Below, piece after piece: positions 1 through 64,000 of a stretch of DNA of 64,000 nucleotides (position 1 is its first letter; each line of letters begins with the position of its first letter). Both the position numbers and the translations under genes were made by a program. Location of the stretch: NCBI GenBank assembly GCA_036245805.1, contig BTRK01000001.1, positions 23,815,087 through 23,879,086 of the forward strand, read 5' to 3'. The notes beneath the pieces are model-generated. The model was not told the DNA's origin. It made no database searches and worked only from the letters and a program-made list of their open reading frames with translations. Origin of the DNA: Pristionchus mayeri. Its lineage: Eukaryota > Nematoda > Chromadorea > Rhabditida > Neodiplogasteridae.

Positions 1-169
1 GAAAGGATGATAGGTGGACTAGGATACAGCTAAATCAGATATTATCTAGACGAAATAAAAAAGAAAACTTCCTAAGTTGATTTTGTTTTTTCCCCAAGTG
101 TTTCCCCAAGTTTTGTGTGTTGTGATGTGGTGCATTTACTCGGATAGATATTCTGTTTATCTCCTTGGT

Positions 170-605
170 CTAGGCAGCCTTCAATGGGAGGATCACTTCT
201 CCCTGCTGAGCCTGCGCTGCGAAGGGCGCCTTGGGGTCTGTCTCCTCGGCAGGTACCTCCGCCCACTGCACCACCAGCTTGTCCTGAACAGAGATCATTA
301 TGGTAGAGTACGGTAGAAAATACAAGAGTAGGGCAGGAGATACCGTACATCCTTAGGTGGTCCGGCGATTCTCAGGATTTCCAAAGGAGTATCCGTCTTG
401 GGCTCAATGAAGCCGAACACGGGCTTGACACGATAGCATTGATTGTTCGATGTTTTAACCTAAATGGGAAGTGAGTTATTACAGCACTCTACTGATACCG
501 TACCTTGAAGGCAAGTTTAGATTCCGAAGCGGAGACGATCTTGACGGTAAGGTTGCCTCCAGTGGCAGAGAAGGATGTCTCGGCCGGATCGATATTCAGG
601 GACAT
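170..605 (-). CDS. Sperm-specific family (SSP-like) MSP-domain protein
   Basis: The model has three exons (605-504, 459-349, 283-170), all joining in phase 0, and encodes 108 residues. It starts MSLNIDPAETSFSATGG and ends GEVILPLKAA. Landmarks are the paired motifs K(V)KTSNNQCYRVKPVFGF and PPKDDKLVVQWAEVPA. Length, start and motifs fit the small sperm-specific SSP class of major sperm protein (MSP) domain proteins, which consist of one immunoglobulin-like seven-strand MSP fold and little else. Members are expressed in nematode sperm; the family is structural or cytoskeletal-associated and has no enzymatic activity. Both introns begin GTACGGTA-like (gtacggtatc). No signal peptide or membrane segment is present. 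The class assignment is firm. Sperm expression is inferred from the family. Confidence 0.9.
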
Positions 606-1162
606 TTCTAAAAGGAAGGAGATGAGTAGAGGGAGGTTACGGTACTCCTCTAGGAGTGAGATGGAAGGAAGGAGGATACCTCGAGGCAACCACTCGGATG
701 GAGAGGGACTATTGAAAATAGATGGAGAAGGATGAATCGACGAGTTTTATAAAATGAAATATGAGGAAATGGAAGAATTGGATCAGGATGCGATTTGCCT
801 ATTGAAATATTTATTGAAATTTATTCTATATGTGTTTGTAGAGGAATGATGGATCGATGATTAGATCTTCATCCATCGACATTCGTGGAGATTCAAATTT
901 TTCTGCCCTTGATCTTTTCTTTTTTTAAATTCTTATCTCACACGAACCGCCAGTCAGATCTTCAGAAAAGGGTAGAATTCTATGTGAAGCTATATCATCC
1001 TATACCAATTTTCATGTGAAAAAGAAGGATATCAGTATCGTGCTCTCTGCAGCACCGAATCTGAGATAAACGGCTGGTGTTGTATTTAGTGTTATATGCA
1101 AGTGTATATCATTAAATAGATGATTTATGAGGTAGATGGATACTCGGAGGGAGTAGACCATA
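606..1162. other. Intergenic, no gene seen
   Basis: This 557-base spacer lies between two minus-strand genes and includes the promoter side of the SSP gene. It is AT-rich with no credible exon or RNA gene. A purine-rich stretch at about 620-740 has no splice-supported reading. Confidence 0.5.
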
Positions 1163-2312
1163 CTACTGGGGACCGAGAGTGACACTCTTCACGTGCGGCT
1201 CCTCCTCCTTCTTCTCCTCCTTCTTCACTTCTTCCACTGGTCTGAAATGGAGATTGGCCATTCCCTGCCATTCACCAAGGAATCTCGTCCGTCCTCTCAC
1301 TCAATGGAAGAGAGAGGGGGAGCACTCACTCGTTCTTCTGTCCCCCTGTCGTCCCTCCCGACATCACTCCAGTCGCTGTCGTCTCGCGAGATCTCAAAAA
1401 TATCATTCATTGATCAACCTGTCTACCGTACCCTCCACTGTGTAATCCATCAGCGCTCTTCAGGTCCTCCATTTTCTTGCGTACCTGCAGTAATCTGATG
1501 ATTGGTATGTCTAGGGATAGCAAACTGACATCGTGGACGTTCTTAGAGTTCCCTGCCATATCAGCCTGTAGTTGCCTGAGCGAGGAAGTGACCTTGGACT
1601 CGAGAGCGTCCGTCTTCCTCTGAGATCTCCCATTGACAATGTGACTCCCCCTCCCCCCTTCCCCTCCTTTTCTCTTTCCCCCATCCCTTCTCCCCCCTTT
1701 CCTTGCCTTGCTGTGGCAGAGACGAACGAGGAAGAAGATAATGACAGGCACGAGGGCGAGAGAAAGACCGAATAGGATCGAGTACACCAGTATCGGGAGA
1801 TTACCCTGATACAGTGCATATCGATTGAGAGATAATGACAGTGACCTACCCGATCGTGCGCCATACTCGCCTTCGCCTTTTCAGCCATCTGGGAAGGATA
1901 CGGTAGTGATTATCGTAGGGCGCGAGGGCAGACCTTATCCAGATGGGGGAGGAAGGGGTCGACGTCCTTGTCACATCCAGTAGTTTTGCACTGACACTCG
2001 ACCGCAAGGATGACCTTATTGGGGGAAGAAGCACCTGAAGAGATCAAAGATCAACCCATCCCCTTGAGTGACCTACTCTCCACGAGTGTGAACTGACACG
2101 TATCACTCAGAGGTGTGCCACAAGAAGTTGTATCGATCTTCTCAACGAGAAATACAGTAACCTTTGTGTAGTGAAGCATACAGTACCCGTCCGATGATTA
2201 CCACTCGACACACTTGGTCGTCAGTGCACGATTGAGTTCCCCCTTCACATTCCAATCCAGTGGAGAAGAGAATAGATGAGAGGAGGAGGAAGAGTATGGA
2301 TTGACCTCCCAT
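1163..2312 (-). CDS. Cys-rich single-pass (type I) membrane protein, nematode family unknown
   Basis: Nine exons (2312-2187, 2161-2077, 2034-1934, 1888-1850, 1805-1707, 1619-1530, 1484-1432, 1392-1330, 1241-1163) join in consistent phase to give 244 residues. A signal peptide (MGGQSILFLLLSSILFSTG) precedes an ectodomain of about 95 residues with spaced cysteines, including ECQCKTTGCDKD, which recalls small nematode Cys-knot or ET/Ly6-like modules. A hydrophobic segment (YSILFGLSLALVPVIIFFLV) follows, then a cytoplasmic tail ending in a Lys/Glu run (EEVKKEEKKEEEPHVK). The intron after residue 153 appears to use a GC donor (AAG|gcaagg). I do not recognise a named family. The architecture suggests a cell-surface receptor or adaptor. 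The exon order is well supported by phase; function is unknown. Confidence 0.75.
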
Positions 2313-2419
2313 TGGCGAGGGGAAAGAGCAGAATGAGAGAAAATGAAACTCATTTCTTCTTGTTTTCTTATTTCTTCTATGAAAAGGTTTATCAAATGTA
2401 TAAAAATGAATTCAATTGA

Positions 2420-3012
2420 TCAGCAGAGAGTAGCCAACGTGCAGATTTCCTGGGGGTCGGCCTTCGAGATGATTCCCACCACGAGATCGTCCACCTTCTG
2501 CAGAGATCAAAGATCAACTCGATCCTCTCTCCCTCCTACCCCACCCCCATGATGGCATTGAAGCAGTCTTGCTGTAGCTTCTTCAGGGGCAGTTTGTCGC
2601 ATTCGGGCTGAAAGGAGGCGACGATTGGAAGACGTCGTCTCTGATGGATGCACTCTGCACACCACGCACCTTCACGTATCCGGCAATCCAATCCACCAGC
2701 TCGTCTTCTCCCATTTGCTCTCCTCCCTCAATTCTCGCTTTAGATATTTAGGCATTTTTTCTTTTAGAGATTCCATTTTGAGATACCCCAGGAGAGATTG
2801 CTAATGCAAGGGTACCTTGATGAGATCCTTGCAGATGGGACACCACATTCCGTCCATGGCTGCATCGTCCTCTACAATCTAATGTTTATGGCAATTATAA
2901 ACTATGCACTTTATCGTTTTCAATAGCCCATACTGCTGAACTGACTCTGTCCAGTGAGGATGGCAGAAGAGTAGACGAGAGAGAGGAGAGAGAGGAACAC
3001 GAGGAGTCTCAT
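2420..3012 (-). CDS. Saposin-like (SPP/caenopore-type) secreted protein
   Basis: A short gene of five small exons. Exon 1 encodes a signal peptide (MRLLVFLSLLSRLLFC). The mature part carries the six-cysteine saposin-B pattern in order: CPIC, then EDELVDWIAGYVK, then PEC and QQDC, then KVDDLVVGIISKADPQEIC and a final C just before the stop. Spacing and amphipathic helices match one saposin-B domain. These proteins bind or permeabilise lipid membranes. In nematodes many are gut-secreted antimicrobial caenopores or lysosomal lipid carriers. The last intron (about 2544-2498) contains GATCAAAGATC beside its 3' splice site. The exon 1 donor (TCA|gttcag) and the 5' edge of exon 3 are the weakest points. 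Family call firm, specific role inferred. Confidence 0.85.
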
Positions 3013-3514
3013 CACTGCAATGGAGATGAGGATAGAGACGAAGGAGGGGAGTTATACGCATGCCCCTATCTTCTCTAGTCTAGGAAGGAACGATACATCT
3101 CGGTAACTATTCAGTGACACCATGGGAAAGAGTGTGACTCCTTATCTTCTCAATCCCTGCGATAATGAAGCCATCACACCATTGAACACACCGAAGATTG
3201 AGAGCCAAATCGAGTGCATAAAATGGAAATGGCATTGACGTCATTCTAAATAACAACTTTTTAGATTGGCGTCAGTATCATTTTGATATAAGATCTCATT
3301 GGAAATATTCAGAAGAATTTACCGCAATCAAACTAAATCCTCCTTTTCAGCTAACTTTCAGATATTAGAAAAAATGGATCTGTGTTGCTCATAGCACGCT
3401 GTTGCATACTTTATTAAGGAAATCAGCAGATGATCAATTCCTCTCACCCCCCCCCCCCCCCTCATCCATTCATTCGGAGTCTCTCCGTTCGTCTCAATCG
3501 GTCGCTCCTCTGGA
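3013..3514. other. Intergenic, divergent promoter region
   Basis: About 500 bases between the start of the minus-strand saposin gene and the start of the plus-strand Aurora gene, so it must hold both promoters. It is AT-rich, with a C-run at 3448-3462. No gene or clear motif was recognised. Confidence 0.5.
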
Positions 3515-5698
3515 ATGAGTCCGCCTCCTCCTCTGCGACGATCGACCAGGGTGAAGACAGGTGAGTACCCCCCCCCCCTCCTCCCCTCCCTCCCTCCCTC
3601 CCTCCCTCTCTCATCGACCATTCAGCCACCACGAGAAGTATGGCTCCTGAGGCGAAGAAAGAACGAAGTATGGGAAAGGAAACGAAGAGGAAAGCGAAGA
3701 GTGAGATGAAGAATGCAACGGGAGATAGAATGGACAAGAGGAGCATCAAGAGGAGCATCAAGAAGGACAAGGAAGAGAAGATGAAGGAAGAGAGGGAGGA
3801 AGAGAAGATGAAGGAAGAGAGGGAGGAAGAGAAGATGAAAGAAGAGAGGGAGGAAGAGAAGATGAAGGAAAAGAGGGAGGAAGAGAAGAGGAAGGAAGAG
3901 AGGGAGGAAGAGAAGAGGAAGCAAGAGAGGGAGGAAGAGAAGAGGAAGGAAGAGAGGGAGGAAGAGAAGATGAAGGAAGAGAGGGAGGAAGAGAAGAGGA
4001 AGGATGAAGAAGAAGATGAAGATGAAAGGGAGGAAGAGGACATTAAGTCGTGCAGTGACATGGACATCGCCACAACAGACAGTGATCGAACAATCAGAGC
4101 AGATACAGGTTGAGGGGAGGGAAGGATGGGGGGAGAGGGAAGGATTCAGAGATCGGTGAAGAACTGGAGGAGAGGAATTATGAGGAAGAAGAAGAGGAGA
4201 AGGATGGGAAGGGAGATGGAGAGGAACAGGGTGAGGAACCATCGAGGAAACACTCACAGTGAGATGTTGCAGTTTGTATTTTCGAGAAGGATATAGGCGA
4301 GGAAGAGGAGAAGAAAGTGGAGGATGAGGATGAAGGAAGCCAGGAAGAAGAGAAGACTGAGGAGGGAGGGAAGGAAGAGGAGAAGGAAAAGCCCCAGTAC
4401 AATCACAAGAAGGGAGGGTCAGTTACTGTATTTATTCATCGATCACTCATTAATTCTATTCAGCAAATTTGGACTGTCGGACTTCGAAATCGGGAAGCCG
4501 CTAGGAAAGGGCAAGTTCGGGAGTGTTTACCTCGCTCGAATCCCCAACCCGGGGTTCATTGTGGCCCTGAAGGTACGGTTGGGGGGCATACAGTAGACGT
4601 ACAGTAACTATTTGCCTTTCAGATTCTCTTCAAGTCTCAGCTGCAGAAGGCGAAGCTGGAACGGAATCTACAGCGAGAGATCGAGATCCAGGCACATCTC
4701 AGGTCAGAGATTGATACGAATCGATCGATACCGTACTCTTTGTTTTGAAGACACCCGCACATCCTCCGTATGTACTCTTACTTCTGGGACGACAAGAAGA
4801 TCTACCTCGTATTGGAATATGCAGAGGGAGGGGAACTATTCAAAATGCTGCAGGAGAAAAGGAAGTTCGACGAGAATACTACTGCCAAGGTGAGCATGAA
4901 CTATGATCTCTGATCTCTGATCTTTGATCTCTCTTGAGTACATCTTCCAAATGGCGGACGCCCTGATGTACTGCCACCAGAAGAGTGTCATCCATAGAGA
5001 CATCAAACCGGAGAATATCTTAATCGGTATATCACTCCGTCCTCTCCCCTTTTGATCACTCCCTCATAGGATCGGATGGCGAACTGAAACTGGCAGACTT
5101 TGGCTGGAGTGTTCACGCCCCTTCCAAGAAGTATCGATCGATAGACTCTTTCGCTACCGTAACCCTCCTCTTCCAGACGAGATACTCTGTGTGGAACACT
5201 CGACTACCTCCCACCCGAGATAATCGACAGCAACGTATACGGAGAGGAGGTGAGTTGAATGGAAGAGAGATCAAAGATCAACATTCTCTTCGTTAGGTGG
5301 ATCTCTGGTCATTGGGAATCCTGTGCTACGAACTGCTGGTTGGATTCGCCCCCTTCGCAGATGAACATGAGGGAAGAACGAAGAGGAAGATATTGAAGGT
5401 ACCCCCCTCCCCCCCCCTCTCCTTCCTCGATCCCTTCTCTCCTTCAGGGCGAGTTCGAATTCCCCCATCACGTGTCAGAGGGAGCACGTGATCTGATAGG
5501 GAAACTACTCAAGAAGAATCCCCAGGAGCGACTTCCACTCAAGAAGGTACCCCCTCCACCTCCCCCTTCCCCTCCCCCTTCCCCTCCCCTCCCCCCTTCA
5601 TCTCTTCCATTGAGGTGATGACCCACCCCTGGATCGTCAGCCATGTGATTGGAAAAGGAGAGAAGAATGGTCCGAGATCCAAGTCTACTGCCTTCTAA
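3515..5698 (+). CDS. Aurora-family serine/threonine kinase with long charged N-terminal extension
   Basis: Thirteen exons sum to 1590 nt and encode 529 residues. Residues 1 to about 251 are low-complexity Glu/Lys/Arg (see the repeat at 3781-4005). The kinase domain follows: Gly loop [14 protein letters not shown], catalytic Lys in [14 protein letters not shown], Mg-binding ADFGWS, activation loop [15 protein letters not shown] with the activating Thr, and [15 protein letters not shown]. It ends ..[14 protein letters not shown] and [12 protein letters not shown] are Aurora signatures, and all catalytic residues are intact. Auroras drive mitotic and meiotic spindle and chromosome segregation. 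The sequence does not decide between AIR-1 (A-type) and AIR-2 (B-type). I start at 3515 because the first exon joins in phase (G|CC). A shorter form starting further downstream is possible. Introns near 4890 and 5250 carry GATCTTTGATC or its complement. Confidence 0.93.
3781..4005 (+). repeat. 27-bp coding minisatellite in the Aurora N-terminus
   Basis: About nine tandem copies of a 27-base unit encode MKEEREEEK or RKEEREEEK. Variants differ mainly at ATG/AGG (Met/Arg). The reading frame stays open throughout. The encoded stretch is predicted to be a single highly charged helix. Confidence 0.9.
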
Positions 5699-6783
5699 TT
5701 GAACCAATCATTATTCTATTTACAATGATAAACCCAATTCATGGTAGATTGAACGTGCATATTCTTTTATCTAAACGTACAAATACAGAATGTGAATACA
5801 AACTTAATTTAGTCTAAGTAGATTACAATGTCATTCTCGGTTCGGTTGAAAGTAGATGTGATCTCTAGTTCTAGCGAGCAAATATCTCTCCTTTTATGTG
5901 TGAATGTCCACGATTTCCCCTGTGCTTCTCCCTCGATCCATTCTATTCATTCACTCTCTCATCCACTCCTCAGGTGTCAAAGTCACTCCCTTTTGTACAC
6001 GAAAAAGGGTGCATAAATTGAGTGTAAACCAGACAGGGAGGGGCGTTCTCAGAGTGCTCTCCCATGGTCTTCCTCCTCTCAGAACTGATCACTAACACGA
6101 AGAATCTCTTCCGTTCCCTCTCTAACCATTCATTATCTCCCCATCATTCTCTTCCACTCATTCATTCAATTCATTCAATCGTTTCGTAAGGCGGAAATCG
6201 ATTCGGAGTTTTCTTGGAATGGACTAAAGGCAGTCCATCACATGTCTCTTCTTCTCTTCACTCAGATCAGCTGAATATGTCACAAAGAGCCCTCTCAACT
6301 GCAGAGTAACTTCTCCTTAATTCGATGCTCTCTCTCATAATTGGTCTCTCTGCCAAGTCGCCATTCTGCCTAATGCAACATTCCTCCCTTGTCTCCCTCT
6401 TCTCTTCTTCTTTCTCCGATCACTAAAATCGGTCACGAATCATCCCTAATTCCCCCTAGATTCCTCATGATTCGACCCGAATTCATCGGTTGTTCATCGT
6501 GGTTGAATCCCATAATTGATGGTGATCCCTCGTGTCTTCACTGGCGAGAGACTTGTTCCTCCCCTCTCTCATTCCCCCATTGTGGTCAATCCAAAGGAGA
6601 CTCCTTACCCGAGAGGAGAGCAGGACCTTGACTTTGTATAACTCTCTCATCTCTATTATTCCCTCTGCCCATTCTCAGTCCATCTGCCTTTTCCTCCTTC
6701 ACTTCCAACCCAAATTCCCGCATTCACTTCTCGACCAACCATGTTCCATGTGCATCGTGCTATCATCTCTCATTGATTCCAGA
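5699..6783. other. Intergenic, no gene seen
   Basis: This 1.1-kb spacer follows the Aurora stop. It holds the likely 3'UTR and T/C-rich sequence upstream of the Smad-like gene. Open frames here are short and lack splice support or recognisable residues. Confidence 0.5.
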
Positions 6784-9260
6784 ATGGCATTGAGTCGATC
6801 GATGCTCATCGAGAGACTCTTGCATGAGGAAACTCAGAGTAAGCATCATTCAATGTATACACCTCCTCTCCATTCACTTTTTTAGATTCGTGCGACTCCC
6901 GCCCTTCGACCAGCCATGCTGCAGCTACGTGGGATGACATCGAAGCATTCGAGAGGGTGAGTGACCTACCCATCTATCGATTGGGGCTATATCTTCTTTC
7001 TTCTTTATGTTCCTTGTATCTTCTTTGACTCTTCATCTTCCATGATACAATCCTTAGGATACTCTGCTGGAGGTGGAACAGAAGTTGCATCAACTGGACA
7101 ATCTCATCTGGGGGAAGTGCATCGTGATGGAGAGGAACACAAGAACCGCCAAGGTAGAAAACTCCCTTCCATCTTCCCAGAATACAATTTAAATCTGCCT
7201 TTCTTCGAATGTTGCTCGCTAAAGGTCGAGTGGCGGGACTCTTTGTTGAATAAGTGTCCGTTTGAGGCGTACTTCCGATCGAATTCAGTGAGAATCGATG
7301 GATCGAGGAATGACTTCGATGGTTCCAGGTGAGTTCTCCCTTCTACACTCTCTTGTCATATGGGAACTTCCCATTCTCTTTCCTTTGCATCCGTTCCCCT
7401 GCAGCTTACTCGTGGGGGTTGAGTGAGTGTGTCTAACGGTCTCCCACAGACCGGTTGATTCCTCCCTCTGGCATTACTCTCATTCGCAGTGGGATGCCAA
7501 TGCATTTGTATGGATGAGGAAATGAAAGAGAAGAAGGGGAAGGTCGATTCCAGATTTGGACTGAGAAGATACGGGAATGTGAGAAGGGACGAGACTGGAG
7601 AGAAGATACTCGATGGATTGGGGGAGGTCAGAAGAGAGCGAAACACTTGAATGAGCATTTCGAAAACATCAATTTGTCTTTGAAAATAAGCGGTTTCTGT
7701 TGTGTGAATATTAATAATTACTGTATATTCCTCTAAGGGCTTCGTCCTCCGAGTGGATCCATCTGGAGACGTCTTCCTCTGTTCCCCATGCACAGTCTGG
7801 ATCTCACGAGGGATGAAGAGTGAGATGGTCGAGAGAGGGAAGGAAGTGAAGGTGAGGGAGGAGAAGAGTGAAGAGGAGGAGAGGGGAGATGGACTCACCC
7901 TTCTTCAGTTATTCGACCTTCGTTCCTTCAAATCATCTCTCCTCGATCGGGATTCAGATGGAGACCATAGAAGGAATCTTCTCACTCAGTCCATTGTATA
8001 CATCAAAGTGAGCTCTTTTTGCCCTCCAACGATTGAATGGGAGAATGATTGAGTTCACTCCCTCTCCCGCTCTCTCCTGCCCCCTCTGGTTCTGTCTCGT
8101 CCATCTCATCGCTGTCGAATTGACTACGATGCTCCATCCTATCGGTGAGTCCCCTCCGCCCCCCCCCCCCCCACCCCAATCATTCCCCTCCTCTCTCTCC
8201 CTCTGCAGGAGGATCGAGTGTATCGACAGAAGAAGAAGCCTCCTCCTCCGTCTCTTCCACGAGGAGCAAGAACGGTGAGAAGGGCACAGGGGTAGGTCAT
8301 GGTGTCTGATCGCAGTGCCTCTCCACTCTCCGTACACTCCCTCTACTTCTCCCTCCTCTCACTCATCCACTCCTCCTCCCCCGATTCTGAAGAATGGAAG
8401 GAGTTACAACTCCAGTCAGTTCCCTTCCATCAATCAATTTCGAAGAAATGAGACTCCTTCCAGAAGCAGATCACGAGTATGCCTCAGTGATGAAGAGTCT
8501 CAGCGCAGCTCGGAGAGAATCGGGGGCGAGTTCTCCCAAGACAGCCTCAACCAGTCAAAGGCAATCATTCAGCCATTCACAGTGAATGATTCCTCTCTTC
8601 TTCTAGACATTCTTCCAATTCCTCTCACGATCATCAACCTCGACTCGCCAAACTCAGCTTACCTTCACCAGGTGAGAATGGGAGACGGAAGAAGGAGAGA
8701 TTCCTCCTTCAGTTCGATCGGTCCTCCTCCCCTCCTCTTCTCCTTCTCCTTCCTTTGCTTCTTCTCTCCAATCAGGCAGCGATCGACTACTCATCACGAG
8801 AGAAGAAAGGAACCAACGGTACTGCCTTTCAATAGTCAACAGTGATGATAGTGAATTGGTCTTCAGTCGTCCTCCTCCTTCTCGTCATCGAGAACGAAGT
8901 TGTGATCCAATCATAGGGAGAATCAGAGAAGTTCACCTGAGTGAACAGCCTGTGATCAGTGCGAAACAGAGGTGAGCAGAGGGAAAAGGGGAGAGAGGGA
9001 GGGAGAGAGGTAAGGGAGTCGACAATGGAAAAGATCAATAATCATTGTAGGGGAGGAGTGAAGAAGCGACTGGAGAGGGGGCAGGGAGGGGCTGCTCCTG
9101 TTGCATTTCAGGTGAGAATATACCCGATGCTCCACTGATCTCGTAGTATGGTGGAACAATAGTTGATTCCAGATGGGTCGTCTTTCTTCGTCCGTCGTCG
9201 ATCTCCGGAGTCTCGACAACATCCGTCGTCCTCCCTTCTTCTGTGAACCATTCGGAGTAA
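6784..9260 (+). CDS. Smad-related protein with divergent MH2 domain and no MH1
   Basis: Starts MALSRSMLIERLLHEETQ. The MH2 domain follows: IWGKCIVMERNTRTAK, NSVRIDGS, RFGLRRYGNVRRDETGEKI, GFVLRVDPSGDVFLC, CTVWISRG, KLFDLRSFKSSLL and LWFCLVHLIAVELTTMLHPI. These align in order with co-Smad/Smad MH2 blocks (RFCLGQLSNV, GDVWVRCLSDHAVFVQS, KVFDLRQ, CWIEIHLHRALQLLDEVL). No DNA-binding MH1 is visible. The conserved GWG/L3-loop segment before CW is missing, so receptor or co-Smad contacts may differ. The C-terminal tail is Ser/Pro/Arg-rich and runs to about 9260. One junction near 8815-8865 does not join in phase, so the tail may end earlier (about 8916) or the last exons may belong to another isoform. 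MH2 proteins act in TGF-beta signalling (DAF-3, SMA-4 or TAG-68 type in worms). Confidence 0.72.
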
Positions 9261-9390
9261 GAGGAGGAGGAGGACACTCGAAGAGATTATGAAGGGAGAG
9301 AAGAAGACGAGTCATCGAGTAGTGATACAGGCAGAAATAAAGAGAACTACTGAACGATTGTATTGACATGCGATTAGAGACCGATCTAGC
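8985..9390 (+). repeat. Direct repeat, copy 1 (Smad gene 3' exons and flank)
   Basis: This segment is recognisably repeated at 14545-14950. It includes the last two Smad exons, the intron between them and about 120 bases of 3' flank (common end: attgtattgaca followed by cgattagagacc). Confidence 0.8.
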
Positions 9391-10993
9391 AGTTGGGTTG
9401 TGTGTTAAGGATAATATTTGGACAATACTGTAGTAGAGAGCTGGCTTGAAACGTTGTAAAACAATCGTGAGGCCGAAAAAGTTGCGCTCGCTTCGCTCGC
9501 TACGCCCCATCTGCAACTTTTTTGGATCGCCCTCGTCCTCATGAGCCTTTCACAGCGCTCACGCTGTGGGGATGAGTGTAGATTAGGAAGAATTTCCACC
9601 ACGTTATGTGGTGTTTTGGGTGGTACGTATTTTCGGTTCATATTCGCCTGACGGTTAGCCTGTCGCATAGGTCGCTGATAACCTCAGGACAGACTGAATG
9701 AACTGGCGCGGGGCAGTAGAGCACGCCTTGTCGTGATAGCCGAATGCTACTTTCTTTCTTTCTTTTTTATTCGCGCTTTCTGCGATTTAGTAAAATACGA
9801 ATAAGCCACAGGTGTGCAAAGTTTGCGATAGCCCGTACGTATAGTGGGAAATAAGCCATAAAGATAATAACTTCGAAGGTAGACTAGGCCGTGCTTGCTC
9901 TGAGAGAGAATGAAACAAATGGTTATCAAAGTTACACTACCTTATACTTTCTCCCAAAAATATATACAGTACCCACTGCCCCAAATTCTTCCGTGTTCAG
10001 ATGATGTTTCCATCTTCGTCGTATTCATACACCTCCTCTTCCTGGCGTGCACTTGTCCTCTTCTCTCGAGAAATCTGAAATTACGGGAATTAACAAATTT
10101 ATACATGATACGGCAGAGAAAAATTCATGTGAAAATCTATGACATGAAACATTTCTAATGTTCGGAGTTCCTACGTTCTTTCAAGAGACCCGTGCTAAAA
10201 TAGTTTCGGTTTTCAAAAAAAAACATATTTATTTTGTAGTGGAGAAGCCCAAAGTGAGTTCTTTCGAGAAAAAAAACGCATGTGGCCACTTATTTGATAT
10301 TTGGTCCACTCCCCTCATTTTTAGGAATCACTCCTGATTTTCGGTCACAAACGCGCTCTCGTATAGAGAGCGAATGAGAAATAATAGGGGGGAAGGGTTG
10401 GGTCAAATATTGAAAAAGTGCCCGTTCGTTAGCAAGCCTGCATAAATATACGCGGAACGCGGAGGAAAAATGTTCCGCGTATACTTAGAAACAAATTTAC
10501 TAAATCTCGCCCACCACACCACGGACTACGCTTTCTTTTCTCACATTATAGTTTTACGCCATTAATTTAATATTAATAATAATAATAAATTGTACAACCG
10601 TGGAACTTCTTTTGATACAATACAGCCGAATTTAAATGAGGGATGGGAAAGAGGACTTCCCTCCTCTGTTCAATCAATCTGGGTAATATTTGTATGAGGT
10701 CAGACCAAATTGATCTATCGCCGACGAGAAAGATAATCCAAGAATTGATGAGGATCAAGGAAGAAGGGACCTGGTAGACCATCGATGGGGAGGGTAGCGA
10801 GGAGACGAGTGATGCTACAGTACATGCGAACCGCATTTCCATATGTGACCCGTGGATCAGTTTTGAGGGAACAAGAATAAGTTTCCAGCAACTAAACTTC
10901 GATTTTCATATTCCTCTCATTATTCCCGATCGGAATATTTTATTGTTTTTTTTCTACGAGAGTAGAATCGGGATCTGAAAAATATCTGACATA
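9391..10993. repeat. Repeat island, left part; hairpins, no gene
   Basis: No credible coding region. A hairpin at 9476-9522 (aaaaagttgc / gcaacttttt) flanks the motif CGCTCGCTTCGCTCGC. About 10270-10440 is an imperfect inverted repeat (ccacttatttgatatttgg against its degraded complement), MITE-like. 10447-10483 is a perfect 12-bp stem (TATACGCGGAAC / GTTCCGCGTATA) with a 13-base loop. Confidence 0.6.
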
Positions 10994-12117
10994 CAGTCGC
11001 GCCGGAAAGTCACCGTACACTTTTTGAATTTGTTGTATATTTTTGCCCAGGAAATGCATCATTCTGGCACTCAGGTATGATGTACCAAATCCATCGGAGA
11101 TTATGATCATGGTATTATGTTATGACGTCATCGCATAGTTATTGCGTAGCGATGACGCAATCAATCTCCACTTTTTCAAAGCGGCATTATTCTTACATAG
11201 ATTTTTTCCTGTTCGCCATACTTTCTGTGATTGGAAATATGACGGAGGCCTACCCAGAATAAATTTTTGAAGGTGCTGCTCGGTCGCACATTTGCTGCAG
11301 CGAAGCTGCAAAAACACGATCTGAAATTCGGAACTCGGCCTCTAGAGTAGCTAGAGACCTGTTCAACGCATCAAAATGATCGCCATCAGGAGTACACATG
11401 ATCCTGATAATATGAATACGATATCTCAAAAATTTCCCTCAGGGCATGAAAAAATCACTTTTTTGCATGACCATTTTTTGGACATCCATAACTTTACGGA
11501 AAAGTTTGGTAAAAATCTGATTTTCATCTGGTAATGTTCAAAATGTGTTGAAGAACCGAATCTCAACTTTTTAGAGCGATTGGATATCTTTCGGACCCGC
11601 GGTGTGCGTTTTTAGGAGGTATACTAGGGTCGGGAAACACCTTGTTTACCCCTATGGGCGAGAGAGTGCAGACGACGAGAGTGCGTAAACAGGGTGTTTT
11701 CCGACCCTAGTATACCTCCGAAAAACGCACGCCGCGGGCCGGAACGCTATCCAAACGCTCTAAAAAGTTGGAACTCAGTTCTTCAACACATTTTGAACAT
11801 TACCAGATAAAAATCAGATTTTTACTAAACTTTTCCGTAAAGTTATAGATGTCCAAAAATGGTCATGCAAAAAAGTGATTTTTTCATGCCCTGAGGGCAA
11901 ATTTTGAGATATCGTATTCATATTATCAGGATCATGTATACTCATGATGGCGATCATTTTGATGCTTTGAACGGGTCTCTAGCTACTCTAGAAGCCGAGT
12001 TCCGAATTTCAGATCGTGTTTTTGCAGCTTCGCTACCTGAGTGCCAGAATGATGCATTTCCTGGGCAAAAAGATACAACAAATTCAAAAAGTGTACGGTG
12101 ACTTTCCGGCGCGACTG
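10994..12117. mobile_element. 1.1-kb foldback element with Tc1-like ends and TA target duplication
   Basis: The ends read CAGTCGCGCCGGAAAGTCAC and its exact complement, flanked on both sides by TA (10992-10993 and 12118-12119), as for Tc1/mariner insertions. The inverted homology runs almost to the centre near 11660 and pairs roughly 11294-11655 with 11690-12035. The left arm carries an extra segment of about 210 bases (about 11079-11290) with its own small palindrome. There is no transposase reading frame, so it is non-autonomous. Confidence 0.9.
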
Positions 12118-13220
12118 TAGATACCGTTTGGTCGAATTTTAGTTGATTATTGCTGAACTCATAAAAATATTTCTATCTTTAGCTAAGCACGATTTTACAG
12201 CGCGACTCAATTTCAAAAGGTCTATGTCAATATTTCGTAGGTCGTTCTTCAGTGAAAGAGTCTTCCTTATTGCAATACAAAAAATATATTTCTATGAGTT
12301 CTTATTATTACATGAATTAGAAAAAAAATAATTCTAATGGAAAATATCACATAGCAATCTTTGACTAAAAACAGTGACCCATGCGAACGCACTAGCGGTT
12401 GCGAGGCGGTACCAACTGCAATTTAAGATTTACAACTACCGCTTGAAGATATGGTTTCACGCGTTTTCAGAGTGTTTGATATATCAAAATAATTTTCTCG
12501 AACCTGCATACGATGATCACAAACAACACTCGAGGAGAAGTTTGGCCGTACCTTCCCGAAAAGTTTTATTCATCTAAAGTACGCCAACATGCATTCTTTA
12601 CTTAATGCAGCTTGCAGGCACTCCTAATTGGATATGCTTTCACTTCGATTACTTCCATTATATTATCACTGTGGACTGGTTTTAGTGCCATACGATTCGT
12701 AAGATAATTGAATATCCCGCTGTGTATAATTTTTATTAAGACGCTTCGATACGATGGTAGATGTATAAAATTCCGAGTGTTTAATGAATTAAAATTAGAC
12801 CGTCCGATAAGGGAAATTGAAGAGGAAAAATCAGTGAGTTCGAGTGAAAAAATGATGAATTGAATGGTGGATGGGAGGCAGCGAGAAGATTGATTCCTCG
12901 CCATGCCTCTCCCTCGCCTATTTCATTGTCTGCAGTCCTTTATACGCCCTCACACATACAATAATTTGTGCTTTTCTGTACTTGAAGTAAGTGTGAAACT
13001 GGTTGGGCACATAAACTAAACAAATGCTGATGCAAGATGGTGTGGTCAATGCTCATCTTCTTCAGAATCAATTATGGTCGATGGGGGATTGATACTACAG
13101 GTTTCTGGACCACTATTGTTTACTTCGGTTTCTGCAATGCCGGAATGGTGCACTTGTGGGCCAGTATTGAAGTTGGGCTTGCATGCTTATCTCTACATGA
13201 AATTTAAACTGATGAATTAT
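12118..13220. other. AT-rich stretch between two mobile elements, nothing recognised
   Basis: About 1.1 kb with no splice-supported exon and no terminal repeats of its own. It may be decayed repeat sequence. Confidence 0.45.
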
Positions 13221-14133
13221 TAGGTTGGTGCAAAAGTCTTGCGGTTTTTTGATATTTTGCATTCCATCTTCCTTTCAGTTTGACCGATGCCATTCCGTAT
13301 ATTAATTACTAATGAGGCCTTGCATACTCTTTCATATGCGCACCCTATCAGCATTGCCCAATCAGAGAGGCGAGAACAGAACAAAGTTAAAATTGCGAAA
13401 ATTTATCCATCGAAAACGACACATTTCTCAATATTGTGTTTCCTCTGAAGCATGAATGCTCAATTCCTGGTGGTTATATGAAGTTCCCATCTTTACCCTA
13501 TACATACTTTTTCTCATGGATGATCGAAGTTACATCCTTTTGAGAAATGCATTGATCTGTAAATGACTACATAATTCATTTTTTATGTTGATTTCGCATA
13601 TTTTTGAAAAATGAGAAATTCAAATTTTCTGAAACGAGAACGGTGCAGGCGCCAATATTTTTTTCTGAGAATAAAGCCTCTTGGTGGGTGAATACAGCGC
13701 ACTCATAGTGAAGCATGTATGCTTGGTCTTCGATGCAAAAAATCCGAAAAAGTTTCATGTAGCCAGCATCGGCAGCATATATTCAATAGCATGTAATTCG
13801 GTCCAAACTTAATCGAGACACAGTTTAAACATATTTTCTGAAATGGTATACGTAATACTTCTCAGGCATCAGTATGGGCAGGTTTCGTGAATTTTGCCAA
13901 CAAATATCCAGTAAAATACATTTAATGCAAAATTTTGAGCATCAATTGCAATTGGGTTTATCATAATTTAATGCGTTGATTGCGATATCGGATTGATTGA
14001 AATGTGCGTATGTAAAGTACAAGCATACCTCTAATCACTGCTATGTTTGTTAGTCATTGTGATTTGGGACGAGAGAATTATGATAGTTCAAAGTACGGAC
14101 ACAAAAAACCGCAAGACTTTTGCACCAACCTGA
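13221..14133. mobile_element. Non-autonomous mariner-type element
   Basis: Terminal inverted repeats of about 32 bp begin TTAGGTTGGTGCAAAAGTCT on the left and TCAGGTTGGTGCAAAAGTCT on the right (complement), with one mismatch. TA lies on both sides (13219-13220, 14134-14135). The end sequence is the classic mariner end. The 913-bp body has no transposase frame or D,D34D-like residues that I can see, so it is a deleted or MITE-like derivative. Confidence 0.88.
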
Positions 14134-14544
14134 TATCTCTTCAAATATGCGTGATTCATTGAATCCGTTCTAAAGAACAAGAGACATTGAATTGAAGTAC
14201 ACATTCATTTCGAAAAAGTCGATTTTTACTGATATTAATTGAAACTATATCATTAATTGTGCGATATGTTGATAAAATTATCGTCCTGTCTAGAACAAAA
14301 TTAATAAATATCTCCCCAAGCATGCTCCCATCATCCCCACGCATGTTCCCACTTGCACACTTATCGATTCATCTTTGTTCGAACTTATACGGTTAGAAGT
14401 TACCATTGCACAGTATCGATTACATTTGGATCAAGTATGGAAAGCGATTCAAAATAATGTACATACGAGGCAGTCAGACGCCAGGGCGGTCTCATCTGTC
14501 ATATCTAGGAGGCTCCAGTGTATCTACAACAACGAGGAGAATAG
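14134..14544. other. Spacer, nothing recognised
   Basis: AT-rich sequence between the mariner-type element and the second copy of the Smad 3' repeat. No exon supported. Confidence 0.4.
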
Positions 14545-14950
14545 AGAAAGTGATGGAAATAAGGAGATAGGGAGGAGAATTCCCTTGATGGGACTAGATA
14601 AAGACTCATTGTAGAGAAGAAGTGAAGAAGAGTCTGGAGAGGAGGCATGGAAGGTCTGATCCATTTCTGTTTCAAGTGAGAATATACGCGATGTTCTAAT
14701 GGACTCGCAGCATGGGGAAGGAATGGTTGATTCCAGATGGGTCGTCTGTCTTCGTCTGTCGCCGATCTCCGGAGTCTCGACAACATCCGTCGTCCCCCTT
14801 TCTTCTGCGAACCATTCGGAGTGAGAGGAGGTGGAGGACACTCGAAGAGATTATGAAGGGAGAGAAGAAGAAGAGTTATCATCGAGCAGTGAAATAGACT
14901 GAAATAAAGAGAACTACCGAACAATTGTATTGACACACGATTAGAGACCA
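14545..14950 (+). pseudogene. Truncated second copy of the Smad gene 3' end
   Basis: Homologous to 8985-9390. Both terminal exons keep their frame and splice sites. The first reads REEVKKSLERRHGRSDPFLFQ-like (copy 1 has GGVKKRLERGQGG). The second contains VDSRWVV, ISGVSTTSVV and a stop after NHSE at about 14821. No MH2 exons lie upstream; mobile elements occupy that space. It is therefore probably a gene fragment. The intact frame makes it a recent copy or still part of a transcript. Confidence 0.7.
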
Positions 14951-15083
14951 AACTAATGCACTTCTAATCATTGCGGTTCCTTCCTTCGCTCTCATTCTGT
15001 CCCTTTCCCTAATGTCATCACGAAATGTCGTTGTCTTTGGCATATTCCTCCGTCGTGTTATGACCTAACATGATGCCAGTCAC

Positions 15084-15139
15084 TTATCATCTTCCAAATC
15101 GTAACTTGGCTTGATTTGCTCTTATCACCGCTTATAAAA
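15084..15139 (+). promoter_or_regulatory. Two GATA-factor sites and TATA box upstream of acid phosphatase 1
   Basis: TTATCA (complement TGATAA) occurs at 15084-15089 and 15122-15127, and TATAAAA at 15133-15139, within 95 bases of the start codon. TGATAA is the core site of intestinal GATA factors (ELT-2 class). Similar sites precede the second gene (TGATAA 17231) and the third (TTATCT 19533). Gut expression is inferred. Confidence 0.55.
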
Positions 15140-15174
15140 CCAGATGGAATAGAGGGCATAGCCACGTATTCAGT

Positions 15175-16969
15175 ATGATCTCCCTCGTTCTCTTCGTCTT
15201 CTTCTCATCGGTTGCACTCGCTGAGGACAAACTGGTATTCGTGCAAACGGTTGGTTGAAGGACCAAGCGAGAGTCGCTGAGATCAATCTACAGTTATGGA
15301 GGCACGGAGATCGAATACCGAAGGAGACGTACCCGAATGATCCGTATCAGAGGGAATTCTGGGGAATGCCATGGGGAGAAATCACACAGGTTAGAGATCA
15401 ATCACTCTCGCCATTCTGTTTCATTTATTTGTGACTCGAGAAAGATCTTTCTTCTTCGACTGAATGGGATGAATTGGTGATTGAGGATGGAGTGAAGCAT
15501 CTCTTCATGCAAGGGAAGAATCTGAGGGAGATGTACGTTCAGACGGGCTACTTGAATAGAAGCTACGACAGTGAAGAGGTGAAGACCTTCCGCCGTCCCT
15601 GATTATTGAGTGAATGGTAGATCACTCTCTCTTCGGCAGAGGCCAATCGAGCAGTGCAGTCTGGAATGGCCATGATGGCGGGATTCTACTCGGGTGAGCA
15701 GAGGAATCATCAGTTACAGTAGTGATTCATTGTGATCAGCTGACTACCCTTCTCAATTGTTTTCCCTCGTGGACATTGATCTCATATCAGATACCCCCCA
15801 ATCTCTTCCCTCACTTCCCGATTGGCCCTCGGGATGGTATCCCGTTCCCTTCCAGACCACTCCCAAGAAGGAAGACAGAGTGAGACATCCCACTCAATCG
15901 ATAATCCTCCCCATCATCAGGAGATGGAAATGGTCTGCCCAGCTGCGGATGAAATGCAGAAGAAGAGGGAATTGACTCCCCAGTTCCAGGATTATCTGGC
16001 CAGCAATTGGGTAGGCATCTCTCATTCTCTCCTTCACACAATTCGCTGTGAAGATTATCGAGAGAGAGGATTATCCATTCTCATAAATCAATTAACTCCA
16101 GAACCTCTATGCATTGCTTTCTTTCTACGGAGGACAAGGACAAGTTGATAACACATACCAAGTCCTCAAGGACTGGGCGACTACCGTGAGAGTTGAGGTG
16201 AGAAGTGACTCCCTTCCAATCAACTCACCCCCATTCAGAGAGAAGACTTCAATCTCACTCTCCCTGCATGGATAACCGATGAAGTCTATGATCAACTGCT
16301 GCAGGCTTATTGGGATGGACACGATTTCCTCGACGGATTGGGTATGATAGAAATTGTTCTCAGTGCAGCATTCTCTACTTTTCAGCTGGATTCGGACTGC
16401 CTCAGGACGATGAGTATATCAAGCTGAAGGGGGGATATCTACTGAACGAGTGGAGATCCAATCTGAAGGATGCGAAGAATGGAAAGAAGGGAATGGTCAA
16501 GTACCACGGATACTCCGCTGTCAGTCTTTCTCCTCGAGTTGATAGATGGGATGAGTAGTTCCTTCGATGCTTCATCTCTGTTTCTTCAGCACGACCACAC
16601 GATCACTTTCCTGCTGCATACTCTGGGGGCGAAGCAGTCAGTGATGGGAGTGGATATCGCCCAGTATGCAGCCACTCTCATCTCAGAGTTGTGGCTGAAG
16701 GATGGGGAGTACTTCGTGAGGGTGAGAGTGACCAACCCCCTCCCCCCTCCCTCTCTCCCTCCCTCTTCAGTTCCTCTACCTCGACAACTGGACATCCTCT
16801 TCTCGACCCATCACTCGTCTCCTTTCTCCCTGCCCCTACGACTCCGACTTCTGTCCCTTCCAACAATTCTACGATGAGACGGAGAAGTTCTCCAAGAAGA
16901 AGGATAACGTAGGTCACGCGAACTTAGAACTGATTAACGAATTATTGATTTCAGGCTTGCGACGTCTAA
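15175..16969 (+). CDS. Secreted histidine acid phosphatase 1 of 3
   Basis: Signal peptide MISLVLFVFFSSVALA, then EDKLVFVQT and the catalytic motif LWRHGDRIP, where the His forms the phosphohistidine. Family blocks follow: DPYQREFWGMPWGEI, SGWYPVPFQTTPKKEDR, NLTLPAWITDEVYD, and the second catalytic HD motif at the start of an exon (HDHTITFLLHTLGAK). The C-terminus has PCPYDSDFCPF and ends ACDV. Both active-site motifs are intact, so it should hydrolyse phosphomonoesters at acid pH in the gut lumen, a lysosome or outside the cell. It is the most divergent of the three tandem paralogues. The exon boundary around 15460-15600 is less certain. Confidence 0.92.
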
Positions 16970-17286
16970 ACGAGGCTGGCATCGTCACCTGTCTGCGATC
17001 TTGATCTCATCTCTTGTTTTGTAGCTGAATTGTAATCGATTGTTATCAGTGTGATATGATGAAATCTGCACAAGGATGAATTCGAAACTGATCTTTTGCA
17101 AGAGTAGAAAATACATACATGCGAATCACGAAAAACGTCAGAAGACGAGTGGAATCTCTCAATCTCTAGGCTCCTCTCACTCCTAATCTCTCTAATCCGC
17201 AATGTGGAAGGCGTTAGAAAACGCCCAAAGTGATAACTGAACTCTCGCCAGTTCTCTATTTCGCTCCATCTCGGATTCTCAGAAGG

Positions 17287-19274
17287 ATGAAGTTGCTCAT
17301 TCTTCTTCTCCTTCTCTCTCCCACTCTCGCAGATGAATTGCTCTTCTTGCAAACGGTGAACTACACTTCATTCTTCTCTTCACATTCTTTAAATCGAACC
17401 TCAGCTGTGGCGACATGGAGATCGGACCCCAACGTCCACTTATCCATCTGATCCCTATCAGGAAGACTTCTGGGGAGTTCCCTGGGGAGAACTGACTACG
17501 GTGGGCAGAAAATCACTATTATCTTTTTTTGTAACTTGAAACACTTTCATGAATTGAATGTCTTTGGTTTCTCTTGGTTGTCTTTAGCGATGTCAGTCCA
17601 ACTAAAGTCGAAGGCTTCTGTATGGATGTCTTCAAAGACAATTCGGACGAAACCAAAGGCAATAAGAGGGTGAGATGAGTGTTGTTGCTTGCAGCGTGGT
17701 CAGAAGCAGCATTTCCTGCAAGGACAAAGACTGAGAAGAGTCTACGTCGATGGGTACGGTCTAGTGAGTGGAAAGTACAACAGGAATGAGGTATGATCTA
17801 CCCCATCCATCCATTATTGATCCATTCTAGACCGTAGTCCGATCGTCTGACTACCCTCGATGCATCCAGTCTGCTCTCTCCAATCTCGCCGGATTCTATG
17901 CTGGTAATAAGCCACTAATTGATGCTAATCCAATCAATAATGCAGGATCTCCTACTCATCCGACAGATGTCGATAACTGGCCAAGTGATTGGACTCCCAT
18001 ACCGATTCATACAGTACCCCAATCAGAGGATCGGGTAGAATTTCTTCGAAGGGCGTTCCTTGAGCTCGTATTCAGATTCTCGAGTGTCCTATTTCCAATG
18101 CGAAAGTTCCTTGCCCCGTTGCTCAGAAGCTTTTCGATAAGAGAATTCAGCAGAAGAACTTCCTTGATTTCATTGCTTCCCAATGGGTGAGAAAAGAGAT
18201 CATCAGTGAGAACAATCATACTCCCTCTAATAATAGAGCTGGGAAGGGTACAAATTTTGTCAATTTAAGATGCTAATAGCAGACATACTAATGCACGGGG
18301 GAGATTCAAAAGAGAGCGAATTCGAGACTATCGCACACATCTACCAGGCTATCAGTGTAGAGGTAGGTCAAGGACGACGAAGAGGAGGGAGGAGGGGAGA
18401 TTCCAGAAGGGATACTTCAACCTCACTCTTCCCGATTGGATCACTGACGATGTGTACAATGGGATAGAGGATGCAGTGGAGCAGGGACAGGATTACGTAG
18501 TCGGAGGAGGTCAGCCTGATGGAGTGAAGTGAGAGGGCATTCAAACTGCAGCTGGATTCGACTATCCCGAGGACGAGGAGATGGTCAGATTGAGGGGAGG
18601 ATTCCTACTGAAGGAATGGACTGACAACTTAAATGCTGTCATCAATGGAACGAATACACTCAAATACCAGGCATACTCGGGAGTAAGGGAAGAGTAGGTT
18701 ATTCGAGGGAGAAGTCATTCATTGGCAGCACGACTACTCCATCGTCGCTCTTCTGATGGTACTCGAAGCGAAGACTCAACTGCTGGGATTGAAGAATCCC
18801 GAGTACTCAGCCACAGTTGCGTGTGAACTGTGGAGAAGAGACGAGGGATACGCAGTGAAGGTGGGTCAGATGGAGGGGCAGATTCATGATTACTCACTTT
18901 CAGTTCCTGTTCTCTCGAGATGAATACAGCGAGTACGAACCCATCACGAAGTAAGCAGTCGAAATGTATCCACTTACTAAGAAATAAGTGTCAGATTGAT
19001 CTCTGGATGCCCTTCGAACAGCGATTTCTGCGCTCTCGACAAATTCGTGGAAGGGACAAAGAAATACATTCCCTACGGAGTGGAAGTGAGACACTCAACT
19101 CCTCTCTTCCTCTATTTCTGCATGGAGAGATAGTGGAAAGAACAGCAGTGATGACGAATCTTTTCGAATTCAGCAGTGTTCAAAGGTTCTAAATAGATAG
19201 TAATGAGTGTATCGAGTGCTTGGGAGTGACGTGAGATGAGAAGTGGTCGATCATTGCAGGAATGCGGAGTCTGA
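17287..19274 (+). CDS. Secreted histidine acid phosphatase 2 of 3
   Basis: Signal peptide MKLLILLLLLSPTLA, then DELLFLQT. The active-site motif is LWRHGDRTP, followed by PSDPYQEDFWGVPWGELTT, SDWTPIPIHTVPQSEDR, NLTLPDWITDDVYN, DYPEDEEMVRLRGGFLLKEW and HDYSIVALLMVLEAK (the catalytic His-Asp). The C-terminal part has paired cysteines (SGCPSNSDFC) and ends ECGV. It is complete and presumably active. Its exon pattern and sequence are closer to the third copy than to the first. The intergenic distance to copy 1 is about 320 bases, with a TGATAA site 51 bases upstream of the ATG. One small exon between 17501 and 17694 was not placed. Confidence 0.9.
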
Positions 19275-19646
19275 CGTCCATTCCACTGATAAACACTCTT
19301 GATTCCACGACAAAGAGCACAGACCACAAGGCATTGATGAACATGGATGAAAGCACAACATCAAGGGCAAACATCCATTTTGGTTCTCTCCAGTGCAATC
19401 GTGGTTGACGTGTACTTAGGAGAGAATGGACAGAATTGTACTCGACGAGTCTTTCTCTGGGGTGCGTGTCCTAGAATAGGGGAAGCCTCTCCTCGCTGCT
19501 TCGTATCAAGTCTGATTCGTATCTCTGATCTCTTATCTTCCCACCTCATCAAGTGATCCCCCCTGCAAGCCACTCCTCTCTCATTATAGTCTCATTTGTA
19601 TTGCGAGAGCAGTCATTCCTGCCCCACCAATCGATATTCTGTGAAT

Positions 19647-21361
19647 ATGAAGTTCTTCTTTGTACTTCTCTTTACTCCAGCCGTCCTATCAGCTGACGAG
19701 CTTCTCTTCGTGCAAACAGTGAGTAAAGGAGGTCGATACCTAGATTCCCTCCTTTCTTCTAGTTGTATCGCCATGGTGATCGTACTCCCACGGGAACGTA
19801 TCCCACTGATCCCTACCAGGAAGACTTCTGGGGAGTTCCATGGGGAGAGTTGACTACGGTAAGAGAAGAAGGGATAGAGAGAGAGAGAGAGGATGGAGTT
19901 GAGATGGGGATGAAGCAGCACTTCCTGCAAGGACAGAGACTCAAGAGACTCTACGTGAACAAGGAGGGCTTCCTGAGTGGGAAGTACAGCAGATACGATG
20001 TAGTCTGTCTCCCTCTCTCTCTCCTCATCCCTCCTCCTTCAGACTTCCATTCGATCTGCTGACGTTCCTCGATGCCTTCAGTCTGCCGTTGCTCAGATGG
20101 CAGGCTTCTACTCTGGTATCGATTATCGATCGAGTAGGTCAAATCACAATGAATACTTAGGATCACCAACACACCCCTCCGATCTTCCTGACTGGCCCGT
20201 AGACTGGACTCCTCTCCCGATTCATACCGTACCTCACAATGAGGACAGGGTACGGCGGAGCTACCGTACCCTTCGATTATAAATCGCTAACAGGAACTGG
20301 AAGCCGGTGTGAATTGTGATCGAGCTGATGAGTTGCTTGTTCAAAGAGTTCTCAAGAAGAATTTCCTGGATTTCATCGCTTCCAAATGGGTACGGTAGAC
20401 ATCGAAATGGAATCGATAATTGTCCACTCAGCAAATAATCGCGGACATTTTGATTCATTCTGGAGGAGGATACGAGGCTGATTTCGACACTCTCCAGCAC
20501 ATTTGGGGTGCGATCAGCATAGAAGTGAGGAAAAAGGAAGAAACGAGAGATCAAAGATCACTCTGCAGAAAGGAGTCTACAATCTGACTCTTCCGGACTG
20601 GATCACCGATGATTTCTACAATGCTCTTGGGGGAGCGATAGAGGAGGGACTGGACTACGTCGATGGAGGAGGTCAGCTGCATCTACTCGAAGGGGTTATT
20701 TTCTAAACAAGCTAAATATTAATTTCCAGCTGGCTTCGACTATCCCGAGGACACAGAACTACTGAAACTACGCGCAGGATTCTTCCTGAAGGAATGGATC
20801 AAGAACATCAACAATGCGATTGCAGGAAATGGACTGAAGTACTACAGCTACTCATCTGTGAGATCAACTAGAATCTATCCATTCGTGTAGTTTATTTCAG
20901 CACGATAGTATGATCACTGATTTCCTGCTGCTTTTGGGGGCAAAAGAGAAGGTGATGGGAAAGGGAAATCCCGAGTACGCGTCTACCGTAACCTGCGAAG
21001 TGTGGAGGAAGAGCGATGGATTCTATTTGAAAGTATTCATTCAATCAATCGATTCGGAATTCAAAATCGTATTTCAGTTTATGTACTCTGCTGATGCCTA
21101 CAGTGATTTCGTTCCTTTCACCAGGTGTGAAATAAAAATTTACAAAAATATTCATAACATGCAGATTCATCTCTGGTTGTCCTGATTCCGATGATTTCTG
21201 CCCAGTGAATTCCTTCATGGCTCGATCTCAGCCTTACATTCCTGCTAATGCAGATGTCAGTTATCTCATACTATTTTTCATAACAAGAAATTCAGGACTG
21301 CAAGAAATTGCAAATTCCATTATTGATTCATCGCTTCCTTGCCATCGAGATAAAAAAATAA
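19647..21361 (+). CDS. Secreted histidine acid phosphatase 3 of 3
   Basis: Signal peptide MKFFFVLLFTPAVLSA, then DELLFVQT, active-site LYRHGDRTP, PTDPYQEDFWGVPWGELTT, QHFLQGQRLKRLYV, DWTPLPIHTVPHNEDR, NLTLPDWITDDFYN and HDSMITDFLLLLGAK (catalytic HD). C-terminal SGCPDSDDFCPV carries the conserved cysteines. The proposed last exon starts at 21296 (DCKKLQIP) and stops at 21361. An alternative last exon with more cysteines lies just downstream (21379-21534). The intron ending at about 20569 contains GATCAAAGATC ten bases from the 3' splice site. Complete and presumably active. Confidence 0.9.
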
Positions 21362-24193
21362 CTTTTGATGTATCTGACAGAGAACATAACTCATGATGAA
21401 TTCTGCCTGCGCCAGTATCTATGTGCATTCGATAGAATGAGAGACAATAGTGATGAAACACCAGCCGAAATAACCGAGTGCACATGCACAAATTTCGTCA
21501 CAATTTCTGCTGTACACACTGAATCAGTTCTCTGACACATATAGTGAAAGTACGGTAGTAGAGACCGCGACGTGCGACTTTCAAGCGTCGCGGCAGGAGT
21601 GAAGTGAGGACGAGGAAGGGGAGTGCGCTTCGCACCCCGGTTCTTCTGGGACAATGCTACCGAAGTTGTAAGTGCCTAAGAAGGCACGATCCTTCCCCCT
21701 CTTCCTTGATCTACTCTTCACTCCAAAATGGAGGTGTGAACTCAGCAAATCAGTAAGCACCGAGCCACTTTAGACCTTGTGTCTAAGTGAGTCTCCTGTT
21801 TCTGACTTCTGATTCGACTCAAATCGAGTTGTTTCACACCTCTATTCCCTTCTACGTCGACCACGGCGCGACTGCAACTTCCTCCACACCAGGTAAACTT
21901 TTTCAAGAGTTCTTTCGTAGACTGCCATATTTCGTCATGTGATCTAACACACTAGCACGATTTCGAAACTTTTGATCTACCTTATAAGAGAAACATGGTG
22001 AAGAAAACATTTGAATGGTCCCCGATATCGAACCACGTTCGGAATACGATTTATTGACTAGTGATATGCCATATCAGTTCGCCTTTTTTGGTGCTTCTAC
22101 TATCAATCTTGAATTATCTGATAGTCTGAATCTACAGTAATCCTGTAGAATTTCTTCATTTATGTCCGCTTTAGAGTATCTACTATAACGTCTATTTGGA
22201 TTCCCTTGTTGATCTAATAGTGTTTTCCTGGGAACCTTCTAGAAAGGACGCGAAGTTTATCCTCGAGTCTGCTGAATTGAGAGAGATGCTCACTTCATTG
22301 GTCCTTTCTGCATGGACTTCTTATCTGACATTCATTTTGCTCTTCACATCGTTTTATCGCTGACTTTCTTACTATGTTTCGCAACCTCTCGCACGAGGCA
22401 TTGGGAGTACGGTATCGCTTTTTGAATCGCCTCTCTTGTTTACCTTCAGTCACCACAGAGAGATGGAAAGTTAAGAGTAGATAGAGTCGATAATAATATG
22501 AGTACTAATTAGAAAAATATATTATCAGGGAAGGGGAGGGGGTAATGACTCATCATTTACTTCTATGGTTTCTACTCCCCCTGATGACTCACAACTGTTG
22601 GCAAGTTGCGTCATTTCTCACGAGGAATTTCGTATTGTTTGTTCAATGTTGTCGAATGTTGGCGGAACATCATTTCCGTTCATTTTGTTTAGCATATTCT
22701 TCTATTCGTATCCAAGCCTTTCGTTCGTGCTATTAACGCGCTGGGATTTAGTGCTCGTGTTTCGGCTCAATTTTATGAATAGGAATAGAAGCATTTCGAA
22801 AGAATGTGATTTCATAGCCTGACGACAGAAGTCGGAAGTAGTCGATTGGGAAAGAGACTGGAAGTGAAAAGGGGAGTCTCGTGTCTCTCTTTATTCCTCA
22901 TCGTATTTCTCTCCCTTCCACTCGTCGAGTTTCGCAACCAGTCCCTCTCGATTCCCTCTCTTCCCCGTATACACGCCATGACTGACGATGCCTTGTGAAA
23001 TCATCGGGAAAGAGGAAAGAACGAAAGGGATCGGGAATCACTGACGTTTGAGAAACGAAAGGGATGTACAATGAAAGTACTCGAGAAGGGATTGTCTGTC
23101 TATCGTGAACTAGGTGCATCGATGGAGAAAAGAAATGAAGAGATGCTCGAGGCGAGATGTTCTGTGTGGTGAATGCTCATCTTTGACGAAACCTGTTCTT
23201 CTCATGCCACTCTCCTCTCTCAGATGTTCTTCCCTCTATCGGAATGGCAAAAAGGGTGCTAACAAAGGGAAATGGTTGGAATAGGTAGTATCGATCTCTC
23301 CTTCAACTCGAAGGTTGCAGTTTGAGTGGATGCGTGTGAGATGGGAGTGATTAGAGCAGCGGCGAGAATAGCACGTGAGAGAAGAGAGGGAAAGGAGAGG
23401 AGAGGCGAATGATGGAGGGATGGCGAAATCGACTGGTTGAGAGAAGAGAGAAGAGAACACAGAGACAAAACAAACCGTTTCAAAAGAATTGGAAGAAGGA
23501 CAGACTGCATTTTGAAATCACCCTTTTCAGTGGCAATTTGTCGTCAATTCGAGAAGATTGAGTAGATTACTTCTCCCTCGTATCAACGTTTCTGAGTTAT
23601 CAGTAATCAGAGATAGGAAAGGTGGTGATAGGAGTATCAGCAACTGTCGTCTTGTTTTGATAGAATACTGACTAGGAGATTGTTGGGCTAAGGATGACGA
23701 AGTATGTGGGTAGTCTGACTAGAAGTGATGCAATATTTCGCTGTCTCGTTTGCTCTCTCTATTCACTCCACTCTCTTCTCTTCCCCTATCTCCTTCTCTC
23801 TCACCCGATTGGGAGTACTCTGAGTGCCGCGTGCGAGCGTGCTCTCTCCGATCGTGCATTTCCCAATCCTCCCTGCTTACTGTCTCCCTCTCTCCTCCCC
23901 CAATGGGGGATGCCCCTGTAGGCTGAAGGGTGACTCGCCATCTGCCTCTCTCTCTTTCATCACTCCCATACACACTCATGAGTCTGTTGCATAAGCTTGC
24001 ACAGGCTGAGAACTCATCGGTGTATATATCGAGGCCCCCGATGACTTCTCCTTATCGCCTTCTCTTCTCTCTGTCCTATTGTCAACCATCTCATTTCTCA
24101 ATCCTTTCCTTCCATACCATACGGTGATCATCACATTCAGTTAAAAAAGTGTTTGATCGATTCTTCTTCCTACCGTAATCTCTGGTTATCAGG
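21362..24193. other. 2.8-kb intergenic region; one hairpin, one possible Cys-rich exon
   Basis: 21379-21534 (+) is open and reads HDEFCLRQYLCAFDR ... ECTCTNF, a possible alternative last exon of the phosphatase or a remnant. About 21727-21845 is an imperfect stem (GGAGGTGTGAACTC / GAGTTGTTTCACACCTC), MITE-like. The remainder shows no gene. Confidence 0.45.
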
Positions 24194-27100
24194 ATGGCGC
24201 CGGGAGTCTCATCATCGTTGGCTGTGGCTCCTGCTCCTACTCCTCTTCCTCTTCTTGCTGATCTCTCTCCCATCCCTTCGATGGGCACTCTTCCCTCCAC
24301 GAGTACTCACTCGTCCCCCCGTATCCCTCTCTCGAGGAAGAGGCCCAATGCTGCCGCCCTTCCCTCCATCGGACTCATCCCTTCCAAGAAGGAGAAACCT
24401 CTCCTCTTCCCCTCTCCCGTTCTCCCTCCTGCGGAAGACTTCGAGAGGAGGAAACGAGAGCGATTCGAGAGTGGTATGTTACAGTCTATCCATTGATTGC
24501 AATTGATGATACAGTAGCTCTAAGCAGTAAACACTTAATTAAATTGTAATTAATATTACCGTATGTTGTTGCAGACAGTAGTTCGCAATCGTCCGTATCA
24601 TCGCAAGGGTCGTCATCTGACGAGAGTTCTTCTACTGGTCTTCTTCCCCGTCATATCATTGATTTCGTGGTCAGCATTCTCTTCTTAGCCTCCATCTTCC
24701 ACTCTCTAGGCTGTACCTTGTGGTGTGTCTTTCGTGTAATTTCGCAATCACTTCCTGCCACGGGGTAGGTCATTTCGACACCAGACGGGTCGATTGAGCA
24801 ATATGACGTATGCTTTTCGAAAATGTGTGGTTGCGTAAGAGTGCGAACGAAAGAGTACACAGTGGTTCAGTGAGCGGTCGACGGAGCAAGCATGGCCCCG
24901 CTCGCTCCCATTGTGCTCCTCTCTCTTCCCTCTCATCCCTCCTCCAGATGCTCCCTGAAGCGTCCCTATCCCCCCTCTTGGTTGCAGTTAGATGAACCCT
25001 CTTCTGCCTCGTCGACTCCTGGTGGAGCTACTCCCCAAGAGCCCCCTGCCAAGCAACTCGCCCTCCCTCACACTGCAGCTGCCACTGCCAGGGAATGCCG
25101 TGCCAACGCCTTCCACGACCAATCCGTGAGCAACGTTTATTTTATATCAATAATATTTATATGTTTCACTTATTCTGAAGTGAGTATTCGATTGCAGGTT
25201 GTTGTGGAGAAGAAGGAAGAATGTGCTCGAGTTTCCTTCATCAGCCCCGAGAAGGCACTCGGACCGTACCTCGAGAGCGGATCTCTGGTGAGCACCTGTC
25301 TTCTTCCTTGCCAGTACAATGCAGCTTTGATGAATGCATGAATGAAGAGTAATCTCTCGCATTTCAGATCAATGGCTACAAAATCATTGGAATGGGCAAA
25401 GACGCGAGTGCCCTCCATCTAGAGACCGGCGAGGTGTACAATGTTCGAGTGAGTGCAACCACATTAATATTACAGACTTCAATATTTAAAACTTATCGCA
25501 AGTTTGAAATATAATTGAATATTTGATTTACAATATTTCGAAATATTATTTACTCGTTGGAGCATGACGCAGAATTGAGTGTCCTGATTAGGAAATATTT
25601 CGATTGCAAATGTTTTTGTTTCAGTTGATCACTGAGAAGGAATTCCAAACAACTGTGCAAGTCGCGGAGAGACTGGAGATGGCTCACGAAATGTGCAAGG
25701 AAGAAGAATGGGACATCGATGAATTGAGGTGAGCATCACTCATCCAGAAGTAATCTTCCTGTGTACGGTAGTGGCATGGAGTGATCTTTGATCTCTTGCA
25801 GTGAAGCAGTGCTTCCCTCGGAGGCCGAAGTGGTGGAGCAAGATCTGGGAGAGAAGGGACGACGATTCATTCTCTTCGCCCCCTTCGAGTACTCCAATCT
25901 GCACGTGATGGCCTCCAACACGAGTGCCTCGAGTCAGTTTGGACTGCCAGAAGAGAAAGTGGCCTCGTACTTCAAGCAGGTCAGTGCAATCACCACTTCT
26001 TCTATATTCTAATATAAATTTAAACAAGATATTACTGGTATCTTTTTAAGATAGCGGGTCTGATGGCCTTCTGCCACCAGATTGGAATCGTAGTGAGGGA
26101 TCTCAAACCGAGGAAACTCGTGTTCGCCAATCAGAGTCAGACTAAGATCAGGTGAGGGATGGGAAATGATGATGAAAGAGGAGAAGAGTGGGAGGGAAGA
26201 GGAAGACAGAGGGTGGTGATGAAATGACCAGTTGACCCCCTCGTGATTATGAAAGGGTAGGGGACTATTGATGCATGGCTGTAAGGGGATGATAATGGTG
26301 CAATGGCAGACTCTCGGATGTCTTCGATGTAGCAGTGTGTGACAGTGTAAGCGACGACTTGTTCACGGAGAAGTTCGGCAGTCCTGCCTACATTCCTCCC
26401 GAGGTATGCCAACGAGAAGGGAAGATCGATACTCATCCCCTACCGTACCCTCAGGTGCTCGCTGCTCGCTCCAATGGATTCGCGGGCAGACCAGCCGATG
26501 TGTGGGGTCTGGGCGTACTCACTTTCCTTCTTCTGTCAGGTGAGAATCGATGGAATTATAGTGTGCAAAGAGGTCATGATTATGAAATGGGTTTACTACT
26601 TTCTCAGATCGAGTGCCTAATGTCTTATTGTTTAGGGAAGTATCCGTTCTACGACTCTAATCCCCGCGGAGTCTTCAAGAAGATTCGTCGTGCTCACGTG
26701 TGCTTCCCCTCTGGACTGATTCTATCCCGATCTGCCAGAGAAATCGTCCATTGCATGCTGAAGAAGAGACCCGCTGATAGACCTGACGCCGCCCTACTAG
26801 CACAGATACCATGGTTAGTTGGAAGGGGAGGGGATGAAGTGTGTAGGAGGAAGTCAATATTATGATTGAGTTGTTAACTGGGAGTGTTGCAGGGTGACAG
26901 TGAAGGATTGTGCGGCGACGTTGCGTGAACGGGCGAACCACATGATCTCCCCCCAGATGAGCAGTCTGACGTCACTCAGAAGACAACGACCAGTCATCAT
27001 CCCCTCTTCCGTCAGTTCACACATTTATTGATTTTCTCCCTGATACTTGATGAGAGGAATAGGGATTGGAAGGGGATGGAATGGGTAGATGTGAAGAGTG

Positions 27101-27627
27101 TTGCATTGCAGGACGTACTCTCGGAGCAAGAAGTGCCCGAGACGGGACTGAGGGTGACCGACGAGGGAATCTACGTGAGGAACACTCGGAGAGGAACGGG
27201 AGCAGTTCCCCCCGAGGGAGAGATGACTGTGCCCTCCCCCCTCCCTCGCACGCGCTTCCCCATCAATGAATGGCCTTATGCGGTGAGAGGAAGGGAGAGA
27301 AGGGAGAAGAATATGAATGTACACTCAAATACTCAATAATGCACCACTCCTTGTATTCTCGTATCGAGAAGAGCAATAAAGAGTATCATTTACTCAATAG
27401 TCTTGAGTAGAATATACATAGTAGATAGACAATTGAGGGAGGGGGTATCTCAGTATGGTCGAATATCAACGGTATCTCTTCAGAGTGAGATGGAAGCCCG
27501 ATTGGCGATCGAGTCTCGTCTTCCTCGTCGAGATGGCCTCTCCTCCCTTCCCACACTCTCTCACGAATCAATCGATGGACGACCTCTCACTGAGATTGCT
27601 CGACAAGCAGCCCATTTGAGGATATGA
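24194..27627 (+). CDS. Tribbles/NIPI-3-type pseudokinase
   Basis: Starts MAPGVSSSLAVAPAPT with a Ser/Pro-rich N-terminus, then a kinase fold. The ATP Lys position is lost (ALHLETGEVYNVR instead of VAIK). The catalytic loop is VVRDLKPRKLVF (HRD changed to VRD, Lys-Asn pattern as in Tribbles), and DFG is replaced by LSDVFDVAV. The APE region is FGSPAYIPPE, followed by DVWGLGVLTFLLLSGKYPF and RPDAALLAQIPWV. The missing metal-binding DFG and the RDLK-x-RK-(F/L)VF signature are Tribbles hallmarks. Tribbles proteins are scaffolds that recruit substrates such as C/EBP factors to ubiquitin ligases; worm NIPI-3 acts in immune and stress gene control. A C-terminal tail (DVLSEQEVPETGL onward) extends to 27627. 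Twelve or more exons; the intron at 25733-25800 holds GATCTTTGATC. Confidence 0.88.
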
Positions 27628-28875
27628 GGGTATACTCGAGTAGAGTGACCTTCCCTCATTTCCCCGGTGAGCCCCCCCCCCCCCTCCCCTCCCTCCCTTT
27701 TCTACCAGAGTTTATTTACAGATCTTAATTCGTAGCATTCACACTCTTTTCTCATATAATTCTCTGTTTTATCGGGTGTACCATCGAAAGAGCGATGCAA
27801 GTGAGAGAGAAGGCCAGTCTAAAAGATTGGCTCCTAGCATACTGTATCTAAGAACTCGCACTAGTTTGAATCTGTGTTATATACAGTAACCCTCGCTTAT
27901 CCCTTCCGACTGGCCATATTAGGTTCACTTTTTAAATTTTTATACACAGATTCTATATATAGAGGAGCTATTACAGGATAATTTATGATATATCTCTCAT
28001 CACTTACTCGAGTATTAATTTCCTGTTCAATATTCTCTGTTATATATGTGTCTTCTTCATTCACTGTCCTTGATAGTTTGTGATTAGACCTTACCGTATC
28101 TAGTTTACTTGAATAACCTCATTCCAACTTCTATCAATCATTAACTGCGTAACCTCATTACATTTTCCTTCCCGAGTGTCACAATCTACTAGAATTGATT
28201 GCAGATCAGGTTGTAGTATCTACAGTACCCTTGATCCCCTCCTCCCATCTCGTCCTAATCTAGTCTCTTCTCTCCTCTCTCTTCTCTCCTTCGACAGCCT
28301 TAGACTCCGCTAGACACGGCGATTCCCGTGTGCACAAGAGAGTACAAATTCCCCCACTGGTTCATCCTTCCCATTCTATTAATCGATTGGTAAACCAGTG
28401 ATCAGTACCTTCTCTCGGGTATACGGTAGTCGGCTACGGCTCGTGTTCTTTGGTCTCATGCCTTGTCTCGCAAATTAATATCGATTGTCGAATTACCGTA
28501 CTCCGCGGGGTCCTGCCGTGATCCCAACGGGAATGTGGTATCGATCAATCGGTATTGACCTTTTGATTCTTTTGTTTTACTACAGTTTTTGAATTGATTA
28601 AAAATCATTCTCATGTTTGTCAAATCAGTTTCGGGATTCATGTAAATATTAATCGGTTACACAGTCAACAAAAAATAAAGATTTTTTTGAAAATTGTTGT
28701 TCACGCAGTATGAGTAACATTTCTCGTAAATATATTTCATGAAAGGTAGTCACACATGTGGAATCGGAATGGATGAAATATTTCAATGAGAAATTAGTAT
28801 TTAGCTAAACAAAATGAGAAGTTGGCTGATTAGCCCTCTTTCTCTACTGATCTCTATTGCTTTGCAGTAGTGTTG
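27628..28875. other. Intergenic, no gene seen
   Basis: 1.25 kb, AT-rich, with several TACCGTA/TACGGTA words (about 28093, 28420, 28494) and a C-run near 27670. No exon or RNA gene supported. Confidence 0.5.
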
Positions 28876-29355
28876 ATGGCTCCCTCCTCTAGTTACCCAT
28901 CGTTCAAAGAATATGCAGAAGCACAGAAGGAGGCCGGGAGTTGTGCGGAGGATTTCAAGGTAGATCAACGGACCTTTCTAGACTACAGTATCCCTTAAGG
29001 CGACGATGAAAACGTCTTTCAAGTGGGGGCTCGGCATAGGAGTGCCATTCGGGTTCTACTGCTCACACAGGTACGGTAGTCAATTTGATTATTGGAACGA
29101 ATGAGTGAGGAGAAAGATGACTTCGAATCAAGAATATATTTACCAATGATACTTTGATAATTCTCGGTGGCGGCTGTTCAACAGTTCCCCTGAGTAAGGC
29201 GTAGATTGATGATTGATCGTCCATTCAGAATGGGCCATCGTCGACCTCTCGCACTCGCTCGCTATTCCGTCCCCGTTTGTCTCACCACGATGGTTGGCTT
29301 CAGTGCCCTCGGTCTCATCGGCTCGGTTTATAACTGCCTGCGGATAAAAATGTGA
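28876..29355 (+). CDS. Small two-helix membrane protein, unknown
   Basis: Three exons give about 93 residues: MAPSSSYPSFKEYAEAQKEA, FKATMKTSFKWGLGIGVPFG, then CLTTMVGFSALGLIGSVYNC and a basic end LRIKM. Two hydrophobic segments separated by a basic loop (HRMGHRRPLALARYS) suggest a hairpin in a membrane, perhaps mitochondrial given size and charge. No cleavable signal peptide. I do not recognise the family. Splice phases are consistent, and an AATAAA lies about 60 bases past the stop. Confidence 0.7.
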
Positions 29356-29541
29356 AGAGACGGTTGAATAGGTATTTCGTAGAGTTGTTCTTTTGTTGAT
29401 CTCGTTGTTAATTCAATAAAGATTATTTGCATTCCACTTTGCATACCTTCAATTCACAATTAGTCTCGCCCTTCTCCATTCATTCATCACTCGATCTCTC
29501 TTTCCGGTTCTCCTTCGTCCTCCAATGTCCCATTGATTCAC

Positions 29542-31649
29542 ATGAGCAACGAGAATACTGCCTTCAATGATGGACTGTCCGGTGTTATGTCAGTTTCCCT
29601 ACCGTATTCTCTTGCCTCTATCGTTTCATAATGCTTCTACCGTATCCTCTTCAGCACCAGACTCGATGCTTCCTTCGCTGGCTCGGAAATTACTGAGATA
29701 ACGATGCTGCAACAGCAAGAAGTCACTCTCAAACTGGCCAACCTCACGGGCAAGGTCTGATAAGGGAGATCGCTACTCACTTACAGTCCCCCGATACTTT
29801 ACGATACCGTAATCTCAGGATGTCCGCACAATTGTGTTTGGCAAGAAGGAGTTCATAGTGGAGGATATCGGCACTCCTACATCGGCAATCATCAATAAGC
29901 ACTTTATGGTCGGAGACGTGATTACTAAGGCACGGTTGTGGATTACGGTAGGATAAGGAAACCAATACTTGAAGGTGAACGGAAAAGTTGTCGAGCCTCA
30001 TGCATTAATCAACCATATGTTGATCGCAATGAACGTGGTGAGGAAGGAGGAGTACGGTAACCGTGATGAGTACTAGAGTTTGAAATGTAACGCTACCCGG
30101 GATACTTGTGACACGAGAGCGCAGAATGATCAGGAGGGGAGGAATGAATTACCCGCAAATTCTGTTCAATTACCCGGGATAGTTGGATGCAAATCGCAAT
30201 TTCGCATCATTTCTGCACACTTTTGCGAAGAGGGATGGTCATTGAACTATCCCGGGTAATGGGCTTATTATTATTCACTATCCCGGGTAATTCTCATTCG
30301 TCGCCATTCATCTTGATTACCGGTCGGGTCCGAATTACCCGCCCCGAATTAAAATCTCTAATGAGTACTGTACCCATTCAGGCTACGGTGGTCCTCAAGC
30401 GACGTGCATACGCTTCCGTGCCGGAGGAGGCGCGATTACGCAACATATTGGCAGAAGTAGGAGGAATATTGATTGGACCTACTACCGTTTCCTTGACAGT
30501 ACTCGCAAACTCGACTGAAAGGATTCGCTTACCAAGTGATCACGTGCAACAAAATGAGCGTGCGACAAGAAAAATTGGTCAAGAGCACTTTCGGATTCCA
30601 CGCTGTCGTCCTGGGTGGAAAATTCGTCGTCGTGAAAGTACGGTAACTCCTCCTTAAGAATGCAGTTTAGGAAGTAGTGTATCCGTCTACTAGGGTGGTC
30701 CTTTGAGATGGCAGAGCACTCAGTGGCAGAGAAGTTCTTCTCGATTGGGGATGCTTTACTCGATCTGAATGGAATGCCCTTTCGACCATTAGACAGCAAG
30801 GAGACCAACCTCAGTCTCATCAACAAAGCCTTCCTTAAGTAAGTCCCTCGTGATCTTTGATCTCTCCGTCCCTCTACAGGACCGGGGAGATATCCATCCT
30901 CATCGAACGTCCAGTGACTGCAAAAGCACGGAAAGAAGCGTGTGTGAGGATGAAGAATTACCTGGTGAGAAGGAGGAAGAAGAAGGAAGGGGAGGAGCCA
31001 TCTCCCTCCCTGAAGGTCCCTCCAGACTACGAACCAAAGATGACCAAAGATGCTGCGGAGATTGGAGCAAAAGCAGCCAAATACCATGGGACGTTATGGA
31101 AGTGAGTGAGAGGATGAGTAAGAGAGAGATTGCCTCCTTCAGACGAATTACTCCCGTCGGCATCGTCAACTTAGGACATAAAGCATCGCCTAAGAAGAGA
31201 TCGAAGAAGAGTGATAAGAAGAAGAAGGGAGAGAAGGATGATGACGGTGAGGAGAAGGGAAGGACGAGAGATGAGGAAGGAATTGCAGTCAAGTCGACCC
31301 TAATCTCGAACACGGCATCGACTATTGCTGGTCGAGTCTCCATCGATCCGAAGAAGAACTTCGCAGAGATCGTATCTGACACGACGGATCTGTCGGAGTT
31401 GGAGGTGAGAGGGGGGAGAAGATGAGTAGTGATGCCCTCCCTTTGCAGTCAGTGGGACCTCGATACAGCGAAGAGTCGACGGAGAAAGACGAAGTGAGGA
31501 GGGAAGAAGGGATTGAGAGGGAGGAAGTGATTGCAGAAGAGAACGAGGAAGGGAACTTCCCTTCTCTCCTTCCTCATGAATTGAAGAGAGAAGAGAGAAG
31601 AACAACAACTATTGATAACAAACATTTTACTGATTTCTCGTGCAATTGA
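29542..31649 (+). CDS. Tandem PDZ-domain protein (SMZ-like nematode family)
   Basis: Starts MSNENTAFNDGLSG. PDZ 1 includes EVTLKLANLTGKDVRTIVFG and GDVITKVNGKVVEPHALINHM. PDZ 2 includes STFGFHAVVLGGKFVVVKGW, SVAEKFFSIGDALLDLNG and TGEISILIERPV. A basic/acidic Lys-Glu-rich tail (SPKKRSKKSDKKKKGEK) runs to the stop at 31649. The carboxylate loop G-F/L-G-F is degenerate. Nematode proteins with this two-PDZ layout include sperm-enriched SMZ-1/2, so a germline adaptor role is plausible but inferred. The third intron seems to use a GC donor (AAG|gcacgg). The fourth intron is unusually long and holds the palindromic repeat at 30090-30350. The gene converges with the minus-strand QSOX gene 267 bases away. 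Confidence 0.82.
30090..30350. repeat. Palindromic CCCGGG-rich element in PDZ intron
   Basis: Repeated words AATTACCCGGGATAGTT and complements (30093, about 30169, 30245, 30278, plus partial AATTACCCG at 30150 and 30335) give several alternative stems. It accounts for most of an intron far longer than its neighbours, so it is likely a MITE-like insertion. Confidence 0.7.
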
Positions 31650-31915
31650 ACATCGCAAATTCAATAATAATATTAGTGGCAAGCTATGCTGATTGAATCG
31701 AGTAGAGAGAAAGAGCGCGAGAGAGAGAGAGCTATGGAAATTAACACGAAGGAATCTAATCGATTATTACTACTGTATGGAACGAATGGGAGGCACCGTA
31801 TTATGATCTACTTAGTAGATTCGGAAACGAAAGGAATATTAGAGGAGGAAGTGGAAGAGTGCTTCTATGGAGAGTTGTCATGGATTGGAAATGATCTTTG
31901 ATCTACTCTATTGAT

Positions 31916-32618
31916 CTACTTCTTGTTTCCGTTAGCCTTCTCGACTGGGGCAGTGTATGGTTTGATATCGGAGTAGTAGGAAAGGAGGAAGGGCTTGATG
32001 GAGGACTCGTCCGATGCCGTGCAATTGTTGCAGAGGAATCGGGCAGGGAACTGAATGGAGATTGGAGGGAAAGGGGGGAAGGGGAGGATTACCTGATACT
32101 TGAGGAACTGCGGGTCTTCAGTGTCTCGTCCCTTCAATCGGGCATTCACGATGTTATGTGCCTTCCAGAGATAGAGGAAGACGTCGTCGAATCGCTTCGC
32201 CTGAGAGGGATCCCTTCACTCCCCCTTCCCCCCCCCCCCCTCCCTCACCTCCAATTCGATGGGGAAAGTGCGAGTGGTCATCTTGACGAAGTGATCTCTG
32301 CAGTGGATGCATCCGAAGAAGTGCTCGACCCAAGCACGAATCGAAGAGAGAAGAGGGAGAGGAGACGCGTTGCTGGCTGCAATCAAGAAGAGGACTCAAT
32401 CAATCGCAGAGAGTCCGTCTCTTCCTCCATCATTCAGTTGATACTCATCGACCCCTCTCACTTCCCTACTGGTCATTGAAGGTCACGCCTCTCTCGTGGT
32501 TCAATCCTCCTCTCTCATTCACTCACCATTGTTGCCCTGTTTGTATGCATTGACGGAAAGAGAGTGGAAAGTCGTCCAGAGACCACACGAATAACCCCGA
32601 AGTTGACGAGTTGAACCC
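31916..32618 (-). CDS. QSOX-type sulfhydryl oxidase, C-terminal Erv domain (5' part missing)
   Basis: Four in-phase exons on the minus strand encode the Erv/ALR half of quiescin sulfhydryl oxidase: QLRGYSCGLWTTFHSLSVNA, WVEHFFGCIHCRDHFVKM (the redox CxxC), LWKAHNIVNARLKGRDTEDP (the flavin-contact W..HN.VN signature) and the terminal CNNC. It ends KKANGNKK-like before the stop at 31916. QSOX enzymes oxidise thiols of secretory proteins to disulfides with FAD and oxygen in the ER/Golgi or outside the cell. The thioredoxin half and start codon must lie beyond 32618, in the N gap, the polypurine tract or further. I could not connect it to the exons at 35545-36119. Partial only because of the assembly. 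Confidence 0.9.
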
Positions 32619-32750
32619 CTGAAGGGAAGAGATGAAGAGGAAGAGGAAAGAGAGCGAGAGACTACGGTATACTTTTCGCATTTCTTCACTTAGTAATGAA
32701 GAGTGCTCGACCTCCCGCCTCACCTTTCTATCTACTAGAGGATAGAAAAC

Positions 32751-33250
32751 NNNNNNNNNNNNNNNNNNNNNNNNNNNNNNNNNNNNNNNNNNNNNNNNNN
32801 NNNNNNNNNNNNNNNNNNNNNNNNNNNNNNNNNNNNNNNNNNNNNNNNNNNNNNNNNNNNNNNNNNNNNNNNNNNNNNNNNNNNNNNNNNNNNNNNNNNN
32901 NNNNNNNNNNNNNNNNNNNNNNNNNNNNNNNNNNNNNNNNNNNNNNNNNNNNNNNNNNNNNNNNNNNNNNNNNNNNNNNNNNNNNNNNNNNNNNNNNNNN
33001 NNNNNNNNNNNNNNNNNNNNNNNNNNNNNNNNNNNNNNNNNNNNNNNNNNNNNNNNNNNNNNNNNNNNNNNNNNNNNNNNNNNNNNNNNNNNNNNNNNNN
33101 NNNNNNNNNNNNNNNNNNNNNNNNNNNNNNNNNNNNNNNNNNNNNNNNNNNNNNNNNNNNNNNNNNNNNNNNNNNNNNNNNNNNNNNNNNNNNNNNNNNN
33201 NNNNNNNNNNNNNNNNNNNNNNNNNNNNNNNNNNNNNNNNNNNNNNNNNN
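32751..33250. other. Assembly gap of exactly 500 N
   Basis: A run of 500 N, a conventional placeholder rather than a measured length. It abuts the polypurine tract, which is the likely reason the assembly broke. Confidence 1.
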
Positions 33251-35395
33251 GTAGAGGGAGAAGGAGAAGGAGAGGGAGAATGAGAGGAGAAGGAGAGGGA
33301 GAAGGAGAAGGAGAGGGAGAAGGAGAGGGAGAAGGAGAAGGAGAAGGAGAAGGAGAGGGAGAAGGAGAAGGAGAAGGAGAAGGAGAGGGAGAAGGAGAAG
33401 GAGAGGAGAAGGAGAGGGAGAAGGAGAAGGGGAAGGGGAAGGAGAGGGAGAAGGAGAGGGAGAAGGAGACGGAGAGGGAGAAGGAGAGGGGGAAGGGGAA
33501 GGGGAAGGAGAGAGGGAGAGGAGAAGGAGAGGAGAGGGAGAAGGGAGAGGGAGAGAAGGAGAGGGAGAATGAGAGGAGAAGGAGAGGGAGAAGGAGAAGG
33601 AGAGGAGAAGGAGAAGGAGAAGGAGAAGGAGAGGGAGAAGGAGAAGGAGAGGGAGAATGAGAGGAGAAGGAGAGGGAGAAGGAGAAGGAGAGGGAGAATG
33701 AGAGGAGAAGGAGAGGGAGAAGGAGAAGGAGAGGGAGAAGGAGAGGGAGAAGGAGAAGGAGAAGGAGAAGGAGAGGGAGAAGGAGAAGGAGAAGGAGAAG
33801 GAGAGGGAGAAGGAGAAGGAGAGGGAGAAGGAGAGGGAGAAGGAGAGGGAGAAGGAGAGGGAGAGGGAGAAGGAGAGGGAGAGGGAGAAGGAGAGGAGAA
33901 GGAGAGGGAGAAGGAGAAGGAGAAGGAGAAGGAGAGGGAGAAGGAGAGGGAGAAGGAGAAGGGGAAGGGGAAGGAGAGGGAGAAGGAGAGGGAGAAGGAG
34001 AGGGAGAAGGAGAGGGAGAGGGAGAAGGAGAGGGGGGAAGGGAAGGGGAAGGGGAAGGGAAGGGAAGGGGAAGGAGAGGGAGAAGGAGAGAGATGGAGAA
34101 GGAGAGGGAGAAGGAGAGGGAGAGGGAGAAGGAGAGGGAGAGGGAGAAGGAGAGGGAGAAGGAGAGGGAGAAGGAGAGGGAGAGGGAGAAGGAGAGGGAG
34201 AAGGAGAGGGAGAGGGAGAAGGAGAGGGAGAGGGAGAAGGAGAGGGAGAAGGAGAGGGAGAAGGAGAGGGAGAAGGAGAGGGGGAAGGGGAAGGGGAAGG
34301 GGAAGGGGAAGGGGAAGGGGAAGGGGAAGGGGAAGGGGAAGGAGAGGGAGAAGGAGAGGGAGAAGGAGAGGGAGAAGGAGAGGGAGAGGGAGAAGGAGAG
34401 GGAGAGGGAGAAGGAGAGGGAGAAGGAGAGGGAGAAGGAGGGAGGAGAGGGAGAAGGAGAGGGAGAAGGAGAGGGAGAGGGAGAAGGAGAGGGAGAGGGA
34501 GAAGGAGAGGGAGAAGGAGAGGGAGAAGGAGAGGGAGAAGGAGAGGGAGAGGAGAAGGAGAGGAGAGGAGAAGGGGAAGGGGAAGGAGAGGGAGAAGGAG
34601 AGGGAGAAGGAGAGGGAGAGGGAGAAGGAGAGGGAGAAGGAGGGGGAGAAGGAGAGGGAGAGGGAGAAGGAGAGGGAGAAGGAGAGGGAGAAGGAGAGGG
34701 AGAAGGAGAGGGAGAGGGAGAAGGAGAGGGAGAGGGAGAAGGAGAGGGAGAAGGAGAGGGAGAAGGAGAGGGAGAAGGAGAGGAGAGGAGAAGGAGAGGG
34801 AGAGGGAGAAGGAGAGGGAGAAGGAGAGGGAGAAGGAGAGGGAGAAGGAGAGGGAGAGAGAAGGAGAGGGAGAACGGAGAGGGGAAGGGGAAGAGAGGGA
34901 GAAGGAGAGGGAGAAGGAGAGGGAGAGGGAGAAGGAGAGGGAGAAGGAGAGGGAGAAGGAGAGGGAGAGGGAGAAGGAGAGGAGAAGGAGAGGGAGAGGA
35001 GAAGGAGAGGGAGAGGGAGGGAGGGAGAAGGAGAGGGAGAAGGAGAGGGAGAGGGAGAAGGAGAGGGAGAGGGAGAAGGAGAGGGAGAAGGAGAGGGAGA
35101 AGGAGAGGGAGAAGGAGAGGGGGAAGGGGAAGGGGAAGGGGAAGGGGAAGGGGAAGGGAAGGAAGGAGGGAGAAGGAGATGGAGAAGGAGAGGGAGAAGG
35201 AGAGGGAGAGGGAGAAGGAGAGGGAGAGGGAGAAGGAGAGGGAGAAGGAGAGGGAGAAGGAGAGGGAGAGGGAGAAGGAGAGGGAGAAGGAGAGGGAGAG
35301 GGAAAAGGAGAGGGAGAGGGAGAAGGAGAGGAGAAGGAGAGGGGAGAAGGAGAGGGAGAAGGAGAGGGGAAGGGGAAGGGGAAGGGGAAGGAGAG
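33251..35395 (+). repeat. Polypurine (GAGAAG/GAGGGA) satellite, over 2.1 kb
   Basis: The plus strand is almost pure A/G made of GAGAAG, GAGGGA and GGGGAA units in shifting arrays, for example GAGAAGGAGAGG and (GGGGAA)n at 34272-34340 and 35120-35155. The very long open frames on both strands (over 600 codons) are a consequence of the lack of T on one strand and of A on the other; they are not genes. The right border is a short repeat (tctgaggtagaggaggg, twice) at 35412-35465. Confidence 0.97.
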
Positions 35396-35544
35396 TGCAA
35401 TTGCAAAATAGTCTGAGGTAGAGGAGGGTAGAGTCTGAGGCTACACTGTCTGAGGTAGAGGAGGGCAAGGGGGTGGTGGAGGAAAAGGATTGAGGGGAAT
35501 CTAAAAGTATACCGTTGGCCGCTCTAGAGATATGAGTGACCTAC

Positions 35545-36119
35545 CGCAGTCTGCAGAGACTCATTATCGATTGGTTCGTAGGTTATCGAGGCTCCCTTCG
35601 CTTCTCTGGTACTTTCCATATTTGAATTGTTCTCAACCCTATTGAGTGCAGCGAGTAAATCCTTGTGATCCAACTGAAGGAGAAGATTATCGATTGATCT
35701 TCGAATACAGCACCTCGTGATTATGTCGGAGAGCCTCCTCGTCCAGTTCCTGTGGGAGGGAAATCGATAACTGACTACTATACAGTATACCTTGTCAGAG
35801 TTGTAGGGCGTCTCGGGAGTCCTATCAGTGATACAATCTGATTCTTCTTCCTCGAACAACTTCCTCGCTTCTGACCTCACCACTTTCCTGTTATCAGGCA
35901 GAAGATTGTGGACCTGGAATATTGATTGGTATCTGCCCTTCCACCTACCGTACCTCATTCTCGATTCGTTCTCTCTCTTCTAATTTAATCGGTACTGGAA
36001 TTACTTCGATCAGAGAACGGAGGGGGGGCAGACTGACCTTTCTTCGATTTGCTCCTCTTTCTGTTCTTTGCGCTCTTCCTCATCCTCTTTCCCTTTCCAC
36101 TCTTCTCTCCATTCTCCAT
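35545..36119 (-). CDS. Charged protein with basic N-terminus and acidic helix, 3' end not found (possibly HEXIM-like)
   Basis: Five exons (36119-36038, 35979-35954, 35913-35791, 35749-35714, 35673-35545) join in phase. The protein starts MENGEKSGKGKRMRKSAKNR, continues with KRSKSKKEERERIENEVHNL, then RKLFEEEESDC, TPETPYNSDKELDEEALR, LDHKDLLAALNRV and ESTREAKGASITYEPIDNES. The next exon would fall in the polypurine tract or gap. The order of Arg/Lys patch, aromatic/helical linker, PYN motif and acidic stretch resembles the 7SK-binding P-TEFb inhibitor HEXIM in layout only; the key F after PYNT is absent. Treat as unknown, 5' part of a gene. The splice model is good, the identity weak. Confidence 0.6.
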
Positions 36120-37008
36120 TCGACTGCTCGTAGTGGAAGGAATGACGAGAAATGGATCGAGATTCCATCTTTTTATTCTCTCCTCACCACCATTCTAATC
36201 GACGCTTCTATTTCCAGTTATTCATAAATATCAAAACAGGCGATTCATATTTTGATAATTATTTATTGCGAAACCTTTTCAGGAAAGTTTGAAGAGTTTA
36301 CGAATGATGAGTCACAGTGAGCAGTATAATTCGAATGCGAACCCTCGAATACCATCAACTCCACTTTTCATTGCCATATGGTTTAATCTGGGGGAGGGGT
36401 ACATCTCTTCATAGTTCCAGAAACGCTTCCGATCTTGCACCTTCATTCTTTTCTCGCCTTTTCGGCATCGACCGAAACTGCGAAACGTAAAAGAATACGA
36501 GATGCTCAAATTCATCGGATATTTGAGCGTGCAACAGATCCGACTGAGAGAGTTCTTCCTTCACAAAGGTCCGTTCCCTTTTCTATTTTCGAAAAAAATG
36601 CTGCTGTGTAGTCGATTATATGAGAGGAGAGAGTGAGTAACTGATCCCACTCCACACTCACCCCGATTGACCACTTGAAGCATTGACCAAACACAACGGA
36701 TTCATTCGCACTCCCCAATTCGTGCCATCTCATTCCTGTGTTCTCCCACCATTTTCCCTGCATGAGTCCATTCTCATTCTCTCCTCTTCTCCGACAGTCG
36801 CCATAGTCTCGTTATCATCCTCCATTCATCTTCCCTCTTATTCTCTTCTTCTGAATTCCCCGTTCGAATGGCCGATTGAGGACAGTTATCGTCTCTTCTC
36901 TCCATTATTCCTCCCCCAATATACGATAGATAGTGTAGATTGGAGAGAGTGGCAGAGAAGCGAGAGAGGGCTAGAGAGTGTGTGAATGGAAGAGAGTCTG
37001 GTCGGAGA
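36120..37008. other. Intergenic, no gene seen
   Basis: About 0.9 kb between divergent genes. T/C-rich and AT-rich sequence. Open frames on either strand lack splice or domain support. Confidence 0.45.
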
Positions 37009-37206
37009 TGCAGATGCGAAGGCCGGCTTCAGTGTTGAGAAGGAAGAAGAAGTCGACCACCTCGTCTGCACCTCCAGAGCCGGAGAAAATCGCAGAACCG
37101 GAGTATCGAGGACCGGACTACAGAATGGTAAGGGACTACGGTAGATCAGTGTATATTGATTGATTAGCACAAGGATGGGGTTAGTCATGGATGTGTAGCA
37201 GAGTGA
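37009..37206 (+). CDS. Small basic protein, unknown
   Basis: Two exons: MQMRRPASVLRRKKKS, then Ser/Pro/Glu-rich sequence and IAEPEYRGPDYRM joined in phase 0 to HKDGVSHGCVAE and a stop. About 52 residues. The intron starts gtaaggg, ends gattag, and contains TACGGTA. The first Met could be further upstream in frame. No family recognised. Confidence 0.4.
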
Positions 37207-37434
37207 TTCATCTGAGAGTCGCGAGCTTGTTTCCTCTCTCCGTTCCTCCAAGGGGGGGGGGGGGGGAATCCTGATGTGTAGTGTCATCTGTACATCCAAA
37301 TCACCCCAAATGCCCTCTCCTTCTCTCCATGCAAATGTGAATTCCCCTTCCTATTCATCCTTTCCATTCCCTCGTAGATTCATTCGAGATAAGCCCTCCC
37401 TACTCAGGTTCGACCCACTTCATCCTCTTCTAAG

Positions 37435-37986
37435 ATGACCTCGTTCAAGATGGACGATATCGTCAAATTGAATGTAGGAGGACAAAGGTGAGATCACTCA
37501 TGCACTTCTTCCCCCAGCTGTTCACTCTTATCCTTCTTCGTCTAGATTCGATACTCGTCTTCGTACTCTTCTGGCTGATCGATCGAATGAGCTCTACGCT
37601 CACTTTGTCGTTCTCCTCGAAGGAGATCTCACTGAGGGGAAGATGCCTCCCAGAGACGGAGACGGAAATGTAAGCATCCCCCTAGCAACTCAGTGATTAC
37701 TTCATTTAGTAGTAATCCGTTTGAATTATTTACCCTTTTGAGTCCTATTCTCTTCCTCCTTTTAGTTCTTCTTGATCGAGATCCCGATCACTTCCGCACT
37801 CTCCTCAACAATCTTCGTTTCTACGTGCAACTGCAGGGTGAGTAGTGGATGACGTCACTCGATGATCTTTGATCTCTTCCAGCCAAGCAGAAAGTCGCCA
37901 ATGGGACGAATGGAGTGATCGAGGCAGAGGAAGACATCAGATCGACGAAGAGTGTCGGATTCATCGGAAGACTACTCAAGAATTGA
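37435..37986 (+). CDS. BTB/T1 (KCTD-type potassium-channel tetramerisation) domain protein
   Basis: Starts MTSFKMDDIVKLNVGGQRFD; VKLNVGGQ.F.T is the T1/KCTD entry motif. It continues TRLRTLLADRSNELYAHF, GKMPPRDGDGN, LDRDPDHFRTLLNNLRF and a tail SVGFIGRLLKN. KCTD proteins oligomerise through this fold and often act as Cullin-3 adaptors. The protein is short, essentially one T1 domain plus a tail of about 35 residues. The join between the exon ending at about 37670 and the one starting near 37767 is out of frame by one base as I read it, so an acceptor is misplaced or a base is missing. The last intron carries GATCTTTGATC at 37864. Confidence 0.82.
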
Positions 37987-38222
37987 AGAACCACTTCAAC
38001 ACCCAATTGGGATGCCGACCTAATATCTTTAATTTATGATGAAACACATTGAACACAACTCGTGAGTGACTGCGATCACACTTGTCTATAGGGGAGGAAA
38101 GCTCATCGGGGATCAGAGGGAGAAATACTTGTAGAGAAACTGATGATTGATAAATATGGCAAATAAATAAATTCCCGTTCGGTCATGCGGGTATCTTGGG
38201 GAGTACAAGTGGCGAAGGGTTG

Positions 38223-41200
38223 TTATTTCGATCGGAAGGACGAGAGGATCGTCCAGTCGACGAAGGATTCTGAAGGAGTCGAAGATGAGGAAGGGGAGAG
38301 GGAAGGGATTTCACCTGACTCTTCGATCGTCTCTTCGAGGCTCGAAGTCGAGTGGGCAGCATGTAGATCTCGAGTGAACTGCAACCATTTCATCCATTGA
38401 GAGAGGAAGAGAAGGAGTCTCAACCTGTCACTCGATTCCACTTCGGTTCTCCTCAGTCTGGCAGATCTCACTCCGTAGAATCGAAGTGCATTGTCACAGT
38501 AGGCCATCAGTCGTTGAAGTCTGCAATCGACGTCTTCAGATGCTCATGAGTGAATCCCTCACCTCGCCAGTGAATCCTCTTCGAACGCAAATTTCCGCTC
38601 TGAAAGCCAGTGAAGAACATGAGAAACGCGTGGAAACAAAGTCCTGAAGCAGAGATTTGGTATGTCTCTGCAAGGGTAATCTACCATTGGAGTAAGTGTT
38701 GTGATCTCCTGTGAAGTAGTAATTGATCTCCTTCATCTTCTCTTCCACTTCATCAATCGTCACGATATTCGATAGGTTGCATTTCCTGCATCTCCCCATC
38801 TTCCCATCCTCCCTCTCCCTCCTCCCTCTCCCTCCTCCCTCTCCCTCTCCCTCTCCCTCCCCTCTCCCTCCCCTCTCCCCCCTCAGTACTCACTTGATCA
38901 ACTGTCGAATGCCCGTGATGGTAATGTTGACAGTCTGCTTGAGGTTCACGAATTGCATGAATAGATAGACTGCCTTATCGAGGAAGAGAAGATGGCCAGA
39001 ACAGTGTCCATACCGAGTGGGGAAGATCTCAATGAGGAAGTGAGACCTCACTCGAATGCGAGTGAATACCTCCGATAGATGGGGTTTCCTTCTCGTTTTC
39101 AATGTCCCCATATCATCCTGAGTCGATTCTCTCTGCGATGAAGAGGAGGAAGAAACTCTGAATCTCTCCTCCAAATCCATCGATTCCATTTCCACTAACC
39201 CTTTAGTGTTGTACTCCTCCTCTAGTAGATTCAACACGAGTAGAAGAGTGTCTCGCACCAGGGGAATCTTGATCACTCAACGCATCCAATGATCTCTGAC
39301 CAGTGATATCACTTCTCGGATGCACTCACTTCATCGACTACAGATCTGACTCTGTAGACAGGGACGTAGTCTCCATCGGTGACTCCTCCCATCAAGTGGT
39401 CGATCGTGAGGGAAGGAGCTGCATTCACCTGAGAAGATGAATGCTATGGTTAAAGTTTCCCAGTGGGATCCCAGTGGATTTCCCATGAGGATCCCGCATG
39501 TATCCCACTGGAACAGCGTTAGACACCCCATCCCAATGGGATCCCACTGGGAAACTTTTAGCAGAGTGGACGGAATGAGGGAGGACTGACTTCCAGGAGG
39601 ATCGGCTCCCCGTTCTCTCGCACCATTATGTCGAATCCCATAATCTGCAAGGATGAAGAGAAGTTAAATGAAGATTAGAAGGGAGGGGAGAGAATGGAAA
39701 GGCTCTTTCTTCCTCTGCTAACCTGGAAGCATTGAGGGCCAGGGGCGTCGTGGAAATGGTGCTCGTAGTGAAGCATCACCTGCATTCAACGGTTAGTTCA
39801 TCCAAAGTGTTAGATTAGAAGGTACGAGTAGCAAGGTGAAGAGATAGACCTCGGGGAGCATCGCCAGAACAGTCTTGACGATGATCAACTTGATATCGTG
39901 CCACAACTTCTTCGTCTTCAGTCCTCGAGATTCCAACTGATGGAAGACAGTGGAGAGGAGACGTTTACTGCCTGAGAGAGAGAGAGAAGTGGAGAAAGAA
40001 GGGAGATGATACTCACCCTTCACTTGGTCTTGCAAGTTGGTCGAGTGGACGTAGGCCCCATGACCCTTGTTGAGGGAGTAATTAGTGAGATGAGAATAGA
40101 GATTGTCGAAGTTGGAAGATGTGGGAGGGGAGTACTTCTCAGTGCAGAATCGAGCCATCCCTTCAATTCTCAGTTAATAGTGGCACTTCGATCCAAGGGT
40201 AAACCTTCTCTGGCCACGTAGATACTCAGTGGATTGAGACTCTTGATGACTCCGTAGACTCGGAAGTCGAATTTGAGTTGATCAGCCATGAGGAAGGGAT
40301 CGGCCACGTATTCCTAGAGAGTGAAGGAGAGATTATCGATCGATTTCCTTGATCTACCTGCACGAGCATTCGCTGCTGTTCATTCTTCAACTGGGAAGGA
40401 TTATTGATGAGATAGATGCCCGTGCCTTGTGCCCCTGAGAGAATCGATTGGGAAAAGGAAGTGATTGTGGAATACCTTCATCTGGCTTGACTATGAACCA
40501 TCCCTTCCTGTCACTTCCTTCCTCTTCTCTCCTCCTCTCTTCCTCTTCACAGTAAGCGCGGAACTGATTGAGATGGGCAGGAAGAAACCTGGAATGGAGA
40601 AGGAGCTGAGAGTGCCATCAAGGAAGAAGTGGAATGAGGTCTCACCATGATTTGGGGTAGAATGAGTACTCATGGGGGAATATTCTCTGCATCGAAGTGA
40701 TCGAATGAGTTAGCGAGATTTTCTTCGCGAGTTCAGTCATTCCTCAGATGTTCGATTCTCACTTCCTTGGTCACTCTTCCTTCCTACCTGGGAACTTGTT
40801 GACTCTCGAACTGGCCGTTCCAACTACATTCCTGATGTCAGAGTAGACGACGTTGTGCCAGTATATATCACATGCCTTGTTATCATCTCGTGCTGATGGA
40901 TACTGTAGATATCGATTGATTGGATGAATATCCCTGTTTACCTACCTCAGTGAAGCCTATCTTTCTGGCACACAACGACACTACAGGCTGATTCGACTTC
41001 GCTCTCGAAGTATCGATCGTGAACGGTCTTGGGTTCGATCGGATACGGTAGACACGAGTGAAGGAGGTACTGTAAGGCAAATTACAATTGACTTCATTCC
41101 TTCTGGCATACTCAGTGATCAGTTTTCACTAGTTCATCCCGCTCTCCCGCGTTGCCTAGCGAATTTGGGCAATGATGGGCTAAAAGGGTGCTTGTTCCTG

Positions 41201-42420
41201 CTATAGTGAGAGGAGAAAGGAAGACGACGTTTACGGGGTACGAGATTCATTGGGTAGAGACTCTCCGTGGTTCTCCCTATCCCTGTACTCATCCCTCGTC
41301 AACTACTACGATGCACTCTTATTTCCTCCTCTCGAAACCCATGATTGCTCAATCTTCTGGCGGAACAAAGAATTGAGCAGGGGAAAGCGGGAATTTCGGG
41401 CAGGTAAACGATGGAGGGAAGGAGAAGGTAGAGAAATACTCACTTGCTGCTAGAGGAAGGAGGACGATTCTCCATGGGAGGAAGGATGGAGAGGGAGGAG
41501 GAAATTGACTCACTACGAGTGTCCACTGATCGAAGGCGATGAGAACTGACAGGAATTATGGGTACGAACAAGATTAATGAGAATCAATGAGAATGAGAAT
41601 AGTCTCACGTTGGTTGAGAGGAGGAAGGGAGTTTATTGTGGAGATTGACCTCCTGGGATGATTCCTCCCTCGCGATCTGAATGAGAAGATGAAGAGAAGA
41701 GTAGTGAGGTCGGAGAGACTTCCCTATGTGAATTCAGTGCTTCCGTCTTTTACTCTCTCCCTCCATTCTCCCTCTCTCTACCTCCCCCCCTCTCCCTCCT
41801 TCTCCCACGTCTCCAAGAGAAACACTTCTACCTCTCAAAAGAAGCGTACACTTATTCAAAAAGGTGTGATTGATGTAGTGGAGGGTTATAATGGAAAAGT
41901 AACCTCTGGAGATGCCTCAGCTTCCTGCTCATTCCACTCCTCTTGTACTGGTTTCGACGAAGAAGTCAGTCTGGTGAGAGATCAAAAGAGAGAGGAGAGA
42001 TCAAAGATCACTCACATCGTGGTTGAGGAGGGAACACAACCCATCCATGGATCGGCCTTCTCTTCCTTCCTTTTGAACGAGAACGGATTGAAGAGGGAGA
42101 AAGCACTTGACCCTAAAAGATCAAAGATCGAGAAGAACAGTTTATGAATATGAGAAGCCTACTTTGCATTGACAGAGAGGGGAGAAGGGGGATTGAGGAC
42201 TGTTCACGTTTGGTAGCTACGGGAAACGAGAAGTCGTGGGAGATATCTACACTACAAATCAGAAGGAGAGAATAACGAGAGACGAGGAAATGAGGAATCT
42301 GAGGACTGAAAACGAATAGGGCTGTCAATCGCCTTCACTGCTTCAATTATACCATTGGGTACATCCGTGTTCCATTCCCTTTCTGAATATGAACGTACCT
42401 CGGTATTGCTTGGTGTACAT
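38223..42420 (-). CDS. Tubulin tyrosine ligase-like (TTLL) glutamylase
   Basis: The N-terminal 115 or so residues (start MYTKQYRGSSAFSLFNPFSF) are Ser/Glu-rich. The TTL core follows in order: CARKIGFTE, CDIYWHNVVYSD, SSRVNKFPGM, MQRIFPHEYSFYPKSW, the ATP-grasp lysine segment GWFIVKPDEG, GTGIYLINN, FDFRVYGVIKS, ARFCTEKY, HLTNYSLNK, KLWHDIKLIIVKT, FDIMVRENGEPILLEVNAAP and LVRDTLLLVLN. A C-terminal region follows (SEVFTRIRVRSHFLIEIFPT onward) of the kind in TTLL4/5/6/7/11-type polyglutamylases. These add glutamate chains to tubulin C-termini in cilia, neurons or centrioles. The Lys, HLTNY and EVN metal/ATP residues are present. The specific subtype is not decided; TTLL11 or TTLL5 is possible. 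N-terminal exons at 42420-42399, 42113-42010, 41970-41905, 41655-41600 and 41560-41440 link by phase. Confidence 0.9.
39452..39558. repeat. 107-bp inverted-repeat element in TTLL intron
   Basis: A perfect 22-bp terminal inverted repeat: AAAGTTTCCCAGTGGGATCC (plus CA) on the left and the exact complement on the right. Internal degenerate copies of the same word (cccagtgg, gatcccgc, tcccactgg) are present. MITE-like, no coding capacity. Confidence 0.85.
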
Positions 42421-45200
42421 CCCTACTCAATCTCTTCAAGGAGAACCGTCAGAAAAAGAAGACTGAATCCATCAGGGAAATAGACGAAGCCGTCAATTTG
42501 GAGGTCCGAGAAAGGAGGGATGAGTCGACATGAGGAGTTGGGAAGAAGTCCAGAAGGAGAGGAGAGAAGGAGTCATACAACCATCTCATTGTCCTGGCGA
42601 CAAGAAGAAAGAAGAAACAAATGAGAATGTACCCCTTGGCATCTCGTGACTGGACTGAGATCACTGTGGATCTCGGATCTTTATTCATCATAATCACATC
42701 GTTGATTGTCTGAGTGATTTGTAATGGGCATACATCTTCTGGCTAATAAATGTTCTTCGGAGTGTTCACTCGAGAGGAAGGAGAAGAAATTGACCGGAAG
42801 TAGGAATGTACGGGCTACAAACGAGCAGGGGAAATATACGAATGCCGTCAGATGGACTCTCGTGTCTCAATCGAGATGGAGACACTTCGCATACGATCAC
42901 AAAGAGATCGAACGTCAAGGGAAAACATCTGACAAAGAGAGAGAGAGAAGAGAGGGAGAAGTGAACGAATCTGACGAAATCTCTCAATTGTGAGAGATGC
43001 GTAGCAACCCTCAAAACACTTTAAGAAGTTGAAGTAACGCGAGTTGTGAAGGAGGCTGTGGACTGAGATTGAGGAGATCTCACTATAGTAGTGGACACAT
43101 GCACAATTATGGGCACAACGCATAGCCTTTCTTTCCAAGCGTTTGCGAATGTATTTTTGTTCTGTAACATCTAATTTTAAACACTATCTAAATGTAAAAT
43201 TTATTTTATTTTGAAAAATCAGTTATCAATGTGAATTACCGAAAATTTGGGTTGTGAATTTACGTCAGATTACGGTATCTGATCTACTTTGATGAAATTT
43301 TTAAATCGTTTGCCTTTTTTGTTCGTGCTTTTCGTTCTCGCTGTTCACTATCTACTTCATTCATAATCTCGCGATCTCATCACTCGATTCGTTCCACATG
43401 CTCTCATCGCTCTACCCTGTCTATACACATCCTTTTTCCCCTACTATGCATACACATTTCCTATTCTGAGAGCGGGAGAAATCTTCGTCTTCGTTTTCTC
43501 TCTTTCGAGACCGTCTCTGCACTATACTTGGTGCGCGAGAGTGACCTCTCTCTCCCTCCTCCCTTTCTCAAACATTGCGCACTGAACGCACTCTCAAACA
43601 AAGGAGGGAATCATCTTGACCCTTGCTTCTCTTTCTCTCGTCATCTTCTCGATTCGCTCCTGAAGGCATGACGTCTCTGCCACCCCTGCTCATTTGGACT
43701 CCCTTGCAGCTCTCTCTTTTCGTTGTCTCTCCGTCGGAACACATCAGCACGCGTTGCGTTTGCGTCGCGTCTATGTGGCTGTTTCTGGCGCCCTTTCCAT
43801 CGAATGAATACTAGTACAAGAGTCGTGTGAAGTACCTGCCTATATTTAAACCCATTCCGCGTCCCTGACTTGTCAAGGGCTATTAGCTAATTTTGTTTAG
43901 TGTTCTCATAAGTTCTTTAATGGCATGGTTATCTCTTTTCGGATAAGCTTTGGTAGTAATTCAACATCGTCATGGGCCGGTTTCACTCTCATTTCCCGTG
44001 TCTTCTCATCTTTTTGTATCAATTGAGAGCGGGATAATGGAGTCTCTCTCTGTTCTCTCGCGCGAGGCGCATACTTTTTGTCCCATTCAACCTTTGGCAT
44101 TGTTCCGTTCTTTCATCGAGTCGAAAAAGCGATATTCTCGTCTTCTAGTGCTGCTTTACTGCGTGCACATTCGATGCGGGACACTTGGAGGAGAAGTGTG
44201 ACTGCCTTCCCACTCGATTATCACTCGTGATGTAATCAATTCGTCTGTGCACGTTCCCCCCTTAGTTCATTGATTGAATCATCGATATCCCTCGTCATCA
44301 TTTCACCAATTGGGTATTCCCTCTATTCGCTCTTCTCGCACCTTCACTCCCTCCCTTTCTGTCTCTCGAGAGTGGTCGTCCCTCCAATATGTACACGTCG
44401 AAACGAAGTTCTCGCCCGGAATACAATGCTGATTGGTTCAGTCGGGGTAAATAATTCACTACTCAGTTCCTCTGTTATCAATCCTTCTTTCCACATCCAT
44501 GACAACGTACGGAAATAGTACAATTTGTGCTCTAGTTATTCATCTCGCAGAATAGTTTCCCTTTCCTTCCGATGCTGCTCGCATGATTCAAAGGGGATGC
44601 TCTGATTGCAGTCGAAGTGCACTCTGAGCAGTTTAGACAACGTGGCAGGGAGATGTCAGTGTTGGCTCTCGCCCCTCGTTGTCGTCTCTGTGCTTGTGTT
44701 CCCTTTGTCTGTCTCGACCTACTCGATCTAGTATCGATACTAGAATCCGCCTGTCTCATTTCTTTCCCCCACTCTTTTGTGTGTCTTGGTTTTGCAGTTT
44801 GAAGGCCAGAGAGTGAGGAAGAGAGAATGAGAGAGAGGAAGAGGAAAGAGAGAAAGAAATTGGAATGACGAGAGCGATTGGCGAAAGAAAGCAATAGTGA
44901 ATAGTTTCAGCTGTGCTCTCTTTTTATCCTTCCTCATTTCTTTCCTCCCTTTTTCACGCTTGCTCAATCGATGGCCTTATCCGGAAATGAGAAGTTACAT
45001 TTGATGCTTAATTAGCTAGGTCGAGAGGACACTTTACACTTTGCTCCCGACCTTCCCTCCTCTCTCCGCTCACTTCCCTTTGTTGCTCTGCCCTGAGCAA
45101 AACTTTGCCACTTATTTATCGCTGTGTACCTATCGACTGATTGAACTCTTTCGGCGACGTTCTCTATCTCTCCTTCTCTGCAGGTGATTGTCCTCCAGTG
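42421..45200. other. 2.8-kb intergenic region; one weak membrane ORF
   Basis: 42449-42697 (-) is open for 82 codons with one hydrophobic segment (GYILICFFFLLVAR). It could be a tiny membrane protein or an upstream TTLL exon, but it has no other support. The rest (AT-rich, then T/C-rich 43400-45100) shows no recognisable gene and should hold the SURF4 promoter. Confidence 0.4.
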
Positions 45201-47069
<1,869 letters not shown>

Positions 47070-48202
47070 ATGGACGAATGATTGGAAGTCTCCCCCCCCC
47101 TCCCCCATCACCCCTCCCACTCCCTCATCCTAACCCCGCCTACTTGCCTGTTTTAGATTGAAGAGAAGTCAAAACAGTTTATTCGAAACGAATAGTATCA
47201 GTTTGGCTCTTCCGCCCTTCCTACAAATAATCAATTGTATCGTATTTTTCGATTCTCGATCACTCCACTTGGGAATGTTTGCACAGAAGTAGAATTATTG
47301 TGCCTCGGATCTTCTCTAGATCGTTTTAAATTTGTTAACTAGGCGGATCGTTGTTTTATCCGAATTGGCCCTTTCTGCTAATATTGCCCCATCCTCGTCT
47401 CGGTTTAGAGTCTAGTAGAGTATATTTTATACATTACTGAAATATGTTAGAAAGTTTGCACTCTAGTTTTCAACAATGTATTTGTATTTCATATCGCTTC
47501 GTTTTATCGATTGACTCGCTTGTGAATTCCTTCTTGGGTGGTTCTCCATCTCCTCCCATCCCTGTTCTACAGTATCCTTCTTTTTCTTTCGCTAGTCTTC
47601 TTCTATCATAGCCAATTATTTCTCCTACGGTTTCCCACCCATCTAAATATTGCACTTTCCATGTTCTAACTTATTATGTAATCAAATAAACTAGTATGAA
47701 AAGAGACGATCCTGGCAGAAATATTTTATCGCCAATCCACTTCTGAAGCATGTACTAGGATGCATCGATTGAGCACTCGGGCAAAAGAGAACAAGTACAT
47801 GGTAAAAACAATCAACTTGAATGGTATGGATACAGTCGTGATGGGATACCAAGCAGACAAGATATCACTGAGAAGGAAACATTGGGACAACTAGCACGCG
47901 AGTACTGATCGATGGTGTAGCGAATACAGTAAGAATAGCACGAGAATGATTAATCTACATATCGATCTATTTACTAATTAACAGAAATGTTGATACCAGC
48001 TCGTAACAAATATAGCAAATACCGGAAGAGGGAGATAGAAGGGGAGGGATGGAAGGAAAGAAGGGAACTATCGAACGATTACATTAGCATTTGGGTGGTG
48101 AAAGCTGACGGATGAAAGAGTGATCAGGGCGCTATTGATTGAGTACAACTTCAGATTCGAGTACGGTATGTGGAAGGGGGAGGGAGGGTATGGATGGGTA
48201 GA
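47070..48202. other. Intergenic between convergent genes, no gene seen
   Basis: 1.1 kb between the 3' ends of SURF4 (+) and galactokinase (-). C-run at 47090-47105, otherwise AT-rich. No exon supported. Confidence 0.5.
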
Positions 48203-51200
48203 TCAGTGAAGGGAGGGAGGTCGAGGAGGGGCGAGGAAATCGAGAGCGAAGATGCGAACTCCCCCGACGGGTTCACACTCGAGGAAGGAAGCTTCGCCCC
48301 CCGTATATCGAGACTGCAACCAAACAAGGTTATACGACAATTATCAATATTTCGTCGTATTTCGAAATCGATTTTTACTTAGTATTGATTCTGCGCATTG
48401 TGGCACGCGAATTAGACAGTCAAAGTGTACCTTGATCTCCTTCTTGAGATTCTCGACGGCGTCTCTCCTCACCATGGAGACTGTGCAGCCACCGAATCCC
48501 CCTGAGACACACAGATAAACAGAGTTCAATCAATACTAATTACAACACGCAAAAAAGTAAAAAAAGTGAATATAGTAAGTACCTCCGGTCATTCTCGCTC
48601 CGAAGACTCCTTCTACAGAGAGGGCGATCTCCACCAATTCGTCCAATTCAGCACACGACACCGAGTATTTGCGTCTCAAGATGAATAATGTAATTAAAAT
48701 TTAAGAAAAATATTATTCATAGAGAACCTGGAAATAAAGTGAACCGTAACTCAGAGTTTGAGTACTATACCTGAGTGACTCGTGGCTGTCAGTCATCAAT
48801 CGACCGAAGAGGATGATGTTGTTGTCCAGCAGTGCATTCGCCGCTTCCACCGTCCGTGCTATCTCACCCACCTGCAGGGGGAGGGATATCCATAATGCCT
48901 ACTGGACTACTAAAGGCAGTATCATTGCAGTTCCGCCCTCTGTCTCTCCACTGGTATTCAAAAGGTACTGACAACATGGCTGGCTCTGTCCATCATGTCT
49001 CCCTCTCCTCTGAGACTGGCCGATCTCTGCTTCAGCAGCTCCTCGTTCACGTCCCGCCACGAATTCGCCCCGATCCTGAATGAAGAATGAGCAACTGGAA
49101 GCAGCTGGATGAGACACTTTAGCACCGTGCATGAATAAATATATTGCAATTATTTAAAAAATATATTTTCTTTCCAAAATGATGTAAATATTTATGCGTA
49201 ACTTCATTCCAAATAATTAATTAATTCAGTTATGGTTAAGGATTTCCGATTATCGTTTGATATGCTCGGTCAAGCAGAGAAAAAGAAGAAGATAAAGAAG
49301 AATGAGTGCGTACAGTTTGACAGCTCGATCGACGTCGCTCCTCCTTTTGGCGTACTCACTCGTCGCCAGTGCATGCTGCAATCAGACTCCTTCCCCCTCC
49401 ATCCACCATACAAGGGGAATTACTCATCGCGAGCCTGCGCATTCATCCGAGGGAATCGATAGACTCACCTTGACTCCACTGTTCGTCACTAGGAAGACCA
49501 CGTCGTGGGCGATCGACATCGGTATGGCCTCGTAGTCCAGAGTACTGTAATCGGCTAGTGAGTGATCGATACCGAACTACCGTATTCAACGAGTGGAATG
49601 GACTGACAGACAGTCGATCTTGAGTGCCCGCTGGTTCTTGGCAGCGGCGATCACGAGTTGGTCCATGATTCCACAGGGCATCCCTGAGTAGGGAGGGGAT
49701 ATCTACCATCCAACTACCACTCTGTGGAGGAGGACTGACGAATGGATGGATTGCCTACCAGCATAGAGATGTTCTGCCTTCTGACACAGAAGAGCTGCCG
49801 CAGTCGTCGAGAGACGATCCACTCAAAGAGAACAATCAATATTCGGAGTGAGAGGAATAGAGATTCCCTATACTATCTTCTTTTCTAGTGTATACACATT
49901 GAACCCATAGGTCAAATACTTCGTGATTTTACACATTATGATATCGGCAAAAGTTGGAAAACCACGTCGGCAAAAAGTTATGAGTTAATCCGCGAGCGAA
50001 GCGAGCGAATTATTTTCTCGAAAATACGCCAAAAACATGTCGGCAAACGGGATTTTGCATGTCGGCAAAAATGGTCGGGCGAAACCTATTTGACCTATGA
50101 TTGAAGCACACTTTCTAAAAAGATCATTCATAAAGTAAGAGTGTTCAACGTGTCCTGACAGAAGAATATCTTCGTAAATACCTTCAGGGAGGAAATCCAT
50201 GAGCAAGTATAGTACAGACAATTCGAGAGCAGCCGATGAAGAGAGGGAGGAACCTGGAGAATCCTGCATTGGACTTATTCCTCCCGATCATTCTATACTC
50301 ACCCGGGGGGATATGCGAGTGGACGACGATATCCAGATATGGAAGGGAATCTGCCTCCAGCAGGGCGAATACTCCCTGCACGTACCGTACCCATTGAGGA
50401 TACTGCAATCAACATATTGCATCATTGAGATCACTGTAGCACGACTGCAGAATAGACAAGTGCTCACTTTGTCCTTCCCCTCAGTGTAAGGTTTGTGCAG
50501 TTGAACAGTCTCAGTAAAGTGAGTGGAGTGGACGAGTGAGTATCCCCTATTCTGATCCGCTGCTCGTCGACCCATCGCACACGTGTACAGAGGAATCGCC
50601 TGAAGGAGCACTTCGATACTCAAGAAGAGCAGAAGACATGGAAGGGAGGAGACTCGAGAGTGGAAGGAAGTGACTGACCATGGGGAGGACGAATCCATCA
50701 CAGTAATCCACGTGCTCGCCAATCAAATTCACTCGACCGGGGGCGATCGAAGCTCTCAAGAGAATTATTGATTATTAAGGTATTTGATATGAAGAGCGAA
50801 GATATCTCATCATCATATCTCATACATATACAATATAAAAAAAAACAGTGTCGATTTTTTTTATACACAGTGATAAATATCAATACAAACCATAATTATC
50901 AACCCACTTCAGATCATTCAATGGACACGACCCGAATACAGTAACAAACATCTCGTGCGCCTCTCGTACTGTAGCCTGCAATCAATATTTCGTTCCCCTT
51001 ATCTTCTGTGAATTTCAATCTCGTCATCGTCCATTCCTCCCATTCTCTCAAGGATGGCTTTCTATTTCGTCCCTATTGTACTTTCCCCTAGTTTTACTCT
51101 GAGACCCAATGAGAGAATGTTGCAGTGACATTTCATCCAGAAAGAGCACGAGCCCACGCTCTTCCTCTCTTGAATGAGATACCCTAACTGAACCTCTCCT

Positions 51201-51619
51201 GCCATCAATTCATAGGCTTTTTTTGTTGTTTTATATTTGAACTTCGAACTTTGATATTCGTAGGAAGGAAAGGAGGTTTGAGAATGCTCAACTTCATAGC
51301 AAGGGGAGAAGATCATAGGTCTTTTCTCGTTGCACGAGTGAGTGGAGGGAAGAGAGAGAGATAAGAGTGAGTTCAGGTTGAACACTCTATGACGCAAGAG
51401 AAATGGCTCGCGTCGTGGTCAAACATCTCCCAACATCCCTCAATACGTCAAGACACCATCATTCGTCAATCGAAAGTAGACTTCCACATGCTGCATCCCA
51501 ATCAATCGATATCTGACCTGTTTGTGATGGAGGACGGAATCGGACTCCTCCGTCTCCTCCAATTGAGAGGGAAGTTCCTCCTCCACCTCATCGCCGATTG
51601 AGAAATCGGCCATAGTCAT
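48203..51619 (-). CDS. Galactokinase (GHMP kinase)
   Basis: Start [18 protein letters not shown], then [15 protein letters not shown] and the substrate-binding motif [20 protein letters not shown]. Next come [11 protein letters not shown], the GHMP ATP-binding loop [34 protein letters not shown] (catalytic Asp in MDQ), [36 protein letters not shown] (GHMP motif 3) and the end [21 protein letters not shown] fits GALK1-type galactokinase rather than GALK2. It phosphorylates galactose to galactose-1-phosphate, the first Leloir step, in the cytosol. All motifs are intact. About twelve exons link by phase. A MITE sits in the intron at about 49830-50177. The acidic N-terminal exon (51619-51518) is separated by an intron of about 540 bases; the start could be the second Met at 51613. 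Confidence 0.95.
49906..50099. repeat. 194-bp inverted-repeat element in galactokinase intron
   Basis: Perfect 13-bp ends CATAGGTCAAATA / TATTTGACCTATG. Internally four copies of (A/G)TCGGCAAA(A/C) are spaced 25-60 bases apart, plus the motif GCGAGCGAAGCGAGCG. ATTGAA occurs just outside both ends, a possible target duplication. Non-coding, MITE-like. Confidence 0.85.
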
Positions 51620-52471
51620 CTGAAAAGAACACTGTGAGATAATTGAGAAGAGCGGAATCGATAGAAAGATTATCAAGGGGACAATGAGATATCAATGGAT
51701 CTCCTCTAGTCGTTTCCCTACTCACTAGGTTTCTCCCTGAGTGTTCACTCGTTCGCCCTTCCCATCGCACGATATCTAATAGGAAGTGAGAAGGTGCGGG
51801 GATCCCTCCCTCTCTCCCTTCTTCCCTACAGCCAGTGTACAGTGCAACTACATGATTCACCCCCTTCCAGACTATTGAATCATGCTAACCACGGGATTCC
51901 CTCAACGCCAGTTTCAACAACAACAAACAACGTGACAAGAATAATAGAAAGATGGAAGGAGAAAGGAGAAGGAGAGGGCGAAGGGTAGATCACACATCGA
52001 TTCATCACTCTTCCCATCACACGACTAGCCACTACCGAAAACATCTCCTTCTTCCTATTATGATCTAGCAAGAATGTCCATCTTTGGTGCGTTCTTTTCA
52101 CTTCCGTGGCTGCTACTCGAGAGAACAGATTCTACTTCTTATTCTGAATGTATACCCCATTGCCTCTCGTGACTCCTTCTTACACGGAACTCCCCTCGGC
52201 GAGAGAGAGGGAGGGAACAGACGGGAGAGAGATATCGGTTGATCTTTCCTTCTCTCTTTGCTTCTTCCCCCATCGCCTCCTCTTTACAACCTCGGAAATG
52301 AGGTGGAAAGACGGAAGCGGAATAGTGTCCTACCCCAAATCACCCCCCCCCCCCCCCCAAAGAGTGGACTGTGAAAGAACTACACTAACATAAGATAAAG
52401 CAAGCCAATAAATGGAAAAGTATATGGAGAATACTTTAGAGAAGATATCGCTGAAGCATATAACCTTTTTC
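51620..52471. other. Intergenic, no gene seen
   Basis: About 850 bases upstream of the galactokinase start, between it and the 3' end of a minus-strand gene. C-run at 52347-52361. No exon supported. Confidence 0.45.
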
Positions 52472-53165
52472 CTACTCCTGAAGAGTGATAAATTGCCGAC
52501 CCACGAGTGGAATGGCAACTAAGTGACTGAGGTTCTCATACGTGATCGAGGTGGTAGAACGAGGAAAACAGAGGGAGAGATGGGAGAAATGGTTGCATAG
52601 GGGGTCAACTATCGGGAAGAAGAAGAAGGGGACTGACGTGAGTGTAGATGTGCTGGTCGTAGTCGTCGAAGAGGAAGGACGGAGTGGCCGGAGATCGCTC
52701 CGCCGCCTCCCCGCTACAATCACACTATTTAGAATATTAATTAAGGATAGACATGTCATAACATTAAACACGTGGACACTACTGAATCGTGCCCGTTTCC
52801 ATTTTCCATGGAGTGTACACTCACCTCCTTACAGGAAATAACAAGAGTGCAATAATATCATCTGTTGCTCTCGAGTTGACTCGAGTTCAAAAGATATTAC
52901 CATATAGCGAAATGAAAGGTTCAACAGCAACTAATACGTTAGATCTTTACTACTTCTATGAGATATTTACCTATCACTAATCTGTGAATAATCATTTGAA
53001 TGAAATCTTAAAGGTATCCCCGAACCTGTTGGGCGAGGAGTTGTGAGGAGCGGCGGCGACGGAGGACAGATCGAGTGAGGGACGAATTGTCTCCTCTTCT
53101 TCCCGATCGGACACCGTCGATTCCGTGGTGGAGGAAGAAGAGGCACTCTCACTCACTTCTCGCCG
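52472..53165 (-). CDS. Unidentified gene, 3' exons only
   Basis: Three exons that join in phase: a Ser-rich one starting at 53165 (RREVSESASSSSTTESTV, EEEETIRPSLDLSSVAAAP), one at about 52725-52640 (ERSPATPSFLFDDYDQHIYT), and a last one (NLSHLVAIPLVGRQFITLQE, stop at 52472). No start codon was found upstream of 53165 and no domain recognised. Splice sites are reasonable but not proof; this could be the end of a longer gene. Confidence 0.35.
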
Positions 53166-55316
53166 CTAAAATAAACCCCTTCTCGAGTCGCGTGAGGAGA
53201 TTGACAGAGGAAATTAGGAGGACGTTTGGAAAAGGTAGAAGGGAAGACGTGATTGTCAACGAGGAGAGAAGAGGTTATGGATTGGTCTAAGAAGGATTGG
53301 TTACAGCTTTAGATGTTCGCGTCTTGTGTTTATTTAGCGCTGCTTCGTTTTCTCCCGTGAATACTCTAGAGAAGGGGCAATGAACGGTGAGACGAAATGA
53401 AAGTGAAAGCAGCAGGAAGCACGAAAGGCACGCGAACTATTGGAAACGTGCGGGATTCCAAGAAAACGAGGGCGGGCATAAGGAAGCTATTAGAACAAAG
53501 AACGAAAGCGGGAATAACGATAAGAATGCATCGGGAGAAAGAGATAAGGGCAACAACTAGTTGAGATAGAGGAAGAGTCGCCTATCTTTAGTAAATAGTG
53601 AAATATAATAATTAAAGAAATAATAAAACCTTGAAATAAAGTTGTGCGTTTCCCCCCTGGGCGGAGTCAAGTCCCGCAGAGGCGCGCATTTTCCAGTCCG
53701 AGTCTGCGGATTGCCTCGGGCGAAGACTTTCCTCACAAAATCGCGGTTCGGGTTTTATCATTTACTGAAAATCATTTTTGTTTTTATTTCGGGTAAAAAT
53801 GATCTTGTGATATGCGAATATGATAAAGCGAGTGAATAACAGGGATTGTATCTTATGTGGATGGGAAGAATGTGAGTGTAGAGAGTGGCATGAATGGTCT
53901 CCCCGCACCGTCCCACCATCTCTTATCATTCAAAGTTGTGAATGGGAGGGAACAGTAGTCGACGATCACTGGAACACAAAAGTAAAGGTAGATAGAGGAG
54001 ATGACACATGACAGTCAATGACGTCTTCTGATCTACCCAATTGGCTGTGATGATCTCTTGGGATAGAAAAGGTGTGCAGGAGAGTACTCTCGACCGTTCT
54101 CCTTTCCCAGACAGTCGACCACCTTTCCTTGACAGACTGACCCCGCGTGAGATGGAATTGAAGAAGGGAATGAACAGATAAGACACGAAATAATTCAAAA
54201 AATATCCGATACTGACGAAAGAATATCTACATCAGCCATAGTCTGGGAATTAGTCAATGCATCCGAGATAAGAAACAAAATTGAACAGAGTAGAGAGTGG
54301 CGTATCCAAGGGAATGGAAGCAAGGATATCGGAATGGTGGTCATCGACTTCAGCTCCCTCTAAATATAGAATGGATGCACTGTCTAATCTGACCGTAGAT
54401 CCTATCATTGACGCACTTGAGATGTACACTTTGTATCATCTGACAGGCCCTGCCTATCAGTGCAGTCCCCATTCACGTCAAACTCCCGTCTCTATTTGTC
54501 TTCCAGAGGGAGTCTTCACTCACGAGACTGACCAACCATCAACTACTTCTCTCACGGGATGATTGCGAGACATTGAAGATACGAAGGATGGACGGGAGAG
54601 ATACAGGAGGACGAGCCAATTCAGTCTCAGTAATGGGAAGAGGATCAATGGCAAGGAAGAAGCAGGAATAAAATTGATACAAGATGAAGATGAATGACGT
54701 TAACAAATGGAATGAAATTGAAATGTCCTTCCTTCGGACGTTGGGAAGAGGAGTGATCACAGTGGATGATAAGACTGCTCGTAAATGGAGAGGAGACTCG
54801 ATTGAGGGACGACAATTCATAGATCATCCCGCACTCTCAGTGCTCCTGCAGAAGCTGACGTATTGATTGAGAACAATTCTCTTTAGACAGTTATTGCGAT
54901 TAGACTTGGCCTTGCGATGTTTTAACTCGTGCATACGTTTATTGCTTGGATTCTCTCTACAGGAGTTGAGTGAGTTCACAGTTGAATGAGGAGAGGGGGA
55001 AGGGGAAGTGAAGTGAATGGATGAAGGGTGTCGATATGAAGTCTCCTCTCTTCCGATCCAGAGATCATCAATAGTCATCCGATGAACTGAAATATCTATT
55101 TGTTGCTTGTCACATCGATGCTAGCCAATGGGGTGCACCTCCACCTCTTGGATACCAATCATCAGTCGTACCAAACATCAATTCCTGCCCGCTTCGAGTC
55201 TTATGGGAAAATAGTGGTTGAAAGAGGAGAAACTTTTGTTTGCATCTCTTCCTTTTCGAGAGAAGAAAAGAGGAATTGAGAATCAAATTTCATGTAGACT
55301 CTCTAATGTTTCAATA
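53166..55316. other. 2.1-kb region without a supported gene
   Basis: A GC-richer block at 53645-53745 stands out from AT-rich surroundings but matches no tRNA, 5S or spliced-leader RNA that I can recognise. Several open frames of 60-93 codons at 53900-54870 lack splice or domain support. Confidence 0.4.
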
Positions 55317-56620
55317 TCATCCACTGATGTCACGTGGGGTCTCGAGGTGCAGACTACCGTACCCCTCGGTAATCTCGAATGGAAGATTACCGTACCCCTG
55401 GGCGATGTCGTTGCCCGATCTCTTCCCGAATGCAGAGGAGAACAACCTGCAGATTTATGTTCATTGCCTCTCTGATATCACGAGATTCTTCTAGCCCATA
55501 AATTACTGATATCGAGTGATGTGAGGCTGTAAAGCTGATACGAAGCCAAATGAGCCTCCCCATTCTACTGCCTTCCCATGGAATACAACTGGAGAGAGAG
55601 GAAAGGTCCCTCACCTAGGATCTCCTCTCTTCCCGAAGGCCGAACTGAACAGTCTGGGATCTCCTCTCTTTCCGAATGCAGCTGAGAACATCCTTCAATC
55701 CACAATTTATGGTCGATCGAGATCCCTTTTCATGTTGACAGTCCATCCCCCATGGCACAGTCCAAGCCATCATTTCCCATTCCTCACGTAAGTACTCCTT
55801 ACGTGAGGAATAGGAAATGATGACTGTCGCAGGAGTATTTCTCACCTGGGATCAGCTCGCTTCCCGAATGCAGAAGAGAACATTCTACAATTTCGATATT
55901 ATCCATCATTCCTGAATGGTTGTATACCTCGGATCGTCTCTCTTTCCGAAGGCTGCACTGAAGATCCGGGGATCGGAACGCCTGAAACGACCATTTTTTG
56001 TCGGCAAGATAGAAGGAGAATTAAAGGCAGTCCTCGATAGATTGCTCGTATCGTACCTCTGAAGGTCAATCTCGGCTTCGTCCCACGAGTCTCCGATACT
56101 GGAATTTCTCTGTTGTTATTGTCTCTTCCTGTCTCTTCATCATTCGACTAAGTTCTAGTAGTATCCCATGGCCAACAAACTTTCATTCTTCTCTGGATTG
56201 GCAGACAAATAAAAAAGAAAAGGAAGAATAGAAAGAAAGGAAGGAAGATCCACTTCAGTTCATCATGGGCAATTTAGATACTTCTCAAGGCGAGAAGTAG
56301 ATGAGTGTTTTGGCTGTTTCAATGTATCCTCCAATCCATTCCCAGAAGGATGAGTGGTCATCACTCAAGGGATTCAGCCCCTCTAGACTTTGATCTCTTC
56401 CACCATTAGACCCCTTCTCCCTACCATCTCAGAGAGGGGGTGATGGTATCTCTCGTCAGTGGACTGTCAGTAATCCTTTCCTTATTCTTCCACTCGGTCA
56501 CACAGAAGAAGACTCGGATTACTAATTCAGTCTCCCACAAGACAACAGTACTCTGAAGGGGAGGAGATACCTGGCCATGGCGGAGATGAAGAGAAGAAGG
56601 AGACAGAGGAGAGTCTTCAT
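55317..56620 (-). CDS. Neuropeptide precursor with five DPR-x-F-...-FG amidated peptides (NLP-7-like)
   Basis: Signal peptide MKTLLCLLLLFISAMA at 56620. Four cassette exons (55981-55928, 55884-55846, 55692-55615, 55446-55317), all in the same phase, encode five peptides, each flanked by dibasic sites: SDPRIFSAAFG, DDPRMFSSAFG, ADPRMFSAAFG, GDPRLFSSAFG and GDPRLFSSAFG, each followed by KR. The Gly before KR predicts C-terminal amidation. A 33-residue spacer (SGNDIAQGYGN onward) ends the protein at 55317. An upstream exon reads GDSWDEAEIDLQR and supplies the RR before the first peptide. The pattern resembles C. elegans NLP-7/NLP-13 (DDPR-x-F/M-..-FG) peptides, which are secreted from neurons through dense-core vesicles and act on GPCRs. 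Exons between the signal peptide and the first repeat (56090-56560) are not resolved. Confidence 0.87.
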
Positions 56621-58802
56621 CCGGCAGTAGTTTACCCTTCAATGGGAAGAATGAAGAGGCGGTGGGCGGAGCTTGTAGGTAGATAGGACAGGCAACTTGA
56701 GATGGAAGAAGAGAGGAGGAAAGAGAAGAATCCCATCGGAATACTGTATGAAGTCGTGAGAATGGCCCCATTGAAAGGAAGTCACAAATGGTACGGGAAA
56801 GGACGATTTATGAGAGCAAAATGAAGTCATCAGAGGAAATTCCTACAGCTTCATCTGTCCAATGTGTCATAATATTTGGGTATCCGTCCGGAATCGTGGT
56901 AGATCAGTCTTCTCGAAACCCATACTGTCATTCACAGGAGAAAGAAGGGGAAGGGAATGGATTGTCTAGGACCAAAATGGACGGATGAAGTAGCAGTGTA
57001 GTGAGCGACTGGCGAGGAATGAGCGATGGAAGGGATTGAAGGAAGGGAGGAGAAGACAATGGAGGTGAGAAGTAACCAGGGGTGATTGAAGAGGTGATGG
57101 AGGAAGGAATGAGGAGGTGAGATGGGTTAAGTAACTCGTCTAGAACTGGAGAGAATCACTTCCTGCCGGAAGGTGAGTCCTCTTCACAATGAGGGGGTCG
57201 GGGGGAGGGATTGTTGTCATCATCCATTTCGGGGGCTTGCCCCTGCTTCCTTTTGCCTATGCGCATATAAGATCACAAATGATGATCAAAAAAGAAATGT
57301 AATGGGAGTGGAGGATCCCACACTCGTACGGGGAATCGAAAGGAGAGCGAAGGTGAAAGAATCCCCCATTCGATTGTAATTCAGTCTGGAGAGAAGATAC
57401 ACAAGACAATGGGGATAGTCAGTCATCCGGGTTGGATTGAGGGAGGAATCTAGACTGGCATCTGACTACTCGGACTGAGACTCCTCCTGGGGGCGGAGAC
57501 AATGGAAGGATTCTCTGTACAACTCATTCGATTCATTCAAAGGCCAGAATCTCGAGAGGGAGTAGGAGGGGTAGACACTCATTGAGAACTCGTTAACGAA
57601 GAGAGAAGAGAAGAGAGTTCATGAGAGCAATTGATTTCTGATTCTTCGTGTGGTGGGAATACGAAACGTGCGGAGAGTCTTCAATCATCTCCCGTGCCTC
57701 TCCCAACTACAAATTACGCCTTCCTTCCCCCGTCATCCCCCAATCTCACCTCTAACTGGAATACTACCTTCCCATTTCGTCATCACTTGTACTAAGAAGG
57801 AAAGGCATTGTCTATCGAGGAATCAGAGAGGACCATCCCATACAAGGAAGGAGAATGGGGACTAGTGTAGACCAAGTAAGGGGAGAATACTGGAGAGGTC
57901 CCTTTCTGCTTCTGACGGACTACAGAAGGAGAGATTGGCGTCATTCTGAGTGGGAAGACCCGGAAACCTCCTATGGACGAACATCCATTTAGATTCGCCC
58001 TTTTATGAGCAGGATATTGGATTGGTAATGCCTCTCTACCTCAGGCAGATATTGGATAGATGACGATGGGGAGAAGAGGAAGGGGATTAGAGATTGGTCA
58101 GGTGGTTGAGCTACTTCTCCTTGGTATCCACCAGCCATGTGCAATTTTATTAATGAGCCGAACGACACGACAAACAATCAACGTACATTCCCCCCTAGAC
58201 AATGGAGGAGGAAAGGGCGATGGAGAGAATTCATTGCTATCCCCGTAGTATAGAAGCCCTGAATGAATCACGAGAAGAGTCAGAAGACTTGCAAGGATCC
58301 AAGAAAGAGAGGATCTCATCGTGTCTGAGGCCCGAAAAGGGCAATGAGCCCCTCCTATGGGATGAGGGAGGAGAGATGAAGTAAGTGTGAACATTTCTCT
58401 CAATCACTCAGCGTTAATTCGTTCGAGTGTCGTGTTATGGAACAAATTGATAAAGGAGACCTGGCGATCTAATGGAATGGAGACGAGGAAACGGGTTTGA
58501 GTCATTCCTCAAGTTGCGAAAGAAAAAAGTATCATTCAGAATCCTCTCTTCATTCAGATTCCCCATTTGTCACTCTCACTTCCAATCTCTTCTTCAGTCT
58601 CCAATTTCGTTAATACGAAATACGTGAAATACTCAGCAAACTCTCTCGTCTCAACTCAAAGATCTTCTTTGATTTGACTCTGTAGTTGACCACCCTCTCT
58701 CACCCATTCATTGATCTCTCTTCATCTCGTTTCACTCGGTCGAATCATCCCATCTCCTCCTCTCACCTCTCTCCTCCTCGACCATCTGAACCAAAGCCAA
58801 AA
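56621..58802. other. 2.2-kb intergenic region; one possible secreted ORF
   Basis: A minus-strand ORF starting at 58319 opens with a convincing signal-peptide-like MRSSLSWILASLLTLLVIHS, then LLYYGDSNEFSPSPFPPP and, further on, two cysteines. Its later exons are unclear, so I leave it uncalled. The rest of 56621-57980 is purine-rich with no supported exon. Confidence 0.4.
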
Positions 58803-60567
58803 ATGGCGGCGGATCAGTTTTCTACGCTGAATTTCCTCTTGAAAGGAAATCAAACTGACACGGACAGTACGATATCGATGGGAGTGTGGCTAAATAGTAA
58901 GTCTTCCTAATGCGTTGTCTATTGATCATCTACAGTATTTCATCTACCATATCTTCAGCTGTTTTCCACGACGAAGCTGCGAGAGTCCATTTGGGATTCC
59001 TCCTATACACCTTAATCGGATTTCTCTCCACATTTATCATTGGAATCTTCCGTTCTCCGCCCCCTCACCCCCCCCCCCTCTTAATTCGTGCCTCCTCCAT
59101 AATTGAACCTTCTTTCAGTTTATGATTGTTTATAAATACATCAGCGTAATTCGACTGAAGAACAACATGTACTATCTGATCTTCCTCAATCCAGTGAGGG
59201 ATCCATTCCTACCGTACTCTTCCCATTTACCGTATCTCTCCTCCTACTGTACTCCTACAGATCTCCTCCTTCTGCTGTTTCTTCGGAATGGCCTCTCCTC
59301 GTAATGCTGCCTTCATGTACGGAGTGATTCTGTCGTGAGTGATCTCTCCCTCTCAGAGATCAAAGATCACTCAGATACCACATGCTGGCCCTTCGAATCG
59401 CCCTCGATGTGATGTTCAATATCAACGGAGGAAGAGTGACTCTCTCGAAGATGCTCACAATGAACAACGAGAGGATTCGATTCACGGTTAGTCTTTGATC
59501 TCTCGAGAGGAAAGATCAAAGACCACTTCAGTTCTTCCCCTTCTGTCTCTTCAGCAGATGCATGCCCTCATTCGCTCCCACCGTGTTCGACCCCTCCCCT
59601 CTCCCTCCTTCATCCCTCCTCCCTTCAGCACGAACATTGCTCGATTCGAGATGATTGTCTCACAGACGTGCATCGTTCGAATCGTCCTCATGATCATCAA
59701 TATCTGCGTCTATCGAGAGATCGGAACTCTCAATCACTTGTCAGTCCTCCCCCTCCTCCCCCTCTCCCTTCATCATTTCAGTTGGTTCTTCGTATCTCAC
59801 GCTGTCTCCGTAGTCTCTTCCTGTATCGCTCTCTACTTCTCGTATGCGATATCAGCAGTGAATCGAGTGAGGAGAATGACGTCATCGTAGTCGACAATGG
59901 GAATGATTCAGGAGAACTCGAAGAAGTTCCGTTTCCAGTATCTCTTCATGATGGTCGATTGGTCACAGACACTCCTAACATTCCAAAAGTACCCTAGACA
60001 TTGGAGAAGAGAGATAATAACAACATTGAGGACGGGATTGGACATCCTCTCTTGGGCTAATCTCTATCCTAAATTTATCTTCCCCAGTCAATTCGTCGAG
60101 GTCACTCACTTCGGAGAATCCATTTGTGAGTGAAAGAGAGAGAATGAAGAAGGGAAAGAGATTGCAGATCTTCTCTTCTTCATCTATTCCCTCGAAGTTC
60201 TCATTATGAGTGCACTCATCACCTACCTCCTTCGTCCCTCAGTTTCATTCATCTTCGACAGGTTCCTCCCTCCTCCTTCCCCCTCCCTCCTCCCCTCTCC
60301 CCCCACCTTTCTCTCACTCTCCTTCTAGATACACTGGTCTTCGCACGTGGAGGGAGCTGTGGACGATGGGGTACTGTAGTCGTCTATTTCCGATTATCGA
60401 TTGGTTGTTAAGGCGTACGAAAATCTGAAGTCGCAGTCTAAAAGTTCAATGAACAAAGTACTGCAGCAGGAGCAGAGTGCAGATGACTTCTTCAAGGGTG
60501 AGAGAGAGAGAAGGGAAAGAAGGGAAAGATCTATTTTGCAGTGCCTCCAGATCAGAAAGAGGGATAG
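58803..60567 (+). CDS. OST-alpha family (SLC51A) transporter, copy 1 of 2
   Basis: Starts MAADQFSTLNFLLKGNQTDT, an extracellular N-terminus without a signal peptide. Hydrophobic segments follow (VHLGFLLYTLIGFLSTFIIG, YKYISVIRLKNNMYYLIFLN, CCFFGMASPRNAAFMYGVIL). Next come the family's Cys-rich turn FPFCLFSRCMPSFAPTV and then RFEMIVSQTCIVRIVLMIIN, HAVSVVSSCIALYFSYAISA and LFFIYSLEVLIMSALITYLL. It ends VPPDQKEG. F-P-F-C...C.P.(V/F)AP followed by a Q-(S/T)-C-x-(V/I) helix is diagnostic of OST-alpha/DUF300, a seven-helix carrier that works with OST-beta in bile-acid, steroid and organic-anion efflux; worm OSTA proteins also affect cilia and stress. The first intron-exon junction near 59050 is not resolved. 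Confidence 0.88.
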
Positions 60568-60862
60568 ATGACCTAGAGAGAAGAGATCAAAGATCGACAA
60601 TCGATCAACACAACATTTCGGAATAAAGAATGGAGACGTTTCTATTCCCTATTGTACTAACACACCATCCTAATGATAGAAAAGTTTGAACGACACGTTA
60701 ATTTGATCGTTGTGCGTAAGATGCAAATGGGAATAACCCTCTTCTCTCCCTCTCTTCTCCTCTCTTCACTTCTTCCTTCTCCTCACGATGGAAGGGGTCG
60801 TCTCTCCCACTCCCCCTTCCAATTCCTCTCAATTCCCAATCTCACTGAAGGACTCGCCTTCT

Positions 60863-62858
60863 ATGTCCCACTTCCTCAGTGGTATGTTATCTACAGTATC
60901 CAACTACCGTACCCATCTACAGAATCGTTCCGGGAAATGAATAAGTACTTCATCATGTTACTGATTACATTTTTCTGTACCCTGATCACCCTTCTCATCG
61001 CGATAGTCCACGTGAGTGTATGGAGAAGAATGGAGGGAGAGGGATTCGGGTATTCAGACCTTTTACATTTCCAAGTACGTGAGCTTACGACGATTGCGCA
61101 ACAATCTCTACTACATCGTGGCACTCAACCCCGTAATATTTGATTTTTGATCTTTATCTCAATTTATCTTTGCAGGTTTGTTCTACCTGCTGTCTATTCG
61201 CTATGATGATGCCTCGCAATCTGGCCTTCCTCCAGGGAATCATACTCACGTCAGTCGATGACCCTCTCAATAGACTCTTCCTCTGCATCTCCTCCATTCT
61301 CTTCCCTCGATCTCCTCTTCACCTCAGGTATCAGATGATCGCTCTTCGCATCTCAATCGACATTCTCTTCAACATCTCCGGTGGTCGAAGACTCCTCTCC
61401 GATCAACTGAAGGCCTGCAAGGAGAGTATCAAGTACAAGGTGTGCTCCTCTTAACCTACCGTATCCCTCCGCTTCCTCTCGTAGGCATTTCCCTTCTGCT
61501 GCTGCGGGTGTCTGCCCGTGGTGGCTCCCTCCGTGTGAGTGCACCCTAGAGTGAGGGAGATCAAAGATCAATGCAGGAGGAACATCCGGAAGCTGGAGAA
61601 CTTCATCTCGCAGTCGTGCAGAATAGTACTGCAAGTGGCAGATATCTGTGCAATGAGGGAGACTGGCAAGACACACAATTGGTACGATGGGGGCATCTCC
61701 CAATGATGAGGAGAGAGTAGTGATGGGTCAGCAGTTAAGAGATCAGAGATCAGGTGGTTCGTCTCCTCGTATGTCTTCTCCTTCATCACCATGACTGCCG
61801 CTCTCTATTTCTCGTTCGTCGTCTTCAATCTCAATCGAGTACCGTAACCCATGGGTTACTGTAGTTTTCAATCGATTCTCATTCAGGACACGAAAAACAA
61901 GTCCCGCTACAATTACCTCTTCTACATGGTAAACATATCGCAGATTCTATACACTGCTCAAAGGTATTTTCTCAAAAATTATTCCATAGTGATTTAATAA
62001 TTTGAGAACTGTATTCGGCGGCTTCAAGCACATGCAGACTTTGTTTTCCGCTGATACGGAAAAAGAGCCTTTCCCGATGTCTCTGATCGCCTATGACTAC
62101 TTCATAGAGACCTGTGACCTACCCTACCCATCGATCGATAATCCTCCTTCCTTCAGATTACCTCATGTTCGTGTTCTCAGTGGAAATGGCAGTGATGTCC
62201 TGCATAATCACAGTGACCATGCGACCAGGACTCTCCTATCTCTTCGATTCGTGCGTTGAGGGGGGGGAAGGGGGGGGGAGGGGACTGTCTCCCTGCAGAT
62301 ACACGGGTCGAGCTGACAGTATTCATGTACAGTACATGAAACTCGAGAAATCTTCTCGACCAGACAAGGAATCGAAGGTGACTCTCTCGAATCCAATGCC
62401 TCGCAATGCAGAATTGAGAAGGAGTCGATGAAGGAGTTGAAGGGAGTTCCCATCGGACAAGACACTGGCACGAAGACTCTCGGAGAAGAAACGGTGAGGA
62501 GAAGAGATGGAACAGAGATCAAAGATCATCCAGGAACTAATGAAGCCGAAGCTTACGACTGCAATTGAGGACGATGGGGTGAGGAAGGGAGGATTGAGTA
62601 GGGATGACGAAAGAGATTCAGAACTATGAGAATCTCAATGCAGAGTCGAATACAACAGAGCTGAAGAAGGTGTTGAAGAGCATGGAGAAGAGTGAGGATT
62701 CCTCCCTCTCTCTCTCCCTCATTCCTTCCTTGCAGAGTAGATCGAAGACTGTCGATCGTCGAAGAACAAATCAAACTAGCGCTATTAGTCAGAATAAAGA
62801 TTGGAGACAAAGAAATGTGTTTACGAGAAGAATGAGGAGAGAGTCCGGAGAGGGATAA
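60863..62858 (+). CDS. OST-alpha family (SLC51A) transporter, copy 2 of 2
   Basis: Starts MSHFLSESFREMNKYF, then FIMLLITFFCTLITLLIAIV, YVSLRRLRNNLYYIVALNP, MMMPRNLAFLQGIILT and NISGGRRLLSDQLKACKES. The family Cys-rich motif is FPFCCCGCLPVVAPSV. It continues RRNIRKLENFISQSCRIVLQ, SSYVFSFITMTAALYFSFVV, YLFYMVNISQILYTAQR and SVEMAVMSCIITVTM, then a long Ser/Lys-rich cytoplasmic tail to 62858. Exon structure matches copy 1 exon for exon, so it is a tandem duplicate; the FPFCCCGCLP motif is closer to the animal consensus here. The gap to copy 1 is 295 bases, compatible with either separate promoters or an operon. Introns near 61559 and 62517 carry GATCAAAGATC. Confidence 0.88.
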
Positions 62859-63156
62859 CAACTGTTCGTAGGAAGGGAGGGAGAGACAAGAGTGACCAAG
62901 CACAGATCATCACAATTAGACACTCCTTCTGATGATCTACTAGATAGATAGGATTCATTATTAGTCGTCCATTCATGATGTCATCTTCACTCTCCTGGGT
63001 CAATATTTTGACTGATCCCACTATCTCCATCAACATTTGTCTGTTTGTCAGAGCAGCGGTCACCCAAAGAAAAAATTCCGTTTATTTACACAAGAAGTAG
63101 TAGTTTTTGAACTCTTTCGAAAAGAGGGATGAGTTAGCCCATCTATCAGAGATTGT
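62859..63156. other. Convergent intergenic, no gene seen
   Basis: About 300 bases between the 3' ends of the OST-alpha copy 2 and transthyretin-like genes. 3'UTR sequence only. Confidence 0.5.
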
Positions 63157-63781
63157 TTAGATGCATTCAGTTGCTTCCTTAGGCTGCTTCGCCTCCATGT
63201 TCAGCACTCCGAAGTCGTAGAACCTGGAATGACATGGACTGATCTTTGATCTCTGATCTATTCTCACTTGGTGGGGGCCTTTCCAGGAGTGATGTAGTTC
63301 TTGGGGATCTCGTAAGTGATCTTCCTCTTGCACAGCTGACATTATCGATTGGAAAAGTGGACTGGGTACAGTAGCTAATGAGTACAGTACTTACACCGGG
63401 GAGATTGAAGAGTCCCTTGTTGTTGCATCTGTGGTAGATCTTGACGACGGGGTTGATCTGCGTCACCTCACTCTCGTGGCCCTCAAATGAATTCAATTAT
63501 CGCTCGGCTCAGCCCTGTCTACCGTACCTGGATCTGGAATCGGCCCTGGCTGTCAGTGTAGACGGTTGCGAGGAGATCATCCGGATCCGGCCCTAAAATA
63601 TCATGTATATTGAGGGAAAAAATACGGTAGACTGACAGGTATCGAGTTCCCACAGCTTGATCTCAGCATTGACGAGGGGCTGCTGACCACACATGAGAGT
63701 GCCTCTCGCCCCCACAGCCTGCTCACGGGCATAGACTGAGAAGGCGAGGGAAGAGAAGAGAAGGACGTAGAGGGAGTACAT
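63157..63781 (-). CDS. Transthyretin-like (TTR family) secreted protein
   Basis: Signal peptide MYSLYVLLFSSLAFSVYA. The mature start QAVGARGTLMCGQQPLVNAE is the TTR-family hallmark (V.V.G.L.C...P..N..V.L). It continues IKLWELDT, GPDPDDLLATVYTDSQGRFQ (D..G.F motif), EVTQINPVVKIYHRCNN, CKRKITYEIPKNYITPG and FYDFGVLNMEAKQP, and ends ATECI. Four cysteines pair as in the nematode family (PF01060-type). About 140 residues, which is typical. These are small extracellular beta-sandwich proteins; some bridge apoptotic cells (TTR-52) or act in neurons, and most have no known ligand. The intron near 63230-63275 carries GATCAAAGATC on the coding strand. An AGATAA site lies about 210 bases upstream. Confidence 0.94.
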
Positions 63782-64000
63782 CTGAAGGGAATGGAAGGAC
63801 ACTGATGGAGGAGTGTTTATAGGACGAACGAGGGAAAGAGGGGGATGAGTGATACGAATGAAGATGAGTGGATTCAGAGGGAATTAGACATTTGCTAGAC
63901 ATTCCCGTTGGGTCCGGGGAGTGGACTATCAAACTATCACACACTCTACGAATTACTTGAAGATGAAGAAGAGACTTGTTGAGACTATTGCAGATAAATA
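63782..64000. promoter_or_regulatory. Promoter side of the transthyretin-like gene
   Basis: Upstream sequence of the minus-strand gene to the window end. Contains TATAAACACTCC (complement of 63811-63822) about 30 bases before the start codon, a plausible TATA box, and AGATAA near 63992. Confidence 0.4.

What the first reader, a model, noticed from the sequence alone, without database searches (positions are those of the whole stretch)
2042..63251. GATCAAAGATC: an intron-embedded 11-mer repeated about 17 times next to 3' splice sites
Perfect copies of GATCAAAGATC or its complement start near 2042, 2505, 4919, 5269, 20549, 25783, 30852, 31893, 37864, 41999, 42119, 59358, 60585, 61559, 62517 and 63241, with degenerate ones near 59510, 61738 and 56389. 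Chance expectation for one 11-mer on both strands in 64 kb is about 0.03. At least 13 lie inside 40-75-nt introns of unrelated genes (saposin, Aurora, phosphatase, Tribbles, PDZ, KCTD, TTLL, OST-alpha, TTR), 3-20 bases before the AG, and in both orientations relative to transcription. This looks like an introner-like family, a splicing enhancer or branch-region word, or a binding site spread with introns. Seen: words and positions. Inferred: mechanism.
Basis: partly seen in the sequence, partly recalled or inferred. Interest (0 to 1): 0.87.

Follow-up and report, generated by a model that had tools for sequence, protein, structure and literature searches.

The report
Repeated splice-site word in worm introns
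A free-living roundworm has thousands of copies of one 11-letter DNA word, many of them at the very ends of introns where the splicing machinery binds, which suggests a ready-made splicing signal spread through the genome.

Summary
The window lies in the Pristionchus mayeri genome. GATCAAAGATC occurs 16 times here and 15,962 times genome-wide, against 111 for the reversed word. It is a tandem pair of 7-nt units, RAGATCA. In the window 12 of 16 copies lie in introns of 40-73 nt, 9 of them 6-9 nt before the intron end. In sampled introns (loci picked by acceptor context left out) 17 of 48 copies are 5-9 nt from the acceptor, 3.5 expected. The U-rich form follows GTGAGT within 12 nt 489 times, often directly, and some longer introns carry the word at both ends. 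Introners are rejected for the introns compared: paralogues share the intron without the word and motif introns share little else. Best reading: a portable branch-point/pyrimidine-tract cassette acting in pre-mRNA (confidence 0.42). Against it: the A-rich form is also common near acceptors, and the genome-wide excess before CAGG is only about 1.8x and 1.35x. A DNA-level site is the main rival. No RNA data or sister-species DNA were available.

The parts
2035..2076 (-). 42-nt predicted intron with U-form word (2042-2052), 7 nt before its end
   Evidence: gene model only
2498..2544 (-). 47-nt intron of a saposin-like gene with U-form word (2505-2515), 7 nt before its end
   Evidence: deposited P. 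mayeri protein P0020 (PMAYCL1PPCAC_02598) joins the exons exactly here; P. pacificus P0022 aligns likewise; 'Saposin B-type' is the source name of relatives
4890..4938 (+).
   Evidence: Pfam Pkinase match runs through the junction
5250..5296 (+). 47-nt intron of the same kinase gene with A-form word (5269-5279), 17 nt before its end
   Evidence: reading frame ...[27 protein letters not shown]; missed by the gene model
20525..20568 (+). 44-nt predicted intron of a histidine-phosphatase gene with A-form word (20549-20559), 9 nt before its end
   Evidence: two homologous introns of the neighbouring gene model (16198-16238, 17764-18406) lack the word
25729..25801 (+).
30839..30879 (+). 41-nt intron with U-form word (30852-30862), 13 nt from the donor and 17 from the end
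31893..31903 (-). perfect copy without a supported intron, just past the predicted end of gene 31916-32281 (-)
37838..37882 (+). 45-nt intron with U-form word (37864-37874), 8 nt before its end
41999..42009 (+). perfect copy, no gene model here
42119..42129 (+). perfect copy, no gene model here
59335..59374 (+).
   Evidence: P. fissidentatus and P. entomophagus proteins continue across the junction; the paralogous intron lacks the word
59487..59531 (+). 45-nt intron of the first gene with a one-mismatch A-form (59514-59524) and an inverted partial copy
   Evidence: boundaries read by eye
60585..60595 (+). perfect copy between two exons (60413-60496 and from 60823) of the deposited gene PMAYCL1PPCAC_02615
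61535..61576 (+). 42-nt intron of the second gene with A-form word (61559-61569), 7 nt before its end
   Evidence: deposited P. mayeri protein P0017 joins the exons here; the paralogous intron lacks the word
61682..61753 (+). 72-nt intron whose last bases are a one-mismatch A-form (61741-61751) followed directly by the acceptor AG
   Evidence: boundaries read by eye from P0017
62494..62533 (+). 40-nt predicted intron of the second gene with A-form word (62517-62527), 6 nt before its end
   Evidence: gene model only
63224..63267 (-). 44-nt intron of a transthyretin-like (TTR-52) gene with A-form word (63241-63251), 17 nt before its end, and an overlapping one-mismatch copy
   Evidence: P. fissidentatus and P. 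entomophagus proteins span the junction

Best explanation
The word is a portable splicing cassette of two tandem heptads. Its U-form reads UUGAUCU-UUGAUCU in the pre-mRNA of P. mayeri. Placed 6-9 nt before the intron end it supplies in one block the branch-site A (the A of the first GAUC, about position -17) and the pyrimidine stretch before AG. Placed right after GTGAG it supplies a U-rich stretch next to the donor, and some longer introns carry it at both ends. It was gained as a block inside introns that already existed. Shown: copy number, dimer structure, fixed distance to the acceptor, closeness to the donor, co-occurrence at both ends, introns without the word at paralogous positions. 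Inferred: that the first GAUC A is used as branch point, that a splicing factor reads the word, and how the block spread.
For: Position: without the three loci picked by acceptor context, 25 of 48 intron copies lie within 20 nt of the acceptor (10.2 expected from uniform placement) and 17 at 5-9 nt (3.5 expected); taking one copy per intron, 22 and 16 of 39 (8.5 and 3.0 expected); in introns of 80 nt or more 16 of 35 near the acceptor (4.0) and 9 near the donor (4.2, P 0.02). Randomly placed masked 11-mers give 23 and 9 of 158. Among the first 100 of 1,221 genome hits of GATCTTTGATCN{0,16}CAGG the gap peaks at 3-6 (54) with a smaller peak at 11-12 (17) and none at 7. TGATCTTTGATCTCTNCAG occurs 306 times against 0 for its reverse. 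Donor: GTGAGTN{0,12}GATCTTTGATC occurs 489 times against 1, gap 0 in 41 of the first 100; the A-form there occurs 155 times. Branch position: 290 introns without GATC in their last 40 nt show an A peak (0.43) at -16, next to the -17 where the U-form places its A. Both ends (up to one mismatch): 9 of 203 introns against 1.95 expected, or 4.0 when shuffled within loci (P 0.004); 8 of the 9 in the same orientation. Block gain: lone GATC and TGATCT are not in clear excess near acceptors in introns without the perfect word.
Against: The A-form is common near acceptors too: 9 of 16 sampled copies within 20 nt (3.6 expected) and 937 genome hits before CAGG with gaps spread over 3-13; it is not pyrimidine-rich. 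Against a naive chance of about 693, the CAGG counts are only 1.8x (U) and 1.35x (A), so most copies are not shown to be near an acceptor. Donor enrichment in my sample is weak overall (13 of 48, 10.7 expected, P 0.24; 8 of 39 at one copy per intron, 8.9 expected). The two TGATCT peaks 7 nt apart follow from the dimer at a fixed distance and are no separate proof of phase. An A near -17 in motif introns follows from where the word sits. Motif introns do not have weaker splice sites (CAG 0.87 against 0.74), and paralogous introns lack the word. Introns come from a self-trained gene model without RNA data.
Confidence: 0.42

Rival explanations
1. A DNA-level binding site. AGATCA-A-AGATCA is a direct repeat of a hexamer with a 1-bp spacer, the layout of nuclear-receptor DR1/HNF4-type sites, and AGATCAAAG also looks like a TCF/LEF (HMG-box) site. 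A factor bound near exon edges could pause polymerase or mark exons.
For: Both orientations occur near splice sites: 6 and 6 in the window, 16 U and 9 A near acceptors in the sample, 1,221 and 937 genome-wide before CAGG. GATC-N3-GATC is by far the commonest spacing of those from 0 to 15 (101 against 5-15), and the commonest one-mismatch change is A to G at the middle position (10 of 56). Similarity to DR1 and TCF sites is recalled, from no call.
Against: A DNA factor does not need a fixed distance to AG or contact with GTGAG. The U-form is favoured at donors 489 to 155, though part of that is because the U-form brings the T of GTGAGT.
Confidence: 0.29
2. A dispersed short repeat without function: copied around (tandem slippage, repair, or a repeat family that carries it) and kept mainly where it does no harm, in introns.
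For: 15,962 perfect and about 28,000 one-mismatch copies (3,941 for the control) are what decaying copies could give. Some copies sit in repeated units roughly 105-135 bp apart (L020:839-1108; C1:7366251-7366884) or as a local array (L019:8892-8953).
Against: Tolerance would favour the middle of long introns, but 25 of 35 copies in introns of 80 nt or more lie within 20 nt of an end, against 8.2 expected. Flanks are unrelated in nearly all pairs.
Confidence: 0.21
3. Introner-like element: the intron itself is a mobile element with the word as its end.
For: Word at both ends of some introns; huge copy number.
Against: Paralogous introns at the same position lack the word (three, two homologous pairs). 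Boundary direct repeats 1.70 against 1.46 nt; 2 of 1,035 motif-intron pairs similar outside the word; opposite-orientation heptad in 1 of 46.
Confidence: 0.03
4. piRNA (Ruby-type) or snRNA promoter element in introns, as in P. pacificus.
For: In P. pacificus piRNA loci lie in introns of active genes (PMC6436959, abstract and passages).
Against: The word has no GTTTC core; it is absent from the 120 bp upstream of the 8 U6 genes read (8 of 48 found); 40-nt introns leave little room for a 21-nt RNA downstream.
Confidence: 0.03

Closest known systems
Nematode 3' splice-site signal (UUUUCAG of C. elegans) and branch point
   Same: Acts just upstream of AG in short introns; this genome also shows T-rich NCAG ends and an A peak at -16.
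   Different: An 11-15-nt dimeric word in a subset of introns, not a short consensus in all; occurs in both orientations and also at donors. UUUUCAG is recalled.
Highly regular 3' intron structures of intron-poor eukaryotes (Irimia and Roy 2008, PMC2483917; abstract and section list seen)
   Same: Strong branch-site sequence at a fixed distance from AG.
   Different: There it is a feature of intron-poor lineages; here of a minority of introns in an intron-rich animal.
[quoted passage not shown] 2008, PMC2481429; abstract and section headings seen)
   Same: Short intronic words near the acceptor.
   Different: G-rich and C-rich motifs tied to weak tracts; here the sites are not weak.
C. [quoted passage not shown] abstract start and passages seen)
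   Same: Repeated intronic words linked to splicing, some within minisatellites.
   Different: 24-base unit, mostly in clusters on chromosomes III and II, linked to alternative splicing; the text has no 'GATC' at a word start.
Introner elements (Amoebophrya, PMC7789003; passages seen)
   Same: Repeated intron-borne sequence in many introns.
   Different: Those introners carry inverted repeats and boundary direct repeats; tests for such features were negative here.

Membership tests
Introner elements | introns of a family are alike over their length | tested here: not met
   2 of 1,035 motif-intron pairs similar outside the word
Introner elements | direct repeats at exon/intron boundaries | tested here: not met
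   mean 1.70 nt in 46 motif introns against 1.46 in 326 others
Introner elements | intron arises together with the element | tested here: not met
   paralogous introns at the same position lack the word
Introner elements | inverted repeats at the two ends | tested here: not met
   opposite heptad in 1 of 46; 8 of 9 both-end introns have the same orientation
Branch-site / 3' splice-site element | fixed position relative to the acceptor AG | tested here: met
   17 of 48 copies at 5-9 nt against 3.5; U-form 13 of 32 against 2.2, A-form 4 of 16 against 1.4; genome-wide gaps of the A-form are broader
Branch-site / 3' splice-site element | branch A at the usual distance | tested here: inconclusive
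   A of the word at about -17, A peak of other introns at -16; use as branch not measured
Branch-site / 3' splice-site element | strand-specific | tested here: inconclusive
   U:A 489:155 at donors, 1,221:937 before CAGG; 6:6 in the window
Branch-site / 3' splice-site element | needed for splicing | not testable with these tools
   needs RNA
Nuclear-receptor DR1 or TCF/LEF site | bound by such a factor | not testable with these tools
   resemblance recalled only
Telomere-like repeat | matches the telomere unit | tested here: not met
   the starts of C2, C5 and C6 are TTAGGC arrays
Ruby/piRNA or SNAPc promoter | shared with snRNA promoters | tested here: not met
   absent upstream of the 8 U6 genes read, of 48; other snRNAs not examined

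The most novel reading that the evidence does not exclude
A block-transferred, splice-site-seeking word: a 14-nt heptad dimer that is copied as a unit to intron ends (onto the branch/acceptor region and directly onto GTGAG), in either orientation but best in the U-rich one, brackets longer introns, and so rewrites the splicing signals of thousands of introns in one lineage without making new introns.
Probability: 0.22. Interest if true: 0.88.

Novelty: new variant of a known kind. Interest (0 to 1): 0.65.

Why it matters
Splice signals are generally thought to change base by base. If a 14-nt word moves as a unit onto intron ends, splicing signals can be replaced in bulk, and a single animal genome offers thousands of parallel cases, some with matched paralogous introns that lack it. 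P. mayeri is a cultured nematode with a chromosome assembly and sequenced relatives (PMC11544036, passages), so the idea is directly testable with RNA-seq and orthologous introns.

Tried and rejected
Telomere-like insertion: rejected, three of six chromosome starts are TTAGGC arrays. Introner and piRNA/snRNA promoter: see rivals. Hairpin between intron ends: 1 of 46. Insertion into the word with target-site duplication to explain the four both-end introns with perfect copies: by my arithmetic the precursor introns would be 22-37 nt, two of them 22-23, too short. Base pairing with U2 snRNA: CTTTGATCTT is complementary to AAGATCAAAG, which I recall just 5' of the branch-pairing GUAGUA of U2; the register does not fit well and the P. 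mayeri U2 was never obtained. A larger repeat body: no consensus beyond the heptads in 64 copies. A donor pattern that I chose badly, AGGTNNGTNNGATCTTTGATC, found 4 places against 0. My first impression that nearly all copies are perfect held in the window only; genome-wide there are about 28,000 one-mismatch copies. Papers: the letters of the word occur in 12 held papers, none a nematode study by its title; the listings show no paper describing such a word in Pristionchus; a P. pacificus repeat paper has no 'intron' in its text (PMC9297572, passages). A paper on native introns in Pristionchus transgenes is not held. Rfam finds no RNA family in the window at gathering thresholds.
Full report
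Source. The window is bases 23,815,087-23,879,086 of contig C1 (39,712,045 bp) of a 290.8-Mb genome. Deposited Pristionchus mayeri proteins sit on contigs of exactly 39,712,045 and 57,250,744 bp, the lengths of C1 and C6. The published P. mayeri RS5460 assembly has 290.8 Mb, six chromosomes and 33,526 genes (PMC11544036, passages). TTAGGC arrays open C2, C5 and C6.

The word. The 16 copies are real and far above chance. Genome-wide there are 15,962 perfect copies against 111 for the reversed word, and 43,914 within one mismatch against 4,052. Aligning 64 copies (window, L013, L017-L027) gives A-R-AGATCA-A-AGATCA-M and no consensus further out. It is a tandem of a 7-nt unit: in 234 kb GATC-N3-GATC occurs 101 times, each other spacing from 0 to 15 occurs 5-15 times, and the three bases are AAA/TTT in 75 and AGA/TCT in 10.

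Introns. I trained a gene model on the sequence itself with the word masked to N: 372 introns of 30-1,500 nt in 234 kb. The 234 kb are the window, ten loci chosen because they hold the word (L017-L026), three chosen by TGATCTTTGATCTCTNCAG (L037-L039) and four taken at mid-chromosome without regard to it (L040-L043, which hold no copy). Of 75 perfect copies 60 fall in predicted introns, 10 between genes and 5 in exons. The model is not complete: two of the ten 'intergenic' ones (5269, 60585) lie in introns by reading frame or by a deposited protein. Checks on boundaries: deposited P. mayeri proteins join exons at 2498-2544 and 61535-61576, and proteins of P. fissidentatus and P. entomophagus span 59335-59374 and 63224-63267.

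Position. All 55 copies in introns of 30-1,500 nt: 31 within 20 nt of the acceptor (12.4 expected from uniform placement), 22 at 5-9 nt (4.4), 13 near the donor (13.0). Leaving out L037-L039, which were picked by acceptor context: 25 of 48 near the acceptor (10.2), 17 at 5-9 nt (3.5), 13 near the donor (10.7, P 0.24). In introns of 80 nt or more: 16 of 35 near the acceptor (4.0) and 9 near the donor (4.2, P 0.02). With one copy per intron: 22 of 39 (8.5), 16 (3.0) and 8 (8.9). In the window alone 9 of 11 are at 5-9 nt (2.0). Masking random 11-mers gives 23 of 158 near the acceptor and 9 of 158 at 5-9 nt, so the mask does not create the effect.

Form and genome-wide counts. Call the pre-mRNA reading GATCTTTGATC the U-form and GATCAAAGATC the A-form. 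GATCTTTGATCN{0,16}CAGG has 1,221 hits; the first 100, all on C1 and with some near-identical neighbours, show gaps of 3-6 (54), 11-12 (17) and none at 7. The A-form has 937 hits with gaps spread over 3-13. From the CAGG rate in the 234 kb about 693 would be met by chance, so the excess is 1.8-fold and 1.35-fold; the share of all copies near an acceptor must be lower genome-wide than in my gene-dense sample. GTGAGTN{0,12} precedes the U-form 489 times and the A-form 155 times, where a rate of 1 in 4,096 would give about 50 each (my arithmetic). The U-form often abuts directly (gap 0 in 41 of the first 100); part of its lead comes from its own leading T. In the sample, copies near acceptors are 16 U and 9 A, near donors 11 U and 2 A, elsewhere in introns 5 and 5.

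Both ends. With up to one mismatch, 9 of 203 introns of 80 nt or more carry the word near both ends, against 1.95 expected, or 4.0 when shuffled within loci (P 0.004); 8 of the 9 in the same orientation. With perfect copies it is 4 against 0.75. Same orientation does not fit a hairpin between the ends.

Branch position. In 290 introns without GATC in the last 40 nt, A is 0.43 at -16, 0.35 at -15 and 0.30 at -14 and -17, which I read as the branch site. The U-form at its usual place puts U-G-A with A at about -17 and pyrimidines after it. That coincidence is suggestive; it is not a measurement of branching.

Origin. Two related genes at 59.1-60.0 and 61.0-62.7 kb share three intron positions; each time one paralogue has the word (twice perfect, once with one mismatch) and the other does not. 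Among 17 homologous intron pairs of predicted genes, two involve a word intron (a phosphatase) and the partners lack the word. So these introns are older than the word, or have lost it. Introns without the perfect word show no clear excess of lone GATC or TGATCT near the acceptor, which speaks for gain as a block. Introner tests fail.

Judgement. The fixed distance to AG, the contact with GTGAG, two-ended use and the lead of the U-form speak for a splicing role in RNA. The A-form near acceptors, the modest genome-wide excess before CAGG, the weak donor signal in the sample and paralogous introns without the word speak against it being essential. I put 0.42 on the splicing cassette, 0.29 on a DNA-level site and 0.21 on a repeat without function.

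Noticed in passing
window introns and L018, L019, L023, L024, L026: A second intron word, CTACCGTA, is strand-biased: by my count of the listing 40 copies in the sense strand of predicted introns against 8 of TACGGTAG, often in loose tandem.
   Followed up: partly
33253-35394: About 2.1 kb AGAAGG purine-strand satellite, next to a 500-base N gap.
   Followed up: no
L020:839-1367, L017:2406; also C1:7366251-7366884: Repeated units roughly 105-135 bp apart carry the word.
   Followed up: no
326 predicted introns lacking the perfect word: TGATT lies exactly 4 nt before the intron end 12 times against 0.5 expected, perhaps a shorter relative of the same acceptor pattern.
   Followed up: no
C6:45.90-45.97 Mb: Array of U6 snRNA genes about 1.8 kb apart; 48 U6 matches in all.
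   Followed up: no
L015 and L016 starts (C7, C8): Contigs open with a CCCCGAAGTTTAC satellite.
   Followed up: no
59487-59531: Intron with an inverted pair GTCTTTGATC...GATCAAAGAC that could form a 10-bp hairpin; an exception, since the opposite heptad is in 1 of 46 perfect-word introns.
   Followed up: partly
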